40,358 nucleotides of DNA from a virus, in IMG/VR virus record IMGVR_UViG_3300008117_000223, positions 1 to 40,358 of that record; one strand, written 5' to 3'. Both the position numbers and the translations under genes were made by a program. Positions 1 to 40,358 of this stretch are shown here, in pieces. Positions within the stretch are counted from its first letter, which is position 1. Every line of letters begins with the position of its first letter. Under the pieces are notes generated by a model. That model made no database searches, was not told where the DNA came from, and saw only the letters and a list, made by a program, of their open reading frames with translations.

Positions 1-1
1 T

Positions 2-106
2 ATGGATGAATGGTTACATCCAAACTTCGTTCATTGCCCTAATGAAAACGAAGGTATAAAACGTATGGGGATAAAAGATAAGATAATACAAATTTTGAAT
101 GGATAA
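2..106 (+). CDS. C-terminal end of an unidentified protein (5' partial)
   Basis: An open frame enters from the left edge and ends at the TAA at 104-106. The 34 visible residues begin MDEWLHPNF and end IIQILNG; the ATG at 2-4 may be internal. The last 8 nt overlap the start of the dCMP deaminase gene, the tight packing seen throughout this window. I do not recognise the family from this fragment. Confidence 0.55.
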   Translation: MDEWLHPNFVHCPNENEGIKRMGIKDKIIQILNG

Positions 107-533
107 TTGGGATAAAAAGTTTATTAAATTATGTAAACACATTTCTGGGTGGAGCAAAGATAAAAATAGAAAAGTTGGTGCTGTTATAGTTGACCAAGAT
201 AACATAGTTTTATCAATGGGTTATAATGGTATACCTAGAGGGTGTGATGATGGTGTTGAGTGTAGGTATGAAAGACCAACAAAATATTTGTTTACTGAAC
301 ACGCAGAAAGAAATGCAATTTATCATGCAGCACGACATGGTGTTTCATTGAAAGGTTGCACATTATATGTAACACTTTTCCCATGTGCCGATTGTGCTAG
401 AGCGTTAATTCAATCTGGTATAACAAGAATAATGGCTCCAGAACCAGATTTAACCCATGAAGTATGGGGTGAACATTTCAAAGCTGCTATTGAAATGATG
501 GAAGAAGCTAAAATTAAAATCGAATTAATTTAA
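99..533 (+). CDS. dCMP deaminase (zinc-dependent cytidine/deoxycytidylate deaminase family)
   Basis: Predicted to deaminate dCMP to dUMP, feeding phage dTMP synthesis. The 144-residue length fits the family. The zinc site is complete: HAE at residues 68-70 (H68 ligand, E70 proton shuttle) and PCADC at 95-99 (C96 and C99 ligands). An N-terminal KVGAVIV strand and YNGIPRG follow the deoxycytidylate deaminase pattern. It starts at the ATG overlapping the upstream gene and ends on TAATG shared with the next gene, so it is in an operon. Family assignment is strong; whether dCTP is the allosteric activator cannot be seen. Confidence 0.93.
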   Translation: MDNWDKKFIKLCKHISGWSKDKNRKVGAVIVDQDNIVLSMGYNGIPRGCDDGVECRYERPTKYLFTEHAERNAIYHAARHGVSLKGCTLYVTLFPCADCARALIQSGITRIMAPEPDLTHEVWGEHFKAAIEMMEEAKIKIELI

Positions 534-709
534 TGAATACAGTTAAAGTAGGAATCGCCAATGTTGGTGAAAATATATATCCAGTTGATATCGTTGAAAA
601 ATGGACACCAACTGATATAGTTTATGCTGGTGATACAATTTTTTTCAAACATGACAATAAATATTATTCAATGAATAGTATGGATTTTCATAAAATTTTT
701 AATTTATAA
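533..709 (+). CDS. Small hypothetical protein, 58 aa
   Basis: Starts at an ATG that shares the A of the dCMP deaminase stop codon (TAATG), implying translational coupling. The product begins MNTVKVGIANV and ends FHKIFNL; it has no membrane segment and no motif I recognise. The centre (PTDIVYAGDTIFFK) looks like small beta-rich phage proteins. Function unknown. Confidence 0.6.
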   Translation: MNTVKVGIANVGENIYPVDIVEKWTPTDIVYAGDTIFFKHDNKYYSMNSMDFHKIFNL

Positions 710-712
710 AAA

Positions 713-811
713 ATGAGTATAATAAGGTCAATAAGAATTAACCATTATGAACACATGGTTAATAGAGGTTGGGATAAAACATATTGGGCGTTAAATAACA
801 TATGTGTATAA
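713..811 (+). pseudogene. N-terminal stub of a HAD-type gene cut off upstream of a homing endonuclease
   Basis: A 32-codon ORF starting MSIIRSIR and containing NRGWDKTYWALN. It aligns with the start of the complete HAD gene at 1649 (KRGWDKGYFMFDIHGT), then loses similarity exactly where the HAD nucleophile motif should begin. Only noncoding AT-rich DNA and the endonuclease gene follow. I read it as the displaced 5' end of a resident HAD gene. The alternative, a real short peptide gene that resembles the HAD N-terminus by chance, is unlikely because four other loci in the window show the same layout. Confidence 0.7.
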
Positions 812-833
812 CTTTACTTTTTTGTGTTTTTTA

Positions 834-850
834 ATATATTTATAATAAAA
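834..850 (+). promoter_or_regulatory. ATATTTAT-type element before homing endonuclease gene
   Basis: ATATATTTATAATAAAA lies 8 nt before the endonuclease ATG. Near-identical elements precede all five endonuclease genes and the gene at 30202, but not the ordinary genes, which use TAnnTTTG. Interpreted as a phage-specific (late-type) promoter; the function is inferred. Confidence 0.5.
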
Positions 851-858
851 ATAAAAAT

Positions 859-1659
859 ATGAAACATAAATGGACTGAAGATGAAATTAATTTTTTAATT
901 AAAGAATATCCTTTAACTGATAGATATTATTGCTCAAATGTTTTAAACATACCAGTTGAACAAATAGTTTATAAGTTAAGAGTTTTAAAAATAAAAAAAG
1001 AAAAAAGTTTAAATTATTTAAAATTTGAAAATATAAATGATTCTTATGTTGCATATATTTTAGGTTTTATGTGGGCTGATGGACATGTTAGAAATGATGG
1101 TAGACATTTTAACGTTGGTGGTGTTAAAGAAGATATTGATGAAATCGAAAATTTATTTTTTAAAGTTGGTAGTTGGGGTAAGTCTATTCAAGATAGAAGT
1201 AAAAGAGGTTGGAAAACAGCTAAATATTTGATTGGTTCAAATAAAGAAATATATAATTTTTTAATTGAACACAATTACGATAAAAAATCATATATTTCAG
1301 CTGATAAAATTTTATCTAAAATACCAGATGATTTAAAACATTATTTTTTCAGAGGTTTGATTGACGGTGATGGTTCGTTTTATTTTAAAGATTATACTAG
1401 ACAGTTTGCTATAACTTCATCATATGACCAAGATTGGACTTATTTTGAAAGATTATGTGAAAATTTGGGTATTAAATATAATATTAAAAGAATAATTAAT
1501 TTTAATAAAAAAACAAAAAAAGAAAATAAAAGTTCAGTTTTACGAATTTTGGGTAAGGAAATTATTAAATTAGGTGAATACATTTATAATGGTGATGATT
1601 TCGGGTTATCAAGGAAAATAAATAAATATAAACAAATAAAAGAAAGTTATGATAACTAG
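859..1659 (+). CDS. LAGLIDADG homing endonuclease
   Basis: A 266-residue double-motif enzyme expected to cut one long DNA target and promote its own spread. The two LAGLIDADG helices are ILGFMWADG (about residues 67-75) and FRGLIDGDG (about 169-177), each ending in the metal-binding Asp. The N-terminal 45 residues (KWTEDEINFLIKEYP) look like a Myb/HTH DNA-binding segment. The stop overlaps the start of the HAD gene at 1649 by 11 nt. Related to the minus-strand endonuclease at 26030-26857. Nucleotide composition is even more AT-rich than its neighbours, typical of a mobile gene. Confidence 0.9.
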   Translation: MKHKWTEDEINFLIKEYPLTDRYYCSNVLNIPVEQIVYKLRVLKIKKEKSLNYLKFENINDSYVAYILGFMWADGHVRNDGRHFNVGGVKEDIDEIENLFFKVGSWGKSIQDRSKRGWKTAKYLIGSNKEIYNFLIEHNYDKKSYISADKILSKIPDDLKHYFFRGLIDGDGSFYFKDYTRQFAITSSYDQDWTYFERLCENLGIKYNIKRIINFNKKTKKENKSSVLRILGKEIIKLGEYIYNGDDFGLSRKINKYKQIKESYDN

Positions 1660-2077
1660 AGCAATTGAAAATTTTTACAATGATAAAGAGAAAAGAGGGT
1701 GGGATAAAGGGTATTTTATGTTCGATATCCATGGTACTATTTTAAAACCAAATTATGAGTATGGAAACATACCTAAAGAGTTTTACCCATTTGCTAAAGA
1801 AACATTACAAATGATTAGCAAAATGAAAGATGTAGTAATGATTCTTTACACATGTTCACATCCACATGAAATTGAACAATATATTGAATATTTTAAAGAG
1901 AATGATATTCATTTTGACTATATCAATGAGAACCCAGAGATACCTACAAATTTAGAAGGGTATGGTAACTACGATAAAAAACCTTACATGAATGTTCTAT
2001 TTGAAGACAAAGCTGGATTCGATGGTGAAAATGATTGGGATAGTGTTTTATGGTTATTAAAAGCAAAAAATGGCTAG
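1649..2077 (+). CDS. HAD-superfamily hydrolase, complete copy
   Basis: The 142-residue protein has a HAD core: motif I at D26-I-H28-G-T30, a YTCS segment matching motif II, and a KKPYMNVLFEDK region in the place of motifs III/IV. The usual second Asp of DxDGT is His here, so the general acid differs from a standard phosphatase and the activity is uncertain. The N-terminus parallels the stub at 713-811. It starts inside the 3' end of the endonuclease gene and overlaps the next gene by 8 nt. Substrate unknown; nucleotide or nucleic-acid 3' phosphates are possible. Confidence 0.75.
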   Translation: MITRAIENFYNDKEKRGWDKGYFMFDIHGTILKPNYEYGNIPKEFYPFAKETLQMISKMKDVVMILYTCSHPHEIEQYIEYFKENDIHFDYINENPEIPTNLEGYGNYDKKPYMNVLFEDKAGFDGENDWDSVLWLLKAKNG

Positions 2078-2447
2078 GATATCTGACATACAAAGATATA
2101 ATCAAACTAGAAAGGATTCGGCAAAAGAATCTCCAGATTTTGATACATTGAAGTTTAAAAACAAAAATGGGGATGTCATGGTTGTTAAACCTCAAGAAGT
2201 TAGAGATGTATTGCATGATTTTATTGACGCTGAGTTTAATTTTTCAAATAACATAACTAAAAATCAAATGAAAGAACGATTTGATTTTAAGTTAAAACAA
2301 ATTGAAAGAACATTGATTGAACATGTTGACGATAAAATAAATAAAATAGTGGAAAGCATATTAGAAAAAACTATTGATAGAATTGTTGAAGAAGAAATTA
2401 ATAGAAGAGTTCAAGAAAAATTAGAAAAAATAAAAAAATGTTTATGA
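2070..2447 (+). CDS. Hypothetical coiled-coil protein, 125 aa
   Basis: Overlaps the HAD gene by 8 nt. The C-terminal two thirds is charged and heptad-like (repeated IDRIVEEE/RRVQEKLEK patterns), predicting a long coiled coil. The N-terminus (MARISDIQRYNQTRK) is basic. It resembles short phage scaffold or adaptor proteins in shape only; no family is recognised. Confidence 0.7.
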   Translation: MARISDIQRYNQTRKDSAKESPDFDTLKFKNKNGDVMVVKPQEVRDVLHDFIDAEFNFSNNITKNQMKERFDFKLKQIERTLIEHVDDKINKIVESILEKTIDRIVEEEINRRVQEKLEKIKKCL

Positions 2448-2749
2448 AAAGAAAAAGAATTATTGGTGTTGTAATATTAATTATATTGTTAGGATTATTC
2501 GCATTAACTGGTTGTGCTGACGCATCTCATGTTCAGCAATGTTTACCAGAAACAGAACATACTTATGGGTTCTGGGGTGGCACATGGCATGGTATGATAA
2601 TGGTTCCATCATTTATTGGTAGTCTTATATGGGACGATGTCGCTGTATATGCTGTTAATAACAATGGTGCTTGGTATGATTTTGGATTTATCGGTGGTTT
2701 TTTTATGATTATAAAACTGTTCACTGGTTATAAAAAAGTAAAAGAATGA
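2444..2749 (+). CDS. Small lipoprotein/membrane protein
   Basis: I chose the ATG at 2444 (ATGA overlap with the previous stop) over the in-frame ATG at 2438. The product starts MKRKRIIGVV, has a hydrophobic signal and a lipobox ALTGC, then a YGFWGGTWHG segment, a second hydrophobic patch and NNNGAWYDFGF before a C-terminal membrane segment. This combination is familiar from small Bacteroidota proteins of unknown function. Likely exported and lipid-anchored in the infected cell. Confidence 0.75.
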   Translation: MKRKRIIGVVILIILLGLFALTGCADASHVQQCLPETEHTYGFWGGTWHGMIMVPSFIGSLIWDDVAVYAVNNNGAWYDFGFIGGFFMIIKLFTGYKKVKE

Positions 2750-3495
2750 AAAAGAAAGTAGTAGTATTTAGTGGTGCTGGAATCAGCAAAGAGTCTGGTG
2801 TTGAAACGTTTAGAGACACTAAAGATGGTTTATGGAATAACCATAAAGTTGAAGACGTTTGTACGTTAGAAGGTTGGAGGAAAGACCGTGAAAAAGTTCT
2901 TAATTTCTACAACGATAGAAGACGACAAATGCCAACAGTTGAACCTAACGATGCACATAAAGCATTGGTTAAATTAGAAGAAGTTTATGACGTTACAATC
3001 ATAACACAAAATGTTGATGATTTGCACGAAAGAGGTGGTTCTAGTAATATTATCCATTTGCATGGTGAATTGACAAAAGCTAGAGGTTCCTTGTATAACC
3101 ATAAACCTAGTCCAGTTGATGAAGTTATTGATATTGGATATAATGACATCAATATTGGTGATAAATGTCCAACAACTGGTTCTCAATTAAGACCACACAT
3201 TGTATGGTTTGGTGAGTATCCTTTTAATGTTGATAAAGCTTATGATGCAGTTTATAACGCTGACGTATTGATAGTAGTTGGGACTAGTTTACAAATAAGT
3301 TATACATTGGACTTGTTGACAAACGTTAGACAACGAGTATCAGATGATAGTAATCCATGTAGAATTATCTACATAGACCCATCGCCAATGAATTATTTAT
3401 CTAACTATGGGTTGAACGTTGAGTATGTAAGAAAAAGTGCTGTAGAAGGCGTTAATGAAGTCGTTGATGAATTATTAAATTTGATAGAAATATAA
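2746..3495 (+). CDS. Sirtuin (Sir2-family NAD-dependent deacylase)
   Basis: 249 residues carrying the full Sir2 core: GAGISKESG (residues 10-18) with FRD after it, TQNVDDLH (87-94), catalytic H106 in HLHG, VWFGE and VGTS. FYNDRR (residues 54-59) places Tyr55 and Arg58 as in the SIRT5/CobB class that removes succinyl/malonyl groups. Only one Cys is seen in the place of the four-Cys zinc module, so the structural zinc is probably absent. It overlaps the upstream gene by ATGA. In phage, such an enzyme could alter host protein acylation or NAD pools; which one is inference. Confidence 0.9.
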   Translation: MKKKVVVFSGAGISKESGVETFRDTKDGLWNNHKVEDVCTLEGWRKDREKVLNFYNDRRRQMPTVEPNDAHKALVKLEEVYDVTIITQNVDDLHERGGSSNIIHLHGELTKARGSLYNHKPSPVDEVIDIGYNDINIGDKCPTTGSQLRPHIVWFGEYPFNVDKAYDAVYNADVLIVVGTSLQISYTLDLLTNVRQRVSDDSNPCRIIYIDPSPMNYLSNYGLNVEYVRKSAVEGVNEVVDELLNLIEI

Positions 3496-3502
3496 ATTTT
3501 TA

Positions 3503-3533
3503 TTGGTTATAACAAGATTAATTAGTATATTAG
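3503..3533 (+). promoter_or_regulatory. Host-type promoter TTG-N20-TATATTAG
   Basis: TTG at 3503-3505 and TATATTAG at 3526-3533, 20-nt spacer, in the gap before the ssDNA-binding gene. Matches the Bacteroidota primary-sigma layout with TTAG replacing TTTG. Confidence 0.55.
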
Positions 3534-3552
3534 TATAAAATAAATAAATAAT

Positions 3553-3924
3553 ATGGAATATTACACTTTTGAAGGAGTTATCAAAGAGATTTTTGATACT
3601 CAAGAATTTAAGAACAATTTCAAGAAAAGAGAAATTGTTTTAGTTACTGATGAGGATTATCCTCAACACATAAAATTTGAATTTACTGATGAGAATGGTA
3701 TCAATAAATTGGATGACCATGCTGAAGGTGAAAAAGTTAAAATTGCTTTCTTATTGAAAGGTAGTGAGTGGCAAGGTAAATACTTTACCAATTTAAGAGG
3801 TGTCGCTATTGCTTTAGCAGATGAACCAACAACTGCTACTAAAACTAAAAAAGACACTAAGAAAGATGTTTTGTCTTCTATGACAATAGTTAACAATAAC
3901 GAAGAAGATGAATTACCATTCTAA
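3553..3924 (+). CDS. DUF3127-type OB-fold ssDNA-binding protein
   Basis: The 123-residue protein has the DUF3127 pattern: GVIKEIFDTQEF, a FKKREIV strand, YPQHIKFEF, and GSEWQGKYFTNL. The tail is acidic and ends EEDELPF, very like the DDDIPF tip that SSB proteins use to recruit partners. Expected to coat ssDNA during phage replication or repair. It has its own promoter and is followed 2 nt later by the next gene. Family recognition is good; the SSB role is inferred from the family and tail. Confidence 0.8.
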   Translation: MEYYTFEGVIKEIFDTQEFKNNFKKREIVLVTDEDYPQHIKFEFTDENGINKLDDHAEGEKVKIAFLLKGSEWQGKYFTNLRGVAIALADEPTTATKTKKDTKKDVLSSMTIVNNNEEDELPF

Positions 3925-3926
3925 TT

Positions 3927-4280
3927 ATGAGTGTTGTTAAGTTTGAGTTAAAAGAAGAACACGTAAAGTTGTTAAAACATTTACGTTGGAGTAAAAACAA
4001 AAACCTTATTGTTAATATTTCTGACGATGAAGATTCAGTTCCGTTTGGTTTTGACACTATTTATGAAGCTATCGATACAATATTAAATGGTAAGCCAGAG
4101 AATTTTGACCCATTTGAAATACATGATGTTGTAGAGTATACTGATGAACAGAAAGCAGAATGGGATAAGTTATATGATGAACTACCGTTAGCGTTAGATG
4201 TCATATTGCACAATAAATCATTTGATTTGGGACATTATAAGACCAAATATCACGACAGAAATTGGAAAAAGATGAATTAA
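3927..4280 (+). CDS. Hypothetical protein, 117 aa
   Basis: Starts 2 nt after the ssDNA-binding gene, so probably co-transcribed with it. Soluble, acidic, starts MSVVKFELKEEHVKLL and contains VPFGFDTIYEAIDTIL. No recognised motif. Its stop codon lies in the loop of the following terminator hairpin, so it closes this operon. Confidence 0.65.
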   Translation: MSVVKFELKEEHVKLLKHLRWSKNKNLIVNISDDEDSVPFGFDTIYEAIDTILNGKPENFDPFEIHDVVEYTDEQKAEWDKLYDELPLALDVILHNKSFDLGHYKTKYHDRNWKKMN

Positions 4281-4296
4281 TTTTCATCTTTTTTTT
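4266..4296 (+). terminator. Rho-independent terminator
   Basis: AAAAAGATGAA (4266-4276) pairs with TTCATCTTTTT (4283-4293), followed by more T. It surrounds the stop codon of the gene at 3927. Confidence 0.75.
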
Positions 4297-4325
4297 GTTT
4301 ATATGAAAAATTATTCATACATTTG
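4295..4325 (+). promoter_or_regulatory. Host-type promoter TTG-N20-TACATTTG
   Basis: TTG at 4295-4297 and TACATTTG at 4318-4325. The -33 element sits in the T-tract of the preceding terminator, so terminator and promoter are packed end to end. Confidence 0.75.
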
Positions 4326-4346
4326 TATTAATTAAAATTTATAACT

Positions 4347-4538
4347 ATGAAAAATGTAAAAAGTTACTGTATCATAAAGAAAGTGATACAACCAAATGGT
4401 AAAACATTAAACGTGTTGATGTTGGATATTAACACAGAAGTATTGGAATTTGATAACTTACCAGATGCTGAAAAGTTTGCAGCGTTAATGACTCAGAACT
4501 CTGATTCTGGTTGGGAATACATCGTAAAAGAAATATAA
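4347..4538 (+). CDS. Hypothetical protein, 63 aa
   Basis: First gene after the promoter at 4295-4325. Starts MKNVKSYCIIKK and ends SGWEYIVKEI; predicted small alpha/beta, no membrane segment. Ends on TAATG shared with the next gene. Function unknown. Confidence 0.6.
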   Translation: MKNVKSYCIIKKVIQPNGKTLNVLMLDINTEVLEFDNLPDAEKFAALMTQNSDSGWEYIVKEI

Positions 4539-4705
4539 TGCAACAGTTTTTATTATATTTCCTAGGTTACTTTTTATTATTCAGAGCAATAGATTTGGGT
4601 AGAGTAGAAAGTGAAAGATATAGCCTTTTCAGCAAAGAAGGGTTTATTCAATATCTTATGGTTATGGGTGCTTCAATAGTCCTTGAATGGGCTTGTAAAA
4701 TGTAA
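4538..4705 (+). CDS. Small membrane protein, 55 aa
   Basis: I prefer the ATG at 4538 (coupled TAATG) to the upstream in-frame ATG at 4511, which lies inside the previous gene. The product starts MQQFLLYFLGYFLLF and has two hydrophobic stretches (residues 2-16 and about 36-52). Function unknown. Confidence 0.6.
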   Translation: MQQFLLYFLGYFLLFRAIDLGRVESERYSLFSKEGFIQYLMVMGASIVLEWACKM

Positions 4706-4715
4706 AAAATAAAAT

Positions 4716-5702
4716 ATGAATCAATCGTTATTATTTACCTTAGATGGTAAAATAGAATTGGCTGAAGCCATTCTACAGTCAGCTAATTTATTTAGCACGG
4801 AACATGAAATTAGTTTAGGTTATTTAAACAAACAAAAATTCTCCGATGGTGAGTTATGTGTTGATTTCACTGACTCAGTTAGAGGTAAATCTGTGTTTTT
4901 GTTATCTAGTCCAAACACGTCAGATGCAATCATTAATTTAGCTTTGGCTATTGATGCGGCTAAACGTGGTGGTGCTAAAGAAATCATTCCTATCTTACCA
5001 TATTTTCCATATGCTAGACAAGATAAGAAAGACCAAAGCAGAGGACCAATTGGTGCTAAAGTAATGGCTGAAATAATTGAACAACGTGGTGCAACATCAG
5101 TAATCACTTTTGATTTACATGCTGACCAAATCCAAGGGTTCTTTAACATCCCAGTTACACACATTGAGGGTAAACACGTATTTGATAGTTATATTTTTGA
5201 AACTATTAAAGCGTATAACCACAACGAAGTAGTATTGTGTGGTCCAGATGCTGGTTCTGGTAAACGTGTTAAACGTATGCGTGACCAAATCAATAAACGT
5301 TACGATGTTAATTTAAACATTGTGATGATTGATAAAACTAGAAAACAAGCCAACGTAATTGATGAAATGATTATCATTGGTGATGTTAAAGGTAAGCATG
5401 TCGTTATATTAGATGATATGGTTGACACCGCTGGAACATTATGTAAAGCAGCTGAAGTGTTAAAAGATGCTGGTGCTAAGACTGTTACAGCAGTAATCGC
5501 ACATGGTGTGTTATCTGGTCCAGCATACAATCGCATAGAAAACTCAATGCTAACAGAATTGGTTATTAGTGATTCATTAGAAACAATTGAAGAGCAAAAA
5601 ATAACAGTTGTTAGCGTTGCACAACAAATTGGTATGGCTGTATCAGCATCAATAAATAATTTAAGCTACGAAGCATTAAAATCAATTAAAACGGTATATT
5701 AA
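4716..5702 (+). CDS. prs: Ribose-phosphate pyrophosphokinase (PRPP synthetase family)
   Basis: 328 residues, the normal length. It has FSDGELCVDF, YFPYARQDKK, DLHADQIQGFF, a DKTRKQANV flexible-loop region, and the PRPP-binding loop ILDDMVDTAGT. It should make PRPP from ribose-5-phosphate and ATP for nucleotide and NAD synthesis. Related phage enzymes in NAD-restoring pathways use ADP-ribose as acceptor, so an Adps-like activity is possible and cannot be excluded from motifs. The sirtuin about 1 kb upstream also uses NAD. Followed by a coupled small gene (TAATGG). Confidence 0.92.
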   Translation: MNQSLLFTLDGKIELAEAILQSANLFSTEHEISLGYLNKQKFSDGELCVDFTDSVRGKSVFLLSSPNTSDAIINLALAIDAAKRGGAKEIIPILPYFPYARQDKKDQSRGPIGAKVMAEIIEQRGATSVITFDLHADQIQGFFNIPVTHIEGKHVFDSYIFETIKAYNHNEVVLCGPDAGSGKRVKRMRDQINKRYDVNLNIVMIDKTRKQANVIDEMIIIGDVKGKHVVILDDMVDTAGTLCKAAEVLKDAGAKTVTAVIAHGVLSGPAYNRIENSMLTELVISDSLETIEEQKITVVSVAQQIGMAVSASINNLSYEALKSIKTVY

Positions 5703-5836
5703 TGGATAATAATAAATTTAATTTTAACAACACAACGCTATTGCAAATAGCATTGGTTGGTGGTATTGTAACTCTAGCAGCGTTGGGTGTGAACGGTTGG
5801 GGTTGGTTAGTTTTCGCACTAGTATTAACATTATAA
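5702..5836 (+). CDS. Small membrane protein, 44 aa
   Basis: Starts on the last base of the prs stop codon. The first 14 residues are polar (MDNNKFNFNN); the rest is one or two hydrophobic spans with Gly/Trp (GVNGWGWLVFAL). Likely a single small inner-membrane protein; function unknown. Confidence 0.6.
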   Translation: MDNNKFNFNNTTLLQIALVGGIVTLAALGVNGWGWLVFALVLTL

Positions 5837-5847
5837 AAAATAAAAAG

Positions 5848-5940
5848 ATGAGTCATTTTGCAGTATTAGTTTATATTTATATTAAAAACAGTTTAATATG
5901 GAATATAAAAATTTTAAAAATGTACCAGCGATTTATTTGA
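5848..5940 (+). pseudogene. N-terminal stub of a MSHF-type gene before a GIY-YIG endonuclease
   Basis: The first eight codons, MSHFAVLV (5848-5871), match the start of the full gene at 6613 (MSHFCVLVIGDN). The next base begins the ATATTTAT element of the endonuclease, and the frame then runs on with no homology to a TGA. Only the eight codons are informative. Read with the other four stubs, this is a displaced 5' gene end. Confidence 0.65.
5871..5889 (+). promoter_or_regulatory. ATATTTAT-type element before homing endonuclease gene
   Basis: TTATATTTATATTAAAAA, 8 nt before the endonuclease ATG and starting exactly where stub homology ends. Same class as 834-850. Confidence 0.5.
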
Positions 5941-6587
5941 TAAAATGTTTAATAAATAATAAAATATATGTCGGTTCATCAGTTAATTTAAGAAATAGAA
6001 TTAATAGACATTATAATGATTTAATTAATAATAAACACGCATCGAATCATTTACAAAATGCTTTTAATTTATATGGTAATGAAAATTTTATAGTTGAAGT
6101 GTTAGTTTATTGTGATAGAGAAAATATTCTACAACAAGAACAATATTTTTTAGATAAATTAAAACCATGGGACAGACTTATAGGGTATAATACTTGTGAA
6201 ATAGCTGGGTCACCAAGTAAAAGAGTTTTAACTGAAGACCAAAAGAAAAAGATTAGTGATTCATTAAAAGGTAGGATTGTCTCAGAAGAAACAAGAAAAA
6301 AAATAGGTGATTCAAATAGAGGTAAAATACAACCTAAAGAAGCTGTTGAGAAATCTAGATTGGCAAATATAGGTAGAAAACAAAATGAAGATACTATTGA
6401 AAAAAAGTCTAAAAAATATTCTTTTATTGATAAAGAAGGGAAAATTTATATTGGTACTAATCTAAAAAGATTTGCTGATGAACATGGATTACATAGATTT
6501 AATTTAAGTAAAGTTTTAAGTGGTGAAAGAAAATCACACAAAGGGTTTAAAAAATACAATGGGGATACTGAAAACAAAATAGAGTAA
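5898..6587 (+). CDS. GIY-YIG homing endonuclease with NUMOD3 repeats
   Basis: 229 residues. The GIY-YIG domain is at residues 9-95: AIYLI and IYVGSS are the two signature strands, NLRNR carries the catalytic Arg, and LQQEQYFL the metal-binding Glu. Residues about 115-165 hold NUMOD3-like repeats (LTEDQKKKISDSLKGR, SEETRKKIGDSNRGK), and the C-terminus a NUMOD1/HTH-like unit ending SHKGFKKY. These DNA-recognition modules are typical of mobile phage endonucleases. Sits between a gene stub and the complete gene. Confidence 0.92.
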   Translation: MEYKNFKNVPAIYLIKCLINNKIYVGSSVNLRNRINRHYNDLINNKHASNHLQNAFNLYGNENFIVEVLVYCDRENILQQEQYFLDKLKPWDRLIGYNTCEIAGSPSKRVLTEDQKKKISDSLKGRIVSEETRKKIGDSNRGKIQPKEAVEKSRLANIGRKQNEDTIEKKSKKYSFIDKEGKIYIGTNLKRFADEHGLHRFNLSKVLSGERKSHKGFKKYNGDTENKIE

Positions 6588-6612
6588 GTAAAATAAAAAA
6601 AAAATAAATAAA

Positions 6613-7497
6613 ATGTCACATTTTTGCGTCCTTGTTATCGGTGATAACGTTGAAGAACAATTAGCTAAGTACGATGAAAACATTGAAATGCCTAAGTATG
6701 TAAAATATACTAAAGAGCAGCTAATTGAAAACGAGAAAAAAGAAATAGAAGAGTATAAGAATGGTACTTATGCTAAGTATTTAGCTGACCCAGTTAAATA
6801 TGCTGAAAATTCTAATGAAGGTCATTTGGAATACGTTAAGAATATATTCCCTAAAAAAATGGAAATGAGTGATGAAGAGCTTTACGCTGAAGCCATTAAA
6901 TACTATGAACCAGAAGATTTAGGTCCAAATGGTGAAGTATATTCAACATACAATCCAGATTCTAAATGGGATTGGTATGAAGTAGGTGGTCGTTGGGCTG
7001 GTACGATTGTAGTAAAAGACGGTGTTGAAATTGATGAACCAAATTTTTCATGGGGTTGGCGTGCAGAAGATAGAGAGAAAGTAATCGCTGAAGGTTATAA
7101 GACTGATTCAGCATATGTTAGAGATATTGATTTTTCTAAAATGCATAGAACAGAAGAAGATTACAACGAAGCGTTACGTTATTGGGAGTTGATTGTTGAG
7201 GGTGCTGAACCTAAAAACGAAGATGAGAAAAACCAAGTTAAATGGAACTGGCATAAACCAGAGTATTACACTGAAAGATACAAGAATAAAGAAACGTATG
7301 CAAAATGTCGTTCTTCATTTAGTTTGTGGGCTGTTGTAAAAGATGGTGTTTGGTACGAGAAAGGTAGTATGGGTTTTTGGGCGATGTCTGATGAAACACA
7401 TGATGAAGCTGTTGATTGGGAATTGAATTTCTATGACCGATTTATCAAAGACTTACCAGAAGATACATTGATAACTGTGGTTGATTGCCACATTTAA
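6613..7497 (+). CDS. MSHF-type phage protein, complete copy, 294 aa
   Basis: Belongs to a widespread but uncharacterised phage family that begins MSHFxVLVIGD, has a WDWYEVGGRW motif in the middle (about residue 117-126) and ends LPEDTLITVVDCHI. The charged helical region at residues 40-105 is probably an insertion relative to shorter members. Cytoplasmic; no catalytic motif identified. The N-terminus is diverged from the stub at 5848, consistent with replacement by another allele. Confidence 0.7.
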   Translation: MSHFCVLVIGDNVEEQLAKYDENIEMPKYVKYTKEQLIENEKKEIEEYKNGTYAKYLADPVKYAENSNEGHLEYVKNIFPKKMEMSDEELYAEAIKYYEPEDLGPNGEVYSTYNPDSKWDWYEVGGRWAGTIVVKDGVEIDEPNFSWGWRAEDREKVIAEGYKTDSAYVRDIDFSKMHRTEEDYNEALRYWELIVEGAEPKNEDEKNQVKWNWHKPEYYTERYKNKETYAKCRSSFSLWAVVKDGVWYEKGSMGFWAMSDETHDEAVDWELNFYDRFIKDLPEDTLITVVDCHI

Positions 7498-7507
7498 AAA
7501 CAAGTGT

Positions 7508-7735
7508 ATGGCTGAAAAAGAATACAAAGAAGTTACGTTCACTTTGAGTGCTGCACAACATAAAAAATATGATGAGTGGAGAAAAGAAAAGAACGAAAAG
7601 GAAGGGGAAGTATATGTAGGTGCCATTGGTGGTGCCTACTCCTTTTGTTTCACACCAACTGGGTTGGGTGACATAGTAGAAGTAAAATGTGCTGATGGAA
7701 CTAGCTTAGATTTAACCGAATACGAATATTGGTAA
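7508..7735 (+). CDS. Hypothetical phage protein, 75 aa
   Basis: I use the ATG at 7508 rather than the in-frame TTG at 7481 inside the preceding gene. The product starts MAEKEYKEVTF and has a charged helix followed by VGAIGGAYSFCFTPTGLG, a motif seen in small phage proteins often found next to the MSHF family. Function unknown. Confidence 0.65.
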   Translation: MAEKEYKEVTFTLSAAQHKKYDEWRKEKNEKEGEVYVGAIGGAYSFCFTPTGLGDIVEVKCADGTSLDLTEYEYW

Positions 7736-7737
7736 TT

Positions 7738-8280
7738 ATGGATAATGAAGAATTATTTGTTGGTTGTGTTAACGGAGAAACACAAGCACAAGGATTATTA
7801 TATGAAAAATATAATAAACACCTATTTAATATTTGTTTAAAATATATAGGTAACGAATATGACGCTAAAGATTGTTTACAAGATGGTTTCCTTCACATTT
7901 TCAACAAGTTACAAAAAATGGATTCTAATTCAAATATTAAATTAGATGCATGGTTAAGTGTTGTTATGCGTAACTATACATTAGATGTATTAAGAAAGAG
8001 AAAAAAAGATAAAACTGTTGAGTATGTTGAATATTTTACTAGTGAAATCATTGATGATGAGGAATTTGTTGTTTCTATATCACACAATACTTTATTAGAA
8101 TTAATTGAAACATTAACACCTCAATTTAAGAAAGTGTTTAAGATGTATGCTATTGATGAATTATCACACAAAGATATAGCTAAAGAATTAAATATTAGCG
8201 AGAGTACGTCTAAGACAAACTACCATAGAGCAAGAAAAAAGTTAAAAAAAGGCTTATTTAGTTTGGATATTATTAATTAA
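7738..8280 (+). CDS. ECF-like sigma-70 factor
   Basis: 180 residues from the ATG at 7738 (an upstream TTG at 7729 is less likely). Region 2 is visible as LFNICLKYIGNEYDAKDCLQ with LDAWLSVVMRN; region 4 as FKMYAIDELSHKDIAKELN and STSKTNYHRARKKLK. No region 1.1 or 3, so it is of the small ECF type. It would redirect host RNA polymerase to phage promoters; the ATATTTAT element before the endonucleases is one candidate target (inference). Confidence 0.88.
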   Translation: MDNEELFVGCVNGETQAQGLLYEKYNKHLFNICLKYIGNEYDAKDCLQDGFLHIFNKLQKMDSNSNIKLDAWLSVVMRNYTLDVLRKRKKDKTVEYVEYFTSEIIDDEEFVVSISHNTLLELIETLTPQFKKVFKMYAIDELSHKDIAKELNISESTSKTNYHRARKKLKKGLFSLDIIN

Positions 8281-8293
8281 ATTAGTATCTTAG
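8263..8293 (+). promoter_or_regulatory. Host-type promoter TTG-N20-TATCTTAG
   Basis: TTG at 8263-8265 and TATCTTAG at 8286-8293 with a 20-nt spacer; the -33 element lies in the 3' end of the sigma gene. Confidence 0.55.
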
Positions 8294-8322
8294 AAAAAAT
8301 AAAATTGAATAAATAACTAAGT

Positions 8323-9903
8323 ATGAAATTTAAAGAATTAACGGATGAAGTAATTGAACAAGCTAAAAAGATTTACACTGATAAATCTATGAGTTGGGAT
8401 GATAGAATGAATGTTTTGGTAAAATTGTTTGGACGTTCAGAAAGAACCGTTAGAAAATGGTGTTCAGAGAAACTAAATTTTAAAGAAAAGACTGAAGTTG
8501 AACCAGAGCAATATACTCAAGCAAAAAGCAAAGTATTTGATAAAGAAAAGAAGAGATTTATTATTACATGGGCGCAAAATAACACGCCAGTTCATGGTAA
8601 ATTCCTTAAAAATATTGAAAAATATGCTAAACATATCAATGCTGATATACATGTAATTGCTGGTAGATACAAAAATCCAACTAGTATATGGTCTGAACAG
8701 CAAGAAAATGAAGAGTTCTGGGATGATAAAGTGTTAAAGTATTTAGATGCTAACAGACATGATATACATAAGTATGTATCTATATTGTCTGACATTAAAG
8801 TACCGCCAACAGCTGTTAACCCTATGACTGGTATGCAAGCGTTGAGTGGAGTTAATTCATGTGTTTTTGGTAGTCCTAAAGTGCAAATGGAAATGATTCC
8901 AGTGTTAGATGGTAATGTGCCTAAAATGATGTTAACAACTGGTGCTATTACTATGCAAAACTATACTGATTCTAAATCTGGTAAAGTGGGTGAATTTCAC
9001 CATACTTTTGGGTTTGTTATTGTTGAGATTAAAGATGATGAAGTGTTTTTTGTTAGACAAGTAACAGCTGATGATAAAAACGGTAACTTTTCTGATTTAA
9101 TTTACAGAGTAGAAAATGGTATTGTTAAGAATTTAACTGAATTGGAAGCTTTGGTATTGGGTGATTTACACTGTGGCCATCACGATGATGATGTTATTAA
9201 ATCAACATTAACGATGACAAGTCAATTGTTACCTAAACATGTTATATTGCATGACGTATTCGATGGAGATTCAATTAGTCATCATCAAATGAAAGACCCA
9301 TTTGTTCAGTATGGTAAAGAAGTGCAAGGTACTAACGATTTAGGTAAAGAAATCGAAAATATGATGGATGTATTAGCTAAATTCTCTCACTTTGAAAATG
9401 TAGTTATTGTTCGTTCAAACCATGATGATTTTGTTGACCGATGGTTAAAGAATGAGGATTGGAAAAAGCAACCTACATTCAAGAACGCACCATTGTATAT
9501 GGATTTAAGTGCTAGATTATTAAGACAATACGCAACTGGTGATGAAGTTATAGGTGTAATTCCAGAATTAATCAAAGATAGATTCCCTAAGTTTATTACG
9601 TTAGGTAGAAGTGCATCATATAAAGTTAAGAATTGGGAGTTAGGACAACATGGTGATATTGGTTCAAATGGTAGTAGAGGTTCTTTATTACAATTTAGAA
9701 AATTAAACACGAAAATAATTGTTGGACACTACCATTCTCCAGGTCGTAAAGATGGTGCGTTAGCTGTCGGAACTAGTACTAGACTTAGAGTTGGTTACAA
9801 TAATGGACCTAGTACATGGTTACAATCACATGTGATTATCCATAAAGATGGTAGAGCACAACATATTAATTTTATTAACGGTGAATATACAACATTTTAC
9901 TAA
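8323..9903 (+). CDS. Large calcineurin-like metallophosphoesterase
   Basis: 526 residues. The N-terminal 45 residues contain a helix-turn-helix-like unit (RSERTVRKWCSEK). A middle domain has FIITWAQNNTPVHGKF and VIAGRYKNPTS. The C-terminal phosphoesterase has the full metal site: GDLHCGH (about 282-288), a DVFDGD segment, RSNHDD, GQHGD and VGHYH. The layout resembles phage A1-type proteins linked to host DNA degradation in T5, but that assignment is from memory and tentative. It could be a DNase or an RNA/nucleotide phosphodiesterase. Coupled to the next gene by TAATG. Confidence 0.8.
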   Translation: MKFKELTDEVIEQAKKIYTDKSMSWDDRMNVLVKLFGRSERTVRKWCSEKLNFKEKTEVEPEQYTQAKSKVFDKEKKRFIITWAQNNTPVHGKFLKNIEKYAKHINADIHVIAGRYKNPTSIWSEQQENEEFWDDKVLKYLDANRHDIHKYVSILSDIKVPPTAVNPMTGMQALSGVNSCVFGSPKVQMEMIPVLDGNVPKMMLTTGAITMQNYTDSKSGKVGEFHHTFGFVIVEIKDDEVFFVRQVTADDKNGNFSDLIYRVENGIVKNLTELEALVLGDLHCGHHDDDVIKSTLTMTSQLLPKHVILHDVFDGDSISHHQMKDPFVQYGKEVQGTNDLGKEIENMMDVLAKFSHFENVVIVRSNHDDFVDRWLKNEDWKKQPTFKNAPLYMDLSARLLRQYATGDEVIGVIPELIKDRFPKFITLGRSASYKVKNWELGQHGDIGSNGSRGSLLQFRKLNTKIIVGHYHSPGRKDGALAVGTSTRLRVGYNNGPSTWLQSHVIIHKDGRAQHINFINGEYTTFY

Positions 9904-10298
9904 TGAGAAAGAATTTTAAACCTTTTAATCGTTTAACTAAAGAAAGGACAAAACATATTAATAAATTGTTTAAAGCTAAAATTGAATTGTATGAGTGGCA
10001 ACACCCAATCAGATGGTGTCATAAATATGATATCACCAAAGAAGAGTGTAAGTTATGGTTGGCTGCTAAAATAGCCGACCATGCTAAAACACCAAAAAAT
10101 ACATTAGACTATGTTCAATATTGTTTAGGTGAATTTGGAAATAATTTTAAAATGAATGAAGAACAAGTTAACAAAACTAATGAATTTATTGAAAAAGGTG
10201 ATAACGCTCAACAAGTGGCTTTTAACATCTTAAATCTAATTAATTTTAGTAAAATTGAATTAATTAGTATAGATGAGGATTATTTTATAACAATTTAA
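9903..10298 (+). CDS. Hypothetical protein, 131 aa
   Basis: Begins one base inside the preceding stop. Basic N-terminus (MRKNFKPFNRLTKERTKH), helical middle with EWQHPIRWCHKYD and CKLWLAAKIADHA. No recognised domain. Operon position suggests a role with the phosphoesterase. Confidence 0.6.
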   Translation: MRKNFKPFNRLTKERTKHINKLFKAKIELYEWQHPIRWCHKYDITKEECKLWLAAKIADHAKTPKNTLDYVQYCLGEFGNNFKMNEEQVNKTNEFIEKGDNAQQVAFNILNLINFSKIELISIDEDYFITI

Positions 10299-10299
10299 T

Positions 10300-10330
10300 T
10301 TGTTTTTAGAATAAATTATTTATATATTTG
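10300..10330 (+). promoter_or_regulatory. Host-type promoter TTG-N20-TATATTTG
   Basis: TTG at 10300-10302 and TATATTTG at 10323-10330, 20-nt spacer. The downstream gene uses a TTG start at 10348. Confidence 0.7.
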
Positions 10331-10347
10331 TATTAAATTTAAAGGTT

Positions 10348-11145
10348 TTGTTAGTAAAAGTAAAATTAAAAGACATAGTTTGCCGAAAAAAAAGCGCTGA
10401 TATTCATTGGAGTACAAAACAAAAAGCTATGATTAAACAAATAGCTGAGGATTACAATGAAGATATTAGTCTTATATGGGTATCAAAAGATAATGCAATT
10501 ATTGATGGACATCATAGATATACTATATTATTTAATGAGTTTGGTGGTGAGCATGAAATAACAGTTAGAAAGTTTAATGTTAGTATAAAAAATTATTATA
10601 GAATAGGTTTATTATTATTACCAATATCAATAACAATATTATGGCCTATTTATGTTATAGTAGAAAAAATAAAATTAAAAAAAATGGATAAAGTAGTAAC
10701 AGCTGCTGGTGTTTTCTTTATAAACAGAGAAAACCAAGTGTTGATTTGTCACCCAACTAATCATGATAAAAATTCATGGAGTATCCCAAAGGGTAAAGTG
10801 GAGAAAGCAGAATATTCTTTGGATGCTGCGGTAAGAGAAACTTATGAGGAAACAAACATAGACTTATCTAATTACATTGATGAGTTTATTAAATTAGAAA
10901 CTCAATTTTATAAACATAAAAAGAAAAAATTACATCCATATGTAATTTTTGAAAAAACGTGTATAGGGTTGTATTCAACAAAATTTGACCTAAAGTGTAA
11001 TTCAAATGTTCCAGAAGATAGAGGTGGATTTCCAGAGATGGATGATTATAAATGGGTTAGCATTGATGAAGCGAGAAATTTATTACACCCAACACAAGTT
11101 GCGTGTTTAGATAAGATTGTTGAACTTAATGAAAAAATAAAATGA
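10348..11145 (+). CDS. ParB-like domain / membrane segment / Nudix hydrolase fusion
   Basis: One 265-codon frame holds three parts. Residues 1-78 look like a ParB/Srx-type domain (VKLKDIV, IIDGHHRYTILFNE). Residues 84-106 are a membrane span. Residues 113-265 are a Nudix hydrolase whose box reads GKVEKAEYSLDAAVRETYEE, with the final Gly replaced by Asn. The first start is TTG at 10348; no ATG fits the ParB part. An ATG at 10684 (residue 113), preceded by the A-rich leader typical of starts here, could give a free Nudix protein. So this is either a real fusion or two fused genes with an internal start. Substrate unknown. Confidence 0.75.
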   Translation: MLVKVKLKDIVCRKKSADIHWSTKQKAMIKQIAEDYNEDISLIWVSKDNAIIDGHHRYTILFNEFGGEHEITVRKFNVSIKNYYRIGLLLLPISITILWPIYVIVEKIKLKKMDKVVTAAGVFFINRENQVLICHPTNHDKNSWSIPKGKVEKAEYSLDAAVRETYEETNIDLSNYIDEFIKLETQFYKHKKKKLHPYVIFEKTCIGLYSTKFDLKCNSNVPEDRGGFPEMDDYKWVSIDEARNLLHPTQVACLDKIVELNEKIK

Positions 11146-11357
11146 CAATAGATTTACATGGAATTAAACATCAAGATGTTTGTAGAAAACTAGATGAAAT
11201 AGTTTGGGAATGTATGCAAAAGAATAAAACACAGATTGTTATCATAACTGGTAAATCTGATAGAATGAAAGAGATAGTAAAAGAATGTCTTAAAGACTAT
11301 AAGTTAATGTGTTTTGAGTTATTCGATGGTGGTAGTTTGGTAGTAAATTTATTTTAA
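11142..11357 (+). CDS. Smr-domain protein, 71 aa
   Basis: A stand-alone small MutS-related domain: LDLHG-type start (TIDLHGIKHQD), an IIITGKS strand-loop and GGSLVVNLF at the end. Smr domains bind or nick branched DNA or cut stalled mRNA on ribosomes. In a window with SmpB and RNase R the mRNA role is tempting but unproven. Overlaps the Nudix fusion by 4 nt. Confidence 0.75.
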   Translation: MTIDLHGIKHQDVCRKLDEIVWECMQKNKTQIVIITGKSDRMKEIVKECLKDYKLMCFELFDGGSLVVNLF

Positions 11358-11364
11358 TAAAAAG

Positions 11365-11395
11365 TTGCATAATTAAAAGTTAATTAGTACATTTG
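11365..11395 (+). promoter_or_regulatory. Host-type promoter TTG-N20-TACATTTG
   Basis: TTG at 11365-11367 and TACATTTG at 11388-11395, spacer 20 nt, upstream of the broken AAA+ gene. Confidence 0.75.
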
Positions 11396-11418
11396 TAGTA
11401 TAATTTAAAAGTAAATAA

Positions 11419-12443
11419 ATGAGTGATTTAAAAAAAGTATGGAATGATGAAGGCAACAGATTGTATTTATCTTTTCCATCTCAAGTAAATTAATCGCAAG
11501 TGAGATTAACCAACCTATCATCCTTATTGATAGAAAATTAGATGGTGTGCATACTTTCTTGAATACTATCACTCAAGATATTACTATCTTTATTGATGAG
11601 TATGAAAAAGTATATGGTGATTCAGCACAAATGCTTACAATCATGGATGGCGCGTTGAATTCAACTTTCAGACGTATGTTCTTGATGACAACAAACGACT
11701 TATATGTTGATAGAAACTTAATTGAGCGACCATCACGTGTAAGATATTTAAAGATGTTTGGTAATCTTAAACCAGAAGTTGTTGAAGAAGTTATTGATGA
11801 TATCTTAGAGTATCCAGAAATGAAAAAAGAATGTATTTCTTTCATTTCTAGCCTTGAAACTATCACTATTGACATCGTTAAGGCTGTGATTAATGAAGTT
11901 AACATTCACGAAGAAGCTCCATCTGCATTTGAAGACGTGTTTAACGTTAAGAAAATCAAAGGTAACTATAACGTTAAATTGGTTGAAGATGGTAAATTAT
12001 CTGAATTGGCTAAAAACGTTAGAATTTACCCAAGACCAACATACAACGATGGTACAATTGGTTATAGATTTGAAATTGATGGACAAACTATTGGACATGT
12101 TTCTAGAATCGTTAACTGGACAACTATTGAAGTTTCACCTTATGTTGATGACAAAGGTAAAAAAGTTGGGTTTGATGAACCAATCATCATTAAAATCGAA
12201 GATGCTGATGCGGTTAACTACTCATACACATATGGTTCATATGATGAGTATGGTATGCCAACTAACGACTTTGCAACTAACAATTCAAAAGAAATCTCTG
12301 ATAAAGCTAAAAGTATAATTAAAGCTTTAGAAGAAGAAGAAGCTGATGAAGACATAGTTAGTTTAAAAGCAGCTGTAGATGTATTAAAATCATCAACACC
12401 ATTAGAGAGTTGGGATGAAGAACCTAGCGTATCAGAAGGATAA
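11419..12443 (+). pseudogene. AAA+ ATPase gene with lost Walker A (deletion and frameshift)
   Basis: The promoter-proximal ATG at 11419 opens MSDLKKVWNDEGNRLY and stops at 11491-11493. From about 11475 another frame continues SKLIASEINQPIILID and then a good AAA+ C-half: Walker B ITIFIDEYEK, sensor-1 MFLMTTND, and ERPSRVRY with the Arg finger. No GxxGxGKT is present in any frame between them, so sequence was lost as well as frame. A GTG at 11547 could start a 298-residue Walker-A-less protein with a long C-terminal domain. The AAA+ gene at 24485 shows what an intact relative looks like. A sequencing/assembly gap is possible. Confidence 0.7.
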
Positions 12444-12444
12444 A

Positions 12445-12475
12445 ATATATGGGGGTGTAAAAACCCCTTATATTA
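12445..12475 (+). terminator. Probable terminator hairpin
   Basis: ATATGGGGGT pairs with AACCCCTTATAT around a short A-rich loop, just after the AAA+ stop. The T-run after it is weak (TATTATTT), so termination may be partial. Confidence 0.5.
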
Positions 12476-12492
12476 TTTAAAAATTATACAGA

Positions 12493-12954
12493 TTGGAAAC
12501 AATAGAAATTAAACCACCATATACATTACCAAAAAAAATATTTTTAGCTGGTAGTATTGAAATGGGTAAAGCCGAAAATTGGCAAGAGAAAATAGTTAAC
12601 ACTTTTAATAAAAGTTATTTATTTTTCAACCCTAGACGTGATGATTGGGATAGTTCATGGGAACAAAAAATTGAAAACGTTCAGTTTAATGAACAAGTTA
12701 CATGGGAATTAAATGCGTTAGATAGTAGTGATATTATCGTCATGTATTTTGACCCAAATACAAAGAGTCCAATATCTTTGTTAGAGTTAGGGTTATATGC
12801 TGCTAGTGGTAAACTGATAGTATGTTGTCCAGAAGGTTTTTGGAGAAAAGGTAACGTTGATATTGTATGTCAAAGATATAAAGTACCAACAGTTGAAACA
12901 ATTCAAGATTTAATATCAAATTGGGATTATTTAATTAATAAGTTAAATGGCTAA
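12493..12954 (+). CDS. Nucleoside 2-deoxyribosyltransferase-like protein
   Basis: 153 residues. IFLAGSIEMGKAENWQ, FFNPRRDDWD, NEQVTWELNALDSSDIIV and a SPISLLELGLYA segment with the catalytic-type Glu follow the nucleoside deoxyribosyltransferase fold. It may exchange or salvage bases on deoxynucleosides, or hydrolyse them. The start is TTG at 12493, as no ATG fits the N-terminal strand. Overlaps the IF-3 gene by 8 nt, so they are expressed together. Confidence 0.75.
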   Translation: METIEIKPPYTLPKKIFLAGSIEMGKAENWQEKIVNTFNKSYLFFNPRRDDWDSSWEQKIENVQFNEQVTWELNALDSSDIIVMYFDPNTKSPISLLELGLYAASGKLIVCCPEGFWRKGNVDIVCQRYKVPTVETIQDLISNWDYLINKLNG

Positions 12955-13444
12955 AAATAAAAGAGCACATAGAATAAATGATGAAATCATTGCAAGAGAA
13001 GTAAGGGTTGATGGTGTTGTAATGTCAATTAGACAAGCGTTACTAGAAGCTGAAAAGGCTGAAGTTGATTTGGTTTTGATTAACGACAAAGTAGAACCAG
13101 TTATCTGTAAACTTGTTGATTACCAAAAATTCATTTACGAACAAAAACGTAAAGAAAAGAACAAACCTAAGTCTTTAGAAGTTAAAGAAATTAAGTTAGG
13201 TCCAAACACTGCTGAAAATGATTTGGACTATCGTTCTAAACACATTATTGAGTTTTTGGAAAAGGGTCACAAGGTAAAGTTAACAATGCAATTTAGAGGT
13301 CGTGAAATGGCGTTTGTTTCAAAAGGTGAGTTACTTATGTTAAAGTTAATCGATTCAATATCAGAACATGGTTTGCCAGAAACTATGCCAAAGATGGAAG
13401 GTAAAAAAATGCAATGCCTTTTGAAACCAAAAGTTAAGAAATAG
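12947..13444 (+). CDS. infC: Translation initiation factor IF-3
   Basis: 165 residues, slightly shorter than cellular IF-3 (about 180). N-domain: HRINDEIIAREVRV with SIRQALLEAEKA; linker rich in Lys (YEQKRKEKNKPKSLEVKEIK); C-domain: GHKVKLTMQFRGREMAF and PKMEGKKMQCLLKPK. It should bind the 30S subunit, block 50S joining and check initiator tRNA and start codon. Phage copies are rare and known mainly from very large phages. It may bias start selection towards the leaderless or non-ATG starts seen here (inference). Confidence 0.95.
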   Translation: MAKNKRAHRINDEIIAREVRVDGVVMSIRQALLEAEKAEVDLVLINDKVEPVICKLVDYQKFIYEQKRKEKNKPKSLEVKEIKLGPNTAENDLDYRSKHIIEFLEKGHKVKLTMQFRGREMAFVSKGELLMLKLIDSISEHGLPETMPKMEGKKMQCLLKPKVKK

Positions 13445-13480
13445 GGTTGACAAAACCAAATAAAATACATATTGTTGTAT

Positions 13481-14143
13481 ATGCAAAGTTATATACAACA
13501 ATATTTGTCAGACTACTACTATGTCAAAACCAGCGAAGTTGGTAATGATGGGATTTATTTTATTAATGATGATAGACGTATTCCGACACCATTCAATGGT
13601 AGCAAACTCATAAAAGAGATTGTTACCATTTTTGGTTTAAAAGAAGATGAAGTAAAATCATATATAGAAAGTTGGGCTGTTTCAATAAAACCAGATATAG
13701 ATTTGGAGTTTTATTGGAAAACAATGGATGACTTATTTGGTTTTCCAATAACACATCGAATAGCAGCACAAACTATTGGAATGGATTTAGTTGCTGTTCA
13801 ACCAATAAGTGGCCCACGTGTTGAGTTATTATACATGGATTTTCAATATGGTGTTGACACAGCGACTGGTGATTCAGAAACAGTAACAGCAACAACTGTG
13901 GTTGGTAGACAAGGACCAACAAATAGAAATGGTAGAGTTTATGATGAAGAAATTTATACACAATCATGGGGTGATATTGTACAATTATATGAGAACCAAG
14001 AAAATCACATAGTTGGTGAATTGGACCACCCAACACCAAGTGTTGATATCACAATGACTGATAGCGATGATTCAGCTGTTAGTAGAGCAATACAAAAATG
14101 GTCATCACTGATTGGAATTTCTAGTAGAAAACTTGGAGAATAG
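13481..14143 (+). CDS. Chimeric protein with major-capsid-like and prohead-protease-like segments
   Basis: 220 residues from the ATG at 13481. Residues about 1-85 are unfamiliar. Residues about 88-125 (HRIAAQTIGMDLVAVQP, ELLYMDFQYG) resemble the N-terminal part of T4 gp23-type capsid proteins. Residues about 150-195 (NRNGRVYDEEIY, HIVGELDHP) resemble the part of T4 gp21-type prohead proteases that carries the catalytic His. Neither is complete: the protease Ser region and the capsid core are absent. So it is either a deletion-born mosaic or a new protein built from head-gene pieces. Similarity was judged by eye. Confidence 0.55.
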   Translation: MQSYIQQYLSDYYYVKTSEVGNDGIYFINDDRRIPTPFNGSKLIKEIVTIFGLKEDEVKSYIESWAVSIKPDIDLEFYWKTMDDLFGFPITHRIAAQTIGMDLVAVQPISGPRVELLYMDFQYGVDTATGDSETVTATTVVGRQGPTNRNGRVYDEEIYTQSWGDIVQLYENQENHIVGELDHPTPSVDITMTDSDDSAVSRAIQKWSSLIGISSRKLGE

Positions 14144-14163
14144 AAAAGTTTTATGTACCTTTG
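14133..14163 (+). promoter_or_regulatory. Host-type promoter TTG-N20-TACCTTTG
   Basis: TTG at 14133-14135 and TACCTTTG at 14156-14163, spacer 20 nt; drives the pair at 14179 and 14502. Confidence 0.7.
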
Positions 14164-14178
14164 TAGATATTTACTAAT

Positions 14179-14520
14179 ATGATGTCTATGTTTAAAAGTA
14201 GAAAAGATAAATTAAAAAGTGTTTTAGAATATAAGTTTAACGGTAAGTTAACTGATAATGATATCAATGATATATTAATCGTTTTTGACACATACCAAAA
14301 AGATAATTTGGACACAATTGAAAAGTTAAAAAGAGAAAAGATTTACGAAACTAAAAGGATAAGTGGCGCGTTAAAACAAACAATAAACGCTCATGGTCCA
14401 ATAACTAAACAATTCATAGGTTCAGCAACCAAAAGAATTTATGGTAGTTTATTAAATAATGAAAAGAAAGAAAATTTAATTATACGTTTATTAAAAAGAT
14501 TATGGAAAAAACAAAATTAG
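14179..14520 (+). CDS. Hypothetical protein, 113 aa
   Basis: Highly basic and helical. The centre KQTINAHGPITKQFIGSA stands out as a probable conserved motif, preceded by a coiled region (LDTIEKLKREKIYETKR). No membrane segment. Overlaps the next gene by 19 nt. Function unknown; nucleic-acid binding is plausible from charge alone. Confidence 0.65.
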   Translation: MMSMFKSRKDKLKSVLEYKFNGKLTDNDINDILIVFDTYQKDNLDTIEKLKREKIYETKRISGALKQTINAHGPITKQFIGSATKRIYGSLLNNEKKENLIIRLLKRLWKKQN

Positions 14521-15020
14521 CAATATTTGACTTTGATGGTACATTAATTAACACACCTTTGCCAGATGAAGGTAAGGATTTGTATCAAGAAAAGACTGGT
14601 AAAAAATGGCCACATAAAGGTTGGTGGTCAAAACCAGAATCTTTGGATTTGGACGTGTTTGAAATGCCAACTGTTGATGAAGTCATAGTTGATTATATTT
14701 TAGAAGCAGCGTCAAAAGATACTATTATTGTTATGTTAACTGGTCGTATGCAAAACTTATCTGATGAAGTTAAGAAAATATTGGATGCACACGGTCTTGT
14801 TTTCCATGAATATCATTTCAATAAGGGTGGAAGCACTGAATATGCTAAGATGAAGACTATGGATGAGTTGCTTAAAAAATATCCAGAAGTTAAACAAATT
14901 AAAATGTGGGATGATAGAGATGAACATATTCCAGTATTTAAAGAGTGGGGTGATGAAAAAGTATCATCTGGCAGATTGGATAAATTTAAAATTAAACATG
15001 TTGTCCAAAATAGACACTGA
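14502..15020 (+). CDS. HAD phosphatase of the Swiss-Army-Knife RNA-repair type
   Basis: 172 residues. HAD motif I is FDFDGTL (D10, D12). WPHKGWWSKPESL shortly after, and VMLTGR as motif II, match the HAD_SAK group, which is associated with RNA-repair gene sets. A KMWDDRDEHI segment forms the acidic motif IV. It could remove 3'-phosphates from cleaved RNA, such as tRNA cut by host defences. Ends at a strong terminator. Confidence 0.78.
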   Translation: MEKTKLAIFDFDGTLINTPLPDEGKDLYQEKTGKKWPHKGWWSKPESLDLDVFEMPTVDEVIVDYILEAASKDTIIVMLTGRMQNLSDEVKKILDAHGLVFHEYHFNKGGSTEYAKMKTMDELLKKYPEVKQIKMWDDRDEHIPVFKEWGDEKVSSGRLDKFKIKHVVQNRH

Positions 15021-15025
15021 AAATG

Positions 15026-15052
15026 AACCCACTATACATTAGTGGGTTTTTT
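15026..15052 (+). terminator. Rho-independent terminator
   Basis: AACCCACT (15026-15033), 7-nt loop, AGTGGGTT (15041-15048), then a T run. Perfect 8-bp stem six bases after the HAD stop codon. Confidence 0.9.
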
Positions 15053-15054
15053 AT

Positions 15055-15085
15055 TTGGTTTTTAATTAAATTATACATACATTTG
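15055..15085 (+). promoter_or_regulatory. Host-type promoter TTG-N20-TACATTTG
   Basis: TTG at 15055-15057 and TACATTTG at 15078-15085, directly after the terminator. Starts the unit with the metalloprotease-like gene and RNase R. Confidence 0.8.
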
Positions 15086-15105
15086 TAATAATTAATAATA
15101 AGAGT

Positions 15106-15654
15106 ATGATAAAAGAAGAGTTTAAAAATAAGTTAATTGAAATATTTTCTAACGACATAGACAAAAATCATAATGTTTATGGGTTAATTTCATTTATGGA
15201 AAAGTCAGATATTAACTATCATATGGCTGATTTGACTGGACCATTAGGGCTAGCAAGTTTTGATGGTGTATACATTGACGTTAATCAAATCATAAGACAT
15301 ATATCACATGATTATGGTACAATACTTTATTTTGTCATATTGCACGAAACTGCACATATGAAAAGAATGATGAAAATTGGTAAAACTGAAATTTTAAATA
15401 ATTTATCGCTGCCCGATTTTGACTTGTTTTTTGAACATGTGGTGAACGAAGAACTGATTGCTGATAAGTATGGTTCTTTAATGTATTATCTTTTAAATAA
15501 GAAGCTTTATCCATCGTTTTACACACAACAATTAAATTATTCTGATAACAAAGAAAGATATAAGACAAGAGCAAGAGGGTTTTTCGGACAAATACAAAAT
15601 GATGAGACAAAATATAAACAGTTTGTCAATAAATTTATAAAAAAAATATATTAA
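15106..15654 (+). CDS. Zinc metallopeptidase-like protein
   Basis: 182 residues with HETAH at 80-84 (HExxH zinc site) and NEELIADKYG at about 121-130, which can supply the third ligand as in gluzincins. No signal peptide, so a cytoplasmic role such as processing of host or phage proteins is likely. It ends directly at the RNase R start (TAAATG), so the two are co-expressed. The peptidase activity is inferred from the motif only. Confidence 0.7.
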   Translation: MIKEEFKNKLIEIFSNDIDKNHNVYGLISFMEKSDINYHMADLTGPLGLASFDGVYIDVNQIIRHISHDYGTILYFVILHETAHMKRMMKIGKTEILNNLSLPDFDLFFEHVVNEELIADKYGSLMYYLLNKKLYPSFYTQQLNYSDNKERYKTRARGFFGQIQNDETKYKQFVNKFIKKIY

Positions 15655-17634
15655 ATGATTAAAATAGGTGATATACTAGAAGGGAAAATAAGCGTTAACG
15701 CAAGTGGTTCTGCTTATTTAGTGAGTGAGAATTTACCAAAAGATATTTACATACACAAATCTAAAACAAACAAAGCGTTACATTTAGATAAAGTTAAAAT
15801 AGAGGTAATCCCAGGACAAGGACGTTCTATAGAAGGTAAAGTAATTGAAATAGTAGAACGTTTTAGAACAGAATTTGTAGGTACAATTGAGATAAGTGAA
15901 AAGTTCGCTTTCTTTATACCAGATTCAAATAAAATAATAGTTGATTTCTTTATTCCGTTGAATAAACTTAACGGTGCTATACATGGTCAAAAAGTTGTTG
16001 CAGCGTTAACTGACTGGAAAGAAGACGCTAAAAACCCTAACGGTAAAATTGTTAGAGTTATTGGAAACTCTGGTGAACATGAAACTGAAATACATTCAAT
16101 CTTAGAAGAATATGGGTTACCATATGACTTTCCAGAAGACGTAATTGCTGAAGCAAACGCAATATCTGAAGTAATACCACAATCAGAAATTGATGAACGT
16201 AGAGATATGCGTGATGTGTTAACGTTCACAATTGACCCACATGATGCAAAAGACTTTGATGATGCGTTAAGTGTTAGATGGGTTGATGGTGTATTGGAAG
16301 TTGGTGTTCATATTGCTGACGTTTCACATTACATGAGACCAGAAACAGAATTGGATAGAGAAGCTTATGGTAGAGGGACTAGCGTTTACCTTGTGGATAG
16401 ATGTGTGCCAATGATACCAGAGAAGCTTTCTAACGGACTTTGTTCGTTAAGACCACACGAAGATAAGCTTTGTTTCTCAGCTGTGTTTAAAATCGACCAA
16501 AATGGGCGTGTGATGGAAGAATGGTTTGGTAGAACTGTAATACATTCTGACCATAGATTTACATACGAAGAAGCACAAGTTATTATCGAATCTGTTGGTA
16601 AAGATAAGTCAGAATTTGGTAGAATATTAGCTGAAGAAGCTGGATTAGGTGAAATGGATTTCAGAAAAGCTGCTGAGTTAGGACAAGCTGTATTGGTGTT
16701 AGACAAATACGCTAAGAAAATGCGTAAGGTAAGATTCACCAAAGGTTCTATTTCATTTGACAAACATGAAGTTAGATTCAAATTAGATGAAAACAACAAA
16801 CCGATTGATATTTTATTCAAGGTTGGTAAAGATTCTAACAAGTTGATTGAGGAATATATGTTATTGGCTAACAGACACGTAGCACAGTTCATAAATCAAA
16901 AAGGTTTACCAATGATAAACAGAGCGCATGATAAGCCAGATGAAACCAAATTACAAAATCTTAAAGATTTCATTCACCAATTTGGTTATGACATAAAAAT
17001 TGACACACCAGAAGAAACAACTAAAACATTGAATAAATTGTTATTGAATGTTAGAGGAACATCTGAAGAAGATATGATTACCAATCTTGTGGTTAGAACA
17101 ATGCAGAAAGCTGATTATCGCACAAAGAATATAGGTCATTATGGTTTAGGGTTCAAACATTACGGACACTTTACAAGCCCTATAAGACGTTATCCAGATG
17201 TAATCCTACATAGACTACTATCGTTGTATTTGGATGAATCTAAGAAGGGGAAACCAATGCCAAATCTAAACAAATTAGATGCTAGATGTGGTCACTTATC
17301 TGAAAGGGAAAAGAAAGCGCAGAAAGCTGAACGTGATAGTATCAAGTTCATGCAATGTGTTTATATGTCGGATAAAATAGGTAAAGTTTACAAAGGTATG
17401 ATAACTAGTGTTGCTGAATATGGGTTGTTTGTGACTATTGAAGAAAATGGTTGTGATGGTCTTGTTAAGTTGTCTGACATAATGGGGGATACTTTTGTTG
17501 CTGATGTTGAAAACTACAGAGTAAAAGGTTCAAAATCTGGCGCTTACTTACGTTTGGGAGACGAGGTTCATGTTATAATAACGTCTGTAGATATAGAGAA
17601 AAAGAACATTAATTTATCATTAATTAACTTATAA
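15655..17634 (+). CDS. rnr: Ribonuclease R (RNB/S1 3'-5' exoribonuclease)
   Basis: 659 residues. The N-terminal cold-shock-like domains are followed by the RNB catalytic core TIDPHDAKDFDDA, where D194, D200, D202 and D203 match the four metal-binding Asp. GVHIADVSHYM and FTSPIRRYPD are further RNB signatures. The S1 domain is at about 578-657 (YKGMITSVAEYGLFV). It degrades structured RNA and, with SmpB-tmRNA, non-stop mRNA. It lacks the long basic C-terminal tail of cellular RNase R. A phage SmpB is encoded at 28500. Confidence 0.95.
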   Translation: MIKIGDILEGKISVNASGSAYLVSENLPKDIYIHKSKTNKALHLDKVKIEVIPGQGRSIEGKVIEIVERFRTEFVGTIEISEKFAFFIPDSNKIIVDFFIPLNKLNGAIHGQKVVAALTDWKEDAKNPNGKIVRVIGNSGEHETEIHSILEEYGLPYDFPEDVIAEANAISEVIPQSEIDERRDMRDVLTFTIDPHDAKDFDDALSVRWVDGVLEVGVHIADVSHYMRPETELDREAYGRGTSVYLVDRCVPMIPEKLSNGLCSLRPHEDKLCFSAVFKIDQNGRVMEEWFGRTVIHSDHRFTYEEAQVIIESVGKDKSEFGRILAEEAGLGEMDFRKAAELGQAVLVLDKYAKKMRKVRFTKGSISFDKHEVRFKLDENNKPIDILFKVGKDSNKLIEEYMLLANRHVAQFINQKGLPMINRAHDKPDETKLQNLKDFIHQFGYDIKIDTPEETTKTLNKLLLNVRGTSEEDMITNLVVRTMQKADYRTKNIGHYGLGFKHYGHFTSPIRRYPDVILHRLLSLYLDESKKGKPMPNLNKLDARCGHLSEREKKAQKAERDSIKFMQCVYMSDKIGKVYKGMITSVAEYGLFVTIEENGCDGLVKLSDIMGDTFVADVENYRVKGSKSGAYLRLGDEVHVIITSVDIEKKNINLSLINL

Positions 17635-17659
17635 ACTTTATTTTTTATAAATTTATTAG

Positions 17660-17667
17660 TATATTAG
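17660..17667 (+). promoter_or_regulatory. -7 element TATATTAG (leaderless start)
   Basis: TATATTAG ends five bases before the ATG at 17673, so the transcript would begin at or next to the start codon. No clear TTG at the -33 position. Confidence 0.45.
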
Positions 17668-17672
17668 GCATT

Positions 17673-18473
17673 ATGAATGATGTAATATATATTAATAATT
17701 TTTTAGATAAATCATACAGAGTTGTTACTTCTCAAACAGATTTTTCTGTTGAAGATATCATGGATAATAAAAAAATGGTATTTTCAGATTTTAAAAAAAT
17801 ATTTTTAAAATTATTTGGCGAGTTTAATGTTGACGACCAAGAAACTTCGTTGACAATAGTTAATTCATGGTTTAGAAATAAGAAAAGAATTGTTTCTGCA
17901 AAGCTATATGATATCTTTGATGAATTAGATGATTGTCAAACAAAAAGCCAACTTTTATTGGATAAAATTAAAGATTTTTGTGATTTAAACCATAAATATG
18001 AATATCACCATGAATTCATTACAAATTTGTTTTTATCTTATTATAAAGACAAATATATAACACCAAAACTAGAAGAATACGTCAAAGGTTTAAATAATGA
18101 AATTAATAGCGTTAAGTTAATTAATGATTTCCAAGAAGAATTTATCTTAGAACACCATAAATTAATTTCATATATGAAAGAATATTTAAATGATTGGTAT
18201 TCAAAAACAATCATTGGTGATAAAGTATCCGATTTATTATCTCAATTAGTTTTAACGTTAGGTTCTAGAAATTGGGTAGTTACTTGGATTGGTCATGGGC
18301 CTTTTAGCAAAAAAAGATTATTAGAAAAATTCGTAAATGAAAACCATTATCATCATGATTTCATTTTAAAGATGTATGATAAATGGTATGAAGATGCTGT
18401 AATTGAAGCATCAGAAAAAGCCATGGGTAGAAGTTTAGGTATCTTTAGAAATGGAGCAATAAGATTAATGTAA
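17673..18473 (+). CDS. Hypothetical protein, 266 aa
   Basis: Soluble, helical, rich in aromatic residues; starts MNDVIYINNFLDKSYRVV and ends KAMGRSLGIFRNGAIRLM. A NSWFRNKKRIVSAKLYDIF segment is conserved-looking. No catalytic motif found. Its own near-leaderless promoter suggests separate control. Function unknown. Confidence 0.7.
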   Translation: MNDVIYINNFLDKSYRVVTSQTDFSVEDIMDNKKMVFSDFKKIFLKLFGEFNVDDQETSLTIVNSWFRNKKRIVSAKLYDIFDELDDCQTKSQLLLDKIKDFCDLNHKYEYHHEFITNLFLSYYKDKYITPKLEEYVKGLNNEINSVKLINDFQEEFILEHHKLISYMKEYLNDWYSKTIIGDKVSDLLSQLVLTLGSRNWVVTWIGHGPFSKKRLLEKFVNENHYHHDFILKMYDKWYEDAVIEASEKAMGRSLGIFRNGAIRLM

Positions 18474-18483
18474 ATAATAAAAT

Positions 18484-18858
18484 ATGAAAACAATATTAAG
18501 AACACTAATAATAATTTGTGTAATAACACCATTATTATCATTTGATTTATTTAACGTGAGTATTTGTAGTGCCACATGGTATGACACATCAAGACATCCT
18601 ATAGTGCATAGGCCACATTCAACAGCAGCTATAAGTAGAAACCTAATACAAAAGATGGGTTTAACTGTTGGAATAAAACATAGAAACATAAAAGGTAGTT
18701 TTTTAATGGTAACTAATGTATTTAATAATAAAGTAGACACTGTTGAAATAACAGATGTGTGCGGTTATGTAAACCATGTTGATTTGAGTAAATATTCTTT
18801 TGGTAAATTAGCAAATCATGGACAAGGAAAAATTAAAGTTGTAGTTAAAAAAATATAA
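18484..18858 (+). CDS. RlpA-like double-psi beta-barrel secreted protein
   Basis: 124 residues with an N-terminal signal peptide (MKTILRTLIIICVITPLL). The mature part has SATWYDTSRH, HSTAAISRN, a VTNVFNNK segment, VEITDVCG and HVDLSKYSFGKLANHGQG, the RlpA/expansin-like DPBB pattern with the Asp of TDxCG. RlpA proteins bind or cut denuded peptidoglycan, so a role at the cell wall during lysis or entry is plausible. Confidence 0.8.
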   Translation: MKTILRTLIIICVITPLLSFDLFNVSICSATWYDTSRHPIVHRPHSTAAISRNLIQKMGLTVGIKHRNIKGSFLMVTNVFNNKVDTVEITDVCGYVNHVDLSKYSFGKLANHGQGKIKVVVKKI

Positions 18859-18859
18859 G

Positions 18860-19225
18860 ATGAAACATTTTCTAATCGATATTGATGGAACTATATGTGA
18901 TGACATAAAGAATGAAGATTCACATTTATATATAATAGCAAAACCAATTGAAGGTGCTATTGAACAAATTAACCAATGGTATGATGAAGGTCATACCATT
19001 ACTTTTTTCACAGCGCGTGAGGAAAAAGACAGAGGTGTTACAACATATTGGTTAGACCAACATAACGTTAAGTATCATGGACTAATAATGAACAAACCTA
19101 GATGTATCAACGATGACGATGAATACGTTTGGATTGACAATAGATTGGTTAGGGGCGTTACTTATAAAGGTATCTGGGGTAATTTAAAAGAAGTTGTAAA
19201 AAAAATACTTACTTTTGGTGATTAA
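18860..19225 (+). CDS. HAD-superfamily phosphatase, 121 aa
   Basis: A compact cap-less HAD protein: DIDGTI (D7, D9), FFTAR as motif II, NKPRC before the acidic region and VWIDNRLVRG as motif IV. Such small HADs in phages often act on nucleotide or sugar phosphates. One base separates it from the RlpA-like gene. Third HAD protein in the window. Confidence 0.82.
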   Translation: MKHFLIDIDGTICDDIKNEDSHLYIIAKPIEGAIEQINQWYDEGHTITFFTAREEKDRGVTTYWLDQHNVKYHGLIMNKPRCINDDDEYVWIDNRLVRGVTYKGIWGNLKEVVKKILTFGD

Positions 19226-19240
19226 TTAAAAATTTATTTG

Positions 19241-19248
19241 TACATTTG
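19241..19248 (+). promoter_or_regulatory. -7 element TACATTTG
   Basis: TACATTTG before the gene at 19269. The nearest TTG (19215-19217) gives a 23-nt spacer, longer than the 20 nt at other sites. Confidence 0.6.
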
Positions 19249-19268
19249 TAGAAAATAAATTAAATTAT

Positions 19269-19811
19269 ATGAAATATTCTATTAGGATTAGCGGATATGG
19301 TTCAGAATTAACCATAGGTTCCGTAACAGAAGAAGAAAAAGCGATTCTTTCAAACCCAGACAAAGATTTACAAGAAATTGTTTTTGAAGATTTAGATAAT
19401 GGGACAAGTGAAATCGATGACCAGTTTCATTGTTTTGGTGCAACATCACCTTTTACTATCACCATTGAAGATGAAGACGGTAATGAATTGTACGAGATTG
19501 ATGAAGAAAACTTGTATGACTATGATACCGAAGATTTCTCATTGGTTGAAAATGAATACCCAGAGATTGATGCAACCAAAGACTTATTGATTTGTTATAG
19601 TGGTGAAAAAGGAACTTTCTTTTTAGGTTATGTTGAATTAGAAGGAGAGTTTGACATTACAAAACTAAAAATAGTTATCTCTGATGTTGAGGTTGGTGAC
19701 TTTTTCTATTTTGGCGATATTATTTCCAACGTACTTTACGATGGTGAAGAAATTGACAACTGGGGTGGTGACACAGACGGTAAATCATTTGACGTTACTA
19801 AAAATTTTTAA
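19269..19811 (+). CDS. Hypothetical acidic protein, 180 aa
   Basis: Strongly acidic and beta-rich (runs such as TITIEDEDGNELYEIDEEN). Starts MKYSIRISGYGSELTIG and ends GGDTDGKSFDVTKNF. Charge could mimic DNA, but many phage proteins of this kind are uncharacterised. Sits 3 nt before the glycosyltransferase-like gene. Confidence 0.65.
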   Translation: MKYSIRISGYGSELTIGSVTEEEKAILSNPDKDLQEIVFEDLDNGTSEIDDQFHCFGATSPFTITIEDEDGNELYEIDEENLYDYDTEDFSLVENEYPEIDATKDLLICYSGEKGTFFLGYVELEGEFDITKLKIVISDVEVGDFFYFGDIISNVLYDGEEIDNWGGDTDGKSFDVTKNF

Positions 19812-19814
19812 TTT

Positions 19815-21071
19815 ATGAATTTATTAGACAAATTTAAAAACACATTTTTGTATTGTGATAAATACAAAACACATTCAGAAGCAGTAATAATTGCTTGTTA
19901 TTTTAACCCACAAGGTAACCCTTATAGGTTAATAGCATTCAATAAATGGTATGAGTCTATAAAACACTTAAATCATAGAGTAGTTGAGTGTGTTATTGGT
20001 GACGCTAAACCAGAATTACCAGAGAACAAATACATCTCTAGGATACATACATCTAATTTGTTATGGCACAAAGAAGCTTTATTAAATAAGATTATTTCAG
20101 AGCTGCCTAATAAATTCAAATATGTATTTTGGTTAGATACTGACGTATTGTTCACCAACAAAAATTGGTTAGTTGAAAGTGTTGAATCGTTGCAAACGAA
20201 CAAAATCTTACAACCATTTGAATATTGTGTTCACTTGGAAAAAGATTTATACCAACCTACATTTAATGTTGAACGTGAAAAAGAATTTGTTAGTAATCCA
20301 ATTACTAGACATCCTAAGATGTGGAGAAGTTTCTGTGCGAACCACAATACATCTAAATATATTTCATGTGATACTAACTATGACAAACATGGTCACGTTG
20401 GTTTTGCTTGGGGCGCTAGACGTGATGTGTTAGATGAAATGCCATTATATGATAAAGCGCTTATTGGTGGTGCTGACCATATCATGGCACATGCAGCTGC
20501 TGGACAAATTGGTCATCAATGTATAACAAAAGCTTTCACTGATGACATAGAAGCAATAAATGATTGGTCCGCATTGTTTTACAATCTAATCAACGGTAAG
20601 ATTGGTTATGTTAAAGGTGAGTTGTATCATATTTGGCATGGTGATTTGGGTAAACGTCAATACTTAAAACGTATTCAAGATTTTACATCAAAAGCTAAAA
20701 ATATTACTGAACGTGATGAAAATGGATTGTTCATAACAAAGAATGGTGATGATGAATATGTAAAACAATATTTCAATCATCGTGAAGATACAACTGAAGA
20801 CCTATTAAACAATGATGAAAGTAAAATTAAAATAAGAGAAGAAGTTCGCAAAAACCAAGCTCGCAACATTTTAAGACAACAATACCCAGATGCTGATAAT
20901 TCATTTATTGAATCTATGGTAATTGGATATCTTAGCGACTCAACAGTAATTGGAACTGCTGCTGGTGGTAATGTGTTTGGGGCTGTTATTGGTGATATGT
21001 TGAATGACGACACTGATAAATACAGTGGCGGTGATTTAAGCGAACATAACGATGAAGAAAATTTTTCATAA
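19815..21071 (+). CDS. Glycosyltransferase-like protein
   Basis: 418 residues. EAVIIACYFNPQGNPYR and YVFWLDTDVLFT, with a DTD motif for metal and nucleotide-sugar binding, look like a GT-A glycosyltransferase; GGADHIMAHAAAG and YHIWHGDLGKRQY would hold the C-terminal catalytic residues. The last 100 residues form a separate Gly-rich tail (GTAAGGNVFGAVIGD). It may glucosylate phage DNA, capsid or host surface; the target is unknown. Coupled to the next gene (TAATG). Confidence 0.72.
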   Translation: MNLLDKFKNTFLYCDKYKTHSEAVIIACYFNPQGNPYRLIAFNKWYESIKHLNHRVVECVIGDAKPELPENKYISRIHTSNLLWHKEALLNKIISELPNKFKYVFWLDTDVLFTNKNWLVESVESLQTNKILQPFEYCVHLEKDLYQPTFNVEREKEFVSNPITRHPKMWRSFCANHNTSKYISCDTNYDKHGHVGFAWGARRDVLDEMPLYDKALIGGADHIMAHAAAGQIGHQCITKAFTDDIEAINDWSALFYNLINGKIGYVKGELYHIWHGDLGKRQYLKRIQDFTSKAKNITERDENGLFITKNGDDEYVKQYFNHREDTTEDLLNNDESKIKIREEVRKNQARNILRQQYPDADNSFIESMVIGYLSDSTVIGTAAGGNVFGAVIGDMLNDDTDKYSGGDLSEHNDEENFS

Positions 21072-21757
21072 TGAATATAACATTTATAAGTGATACACAT
21101 AATCAACATAATCTTATCCCCATGGACTATTTGTCTGGTGGGGATATTATTATTCATTCTGGTGATATGACATCTAGAGGTCATGAATATGAAGTTACAG
21201 CCTTTTTAAATTGGTATAGTCAATTACCATATACACATAAAATACTGATAGCTGGTAATCACGATTTCTTTTTTGAAAGACCCGATAAAAAGATGGTAAC
21301 CAAACTATTATCAAAATATCCAAACATTACTTATCTTAACGATAGTGGTGTTGAGATAGAAGGTATAAAGATTTGGGGTAGTCCAGTACAACCTTATTTT
21401 GGTGGTTGGGCGTTCAATAGAATTGGTGAGGATATAAAGAAACATTGGGATTTGATACCTAAAGATACTAACATCATTGTAACACATGGACCAATTTTTG
21501 GTTATTTGGATATAACATTGGAAGGTGACAGAACTGGATGTGAATATCTAAGAGAAATGTTACCGACATTTACTGACTTAAAAATACATGTGTGTGGTCA
21601 TATACATGAGTCTTATGGTTACCATGAATTTGTTGATGGTACATTATTTCTTAACGCTAGTGTATTAAACAGACGTTATGTGATGCAGAATAGACCAATA
21701 TTTTTAGAATATGGAAATAATTCTTCATTAGAATTAGGTTATATCAAAAAAAAATAA
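21071..21757 (+). CDS. Calcineurin-like metallophosphoesterase, 228 aa
   Basis: Complete metal site: SDTHNQH (residues 7-13), HSGDMTSRG, AGNHDFFF, THGPIFG and CGHIHESYG. The order and spacing fit UPF0046/MPPED-like small phosphoesterases. Likely a phosphodiesterase on cyclic or small nucleotides; a role against cyclic-nucleotide defence signalling is possible but not shown. Confidence 0.85.
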   Translation: MNITFISDTHNQHNLIPMDYLSGGDIIIHSGDMTSRGHEYEVTAFLNWYSQLPYTHKILIAGNHDFFFERPDKKMVTKLLSKYPNITYLNDSGVEIEGIKIWGSPVQPYFGGWAFNRIGEDIKKHWDLIPKDTNIIVTHGPIFGYLDITLEGDRTGCEYLREMLPTFTDLKIHVCGHIHESYGYHEFVDGTLFLNASVLNRRYVMQNRPIFLEYGNNSSLELGYIKKK

Positions 21758-21765
21758 TACATTTG
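21758..21765 (+). promoter_or_regulatory. -7 element TACATTTG (leaderless start)
   Basis: Ends four bases before the ATG at 21770. The -33 region has TTA rather than TTG. The transcript would be leaderless. Confidence 0.5.
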
Positions 21766-21769
21766 CAAT

Positions 21770-22237
21770 ATGAAATACACAGTTAGAACAATTTTAGAGG
21801 TTTTAAAAGATTTAGAACTAATAGACCCAGCACATATGAGTATGGTTTCTGATGGTAGAGGTGAGTTTCCTAATTCATATAAACTAACAGATAAAGGTGT
21901 TGAAAAATTAGAAGAAAGAATAGAAAACATTTTAAAAGAAAAAAACATGAAGAGAAAACAATACATTGGTATTCCTAGTGTTGTGTTGTTAAATTCAGAA
22001 GGTGATATTTTAAAAGCTTTCAGAACTGAGCAAGGTTTTGTTATTTTAGATGAACACCGAGAAACAATAGCCACGTTGGATAAAGATGAAATTTATAATT
22101 TTACTAGAGGACTTTTAGAATTGACTGATTCTAAAGGGAAAGTTTTTAATTATATGGAATTTCCTGGTTCTATGAAACCAGATTTGAAAATGTTGGATGA
22201 ATTCATAGGTGTCGATACGACTGGTTTAACTTATTAA
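21770..22237 (+). CDS. Hypothetical protein, 155 aa
   Basis: The first 60 residues (TVRTILEVLKDLELIDP, YKLTDKGVEKLEERI) look like a winged-helix unit; the rest (GIPSVVLLNSEGDILKAF) is beta-rich. Could be a transcriptional regulator. No family recognised. Confidence 0.6.
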   Translation: MKYTVRTILEVLKDLELIDPAHMSMVSDGRGEFPNSYKLTDKGVEKLEERIENILKEKNMKRKQYIGIPSVVLLNSEGDILKAFRTEQGFVILDEHRETIATLDKDEIYNFTRGLLELTDSKGKVFNYMEFPGSMKPDLKMLDEFIGVDTTGLTY

Positions 22238-22246
22238 AATAAAAAT

Positions 22247-22597
22247 ATGAAACAAAGAAGAAAAGCAATTGAAGGAAAATTGATTGGTGAAAGCAAGACT
22301 TCGCCTGGGTATTTTAAATACCAATTCACTATCTTAGAAGTAGATGGTACTACACATGAAGTGCCAGCGTATGGTAAAGATATGGAAGATGCGTTAGAAC
22401 GCCTTGTGTGGGTAGAGAGAACTGAAAAGAAACCATATAATATTATGGTTATATCAGCGTTATTAACTATAATAGTTGTCCCATCAATAATCGCAGCAAT
22501 GACTAGTAATCCAATTTGGGTGTTGGGTGCGTTAGGTTTGGCGACACTTTATGGTATTGTTATGGTAAGAGTTGATAAATATTTTAATAAGAAGTAA
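22247..22597 (+). CDS. Membrane protein with two transmembrane helices, 116 aa
   Basis: Soluble beta-type N-half (KLIGESKTSPGYFKYQFTI) followed by two hydrophobic helices at about residues 66-105 and a basic tail RVDKYFNKK. Starts a run of three small membrane-protein genes. Function unknown. Confidence 0.65.
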   Translation: MKQRRKAIEGKLIGESKTSPGYFKYQFTILEVDGTTHEVPAYGKDMEDALERLVWVERTEKKPYNIMVISALLTIIVVPSIIAAMTSNPIWVLGALGLATLYGIVMVRVDKYFNKK

Positions 22598-22598
22598 A

Positions 22599-22808
22599 AT
22601 GTTTGATAATACATTTGGTGGATTAGCTACTGCTTTTTTTATAGGATTAGTATCCTTTGGTTTGTTGCTTATGGTAGGATTATATTCATTGATTGATTAT
22701 GTGTTTGTTGATGATGTGTTCGAAGTATCAACACCAATAAAACCAGAAATAAAATTGGTAACGGACGGAAAGACCGTTGATACCGTTTACATTTATAGAT
22801 TTGATTAA
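22599..22808 (+). CDS. Small membrane protein, 69 aa
   Basis: I use the ATG at 22599 instead of a TTG at 22572. One membrane helix (GLVSFGLLLMVGLYSL) and an exposed tail KPEIKLVTDGKTVDTVYIY, a tail pattern common in small Bacteroidota proteins. Function unknown. Confidence 0.6.
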   Translation: MFDNTFGGLATAFFIGLVSFGLLLMVGLYSLIDYVFVDDVFEVSTPIKPEIKLVTDGKTVDTVYIYRFD

Positions 22809-22809
22809 T

Positions 22810-22998
22810 ATGAATAAGAATAAAATAAACATGTGGATTTATGGATTGGCTATGGTAGCTGGTTTATTCAACGCCTATTTTTCATATAGAGACAACAATC
22901 TAGAGGCTACTTTAGCTTGGTTACTTTCTTCTGGAATGGCAGCTGGTGCTTTAGGTGCACATATGGAAATTAAAAAATTAAAAGAAGATGACAAGTAG
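22810..22998 (+). CDS. Small membrane protein, 62 aa
   Basis: ATG at 22810 preferred over a start inside the previous gene. Two hydrophobic helices (IYGLAMVAGLFNAYF and WLLSSGMAAGALGAHM) and a charged tail. Its 3' end overlaps the SRDF stub by 11 nt, so the original neighbour gene began here. Confidence 0.6.
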   Translation: MNKNKINMWIYGLAMVAGLFNAYFSYRDNNLEATLAWLLSSGMAAGALGAHMEIKKLKEDDK

Positions 22999-23023
22999 AG
23001 ATTTTGCATTCTGGTTAAATTAA
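22988..23023 (+). pseudogene. N-terminal stub of the SRDF-type gene before a GIY-YIG endonuclease
   Basis: Eleven codons, MTSRDFAFWLN, then TAA. They match the start of the complete gene at 23887 (MGSRDFAYWLMGYFE) up to WL. The start overlaps the upstream gene as a normal operon gene would. About three quarters of the aligned bases agree, so stub and complete copy are diverged alleles. Confidence 0.7.
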
Positions 23024-23058
23024 AATTGTGACATCTATTGACTTTTAGTATATGTTGT

Positions 23059-23070
23059 TTATATTTATTT
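23059..23070 (+). promoter_or_regulatory. ATATTTAT-type element before homing endonuclease gene
   Basis: TTATATTTATTT directly before the chosen ATG at 23073. Shortest example of the class and closest to its start codon. Confidence 0.4.
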
Positions 23071-23072
23071 AT

Positions 23073-23870
23073 ATGAAAACAATATATATTTACAAATTAA
23101 TAGACCCTATAACTAATAATGTTCGTTATGTTGGTAAAACAAATAATTTAGTTAGACGTTTTAGTGCACATTTAAAACGCAGTAAAACAAATAAATATCA
23201 TTCAGCTAGATGGATTAATTCTTTACTTAATAAAGATTTAAAACCAATATTAGAAATTATCGAAGTTTGTGATGAAACAAACTGGGAAGAACGTGAAATT
23301 TTTTGGATTGATTATTATCGTGAAAGATATGATTTAACTAATATTTTAGACGGTGGTGGTAATTCTGCAACTTATGGTAGGTTAGGAAAACCATGGTCTG
23401 ATGAACAAAGAATAAATAATAGAAAAGCCAGATTAGGTGTACCAGTTAACCATACTGAAGAAGGTAAGAAAAATAGAGCTAATGGTATTAGAAAATATCA
23501 TAATGAAAATAAAAAGAAAGTTTTTCAATATAGTTTAGATGGTGAATATATTAAAGAATGGGGTTCAGCTGTTGAAGCTGGGGAAGAATTAAATATTATA
23601 CATAGTAACATAACTAAAACATGTAAAGGTTTAAGAAAACAAGCTGGTGGTTTTATTTGGTCTTTTGAACTTAAAAAGCAATCAAAATATGAAAAGAAAA
23701 AACAAAAAACTAAATATATTTTACAGATTGATGTTAACTCTAATATAATTAATGAGTTTGAAAGTATTAGTAAAGCTTCATTGATTACTAATATTAGTAG
23801 AACAGCAATTATTAATTGTTTATCTGGTAAAACTAAAAGTAGTGGTGGATTTAAATGGGAATATAAATAA
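23073..23870 (+). CDS. GIY-YIG homing endonuclease with two C-terminal NUMOD1-type modules
   Basis: 265 residues from the ATG at 23073; the ATG at 23052 lies within the promoter-like element. GIY-YIG core: TIYIYKL, VRYVGKTNNLVRR with the catalytic Arg, and WEEREIFWIDYY with the Glu. Residues about 150-200 and 215-265 are two similar repeats (FQYSLDGEYIKEWGSAVEA / LQIDVNSNIINEFESISKA), the NUMOD1 helix-turn-helix pattern. Lies between the SRDF stub and the complete SRDF gene. Confidence 0.92.
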   Translation: MKTIYIYKLIDPITNNVRYVGKTNNLVRRFSAHLKRSKTNKYHSARWINSLLNKDLKPILEIIEVCDETNWEEREIFWIDYYRERYDLTNILDGGGNSATYGRLGKPWSDEQRINNRKARLGVPVNHTEEGKKNRANGIRKYHNENKKKVFQYSLDGEYIKEWGSAVEAGEELNIIHSNITKTCKGLRKQAGGFIWSFELKKQSKYEKKKQKTKYILQIDVNSNIINEFESISKASLITNISRTAIINCLSGKTKSSGGFKWEYK

Positions 23871-23886
23871 TAAAAAAAAAAATAAA

Positions 23887-24114
23887 ATGGGAAGTAGAGA
23901 TTTTGCGTATTGGCTAATGGGGTATTTTGAAGTTTCAGACCCTAAAGAGATTGGTCCTAAAGAGACTGAAATGATAAAAAAACATTTAGCGCTAGTGTTT
24001 AAACATGAGATTGACCCAAGTATGGGTGATGATAAACATCAGCAATTACTAAATGAAATTCACACACCTAGTAACTTAAATAGAAACGAAGGTGATGTAG
24101 TTTATCGTTGTTAA
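23887..24114 (+). CDS. SRDF-type phage protein, complete copy, 75 aa
   Basis: Start set at the ATG at 23887 after an A-rich leader. The product MGSRDFAYWLMGYFEV continues with MIKKHLALVFKHEIDPSMG, a pattern I know from small conserved phage proteins of unknown function. It would be the replacement copy for the stub at 22988. Confidence 0.72.
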   Translation: MGSRDFAYWLMGYFEVSDPKEIGPKETEMIKKHLALVFKHEIDPSMGDDKHQQLLNEIHTPSNLNRNEGDVVYRC

Positions 24115-24115
24115 T

Positions 24116-24310
24116 ATGGAAAAAGTTGAAGTAATTGGGGGTAATGGTAAGATATTCACCCCCTCTATCTTTTTAGATAGATTAGATACTGCGATTAAAA
24201 AAGGTGATTGGGTTGTTTACTATGATGTTTTATATAAGTTTGATGACTCTTTCTTTTTGAGCAGACCAATAGTTGATTATAAACAATTAATAAAAGTTAA
24301 ATATGAGTGA
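24116..24310 (+). CDS. Hypothetical protein, 64 aa
   Basis: One base after the SRDF gene. Product starts MEKVEVIGGNGKIF. The DNA holds two successive perfect hairpins inside the coding region: GGGGGT (24137-24142) with ACCCCC (24158-24163), then CTATCT (24165-24170) with AGATAG (24175-24180). These might slow translation or act as a processing site. Function unknown. Confidence 0.6.
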   Translation: MEKVEVIGGNGKIFTPSIFLDRLDTAIKKGDWVVYYDVLYKFDDSFFLSRPIVDYKQLIKVKYE

Positions 24311-24485
24311 ATTTATTGTACATAATGATAGTGAATGTTCAGATGGACCTAAATCTGGCGCTATCAAATTAAAAGAATTTATTGTACGTTGGGAGTACAA
24401 TGGTGATGGAAAGATATTAGTATCATTGAATAACGAAAATGATAAATTAATACAAAGTATAGAACACGTAAAATCTAAAATATAA
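24303..24485 (+). CDS. Hypothetical protein, 60 aa
   Basis: Overlaps both neighbours (8 nt before, TAATG after). Starts MSEFIVHNDSECSDG; soluble, charged, no motif. Operon partner of the AAA+ gene. Confidence 0.55.
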   Translation: MSEFIVHNDSECSDGPKSGAIKLKEFIVRWEYNGDGKILVSLNNENDKLIQSIEHVKSKI

Positions 24486-25531
24486 TGGGAATTTGGAGTT
24501 TAATCGGTGTAATCACTGGTTCATTAGTTTCAGTTTGGGCGTTTTTTAAGTTTATCATCTCACAACATTTTAGGTTGGATGATAATTTGAGTAAAAACAT
24601 GTTACCAATAGTTCAAAAATTGAAATATAAATTTGAAATCAATAATGAGTTGTCAATAAATAAAAAGTACCCTAGTACTTATAGCGCTTTTGCTTTTTTA
24701 AATGGTATTCCAATTTATTTTACAAGAAGCGAAAGATTGTTGACAGCTGGTTGGCAATCAAAAGAATTGATATCTGAAATTTATTATTTCAGATGGCATA
24801 GGAAAAAACTTGAGTCTATCGTTAAAGAAATAGCTAACAATAAATTACACACCAATGTAATGGCTCTTATGCCATGGGGTTCAGATAAGTTAGGGCAGAT
24901 GACTAGAGAAAGTAATCCTAAAGTTTATATTGACGATAAGCAGTATAAGGACATTGAAAAAGATATTGAAACTATGTTTGAAAATAACTGCGGTAAAACT
25001 AGCGCTTTATTGTATGGAAAACCTGGAACTGGTAAGACTAGATTGATAAAATACTTATCATTGAAATATGATTTACCTATATATTCAATATTTTTAAACC
25101 CAGAGTATAATAATTTTGATATATTAAGCATGTTTGCTGATGTTCCAGAAAGATGTATTGTTTTATTTGAAGATTTTGATAACTATTTTAACAAAAGAGA
25201 ATGTATAATGAAACATAACGAAGTTAAATTTACATTTGATGTGTTACTTTCTGTGTTAGATGGCGTTTATAATGAATACAATCAAGTATTTTTCGTTATG
25301 ACATGCAACGACATTGATAAAATAGATGATTCATTGAAAGATAGGCCATCAAGATTCAAGTTTGTTAGGGAAATTACTGGTCCTTCATACGCAAAACGTT
25401 TAGAAATACTTGATGGTAATATTGAATTGGCTGAATTAACTGAAGGTATGACTACTGATAAAGTATTTTTTGCTAAGTCTATGGCTGGTTTATATGAAAA
25501 CAATGAAATTTTAGAAAAGATTAATGTATGA
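24485..25531 (+). CDS. Membrane-anchored AAA+ ATPase (BCS1-like)
   Basis: 348 residues. One N-terminal membrane helix (LIGVITGSLVSVWAFF), a beta-rich linker, then AAA+: Walker A GKPGTGKT (178-185), Walker B IVLFEDFDN (225-233), sensor-1 FVMTCND, and DRPSRFKF with the Arg finger. BCS1-type enzymes translocate or remodel folded proteins at membranes. Related to the broken gene at 11419-12443, whose Walker A is missing. Overlaps the following 59-residue gene by 4 nt. Confidence 0.85.
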   Translation: MGIWSLIGVITGSLVSVWAFFKFIISQHFRLDDNLSKNMLPIVQKLKYKFEINNELSINKKYPSTYSAFAFLNGIPIYFTRSERLLTAGWQSKELISEIYYFRWHRKKLESIVKEIANNKLHTNVMALMPWGSDKLGQMTRESNPKVYIDDKQYKDIEKDIETMFENNCGKTSALLYGKPGTGKTRLIKYLSLKYDLPIYSIFLNPEYNNFDILSMFADVPERCIVLFEDFDNYFNKRECIMKHNEVKFTFDVLLSVLDGVYNEYNQVFFVMTCNDIDKIDDSLKDRPSRFKFVREITGPSYAKRLEILDGNIELAELTEGMTTDKVFFAKSMAGLYENNEILEKINV

Positions 25532-25707
25532 AAATATTAAAAGTAGAAGACCATAACTATAAAATCATTTATATTAATGATAATGGTCATTACAATGTTT
25601 ATAGAAGACTAAGTGAAACCGATTGGTGTATTTTCTCTACAAGAAGAAATAAATGGGTTAAAGTAGATGATGTAACAGAATTAGAAAAAACTTTTAAAAA
25701 TGAATAG
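25528..25707 (+). CDS. Hypothetical protein, 59 aa
   Basis: Overlaps the AAA+ stop (ATGA) and the next start by 8 nt. Starts MKILKVEDHNYKIIY, beta-rich with TDWCIFSTRRNKWVKV. No family recognised. Confidence 0.55.
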   Translation: MKILKVEDHNYKIIYINDNGHYNVYRRLSETDWCIFSTRRNKWVKVDDVTELEKTFKNE

Positions 25708-26005
25708 AGCTGATGCTAAAAAGATTGCTGAGGTTATCACCAATCAACAATTACAAACCATGTTTAATAAAGCTAAAGCTAATATAACTGATTGGAATGT
25801 TAGAAGCAACGTTAATAAAGGTATGTCAAAAGGTGCTGCTTGGAATATATTAGCTTTTAATTTTGATATAGAATACAATTATCATATACTAGCTAAAATA
25901 AACATGGTAAGAGAATTTGGTGAATACTTACCAGATGAACTTAAACCAATAAAAAAGAAAAAGGAATTAGGTCCTTTTTTCCATCAAGAACCAAAATTTA
26001 ATTAA
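25700..26005 (+). CDS. Hypothetical phage protein, 101 aa
   Basis: Helical; contains WNVRSNVNKGMSKGAAWNIL, which looks conserved, and a Lys-rich tail KPIKKKKELGPFF. The metallophosphoesterase stub begins right after its stop codon. Function unknown. Confidence 0.62.
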   Translation: MNRADAKKIAEVITNQQLQTMFNKAKANITDWNVRSNVNKGMSKGAAWNILAFNFDIEYNYHILAKINMVREFGEYLPDELKPIKKKKELGPFFHQEPKFN

Positions 26006-26006
26006 T

Positions 26007-26033
26007 ATGAAAATAGTAGCTTGTGGTGACTAA
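26007..26033 (+). pseudogene. N-terminal stub of a metallophosphoesterase gene
   Basis: MKIVACGD then TAA. Matches the start of the complete gene at 26971 (RIVAIGDLHGR) and ends exactly in the GDxH metal-binding motif. The stub overlaps the 3' end of a minus-strand endonuclease by 4 nt. Very short, so its meaning rests on position and on the four parallel loci. Confidence 0.6.
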
Positions 26034-26857
26034 CCTATTATTTCTAAATATTTAGCATATTTTCTAGGTAACCCAATTTTATCATCAGAAATAGTATTAT
26101 AAATATAGTCACCTAATTTTTTAATATTATTTTTATTCAATATTCTTATTAATGAAGACCCACCTTTGTTATTGGGTCTTCTACTTATTTTATATACGAT
26201 ACCTAATTCATTAAAAATTTTTTCAAAAGCAGTCCAATCTTGATTTAATGAACCACATATACTAAATTGTCTTAAAAAGTGTTTTTTATTAAAATAAAAA
26301 CAACCATCACCATCAATAATACCTAATAAAAAATATTTTAAAAGATTATTAGGAATAGTTTTAATTATTAAACATGGTGAGGCTACACTTTTATTATTAT
26401 AATCATGTTTGGATAAATATTCTAATAATTCTTTATTACAAGTATTTGCTTTTGTGATTGTTTGCCAATCACCTCTTTTTCTAGTATAATAATTCCATTT
26501 ACCTATTTTATCTAAAATAGTTTTAAAAAATTCCATATCTTCATTAAGACACTCTATATTGATGTTATATCTTTGTTTAGTGTTTTTAGCGATATAACCA
26601 TCAGCCCATAACAAACCTAATAAATAAACACTATATTTATTAATATTTTCAGTAAAATTAATAATACTAACATTACATTTATCCCCAGTTTTAAGGGTAG
26701 AATCACTTAATATTTTATTTAATGATTTTTTATCTACTTTTAAATTATTTTTTTTAACTATTGTTTGTACCTTACCCTTAGTCGTATTTAATAATTCAAC
26801 ACATTTTTTCATACCTAAAGTATTATAGTTTTCTTTTATAAACTCATTAAAATTCAT
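26030..26857 (-). CDS. LAGLIDADG homing endonuclease (minus strand)
   Basis: 275 residues; the only convincing minus-strand gene in the window. LAGLIDADG helices LLGLLWADGYI and LLGIIDGDGCF. The N-terminal 60 residues form a small helix-turn-helix-like region (VELLNTTKGKVQTIVKKNN). Related to the enzyme at 859-1659 by motif order and the shared QDWT-FE segment (NQDWTAFEKI / DQDWTYFERL). It sits between the stub and the complete metallophosphoesterase gene. Confidence 0.9.
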   Translation of the reverse strand: MNFNEFIKENYNTLGMKKCVELLNTTKGKVQTIVKKNNLKVDKKSLNKILSDSTLKTGDKCNVSIINFTENINKYSVYLLGLLWADGYIAKNTKQRYNINIECLNEDMEFFKTILDKIGKWNYYTRKRGDWQTITKANTCNKELLEYLSKHDYNNKSVASPCLIIKTIPNNLLKYFLLGIIDGDGCFYFNKKHFLRQFSICGSLNQDWTAFEKIFNELGIVYKISRRPNNKGGSSLIRILNKNNIKKLGDYIYNTISDDKIGLPRKYAKYLEIIG

Positions 26858-26877
26858 TAGTTTCGGTTTTATTCATG

Positions 26878-26897
26878 TTATTTTATAATAAATATAT
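26878..26897 (-). promoter_or_regulatory. ATATTTAT-type element before the minus-strand endonuclease
   Basis: Read on the minus strand this is ATATATTTATTATAAAATAA, 20 nt before the endonuclease start. Orientation follows the gene, which supports a promoter role for the element. Confidence 0.5.
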
Positions 26898-26914
26898 AAT
26901 AAAATAATAAAAAC

Positions 26915-26945
26915 TTGTTTGATAAAAAATAAATTAGTAATTTTG
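26915..26945 (+). promoter_or_regulatory. Host-type promoter TTG-N20-TAATTTTG
   Basis: TTG at 26915-26917 and TAATTTTG at 26938-26945, spacer 20 nt. The replacement metallophosphoesterase gene thus has its own promoter next to the divergent endonuclease. Confidence 0.6.
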
Positions 26946-26970
26946 TGTTATAAACTTAAAATAATAAAAT

Positions 26971-27681
26971 ATGATAATAAAACGTATTGTGGCCATAGGT
27001 GATTTGCATGGTAGAACACAGTGGGCCCAAATAGCTGAAAAAGAAATAGATAAAGTAGACCATTTCATATTTATGGGTGATTATTTCGATTCTCATGATG
27101 ATATTTCAGCTGAACAACAAATTGATAATTTCTTAAATATTATAGAGTTTAAGAAGACAAATATGGATAAGGTTATTTTATTAATAGGGAACCACGACAC
27201 ACATTATATGGGATTCATACCAGAAACTTATTCTGGTTACCAATATGGTGCTTCTAAAAGAATCAATGAGATACTTAAAGAAGCGTTGCCATTGATGCAG
27301 ATGTGTTTTGTACATGATATCTTTGTATTTACACATGCTGGTGTTACAAAGACATGGGCTAGTAACACTGGTATTGATATATCTGATTTAGAGAATAGTA
27401 TTAACGAGAAGTTTATAGCACAACCAAGATATTTTGGTTTTACTATGGGTGATAATTGGTCACAAACTGGTAACGATGTTACTCAACCACCGATATGGGT
27501 TAGACCACAAGCGTTATTATCCGATGCGTTGGATGATATAGTATATGTTGTAGGTCACACAACTGTTGCTAAATTAGGGTTGATGAAAGAACTACCTAAT
27601 TTGATATTAATTGATTGTTTAGGAACCACTGGTGAGTATCTTTATATTGATGGAGATATCGCTACGGCAAAAAAGCCGTAA
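26971..27681 (+). CDS. Calcineurin-like metallophosphoesterase, complete copy, 236 aa
   Basis: Metal-binding motifs GDLHG (about residues 11-15), MGDYFDSHD, LLIGNHDTH, FTHAGVT and VVGHTT, the order of PPP-like/ApaH-like phosphatases. Likely a serine/threonine-type or dinucleotide phosphatase. Third phosphoesterase in the window. The stub at 26007 matches its N-terminus. Confidence 0.87.
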   Translation: MIIKRIVAIGDLHGRTQWAQIAEKEIDKVDHFIFMGDYFDSHDDISAEQQIDNFLNIIEFKKTNMDKVILLIGNHDTHYMGFIPETYSGYQYGASKRINEILKEALPLMQMCFVHDIFVFTHAGVTKTWASNTGIDISDLENSINEKFIAQPRYFGFTMGDNWSQTGNDVTQPPIWVRPQALLSDALDDIVYVVGHTTVAKLGLMKELPNLILIDCLGTTGEYLYIDGDIATAKKP

Positions 27682-27687
27682 AAAAAT

Positions 27688-27718
27688 TTGGAAGTTTCAA
27701 ATTTAATATCTACCTTTG
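27688..27718 (+). promoter_or_regulatory. Host-type promoter TTG-N20-TACCTTTG (leaderless start)
   Basis: TTG at 27688-27690 and TACCTTTG at 27711-27718, ending four bases before the ATG at 27723. Confidence 0.7.
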
Positions 27719-27722
27719 CAGT

Positions 27723-27965
27723 ATGAATAAAGAAGAAGATTTAAGAATGGTAAAAGTTCAAGTTGCAACGTGCCCTAAATGTGGTGGTGCTATAAAAGTT
27801 GCAGTAAAACACACAATGGATAAATACACGATAAAAGAGTTTGCTGATTTAATGAAAAAGGGTTGTGATATACATACAACAAACGTAATAGTAGCAAGAA
27901 CTATTAGATGGTGTGAAGATTCATGTGATGGTGTTAGGTCAAACTCTAAAAATAAAAACGAATGA
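27723..27965 (+). CDS. Small zinc-ribbon-like protein, 80 aa
   Basis: CPKCGG at about residues 17-22 and a later CEDSC pair give four possible zinc ligands. Starts MNKEEDLRMVKVQVA. Overlaps the ferritin-like gene by 4 nt (ATGA). Function unknown. Confidence 0.65.
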   Translation: MNKEEDLRMVKVQVATCPKCGGAIKVAVKHTMDKYTIKEFADLMKKGCDIHTTNVIVARTIRWCEDSCDGVRSNSKNKNE

Positions 27966-28516
27966 AATCAATAACTGAAGATTGGTGGCAAAAGTGTTTA
28001 AATGACAAGGAAAAACTTGAGCATTGGCTTGTTGGTCTTTATAACAATGAAAAAGATGCACAAGAACGTTTTATTAATTTTGCTAAAACTTATTGTAAAA
28101 ATGATTATTTAGCATACAACACTTTTATGAATATAGCTTCCCAAGAAGCTAATCACGCTAATATGGTCGAAGTAATATTAGAAAACAGAGGGATTGAAAA
28201 GTACGAGAAATCAACCAAAGATGGTAGGTATTGGAGAAATACAATTCCATGTATTTGTGATATGAAAACAGCTGCCGCTATTGGTGCTTATGCTGAGGGT
28301 TTATCGCTTAAAAGAATGAGGGTTATAATTAAAGATTCAAACACACCAAATGATTTATTACAATTGTTTAAAGTGATTGAACCAGAAGAAGCTTACCACG
28401 CCAAAGCATTAGAGTCTATTGCAACAAAATATGGTATGAAAGCAGTAAGAGATTGTCATGATAAAGGGTTAGAAGAATTAGGTCTTAAAATAAAATCAAA
28501 TGAAATCAATTATTAG
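27962..28516 (+). CDS. Ferritin-like diiron protein, 184 aa
   Basis: Four-helix pattern with spaced metal ligands: E35, E62-x-x-H65, E112, and E143-x-x-H146. This is the ferritin/rubrerythrin ligand order. It might be an oxygenase, oxidative-stress protein or iron store; the reaction cannot be told. Overlaps smpB by 17 nt. Confidence 0.72.
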   Translation: MKSITEDWWQKCLNDKEKLEHWLVGLYNNEKDAQERFINFAKTYCKNDYLAYNTFMNIASQEANHANMVEVILENRGIEKYEKSTKDGRYWRNTIPCICDMKTAAAIGAYAEGLSLKRMRVIIKDSNTPNDLLQLFKVIEPEEAYHAKALESIATKYGMKAVRDCHDKGLEELGLKIKSNEINY

Positions 28517-28940
28517 TAACAAAAAAGCATACTATGAATATAGTATACTAGAAAAATTCATTGCTGGAATCAAATTAGTTGGTTCAGAAGTTAAATCTAT
28601 TCGCGCTGGAAAAGCATCAATAGTAGAAGCTTATTGTTTCATCGCCAACGATGAAATCTTTATTAAAGGTATGCATATAGCAGAACATAAAGAGGGTGGT
28701 AAACACAACAACCACACACCAATTAGGGATAGAAAACTGCTTATGAACAAAAAAGAAATCGTTAAATTAAAGCAACAAATTTCACAAAAAGGCTTGACTA
28801 TTGTTCCATTAGAGGTTATATTAACTAATACTGGATTCATAAAGTTAGAGATTGGTTTGGCTAAAGGTAAGAACCTACATGACAAAAGAGAATCCATAAA
28901 AGAAAAGGATTTAAAAAGAGAATTAGAACGTAATTTATAA
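28500..28940 (+). CDS. smpB: SsrA-binding protein SmpB
   Basis: 146 residues, normal length. Core signatures: NKKAYYEYSI, GSEVKSIRAGKAS, IRDRKLLMNKKEI, IVPLEVILTN, and KGKNLHDKRESIKEKD with the KRExIKxxD element that leads into the decoding-centre tail. SmpB carries tmRNA to stalled ribosomes. No tmRNA gene was recognised in the window, so it probably works with host tmRNA or one encoded elsewhere. Phage SmpB is unusual, and a phage RNase R lies 11 kb upstream. Confidence 0.95.
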   Translation: MKSIISNKKAYYEYSILEKFIAGIKLVGSEVKSIRAGKASIVEAYCFIANDEIFIKGMHIAEHKEGGKHNNHTPIRDRKLLMNKKEIVKLKQQISQKGLTIVPLEVILTNTGFIKLEIGLAKGKNLHDKRESIKEKDLKRELERNL

Positions 28941-28963
28941 TTTAAAAAAGTAAAATAGAGAGT

Positions 28964-29824
28964 ATGAAACAAATTAAAATCGTAACAACAATCGCTAACA
29001 TTGATGACAATTCACTTAAATTTTATTTAAGAGATATCTATCAAGCAAAACCATTCACAGCAGAAGAAGAATATGAGTGTGCATTAAGAGCGCATAATGG
29101 CGATGAGGCTGCTAGAAATGAATTAATTTATCGAAACCTAAGATTTGTTGTTACTGTTGCAAAACAATATTTAACAACAAACTTAAATTTAGCAGATTTA
29201 ATCAATGAGGGTAATATCGGATTGGTATTGGCTGTAGATAGATTTCAACCAGAGAGAAACTTAAAGTTCATCTCATACGCTGTTTGGTGGGTTAGAAAAC
29301 TTATCGTTGAGTATATTGGTAAAAATGGTAAAATGATTAGATTGCCATTCAATAAAGTTCAATCTATGATTAAACTTAATAAAGTGTTGTCTGATTTAGA
29401 ACAACAAAATGGTTATCATGTTAACGAATATGAGGCAGCTATTGAGACAAGTGATGAATCATTTAAATTGTTGGGTGAATTAAATTCAGTTAGAATGTTA
29501 TCAATGGATAGCCCAATGAGTGATGATGGCGATGGTTTAACGTTACATGAAATAATAAACGACCCTACAGCACAAGCAACTGATTTCTTAACAGTAAACT
29601 CTGATTTCAAACGTGAAGTTAGAGAAAGTTTAAACGTGCTTAAACCAAATGAAAAGATTATTATAGAAGCTTTATTTGGGTTAGATGGTGGTGAACCTAA
29701 AACGCTTAAAGAAGTAAGTGAAATGGTTTCTTTGACTAGAGAAAGAGTTAGACAAATCAAAGAGAAATGTTTAATTAAACTTAGAACAAATAAAAAGATT
29801 GTATCTGCATATACTGAAATTTAA
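28964..29824 (+). CDS. Primary-type (RpoD-like) sigma-70 factor
   Basis: 286 residues, the length of Bacteroidota primary sigma. Region 1.2-2: LKFYLRDIYQAKPFTAEEE, NLRFVVTVAKQYL, DLINEGNIGLVLAVDRF, FISYAVWWVRK. Region 3: RLPFNKVQSMIKLNK. Region 4: PNEKIIIEALFGLDGG and LTRERVRQIKEKCL. It probably replaces host sigma at a subset of promoters. Together with the ECF-like factor at 7738 it gives the phage two specificities. Confidence 0.93.
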   Translation: MKQIKIVTTIANIDDNSLKFYLRDIYQAKPFTAEEEYECALRAHNGDEAARNELIYRNLRFVVTVAKQYLTTNLNLADLINEGNIGLVLAVDRFQPERNLKFISYAVWWVRKLIVEYIGKNGKMIRLPFNKVQSMIKLNKVLSDLEQQNGYHVNEYEAAIETSDESFKLLGELNSVRMLSMDSPMSDDGDGLTLHEIINDPTAQATDFLTVNSDFKREVRESLNVLKPNEKIIIEALFGLDGGEPKTLKEVSEMVSLTRERVRQIKEKCLIKLRTNKKIVSAYTEI

Positions 29825-30171
29825 TGGAACAAATCGTTTTAAAATATTTGAATGATAATTATAAATTTACCTTATCTACATACGTATCATACAAGTTGAA
29901 AGAAATATCAACTGGAAATGACGTGTCATTGAAAGATGTTTTAATTCAATTAGAAACGATATTTTCATTAGACGAAGAACAGCAACGAATGATATTTGAT
30001 AAATGGGCTGATATTAAATCTGTCGAATTGAATAATATTATAGTTGAAGTACAAGAAAAATTATACATATTAACTGGTAAAGAAATATCTATTGACCCAT
30101 CAGAAATGAATGGGTTAATAGATACACCAGATAATTTAGATAATTTCATTAGAAATTATATTGTTTTATAG
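29824..30171 (+). CDS. Hypothetical protein, 115 aa
   Basis: Coupled to the sigma gene (TAATGG). Helical, acidic; starts MEQIVLKYLNDNYKFTL and ends PDNLDNFIRNYIVL. Could be a sigma-associated regulator by position only. Confidence 0.6.
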   Translation: MEQIVLKYLNDNYKFTLSTYVSYKLKEISTGNDVSLKDVLIQLETIFSLDEEQQRMIFDKWADIKSVELNNIIVEVQEKLYILTGKEISIDPSEMNGLIDTPDNLDNFIRNYIVL

Positions 30172-30179
30172 TTTTTAAG

Positions 30180-30197
30180 ATATTTATATTAAAAAAG
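30180..30197 (+). promoter_or_regulatory. ATATTTAT-type element before a non-endonuclease gene
   Basis: ATATTTATATTAAAAAAG, the same pattern as before the homing endonucleases, here 4 nt before the ATG at 30202. Shows the element is a general phage signal and not part of the endonuclease cassettes alone. Confidence 0.5.
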
Positions 30198-30201
30198 AGC
30201 T

Positions 30202-30624
30202 ATGACTAAAAATGATATAAAAAAATTACTTAGAGAATCTATTTTCGAATTAGATGAAGTTAGTGATAAAGCTTTAAAAGCAAAAGCTAAAAAAAAGTCT
30301 AAAGATAAACCAAATTCATCAAATGATGATGATTACGAGCGTCTTTCATCAGATGAAAAAGAAAAATTAGACACTCAAACAATTGAGATACGAAATTCAG
30401 TTGGTCCAGGTAAACCCTTCAAATATACACAAATATTGATTTCAGCTGGTATTTTAAATGCTAATGCTGATGATGTTGAAAAAGATACAATTGTATCTAA
30501 ATACAGACGTGAAATTCTAAATAAAAAGGAAAAAGTAAATGGTGTTAATGTTGTAAGACGTTTAACATTGAAAGATGCCGATAGATTGTACAACGTAATT
30601 AAAAACCCAGGTGCCACAAAATAA
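30202..30624 (+). CDS. Hypothetical, possibly late/virion protein, 140 aa
   Basis: Starts MTKNDIKKLLRESIFELDE, a head-protein-like N-terminal helix often seen in phage virion proteins; Lys-rich low-complexity stretch at residues 28-40, then a folded C-half (FKYTQILISAGILN, RRLTLKDADRLYNVIK). It is the only non-endonuclease gene seen with the ATATTTAT element. Followed by a strong terminator. Confidence 0.62.
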   Translation: MTKNDIKKLLRESIFELDEVSDKALKAKAKKKSKDKPNSSNDDDYERLSSDEKEKLDTQTIEIRNSVGPGKPFKYTQILISAGILNANADDVEKDTIVSKYRREILNKKEKVNGVNVVRRLTLKDADRLYNVIKNPGATK

Positions 30625-30644
30625 TAAAAACATACTTTAAATTA

Positions 30645-30674
30645 AAAACCATCGTTATGATGGTTTTTTTTTTT
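30645..30674 (+). terminator. Rho-independent terminator
   Basis: AAAACCATC, short loop, GATGGTTTT and a long T run; ends the sigma/late-gene block. Confidence 0.88.
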
Positions 30675-30693
30675 GATTTTTTTTAAAAAACAT

Positions 30694-30724
30694 TTGTTTT
30701 ATTCCAGGTTTTTATATACATTTG
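30694..30724 (+). promoter_or_regulatory. Host-type promoter TTG-N20-TACATTTG with ATTCCAGG in the spacer
   Basis: TTG at 30694-30696, TACATTTG at 30717-30724. ATTCCAGG (30701-30708) lies 8 nt upstream of the -7 element, at the same place as in the promoter at 31402. Confidence 0.8.
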
Positions 30725-30743
30725 TACTATAAAATTAAAAGTT

Positions 30744-31400
30744 ATGGCAACAGAGATTAAAAAAATCACAGATTTAACGTTTTCAACTACCTTAACATTG
30801 GGTGTTATTGATAAAGATTCTGACTTAAAAGAAATCTTTACTGATGAAATAAAATTACCTTTTTCAGTTCTATACAAGCTATCAGAAGAAGGTACATTAA
30901 ATGAACGTACAGTTGAATTACTAACTGAAATCTTTGAAGGTCTAATCTTAACAAAAAAAGATTTAGTTGACAAATATCTTAGATTAGCGTCAGAGAACGA
31001 AATCAAAGTTAGTGGTAATAAAGAAATAGAAATTGAAGTCGAAGAACCTTATTTAGAGGACGAGGAAGAAGGTAAACTTGTTGAGATAGTGGTAGAGTCA
31101 CCATTAAAGAAAAAGTCCGTTAAAAAGGAGAAAACTGGCAAAGAATTACCTAAATGGTATGGTAAAGATAAGATAGATAAAGATATCGAAAGACAAGATG
31201 GTAAAGCGACACCAGTTCAAAGAGCAATGCTTAAATTGAATGAGTTGAAAAATCTTTATTTCAACTTAAACACTAGAGGTATCAAGGATATGTTAGCTGA
31301 TGCTAACACGTTATCTGATGAAGATTGTCGTAAAATAGTTGCTGCTGTAACTACGTTTCAAAGACAAACTGAAGAAATTATGAAAAAAAATAAAAAATAA
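30744..31400 (+). CDS. Hypothetical protein, 218 aa
   Basis: N-domain (ITDLTFSTTLTLGV, FSVLYKLSEEGTLN), an acidic hinge (EVEEPYLEDEEEGK), a Lys-rich stretch, and a helical C-domain (NTRGIKDMLADANTLSDED). The bipartite charge pattern suggests a scaffold or nucleic-acid partner, but no family is recognised. Single-gene transcription unit. Confidence 0.65.
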   Translation: MATEIKKITDLTFSTTLTLGVIDKDSDLKEIFTDEIKLPFSVLYKLSEEGTLNERTVELLTEIFEGLILTKKDLVDKYLRLASENEIKVSGNKEIEIEVEEPYLEDEEEGKLVEIVVESPLKKKSVKKEKTGKELPKWYGKDKIDKDIERQDGKATPVQRAMLKLNELKNLYFNLNTRGIKDMLADANTLSDEDCRKIVAAVTTFQRQTEEIMKKNKK

Positions 31401-31401
31401 T

Positions 31402-31432
31402 TTGCATAATTCCAGGAATTTGTATACATTTG
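31402..31432 (+). promoter_or_regulatory. Host-type promoter TTG-N20-TACATTTG with ATTCCAGG in the spacer
   Basis: TTG at 31402-31404, TACATTTG at 31425-31432. ATTCCAGG at 31409-31416, same offset as in the promoter at 30694, suggesting a shared operator. Confidence 0.8.
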
Positions 31433-31456
31433 TATTATAATTAAAAATCATAAACA

Positions 31457-31681
31457 ATGAAAACACCAAAAGAAATGACTAGCGACATCTTAACATCGCT
31501 ACGTGACGAAAACAACCCATTAGCAATATTAATTGAGGGTTATCTAGAAGAATGTATCAAGCAACATAAAAAAGCTGTTAGACTTGAAATTTTGAATGGA
31601 ATTGCAGACTTTACTGATGATGACAATGGTAAAACTGTTATCTACGATGTAAATGGATTGATAGATTTCATAAACAAGTAA
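31457..31681 (+). CDS. Hypothetical protein, 74 aa
   Basis: Starts MKTPKEMTSDILTSLRDE; helical then acidic, ends YDVNGLIDFINK. Own promoter upstream and another right after it, so a monocistronic unit. Function unknown. Confidence 0.6.
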   Translation: MKTPKEMTSDILTSLRDENNPLAILIEGYLEECIKQHKKAVRLEILNGIADFTDDDNGKTVIYDVNGLIDFINK

Positions 31682-31689
31682 AAAAAAAC

Positions 31690-31720
31690 TTGTTTTTGTC
31701 AAAAAAAATCCGTACCTTAG
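31690..31720 (+). promoter_or_regulatory. Host-type promoter TTG-N20-TACCTTAG
   Basis: TTG at 31690-31692 and TACCTTAG at 31713-31720, spacer 20 nt. Confidence 0.6.
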
Positions 31721-31742
31721 TTTTATATTAAAAACTTAAATT

Positions 31743-32024
31743 ATGAATATTAATAAAAAGTTATTTGATTTAGATGATGTTTATCTAAAATTTTCACATG
31801 GTGAAGTATGGTCAAATCTAATCAAATTAAAAAATGTTAGAGATTCAATTAATTATGTAGTTGAAGAAACAACAGATGAATTAGAAAAGATAATTCTTAG
31901 AGAGCAATTAATTTATGTTAATAAAAACATAAAGACTTTTGAAGACGCTTTATTATGTCATGAATCAAAAATAATTGAAAAAAGAATGTCAATTGGTGAA
32001 TTAGGAATGTTTTACTTAAATTAA
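31743..32024 (+). CDS. Hypothetical helical protein, 93 aa
   Basis: Starts MNINKKLFDLDDVYLKF; long helices with TTDELEKIILREQLIY. No membrane segment or known motif. Followed 6 nt later by the next gene. Confidence 0.6.
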   Translation: MNINKKLFDLDDVYLKFSHGEVWSNLIKLKNVRDSINYVVEETTDELEKIILREQLIYVNKNIKTFEDALLCHESKIIEKRMSIGELGMFYLN

Positions 32025-32030
32025 TAATCT

Positions 32031-32309
32031 ATGAATGTAAGAATTGAATACAATCAAAAAGATGGTAATTTTCATTTTGAAGATATCAACAAAGAAACTA
32101 AAATAGCTATTGGTTATAAACCAATTTGTCATAACGTTAATGTTGATAAAGCAATTGAATTTATACATCACATTTCAATTAAATTTGAAGCTTTTAATAA
32201 GGAAACTAAACCTTATCCAAATGTAATGACTATTCTAAGTGAATTTAATCATTTTATTAGAAATAATAAAGTAGGGGTAGCTGAAAACCTAGATAGAGTA
32301 AGCAAATAA
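32031..32309 (+). CDS. Hypothetical protein, 92 aa
   Basis: Starts MNVRIEYNQKDGNFHF; short beta region then a helical half (VDKAIEFIHHISIKFEAF). No family recognised; co-transcribed with the gene at 31743. Confidence 0.6.
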   Translation: MNVRIEYNQKDGNFHFEDINKETKIAIGYKPICHNVNVDKAIEFIHHISIKFEAFNKETKPYPNVMTILSEFNHFIRNNKVGVAENLDRVSK

Positions 32310-32339
32310 TAAAGTTTAAATAAAATAAAAGAAAAAAGA

Positions 32340-33122
32340 ATGAAAAAAGTTTTAGGATTAGTAATGTTAGTAGTTGTATTAGCATCGTGTTCAAGAGTAG
32401 AACCAAATTATGAAGGTGTTCTAATGGAAAATTATGGTAGAAATGGTAAGTCTGATTTCAAGGTCGTGACTGGTAAACAAAACACAATGTGGGCTGGTGT
32501 TCAATTATACCAAGTTCCAATGTTTGAAACTAGTGGTGACTGTGATGGTGTTAAAGTTAACGCAAAAGACGCTGGTAAGTTTTTTGTAGACCCAGTTTAC
32601 CAATATCAACCAATTAGAGGTAAAGGTGTTGAAATCGTATTTAATTACAAACATTTTGGTGTTGCTGAACCAGAAGTAATGATGGACAACATTGAGAAAG
32701 GTATATTAAATAGAATAGTAGTTAACGCTTATCGTGAAGAAGCAAGGAATTATAGTACAGATTCACTTATGAATAACTTAAACTCTTTTGAATCTAAGGT
32801 ACAAGAAAGACTACGTGAAGAATTTGGTAAAAAATTCTTTGAACTTAAAGAAGTAACGTCTGGATTAACACCACCAGAATCTATGGAAAAAGCAATTGAA
32901 GCTAGAAACAACGCTATTCAAGAAGCTAATCGTGTTAAAAACGAGTTAGAAGTATCTAAGATGAAGTTGGAACAAGCTAAAATTGATGCTGAAGCTGATA
33001 GAATCAAATCTCAAGGTTTAACCAAAGAGGTGTTACAAGAAAAATGGATTAACGCTATCCGTTATAGTAATAACAAAGTTATTATCACTGATGGTAAAAC
33101 ACCAGTATTATTAAATAACTAA
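32340..33122 (+). CDS. SPFH/prohibitin-like lipoprotein
   Basis: 260 residues. Signal peptide with lipobox VLASC (Cys17 lipidated), then an SPFH-type beta domain (YEGVLMENYGRNGKSDF, VDPVYQYQPIRG) and a long helical C-half (KMKLEQAKIDAEADRIKSQ) as in prohibitin/HflC proteins. Such proteins form membrane cages that control proteases and lipid domains. A phage copy could protect the envelope or regulate lysis or superinfection; this is inference. Coupled to a small membrane gene (TAATG). Confidence 0.82.
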   Translation: MKKVLGLVMLVVVLASCSRVEPNYEGVLMENYGRNGKSDFKVVTGKQNTMWAGVQLYQVPMFETSGDCDGVKVNAKDAGKFFVDPVYQYQPIRGKGVEIVFNYKHFGVAEPEVMMDNIEKGILNRIVVNAYREEARNYSTDSLMNNLNSFESKVQERLREEFGKKFFELKEVTSGLTPPESMEKAIEARNNAIQEANRVKNELEVSKMKLEQAKIDAEADRIKSQGLTKEVLQEKWINAIRYSNNKVIITDGKTPVLLNN

Positions 33123-33301
33123 TGAGAAAAATAATATTAAAAATACTAGCTTTGGTGGTACTGAACCTAGTATTTATATGGGGACATCATATTTTATTTC
33201 AATCACCATATCCATTTTTAGTGTTCTTATCACTATTAACACATTTGGTGATTCTCATAACGATGCCAGTTGAGAAGATGTTCAAAAAAGAGGGTGAATA
33301 A
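33122..33301 (+). CDS. Small membrane protein, 59 aa
   Basis: Starts on the last base of the SPFH gene stop. Two hydrophobic helices (LALVVLNLVFIW; FLSLLTHLVILITM) and a basic tail EKMFKKEGE. Probably works with the SPFH lipoprotein, given the coupling. Its stop codon is inside the following terminator. Confidence 0.65.
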   Translation: MRKIILKILALVVLNLVFIWGHHILFQSPYPFLVFLSLLTHLVILITMPVEKMFKKEGE

Positions 33302-33313
33302 CCCTCTTTTTTT
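33284..33313 (+). terminator. Rho-independent terminator
   Basis: AAAAAAGAGGGT pairs with ACCCTCTTTTTT; the stop codon of the previous gene is in the loop. Confidence 0.9.
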
Positions 33314-33315
33314 AT

Positions 33316-33346
33316 TTGCATATGTCAAAAACATTATTTACATTTG
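33316..33346 (+). promoter_or_regulatory. Host-type promoter TTG-N20-TACATTTG
   Basis: TTG at 33316-33318 and TACATTTG at 33339-33346, directly after the terminator. Confidence 0.8.
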
Positions 33347-33369
33347 TATTATAATTAAAAATAATAGTC

Positions 33370-33597
33370 ATGGAAACATATTTCAACAACAGAGTATTGA
33401 ACAAAGATTTAAAAGAAATCATCGCTAACAATGAAAACTATGAATTTTCATTAGGTACCGTAGGTGGTAACTCAATTGAAGTTTATGATAAGCTTACTCA
33501 AGCACAAGGAAGTTATCTTTATGGTAAAAACATTAAACATAGAGATGAAGATTACACAAATTTATTAGATATAATCGAATTTAAATTGGTTAATTAA
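33370..33597 (+). CDS. Hypothetical protein, 75 aa
   Basis: Starts METYFNNRVLNKDLKEI; beta-rich C-half (NSIEVYDKLTQAQGSY). No known motif. Monocistronic between two promoters. Confidence 0.6.
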   Translation: METYFNNRVLNKDLKEIIANNENYEFSLGTVGGNSIEVYDKLTQAQGSYLYGKNIKHRDEDYTNLLDIIEFKLVN

Positions 33598-33616
33598 AAA
33601 ATTATTATTACATTTA
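33586..33616 (+). promoter_or_regulatory. Host-type promoter TTG-N20-TACATTTA (leaderless, drives only a stub)
   Basis: TTG at 33586-33588 and TACATTTA at 33609-33616, four bases before the stub ATG. The original gene promoter has survived although its coding part is cut off. Confidence 0.55.
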
Positions 33617-33620
33617 TCCT

Positions 33621-33785
33621 ATGAATATATTTGTTTTAGATACTGACCCAAGAACATGTGCTGTTTATCACAATGACAAGCACGTTGTTAAGATGATACT
33701 TGAAACTTTTACAAAGTTCTATATATTTATTATTAAAAAGATATGGAAACTTGTAAAATTTGTAATGAAGAGTTCAACTCATTAA
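33621..33785 (+). pseudogene. N-terminal stub of a glycosylase-like gene before a zinc-finger endonuclease
   Basis: 54 codons. The first 29 (MNIFVLDTDPRTCAVYH, DKHVVKMILET) match the complete gene at 36697 (MNIFVLDLDPKKCAQYH, DKHSTKMCVEY). Similarity stops at ILET, and the ATATTTAT element begins about 13 nt later. The frame then runs through the start of the endonuclease gene. Unlike the other loci, the complete copy is about 2 kb beyond the endonuclease. Confidence 0.75.
33721..33740 (+). promoter_or_regulatory. ATATTTAT-type element before homing endonuclease gene
   Basis: ATATATTTATTATTAAAAAG, two bases before the ATG at 33743. It is embedded in the read-through frame of the stub. Confidence 0.5.
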
Positions 33786-34711
33786 AAGGGTTAACAACGC
33801 ATGTTAATGCTAAACATTTTTTAAATGGTAGAGAATACTATGACAAATACCTAAAAAAAGAAGGTGAAGGTATATGTAGTGTTTGTGGTAATGAAACTAC
33901 TTATAGAAATGCTGGTACTGGATATTTAAAAAGTTGTTCAGTAGAATGTCGAAATAATGATAAAACCATTAAACGTGATTACTGGAAAGGTAAAGCCCAA
34001 ACAAAAGAACATATTTCAAAACGAATCTTAAACACCAACCAAGAAAATAAACAAAAAAATTGGGAGAATTCTAATATGTTAAAATATGGTGTAACAAATC
34101 CTAGTTTGTTAGATTTAGTTAAAGATAAAATTAGTGCAGCTAATAAAGGTAAAATTGTTGATAGGGATTCGGAATGGCAAACTAAAATCATTGATTCGAA
34201 AAGAAAAAATGGTACATTAAAACATTCTGAAGAAACTAAACTTAAAATAGGTAGTAGCCTTAATAAATATCATTCAACCAATTTAGATAGGGGAAAATAT
34301 ATTTCTAAATTAAATAATATTAGTCATTTCTGTGGTTGGTACAATGGATTGTATTTTAGAAGTTCATTAGAGTTAGCTTTTTTACATAGAAATAAAGAAG
34401 TGACATATAAAACTTGTGAGAATAACAAATATAAAATTATCTATGAGAAAGATGGTAAACAAAAAGTTTATTATCCAGATTACACTGATGGTGAATTTAT
34501 ATATGAGATTAAACCTAATAATTTATTAAAATATAAAGATAATGATTTAAAAATTTCTAAAGGTATTGAAATTTATGGTGATAAATTTAAAGTAATAACT
34601 GAAATTGCTGCACCTTATTTAGAAAAAAATGAAATTTTAAAATTAATTGAAAGTGGTATTGTTAGCGTTAACGAAAAATCATTAAAAATATTGGAAAAAT
34701 ATAAACATTAA
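33743..34711 (+). CDS. Zinc-finger PD-(D/E)XK homing endonuclease
   Basis: 322 residues. C2H2 finger at C4, C7, H20, H25; a second four-Cys site at C45, C48, C65, C69. The middle (KISAANKGK, HSEETKLKIGSSLNK) resembles NUMOD3 DNA-binding repeats. The C-terminal nuclease has SSLELAFL (Glu), YYPDYTDGEFIYEIKP (Asp and ExK), the PD-(D/E)XK order. No GIY-YIG or LAGLIDADG motif, so this is the third endonuclease class in the window. Placed after a gene stub like the other four. Confidence 0.82.
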   Translation: METCKICNEEFNSLKGLTTHVNAKHFLNGREYYDKYLKKEGEGICSVCGNETTYRNAGTGYLKSCSVECRNNDKTIKRDYWKGKAQTKEHISKRILNTNQENKQKNWENSNMLKYGVTNPSLLDLVKDKISAANKGKIVDRDSEWQTKIIDSKRKNGTLKHSEETKLKIGSSLNKYHSTNLDRGKYISKLNNISHFCGWYNGLYFRSSLELAFLHRNKEVTYKTCENNKYKIIYEKDGKQKVYYPDYTDGEFIYEIKPNNLLKYKDNDLKISKGIEIYGDKFKVITEIAAPYLEKNEILKLIESGIVSVNEKSLKILEKYKH

Positions 34712-34712
34712 T

Positions 34713-34743
34713 TTGTTTAATTGAAATATTATACATACCTTTG
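34713..34743 (+). promoter_or_regulatory. Host-type promoter TTG-N20-TACCTTTG
   Basis: TTG at 34713-34715 and TACCTTTG at 34736-34743, immediately after the endonuclease stop. Confidence 0.75.
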
Positions 34744-34768
34744 TATTATAAATTAAAAATTAAATAAG

Positions 34769-34951
34769 ATGATAAAACTATTAATTCCTATTATAATATG
34801 GGTTATATTGATAATAGGTGAAATTAAATGTGTATATAAAGCTTTTAGTTGTAACTGGGAACCAATAGGTAAAGCTGAAATATTATACACGGGTAGTGCT
34901 GTTACTGGTTTAGGTGTAATAGTAGGTTATATAAATATTAACGATAAATAG
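34769..34951 (+). CDS. Small membrane protein, 60 aa
   Basis: N-terminal helix (LLIPIIIWVILIIGEI) and a second Gly-rich helix (GSAVTGLGVIVGYI), with NWEPIGKAEILY between. Pattern familiar from Bacteroidota phages, function unknown. Confidence 0.65.
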   Translation: MIKLLIPIIIWVILIIGEIKCVYKAFSCNWEPIGKAEILYTGSAVTGLGVIVGYININDK

Positions 34952-34958
34952 ATTTAAA

Positions 34959-35189
34959 ATGAATGTGCAAGATGAATTAATAAAAATACACCATAAATGG
35001 GGTACAAGTGAAATGGCAAATTATAAAATACAATTATTATTTGATAAAGCAATAAAAGATACAAAAGCAAATGAGTTATTGCAAATGTTAAATAAATGTG
35101 TAAATACATTAGAAGATGTTTATAATTGTGATGTAACAGAAGTAAAACAATTAATTGAAAGTATTAATGAGAGTAAAGAGAAAAATTAG
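34959..35189 (+). CDS. Hypothetical protein, 76 aa
   Basis: Helical, starts MNVQDELIKIHHKWGT, with VNTLEDVYNCDVTEVKQL. Ends in two consecutive TAG codons. A second open frame without a start codon overlaps its end. Confidence 0.6.
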   Translation: MNVQDELIKIHHKWGTSEMANYKIQLLFDKAIKDTKANELLQMLNKCVNTLEDVYNCDVTEVKQLIESINESKEKN

Positions 35190-35365
35190 TAGATAAATTT
35201 TACAAATCATTAAAAGAGAGTAAAGGTTATTACGATTTACCAAACGCACAATTATGTGCGTTAATAGCAGTAGATGAAATGATTGATTTATATAATACTA
35301 TTCAGTTTTTAAATGAAGTAAAACAAAAAATAGAAAACTATGAAAATAATATTGAAAAAATATAA
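35177..35365 (+). pseudogene. Open frame without a start codon (remnant or frameshift product)
   Basis: The frame is open from 35177 to the TAA at 35363-35365 and reads KLVDKFYKSLKESKG, then YYDLPNAQLCALIAVDEM, which looks like real protein. There is no ATG, GTG or TTG before the Met at its middle. It lies in the -1 frame relative to the gene at 34959, which ends in a run of five A, so ribosome slippage or a recent indel could explain it. Confidence 0.45.
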
Positions 35366-35504
35366 ACGTAAAACATTTTATAAAAAAGATTTAGAGATGG
35401 CTTTTAATGCTGGAAGACAAAGAAATTTCGATACTGGTGTTCAGACTTTCAATTCATTTGAAACTTGGTATAAAAACAAAAATAATAAAAACAAAAAAAA
35501 ATAA
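35340..35504 (+). CDS. Small basic protein, 54 aa
   Basis: Overlaps the preceding frame by 26 nt. Starts MKIILKKYKRKTFYKKD and has AFNAGRQRNFDTG and FETWYKNK, a small phage protein pattern in Bacteroidota. Ends in a Lys/Asn run. Function unknown. Confidence 0.6.
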   Translation: MKIILKKYKRKTFYKKDLEMAFNAGRQRNFDTGVQTFNSFETWYKNKNNKNKKK

Positions 35505-35506
35505 AA

Positions 35507-35932
35507 ATGGAAAAAAATAAAATTAATGAAATTAACTGGGAAAATGTTGGTTTTTTGTATGAACAACAAGGTCTTCATAGAGAAAAATTATTATATTTTT
35601 TAAATAAGATTGATTTTAATGATGGATTGTTACAAATACAGTTTTTAGCTCCTTGTATTAGAAAAATAATTTTGGATATATGTGATGTTTTATATATTGT
35701 TGATAAGAATGAAATCACTGATAAAAACCAACAATTTTATTTATCTAATAATATAAAAGATGATATTTTTGATAAAATAAATGTTAAAGAAATTACAAAG
35801 TTATTAAATGAGTTTGTAACCATATATCTACCTATATCAAAAAAATTTTTAAATAATATTGATTTTGAAGCAGAATTATTAGATTTATTCTGCGACAATT
35901 ATATCAGAAGTATTATAGTAAATACTAATTAA
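35507..35932 (+). CDS. Hypothetical protein, 141 aa
   Basis: Two bases after the previous gene. Helical, acidic, starts MEKNKINEINWENVGFLY. Extremely AT-rich. No family recognised. Confidence 0.6.
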   Translation: MEKNKINEINWENVGFLYEQQGLHREKLLYFLNKIDFNDGLLQIQFLAPCIRKIILDICDVLYIVDKNEITDKNQQFYLSNNIKDDIFDKINVKEITKLLNEFVTIYLPISKKFLNNIDFEAELLDLFCDNYIRSIIVNTN

Positions 35933-35940
35933 TAAAATAT

Positions 35941-36369
35941 ATGAAAGCAAGTGAATTAAGGATTGGAAATTATGTTATGGTTGAAAATGAATTACTTCCT
36001 AATTATAAAAATCAACCACTTATTATAACAAGTATTCAACAAAGAAATGATAGAGATTTTCCAAACAGTAAATCTGTTATTTCTTGTGATGTAGATAAAT
36101 ATAATAGTGTTAGCCAATTTGATGAATTTATTAGACCAATACCACTAACAGAAGAATGGTTATTAAAGTTTGGATTTAAAAAATGTGAAAATGGTTGGAA
36201 AACATTATCTATTTGCAATGATTGGACTTATTTATCATGGGAAAGATTAGTAGGTATTGAATTATCTGTAAATAAGCATTCTTGCATGTTACCAAATATT
36301 AAATATGTTCACCAACTTCAAAACTTGTTTTTTGCTTTAACTGGTGAAGAATTAATAATTAAAAACTAA
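35941..36369 (+). CDS. Conserved Bacteroidota phage protein, 142 aa
   Basis: Begins MKASELRIGNYVMVEN and contains IRPIPLTEEWLLKFGF and a final YVHQLQNLFFALTGEEL. These signatures recur in hypothetical proteins of Bacteroidota phages and prophages. Supports the host assignment; function unknown. Confidence 0.75.
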   Translation: MKASELRIGNYVMVENELLPNYKNQPLIITSIQQRNDRDFPNSKSVISCDVDKYNSVSQFDEFIRPIPLTEEWLLKFGFKKCENGWKTLSICNDWTYLSWERLVGIELSVNKHSCMLPNIKYVHQLQNLFFALTGEELIIKN

Positions 36370-36374
36370 AAATT

Positions 36375-36635
36375 ATGAAATTAAAAAATAAATTAAAATT
36401 AGCATTAGTGTTCATAATTATTATGGGTGCTTCGTTTATACCTGGAATGAATCCAGAATTATTTGGAGATTGGGAATGTAAAGGTGGTAAAATGTGTCGT
36501 CATATTGCTTGTGGATATGATACCCCACCGACAATACATTATGGTTTTAGACATATTATTTTTATAATAATGGGATTAACTTTTACAGTGATATCTATAA
36601 GTGAAATTATGAAGGATGAAGATAATCCAAAATAA
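36375..36635 (+). CDS. Membrane protein with two helices, 86 aa
   Basis: Helix 1 KLALVFIIIMGASFIPG, a Cys/His-containing exposed loop (WECKGGKMCRHIACGYD), helix 2 HIIFIIMGLTFTVISI. The loop could bind metal. Function unknown. Confidence 0.62.
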   Translation: MKLKNKLKLALVFIIIMGASFIPGMNPELFGDWECKGGKMCRHIACGYDTPPTIHYGFRHIIFIIMGLTFTVISISEIMKDEDNPK

Positions 36636-36646
36636 AAGTTAAAAAT

Positions 36647-36677
36647 TTGTTTTTTTAATTTATTATAATTACTTTTG
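36647..36677 (+). promoter_or_regulatory. Host-type promoter TTG-N20-TACTTTTG
   Basis: TTG at 36647-36649 and TACTTTTG at 36670-36677, spacer 20 nt; serves the complete glycosylase-like gene. Confidence 0.7.
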
Positions 36678-36696
36678 TATTATAAAATTAAAAATT

Positions 36697-37164
36697 ATGA
36701 ATATATTTGTGTTAGATTTAGACCCTAAGAAATGTGCTCAGTATCACGTAGACAAACATAGTACAAAAATGTGTGTGGAATACGCACAATTATTATGTGG
36801 CGTTCATCATATGGTAGAATCAACATATGATATACCTTATAAGTTATCACACAAAAATCACCCATGCGCTATTTGGGCTCGTGAGTGTTATGAGAATTAC
36901 ATTTGGTTATGTGATTTAGGTTTAGAGTTGTGCGCTGAATACACACATCGTTATGATAAACGACACAAATCTCAAGATGTTATTGAATGGTGTTTAATAC
37001 ATAAACCTAACATACCAGAGAAAGGTGATATTACTCCATTTGCTTTGGCTATGCCTATCGAATGTAAAGTAGGCGATGCAGTTGCATCATATAGAGAATA
37101 TTACAGACAAGAAAAGAAAGGCTTTGCCAACTGGAAAAATAGAGAAACTCCAGGTTGGTTTTAA
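36697..37164 (+). CDS. Pyrimidine-dimer-glycosylase-like protein, complete copy of the stub gene
   Basis: 155 residues starting MNIFVLDLDPKKCAQYH with DKHSTKMCVEYAQLLCG, HPCAIWARECYENYIWLC and FANWKNRETPGWF at the end. This pattern occurs in phage and Bacteroidota proteins often labelled pyrimidine dimer DNA glycosylase; I hold that label at moderate confidence. The stub at 33621 is a diverged first 29 codons of the same family. Confidence 0.65.
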   Translation: MNIFVLDLDPKKCAQYHVDKHSTKMCVEYAQLLCGVHHMVESTYDIPYKLSHKNHPCAIWARECYENYIWLCDLGLELCAEYTHRYDKRHKSQDVIEWCLIHKPNIPEKGDITPFALAMPIECKVGDAVASYREYYRQEKKGFANWKNRETPGWF

Positions 37165-37180
37165 ATTAAAATAAAATATA

Positions 37181-37393
37181 ATGGAAATAACAATTATTAT
37201 AATGACTATTTTTATTTGGATAGTGGTGGGTTTATGGATAAATCATAAACGTGAGTGGTATAGAGGTTATAATTTTGGAGGTTTTGAGGATGAACGAAGA
37301 CTTCATTGTGTAATGAATGTAATTTTATCACCAATATCATTAATTATTGCTTTTTTAAAAGAATTTTTAATAAATCCTTGGAATAACGATTAA
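37181..37393 (+). CDS. Membrane protein, 70 aa
   Basis: Helix 1 TIIIMTIFIWIVVGLWI, a positively charged and aromatic loop (HKREWYRGYNFGG), helix 2 VILSPISLIIAFL. Function unknown. Confidence 0.6.
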   Translation: MEITIIIMTIFIWIVVGLWINHKREWYRGYNFGGFEDERRLHCVMNVILSPISLIIAFLKEFLINPWNND

Positions 37394-37408
37394 TTATTCT
37401 TACATTTG
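37378..37408 (+). promoter_or_regulatory. Host-type promoter TTG-N20-TACATTTG
   Basis: TTG at 37378-37380 (inside the preceding gene) and TACATTTG at 37401-37408. Confidence 0.75.
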
Positions 37409-37427
37409 TATTATAAAATTAAAAGAT

Positions 37428-37694
37428 ATGAAAAAAGTTTTATTATTGGTAAGTTTAATTACACTTGTAAGTTGTAATGAACCTAATGTTACTAAAACAT
37501 CTACTGGTATTATTATAAATACAAATGGTAGCGATGTAGAAGAAATAACAATTGATGGTTGTCAATATATTGGGTATTTTCATGGTTCTAATTGTGATTG
37601 GGGAACACATAAAGGAACTTGTAACAATCCAATCCATCAAAAAAGTAAAGTAACTGTTGTAGATACAGTTGAGTATAAATTAATCAGAGAGTAA
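37428..37694 (+). CDS. Small lipoprotein, 88 aa
   Basis: Signal peptide with lipobox TLVSC, then a mature part with ITIDGCQYIGYF and WGTHKGTCNNPIH. The same core is in the interrupted gene at 38545, so the two are paralogues. Lipoproteins at the envelope may block superinfection; not shown here. Confidence 0.7.
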   Translation: MKKVLLLVSLITLVSCNEPNVTKTSTGIIINTNGSDVEEITIDGCQYIGYFHGSNCDWGTHKGTCNNPIHQKSKVTVVDTVEYKLIRE

Positions 37695-37696
37695 TT

Positions 37697-38080
37697 ATGG
37701 AAATCAATAATATGCTTATTTTATACGCTGTAAGAAACAGTAAAGGACAATATTTTCGTGCAAAAGGTTACGGAGGTGGTGGAGCAACTTGGGTTGATGA
37801 TATCAACAAAGCTAAAATCTATGGAAAAACTGGTGGTGCTAGAGGTACAATCACTTGGTTTGCAAATGCTTTTCCAGACTATCCAATACCAGATTTAATT
37901 AAGTTAACTGTGACTGGTATTGAAGTAATTGACGAAACAGCACGTGTTGAAAAAGCTAAACAAAAGAAGTTAGAAGAAAAAGCTAGACGTGAAAAACAAA
38001 GAGCTGAATATGCTATAAAAGAAGCTGAACGTAAACTAGCTGAAGCACAAGCAAAATTAAATAAATTAAAAAATAAATAA
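37697..38080 (+). CDS. Hypothetical phage protein, 127 aa
   Basis: N-half YAVRNSKGQYFRAKGYGGGG with WVDDINKAKIYGKTGGAR is a pattern known from many phage proteins; C-half is a long charged coiled coil (EKARREKQRAEYAIKEAE). The ATG at 37712 (MLILYAV) is an alternative start. Function unknown. Confidence 0.68.
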   Translation: MEINNMLILYAVRNSKGQYFRAKGYGGGGATWVDDINKAKIYGKTGGARGTITWFANAFPDYPIPDLIKLTVTGIEVIDETARVEKAKQKKLEEKARREKQRAEYAIKEAERKLAEAQAKLNKLKNK

Positions 38081-38082
38081 TT

Positions 38083-38391
38083 ATGAAAGTATTATTGTTA
38101 ATATTGGTTTTAGGTGGTTTAGTATCATGTATGGACCAAACTAGAAAAGAAAATGTTTATGTTTGCAATTGTGAACAACAAAAAGCTGCATCAAAGTTTG
38201 TAAGTGATAACATGAAAGCAGCTAATAACATGTCTGATGAAGAAATGGAAGATGTTATATCTCAATTGGAAAGAACTGGTGTTAAATTAAATTGCCCTAA
38301 AAAACGACTTAAAGTTGTAAGAAACGGTGAAGGATATATTAAAGATGTGTTGGGTCTGAAACCAGGTGAAACATCCTACGAAGAATATTAA
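38083..38391 (+). CDS. Lipoprotein, 102 aa
   Basis: Lipobox GLVSC after a short hydrophobic signal. Mature part starts MDQTRKENVYVCNCEQQ and is helical. Third small lipoprotein gene in this operon; function unknown. Confidence 0.65.
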   Translation: MKVLLLILVLGGLVSCMDQTRKENVYVCNCEQQKAASKFVSDNMKAANNMSDEEMEDVISQLERTGVKLNCPKKRLKVVRNGEGYIKDVLGLKPGETSYEEY

Positions 38392-38394
38392 GTT

Positions 38395-38532
38395 ATGAGT
38401 ACTTGGTTAATAGTTTTGTTAGTGATTATTGGAATAATAGTTTTGTTATTCATACTATCACGTAGTTTTAGAGGTGCTATTATGGATTCTATGGGAGACA
38501 TAATTGAAGCAATGATTGATGTGTTTGATTAA
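38395..38532 (+). CDS. Small membrane protein, 45 aa
   Basis: ATG three bases after the preceding stop. One strong helix (WLIVLLVIIGIIVLLFIL) then RSFRGAIMDSMGD and an acidic end. Spanin- or holin-like only in size; no specific evidence. Confidence 0.6.
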   Translation: MSTWLIVLLVIIGIIVLLFILSRSFRGAIMDSMGDIIEAMIDVFD

Positions 38533-38544
38533 AATTAAAATAAG

Positions 38545-38763
38545 ATGAAAAAAGTATTATTTATTATGGTATGTGCCATGGGTATGGTAGCATGTGGACC
38601 AAAACAACCAATTGAAGGGTCAAGTAAGAGTGGACAGATTGGTGATTATAACGTTATTACTATTGATGGTTGTGAATACCTAGAATATCGTGCTGGTGCT
38701 GGTGAAAGTAGAGTTTACTAGTTAACACACAAAGGAAATTGTAAGAATCATGGACATTTTTAA
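38545..38763 (+). pseudogene. Lipoprotein gene with an in-frame amber codon
   Basis: ATG at 38545; signal peptide and lipobox MVACG; then ITIDGCEYLEYRAG. A TAG at 38719-38721 interrupts the frame, but the codons after it read LTHKGNCKNHGHF, clearly parallel to THKGTCNNPIH in the intact paralogue at 37428. So the homologous frame continues to the TAA at 38761-38763. Either a nonsense mutation (58-residue truncated product) or amber read-through. Confidence 0.65.
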
Positions 38764-38771
38764 AGAAATAT

Positions 38772-38802
38772 TTGCAAATGTGAAAAATAGTTTATACATT
38801 TG
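38772..38802 (+). promoter_or_regulatory. Host-type promoter TTG-N20-TACATTTG for the tRNA-like cluster
   Basis: TTG at 38772-38774 and TACATTTG at 38795-38802, spacer 20 nt, about 40 nt before the first tRNA-like gene. A clear promoter with no protein gene behind it until 39500. Confidence 0.75.
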
Positions 38803-38843
38803 TAGAAGAATAAGGGGGTAACTAGTGTAAAAAAAGTTATGAT

Positions 38844-38963
38844 AGTTAGGTGGTGCAATTGGAAAACACATGGAGCTGTGAATGTATATGTCATTAACGC
38901 ATTCCGACAACGAAAAACTCGAAATGACATGTAGAGTTGAGGGTTCGAATCCCTTCCTAACTA
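38844..38963 (+). tRNA. tRNA-like gene 1 with a 69-nt structured segment in place of the anticodon arm
   Basis: Acceptor AGTTAGG (38844-38850) pairs with CCTAACT (38956-38962), discriminator A. D arm GTG/CAC around a loop with the conserved GG. T arm GAGGG-TTCGAAT-CCCTT (38939-38955). Between D and T arms lie 69 nt (normal class I about 23). They hold an 11-bp helix 38885-38895 with 38923-38933, plus GAATG 38880-38884 with CATTC 38900-38904 and AACTC 38916-38920 with GAGTT 38934-38938, an interlocked order. CTGTGAA at 38876-38882 could be an anticodon loop (GTG), but no matching 3' stem follows directly. No CCA encoded. Confidence 0.7.
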
Positions 38964-38964
38964 C

Positions 38965-39078
38965 ATTGGGTTCCGCTTAACCTCTCCCAGATATTTAGAT
39001 GCTGGTGACGGAGCGGTTCTCCCCTATAAGTTCGAACTAGCTAGGGACATCGGATAACCTAATAAGAATCCGATTTAT
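38965..39078 (+). ncRNA. Structured linker between tRNA-like genes 1 and 2
   Basis: No ORF and higher GC than the surroundings. Helices: GGTT 38969-38972 with AACC 38979-38982; CCGCTT in its loop (38973-38978) with GAGCGG 39011-39016, which makes a pseudoknot; CCCTA 39022-39026 with TAGGG 39042-39046; ATCGGAT 39049-39055 with ATCCGAT 39068-39074 just before tRNA 2. It may be part of the same processed transcript or a separate small RNA. Confidence 0.4.
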
Positions 39079-39194
39079 TGTTAGGTGGCGGAATTGGAAA
39101 GACGCAACGGTGGTGTAAGCTACGTGATAGAATGGAGGAAATGTGATAAACGAGTATCCCATCTATCTTACTGGTTCGAATCCAGTCCTAACAA
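39079..39194 (+). tRNA. tRNA-Leu-like gene 2 with a 64-nt segment in place of the anticodon arm
   Basis: Acceptor TGTTAGG (39079-39085) with CCTAACA (39187-39193), discriminator A. D arm GGCGGAATTGGAAAGACGC resembles tRNA-Leu. T arm ACTGG-TTCGAAT-CCAGT (39170-39186). The 64 nt between include GATAG 39126-39130 with CTATC 39163-39167 and ATGG 39132-39135 with CCAT 39159-39162 (one bulged A), a long arm next to the T stem. A plausible GTA triplet preceded by T lies at 39114-39117, but its flanks pair poorly. Standard tRNA folding does not give a 5-bp anticodon stem. Confidence 0.7.
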
Positions 39195-39195
39195 C

Positions 39196-39283
39196 AATCA
39201 CAGCGTGATTAATTGCCTCACCTTGACAAGAACGAAAACTTAGAGGCTTAAAAGTAGGTGACAATCTGGAGAGACAGATACAT
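39196..39283 (+). ncRNA. Structured linker between tRNA-like genes 2 and 3
   Basis: AATCAC-AGC-GTGATT hairpin (39196-39210); an H-type pseudoknot from GCCTC 39215-39219 with GAGGC 39243-39247 and ACCT 39220-39223 with AGGT 39256-39259; then ATCTG 39264-39268 with CAGAT 39275-39279 right before tRNA 3. The segment GACAAGAACGAAAACTT resembles GACAACGAAAAACT inside tRNA-like gene 1, suggesting a shared RNA module. Confidence 0.4.
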
Positions 39284-39484
39284 AGTCAAGTGGCGGAAAG
39301 GGAGACGCTAAATTAAAGTCGATGAGAATGGAATGGGTAGGAGGTTACGATATACAAGTTGGATAAACAAGCAGACACGTAGCACATTCCAATAAGGTTA
39401 ATGAAAATATTAAGACGTGTCCTCGTTAAGAGTGCCAACTAACATTAACTATAGTTCATAGAGGTTCGAGTCCTCTCTTGGCTA
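39284..39484 (+). tRNA. tRNA-Leu-like gene 3 with a 151-nt structured segment in place of the anticodon arm
   Basis: Acceptor AGTCAAG (39284-39290) with CTTGGCT (39477-39483), one T-G pair; discriminator A. D arm GGCGGAAAGGGAGACGC is tRNA-Leu-like. T arm AGAGG-TTCGAGT-CCTCT (39460-39476). Three perfect 7-bp helices interlock: TGGAATG 39329-39335 with CATTCCA 39385-39391; GACACGT 39374-39380 with ACGTGTC 39415-39421; GTTAATG 39397-39403 with CATTAAC 39443-39449. AAC-TATA-GTT (39448-39457) before the T arm could be a class II variable arm. The insert is too short for a known group I intron. Confidence 0.7.
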
Positions 39485-39499
39485 CTAAAAAATAAATTT

Positions 39500-39811
39500 A
39501 TGAAATGGAGTGAACGAGAAAAAATATTAAATAATTTACCAACACCTACTGATGAATCATTGATTGGAGAGTATAAAAAAAATTATGGTAATATGTCTCA
39601 TTTTAATATTCAATATTATCAAGGTATTGTTGATATTGAAGGTAATCTTTTGAAGGTTGGTGATACTGTTTATTATGTATTTGGTAAAGGGTTGGAAACT
39701 GGAATAATTGAAGAAATTTTACCATATAAAATTGGTTTCCTTCAAGATAGAATTAAAATTAAAGGAAAAAAGAGATATTTTTATTCTACTGTTATGGTAA
39801 AGAAAAATTAA
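39500..39811 (+). CDS. Hypothetical protein, 103 aa
   Basis: Starts 15 nt after the last tRNA-like gene. MKWSEREKILNNLPTPTDE, then a beta-rich domain with VGDTVYYVFGKGLETG and a basic end (KIKGKKRYFY), SH3-like in pattern. No family recognised. Confidence 0.62.
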   Translation: MKWSEREKILNNLPTPTDESLIGEYKKNYGNMSHFNIQYYQGIVDIEGNLLKVGDTVYYVFGKGLETGIIEEILPYKIGFLQDRIKIKGKKRYFYSTVMVKKN

Positions 39812-39815
39812 AATT

Positions 39816-39953
39816 ATGAAAAATAGACTTGTAAGATTCTTTTTTGGTTATGAAAACCCAATTAACTTTTATGAACAATCACCATTTTTAAGTTGGGTTA
39901 TTATAATATGTCTTATACTTTATAGTATATGGGGTAGTATTGTTGTATTATAA
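39816..39953 (+). CDS. Small membrane protein, 45 aa
   Basis: MKNRLVRFFFGYENP then one helix (WVIIICLILYSIWGSIVVL) to the end. Four bases after the previous gene. Function unknown. Confidence 0.58.
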   Translation: MKNRLVRFFFGYENPINFYEQSPFLSWVIIICLILYSIWGSIVVL

Positions 39954-39964
39954 TAAAAAAAAAT

Positions 39965-40159
39965 ATGTTGGAGTTGTTTTATTTGTGTTGTATTGGTGTG
40001 TTTTTGTTATTAGGTGCTTGGTATGCACCAAAGATGACGTTAGCAATTTTATTATTTGCTGGTGATATGGATTTTTTAGCGACAATAATTATGATTATGA
40101 GTCTATTTACTGAAATAAAAATAACTTTTGATAAAAAAGATTTGGATAAGTTAAAATAA
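39965..40159 (+). CDS. Membrane protein, 64 aa
   Basis: Two or three hydrophobic segments (LFYLCCIGVFLLLGAWY; MTLAILLFAG; TIIMIMSLF) and a charged tail KKDLDKLK. Function unknown. Confidence 0.6.
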   Translation: MLELFYLCCIGVFLLLGAWYAPKMTLAILLFAGDMDFLATIIMIMSLFTEIKITFDKKDLDKLK

Positions 40160-40172
40160 TTTCATAAATTTG
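40142..40172 (+). promoter_or_regulatory. Host-type promoter TTG-N20-TAAATTTG
   Basis: TTG at 40142-40144 and TAAATTTG at 40165-40172, spacer 20 nt, before the last gene. Confidence 0.65.
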
Positions 40173-40197
40173 TTTTATAAATTAAAAAAAGAAAAAA

Positions 40198-40358
40198 ATG
40201 GAAGCAAAAACTTTTAAATTCGAAAAAGAAAAGAATAATAAATGGTACATTGTGTTACCAGAATGGCAAGGCGATAAAGAAGAATTAGAAATGGTCGCTG
40301 GTGCTGATAAGTTATTAGATATTTTATCTAATCAAACAAATAGCGTTGATGTTAAGTT
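40198..40358 (+). CDS. Conserved hypothetical protein (3' partial)
   Basis: Open to the right edge. Starts MEAKTFKFEKEKNNKWYI, then LPEWQGDKEELEMVAGAD and KLLDILSNQ, a pattern I associate with a small conserved bacterial/phage family of unknown function. C-terminus lies outside the window. Confidence 0.65.
   Translation, partial: MEAKTFKFEKEKNNKWYIVLPEWQGDKEELEMVAGADKLLDILSNQTNSVDVK

Follow-up and report, generated by a model that had tools for sequence, protein, structure and literature searches.

Each of the five homing endonuclease (HE) genes in a 40,358-nucleotide stretch of Bacteroidota-phage DNA (IMG/VR record IMGVR_UViG_3300008117_000223, analyzed at its full length and referred to here as the window) is flanked by a short piece from the 5' end of a gene (the stub) and by a complete copy of that same gene. 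We consider it highly probable that each of these loci is a mobile 'home-and-rescue' unit, made up of a free-standing HE and a rewritten version of the initial 8-29 codons of the invaded gene. We document below the anatomy of the loci, the unit boundaries, the empty sites and mosaic genes, the presence of the same units in several phage lineages, and one relic.

The start region is the invaded part of the gene at all five loci, and the homologous stubs of genes 1 to 5 (g1 to g5) span 25, 8, 10, 8, and 29 codons, respectively. The HEs are free-standing genes of known families: HE1 and HE4 (LAGLIDADG_3) and HE2 and HE3 (GIY-YIG) score over the Pfam cut-offs, and HE5 is assigned via PHROG 3339 only. 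A sequence-only reading of the window had described a stub, an HE, and a complete diverged copy at all five HE genes, with breaks inside or just before conserved motifs; classification of the HEs and alignment of the stubs to their genes confirm that this observation is real. The copy follows its HE at all five loci, but at g5 it is not adjacent, with approximately 1.87 kb of other small open reading frames (ORFs) between the two. The kinship of stub and gene is distinguishable from chance for g1, g2, g3, and g5 (among the 70 ORFs of the window, the own gene is the best fit for the g2, g3, and g5 stubs, with none of the 69 others as good, and the g1 stub scores 47 against a reversed-protein null maximum of 44); the g4 stub does not reach significance on the data of the window, and its assignment rests on a relative, L137. 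A megablast search of the first 25 kb of the window against cultured phages returned no match.

All features given here lie on the plus strand, except HE4. In unit 1, the stub of a HAD-like gene (713-787, 25 codons; MSIIRSIRINHYEHMVNRGWDKTYW versus MITRAIENFYNDKEKRGWDKGYF at the start of the complete gene), with homology to HE-free relatives up to 792, precedes HE1 (859-1659; PF14528, 2.1e-8), a homologue of which, 79% identical in amino acids, is found in L096. The recoded 5' end (1649-1699) overlaps the end of HE1 and begins the restored complete gene (1649-2077; NCBIfam BT0820-type HAD match, under the cut-off), the resident 3' part of which runs from about 1700. Window positions 100-792 correspond to 2382-3074 of L088 and 585-1277 of L086, and 1700-2300 to 3052-3652 of L088. 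Nucleotide identity to the HE-free allele is 93% for the stub (L087/L088), 58% for the 5' end of the complete copy, and 90% for its 3' part; identity to the HE-bearing L096 is 84% for the HE, 81% for the recoded 5' end (over the first 23 codons), 69% for the 3' part of the gene, and 71% for the stub.

Units 2 and 3 have shorter stubs. The g2 stub (5848-5871, eight codons; MSHFAVLV versus MSHFCVLV in the complete gene) is followed by HE2 (5898-6587; GIY-YIG with NUMOD motifs, PF01541, 1.8e-12) and by eight recoded codons (6613-6636; gca gta tta gtt becomes tgc gtc ctt gtt) at the head of restored gene 2 (6613-7497; PHROG 10079 family). Its flanks, 5598-5871 and 6599-7900, equal 2757-3024 and 2988-4296 of L123, which also matches 29 of the 30 nucleotides 5' of the stub start, a segment unlike the DNA preceding the complete copy. 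The g3 stub (22988-23017, 10 codons; MTSRDFAFWL versus MGSRDFAYWL) is identical to L137 at 29 of 30 nucleotides and precedes HE3 (23052-23870; GIY-YIG/NUMOD, PF01541 7.7e-8, PF22083 2.5e-13) and restored gene 3 (23887-24114), in which the first 10 codons (23887-23916) are the recoded part; the flanks 22202-23016 and 23869-24500 equal 2220-3029 and 2983-3626 of L137.

Unit 4 is the least well supported of the five, and its stub is the weakest (26007-26030, eight codons, MKIVACGD and then a stop, versus MIIKRIVAIGD in the complete gene). The stub matches L137 at 20 of 24 nucleotides, and the starts compared with it read MKIVALGDTHG in L137 and MRIIALGDTHG in L146. HE4 (26030-26857, minus strand; LAGLIDADG_3, PF14528, 8.8e-7) is antisense to its target and is separated by a promoter-like site of the Bacteroidota type (TTG-N-TAnnTTTG; 26915-26945) from the complete metallophosphoesterase gene (26971-27681; PF00149, 1.6e-12), of which the first 11 or so codons are presumably recoded. 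The uninterrupted allele was identified in L137, where gene order is conserved (positions 4127-4739 and 4919-5212 correspond to 25001-25613 and 27070-27357 of the window). Neither gene 4 nor HE4 had an independent relative in the viral contigs scanned, and the unit has no independent HE-bearing relative.

Unit 5 allows the widest comparison. The stub of this PHROG 624 gene (33621-33707, 29 codons; MNIFVLDTDPRTCAVYHNDKHVVKMILET versus MNIFVLDLDPKKCAQYHVDKHSTKMCVEY at the start of the complete gene) precedes HE5 (33743-34711), a homing endonuclease with an N-terminal zinc finger (PHROG 3339, 2.9e-8), homologues of which occur in the same layout in L003, L165, L167, L168, L170, and pv27. The predicted structure of HE5 (mean pLDDT 61) matched no fold in the PDB at E <= 0.001; a candidate PD-(D/E)XK-like motif (PDY...YEIKP) is visible in its sequence. 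A promoter-like site (34713-34743) lies just 3' of HE5 and, in L003, directly 5' of the restored gene. L003 is without the small ORFs (34766-36633), a secondary insertion outside the unit: window 33583-34765 equals its positions 4818-5998, and 36634-37163 equals 5931-6470. Restored gene 5 (36697-37164; weak Pyr_excise match) has 29 recoded codons (36697-36783), and the left flank (33015-33706) equals 5388-6086 of the HE-free L004, to which the stub is 95% identical in nucleotides (100% in amino acids), the 5' end of the complete copy 66%, and its 3' part 82%. For the HE, recoded 5' end, gene 3' part, and stub, in that order, nucleotide identities are 81%, 84%, 71%, and 71% between the window and L165, and 86%, 79%, 72%, and 72% between L003 and L165.

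The motif KM[IV]LE[TS] is present in 37 of 39 HE-free g5 genes, and KMCVEY, KMIVEY, or KLCVEY in six of seven HE-bearing g5 copies. The nearest neighbors of the stub and 3' part are local HE-free phages, and those of the 5' part are other HE-bearing phages (label permutation, p = 0.007); this effect is real but modest, because the HE-bearing 5' ends form no single tight group (L167 stands apart). In L005, recoded g5 and the last 93 bp or so of HE5 are retained with no HE (617 bp at 91% to L167), a relic in which the HE was lost and the recoded allele kept. L032 and L051, with recoded-looking g5 motifs and no HE, were rejected as relics because no HE remnant was found in them. There are counterexamples: the L170 stub resembles the recoded copy (93%), and L166 has nothing but a degenerate stub, with an unrecoded 5' end. 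The L168 stub is degenerate as well.

For units 1, 2, 3, and 5, the flanks in the window join at the predicted point in HE-free relatives. The sequence-only reading had expected uninterrupted orthologues to switch affinity at the breakpoint, and when they were aligned the HE-free IMG/VR genes resembled the stub before it and the complete copy after it (g1 and g5, identities above); its view that the old 5' end is left behind as a stub is likewise upheld by the closeness of the g1 and g5 stubs to the genes of HE-free relatives. No HE-free relative with both a stub and a complete gene, an arrangement that the reading had named as contrary evidence, was found among the IMG/VR relatives. In relatives with the same HE, what is shared is the HE together with the rewritten 5' end (about 80-86% nucleotide identity), whereas stub and gene 3' end track the local phage (about 69-72%); therefore, the mobile unit is the HE plus the recoded 5' end of 8-29 codons. 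The interpretation of the earlier reading is thus largely supported, with one amendment: it had the HE move with a whole replacement allele, and only the HE and the 5' end do so, since the 3' part is that of the resident gene.

In the mechanism that we propose, the HE would cut a conserved sequence that runs across the insertion point of the uninterrupted allele, and an HE-bearing phage would serve as repair template, with the stub and upstream DNA as left homology arm and the 3' part of the gene as right arm. What had been the 5' end in the recipient would become a stub soon ending in a stop, with the HE next, and the recoded 5' end would join the recipient's own 3' part in frame, making the gene whole again. 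Recoding is seen across the left half of the putative site; it would remove that half from the restored gene, so that the rescue copy presumably resists the nuclease, and it may also oblige the repair tract to extend over the HE and leave the two direct repeats too dissimilar for recombination to delete it. In the antisense HE4 unit and in the HE5 unit, a promoter-like site of the Bacteroidota type lies 5' of the restored gene. Cutting, resistance, and active homing are what we infer from these sequences.

Ordinary intronless homing of the T4 SegF/SegG kind, in which an HE beside a divergent allele co-converts the flanks, with the stub a landing accident and the recoded 5' end donor sequence from a conversion tract, is an unlikely account. 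Flank co-conversion and the linkage of HEs to the genes that they cut are established in T4 (PMC2988022), and the chemistry of repair is probably shared; but co-conversion overwrites the recipient's end, with no stub left behind, whereas here that end is retained, the donor segment runs from the gene start to the point of insertion in several genes and across several HE families, and no stubs are seen in T4 or T5. Inheritance of the HE and the recoded 5' end as a single, sharply bounded block, which would count against this account, is already largely seen. We give almost no credence to a tandem duplication preceding HE insertion between the copies, one of which then decayed: it too predicts two partial copies around an HE, but HE-free relatives carry the gene once, lack the stub, and show exact empty sites, stub and complete copy diverge far more than do the stub and the genes of other phages, and the break position in the gene recurs across unrelated recipients.

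It is very improbable, too, that the stub has a function of its own as exon or leader, whether as part of an intron-split gene, as an exon joined by trans-splicing, or as a short regulatory peptide. Stubs do retain the start codon and upstream context, and in g5 the reading frame of the stub continues into the start of HE5, so that the HE may be driven by resident expression signals; yet no group I or II intron family (Rfam) was found in the window, the downstream genes need no stub to be complete, and stub lengths vary, with degenerate examples noted above. A mobile group I intron or intein was rejected on the same Rfam result and because the stubs run into stop codons.

The home-and-rescue layout recurs at 15 or more of the 50 further HE loci surveyed in related phages, with many target genes (including Sir2-, SmpB-, HAD-, thioesterase-, and nucleotidyltransferase-like genes), a count that should not be read as a general rate among phages because the records were picked for holding relatives of genes in the window. 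The survey test flags only two of the window's own five units; most of the loci scanned, 35 of the 50, are not flagged by it, nor are any in T4 (0 of seven HE loci with the layout) or T5 (0 of 12). The Sir2 and SmpB genes of the window are uninterrupted versions of genes invaded in G004 and G014. The cultured Vibrio phages pv27 and ICP1 have one stub/gene locus each; in ICP1, ORF53 with an RNase H stub fits the layout, and annotated ORF52 was rejected as the stub, which starts just after it. A locus at 34169 in G003 (score 53) was set aside because its matching peptides look like antisense tRNA translation. A scan of the surveyed phages for the mirror image, in which the 3' end is replaced, yielded none; the top matches were the 5' pattern seen from the other side and the rest were noise.

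The nearest known systems are mobile ORFs of fungal mitochondria that replace a carboxyl terminus (Allomyces atp6, Rhizopus atp9, Mortierella cox2, and Glomus atp6, atp9, cox2, and nad3 [PMC3630166]; similar elements occur in Tremella [PMC7315562]). The Allomyces comparison made in the earlier reading holds for the HE and replacement end (PMC3630166). In both, an HE within a protein gene brings a foreign substitute for the severed end, a hybrid gene is restored, the resident end stays as a remnant (as is found in the window units), and LAGLIDADG and GIY-YIG enzymes take part. The fungal elements replace the 3' end, whereas all units in the window replace the 5' end, with the stub upstream and a rescue segment that carries a start codon and sometimes a promoter-like site; we found no 5'-replacing phage version in the literature within reach. 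T4 SegF, SegG, and MobE are also free-standing HEs linked to the targeted gene, and spread by double-strand break repair and co-conversion (PMC2988022), but HE loci in T4 and T5 have no stub or rescue segment, and Aeh1 mobE interrupts its host gene with no rescue. Phage 'HEG islands', with ICP1 as model, similarly place HEs beside important phage genes at exchange boundaries, and the searched portions of that text do not describe stub/rescue pairs (PMC10448857). HomeR and Cleave-and-Rescue, synthetic CRISPR gene drives (PMC7968924, PMC7951863), likewise pair a nuclease with a resistant rescue of the broken target (resistance being predicted for the phage units), and HomeR also sits in its target gene; HomeR targets the 3' coding region, whereas the phage units are natural, with protein-only nucleases and a 5' rescue.

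On balance we favor the view that phages carry widespread, so far unrecognized natural home-and-rescue drives, built independently from several HE families against many targets, for which conserved protein-coding sites would be landing pads and which, by means of their recoded rescue ends, would be hard to delete and would spread patchwork 5' ends from one phage lineage to another. Such units would explain how free-standing HEs, with neither intron nor intein, can enter conserved coding sequence, account for orphan start fragments overlooked by annotation, and predict specific cut sites and resistant alleles. They would be the counterpart in nature of the engineered home-and-rescue drives, and they call for caution, in that the 5' ends of HE-adjacent phage genes can have a history unlike that of the rest of the gene.

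As the sequence-only reading had proposed, all five homing endonucleases in the window (HE1 to HE5) lie in the DNA between a fragment led by a start codon on the 5' side (the stub) and a full copy of the same gene on the 3' side. HE1 and HE4 have a LAGLIDADG_3 domain, HE2 and HE3 a GIY-YIG domain together with NUMOD motifs, and HE5, with a zinc finger and a PHROG homing-endonuclease match, is a putative nuclease; HE4 is antisense to its target gene and the other four are sense. Against all 70 window ORFs, the stubs of g2 (PHROG 10079 family), g3 and g5 (PHROG 624 family) find their own gene as best match, and the stub of g1 (HAD-like) scores 47 against a maximum of 44 in a reversed-protein null. 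The stub of g4 (a metallophosphoesterase) is too short to stand on its own match; for unit 4 the main support comes from analogy, from gene order and from the 20 of 24 stub bases that match L137. The complete g5 copy lies 2 kb downstream in the window; because stub, HE and gene recur in the related phage L003 at an HE-gene spacing of only 54 bp, the intervening ORFs are a later insertion. A promoter-bearing stretch of about 60 bp is repeated between genes (window 34670-34775 and 36629-36694, and many places in L003); two copies flank the secondary insertion, which may have entered via recombination at them.

The window spans an IMG/VR virus record of 40,358 bases. Its plus strand is strongly enriched in promoter-like sites of Bacteroidota type (TTG-N17-23-TAnnTTTG; 25, versus a shuffle mean of 3.35), and Flavobacterium and Maribacter phages are the best cultured matches for one window protein; a host within the Bacteroidota is therefore probable. 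In the HE4 and HE5 units such a site stands ahead of the restored gene; none was found there in the tightly coupled HE1-HE3 units. Rfam reports a tRNA-like sequence of 120 nt at window 38844-38963, with about 45 extra nt in the anticodon region, and ARAGORN finds no tRNA there; it may be a tRNA gene that is interrupted or has decayed.

All five genes have HE-free relatives whose starts resemble the window stubs (a slash marks the break point): MSIVRSIKINHYEHMVNRNWDKTYW/AFDIHGT for g1, MSHFAVLV/IGDN for g2, MTSRDFAFWL/QGFF for g3, MKIVALGD/THG for g4 and MNIFVLDTDPRTCAVYHNDKHVVKMILET/AQLLCG for g5. The expectation that such orthologues would be stub-like at the 5' end and switch at the break was borne out in nucleotide identity to the empty allele for g1 (stub 93%, complete-copy 5' end 58%, 3' part 90%) and g5 (95%, 66% and 82%). 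For g2, 29 of the 30 bases preceding the stub start are the same as in the empty allele, to which the complete copy is nearly identical from the first base past the break. By BLASTN, the window flanks adjoin in empty alleles of related phages: 792 and 1700 in L088 (unit 1), 5871 and 6599 in L123 (unit 2), 23016 and 23869 in L137 (unit 3), and 33706 and 36696 in L004 (unit 5).

A 362-kb phage (L096) encodes a homologue of HE1, and homologues of HE5 occur in six further IMG/VR lineages. Nucleotide identity for the HE and recoded 5' end is 84% and 81% between the window and L096, 81% and 84% between the window and L165, and 86% and 79% between L003 and L165, whereas the stub and gene 3' part are just 69-72% alike in these pairs; the HE and 5' end therefore travel together. 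The closest stub relatives are HE-free L016-L021 for L165 and L004 for the window, and the gene 3' part of L168 is closest to L022-L024. The travelling block, as delimited by these comparisons, is thus the HE plus 5' end, both flanks being the local phage's own; the proposal of a mobile HE with a replacement allele holds for the recoded 5' end, but not for the gene 3' part. At the protein level, KM[IV]LE[TS] is retained in 37 of 39 HE-free g5 genes and substituted in six of seven HE+ copies.

L005 lacks the HE, and the last ~93 bp of HE5 remain in front of its recoded g5; here the drive has been lost while its recoded allele persists. L168 and L166 have decayed stubs. L170 has an HE5 relative (2849-4014) whose stub is of the recoded type, 93% identical in nucleotides to its own complete copy; our guess is that a once-immune allele was invaded again. 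Near 6001, L032 and L051 have g5 relatives with recoded-type KMCVEY motifs; neither HE nor HE remnant was found in them, and they are possible older relics.

We surveyed HE loci in the collected phages for cases in which the HE separates a gene from a fragment resembling that gene's start (50 loci, after dropping four copies common to the window). Sixteen exceeded every null value, one of which was dropped as antisense tRNA noise. One of the remaining 15 (G001 24430) comes from the same phage as the window and, being located beyond the window, is an out-of-sample case. Targets, assigned by peptides, include genes that are Sir2-like (G004), SmpB (G014), HAD-like (G012, G014/G015), thioesterase-like (G010), nucleotidyltransferase-like (G034) and the g5 family; the window has uninterrupted counterparts of the Sir2 and SmpB genes invaded in G004 and G014. 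The survey undercounts, since the same test detects just two of the window's five units, and its proportion is not a general rate because the sample was picked through the window's genes; it gave zero stub/gene units in T4 (7 loci) and T5 (12 loci). Most records are metagenomic, although independent records repeat the arrangement and two cultured phages have it as well. Vibrio phage pv27 (OR413349.1, 137722-139226) has a g5 unit with stub MNLFYLHEDASICAQMHNNKHNVKKL, the complete gene immediately after an HE 36% identical to HE5; in ICP1 (HQ641347.1, 20410-22284), the antisense HE ORF53 has an unannotated RNase H 5' fragment of about 40 codons on one side and RNase H ORF55 on the other.

In the passages searched, phage HE reviews and surveys (PMC2988022, PMC10448857) cover intergenic HEs, split genes, introns and HEG islands and do not describe a 5'-replacing stub/rescue layout, although priority is not certain. 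In fungal mitochondria, it is the 3' end of the entered gene that HE elements replace (PMC3630166, PMC7315562), and the phage units, with a replaced 5' end, are its mirror image. The engineered counterpart is the home-and-rescue drive (PMC7968924). Established homing proceeds by double-strand break repair with co-conversion (PMC2988022); by this biology and the anatomy of the units, they most likely work by cutting, repair and rescue. The HE would cleave the gene in its uninterrupted form, at a conserved motif, a co-infecting HE+ phage would serve as repair template, and the unit would be copied with the stub/upstream DNA and the gene 3' DNA as arms. The recoded 5' end would make the gene whole again, and its recoding would shield that gene, stop the repair tract from ending short of the HE and prevent deletion between flanking repeats.
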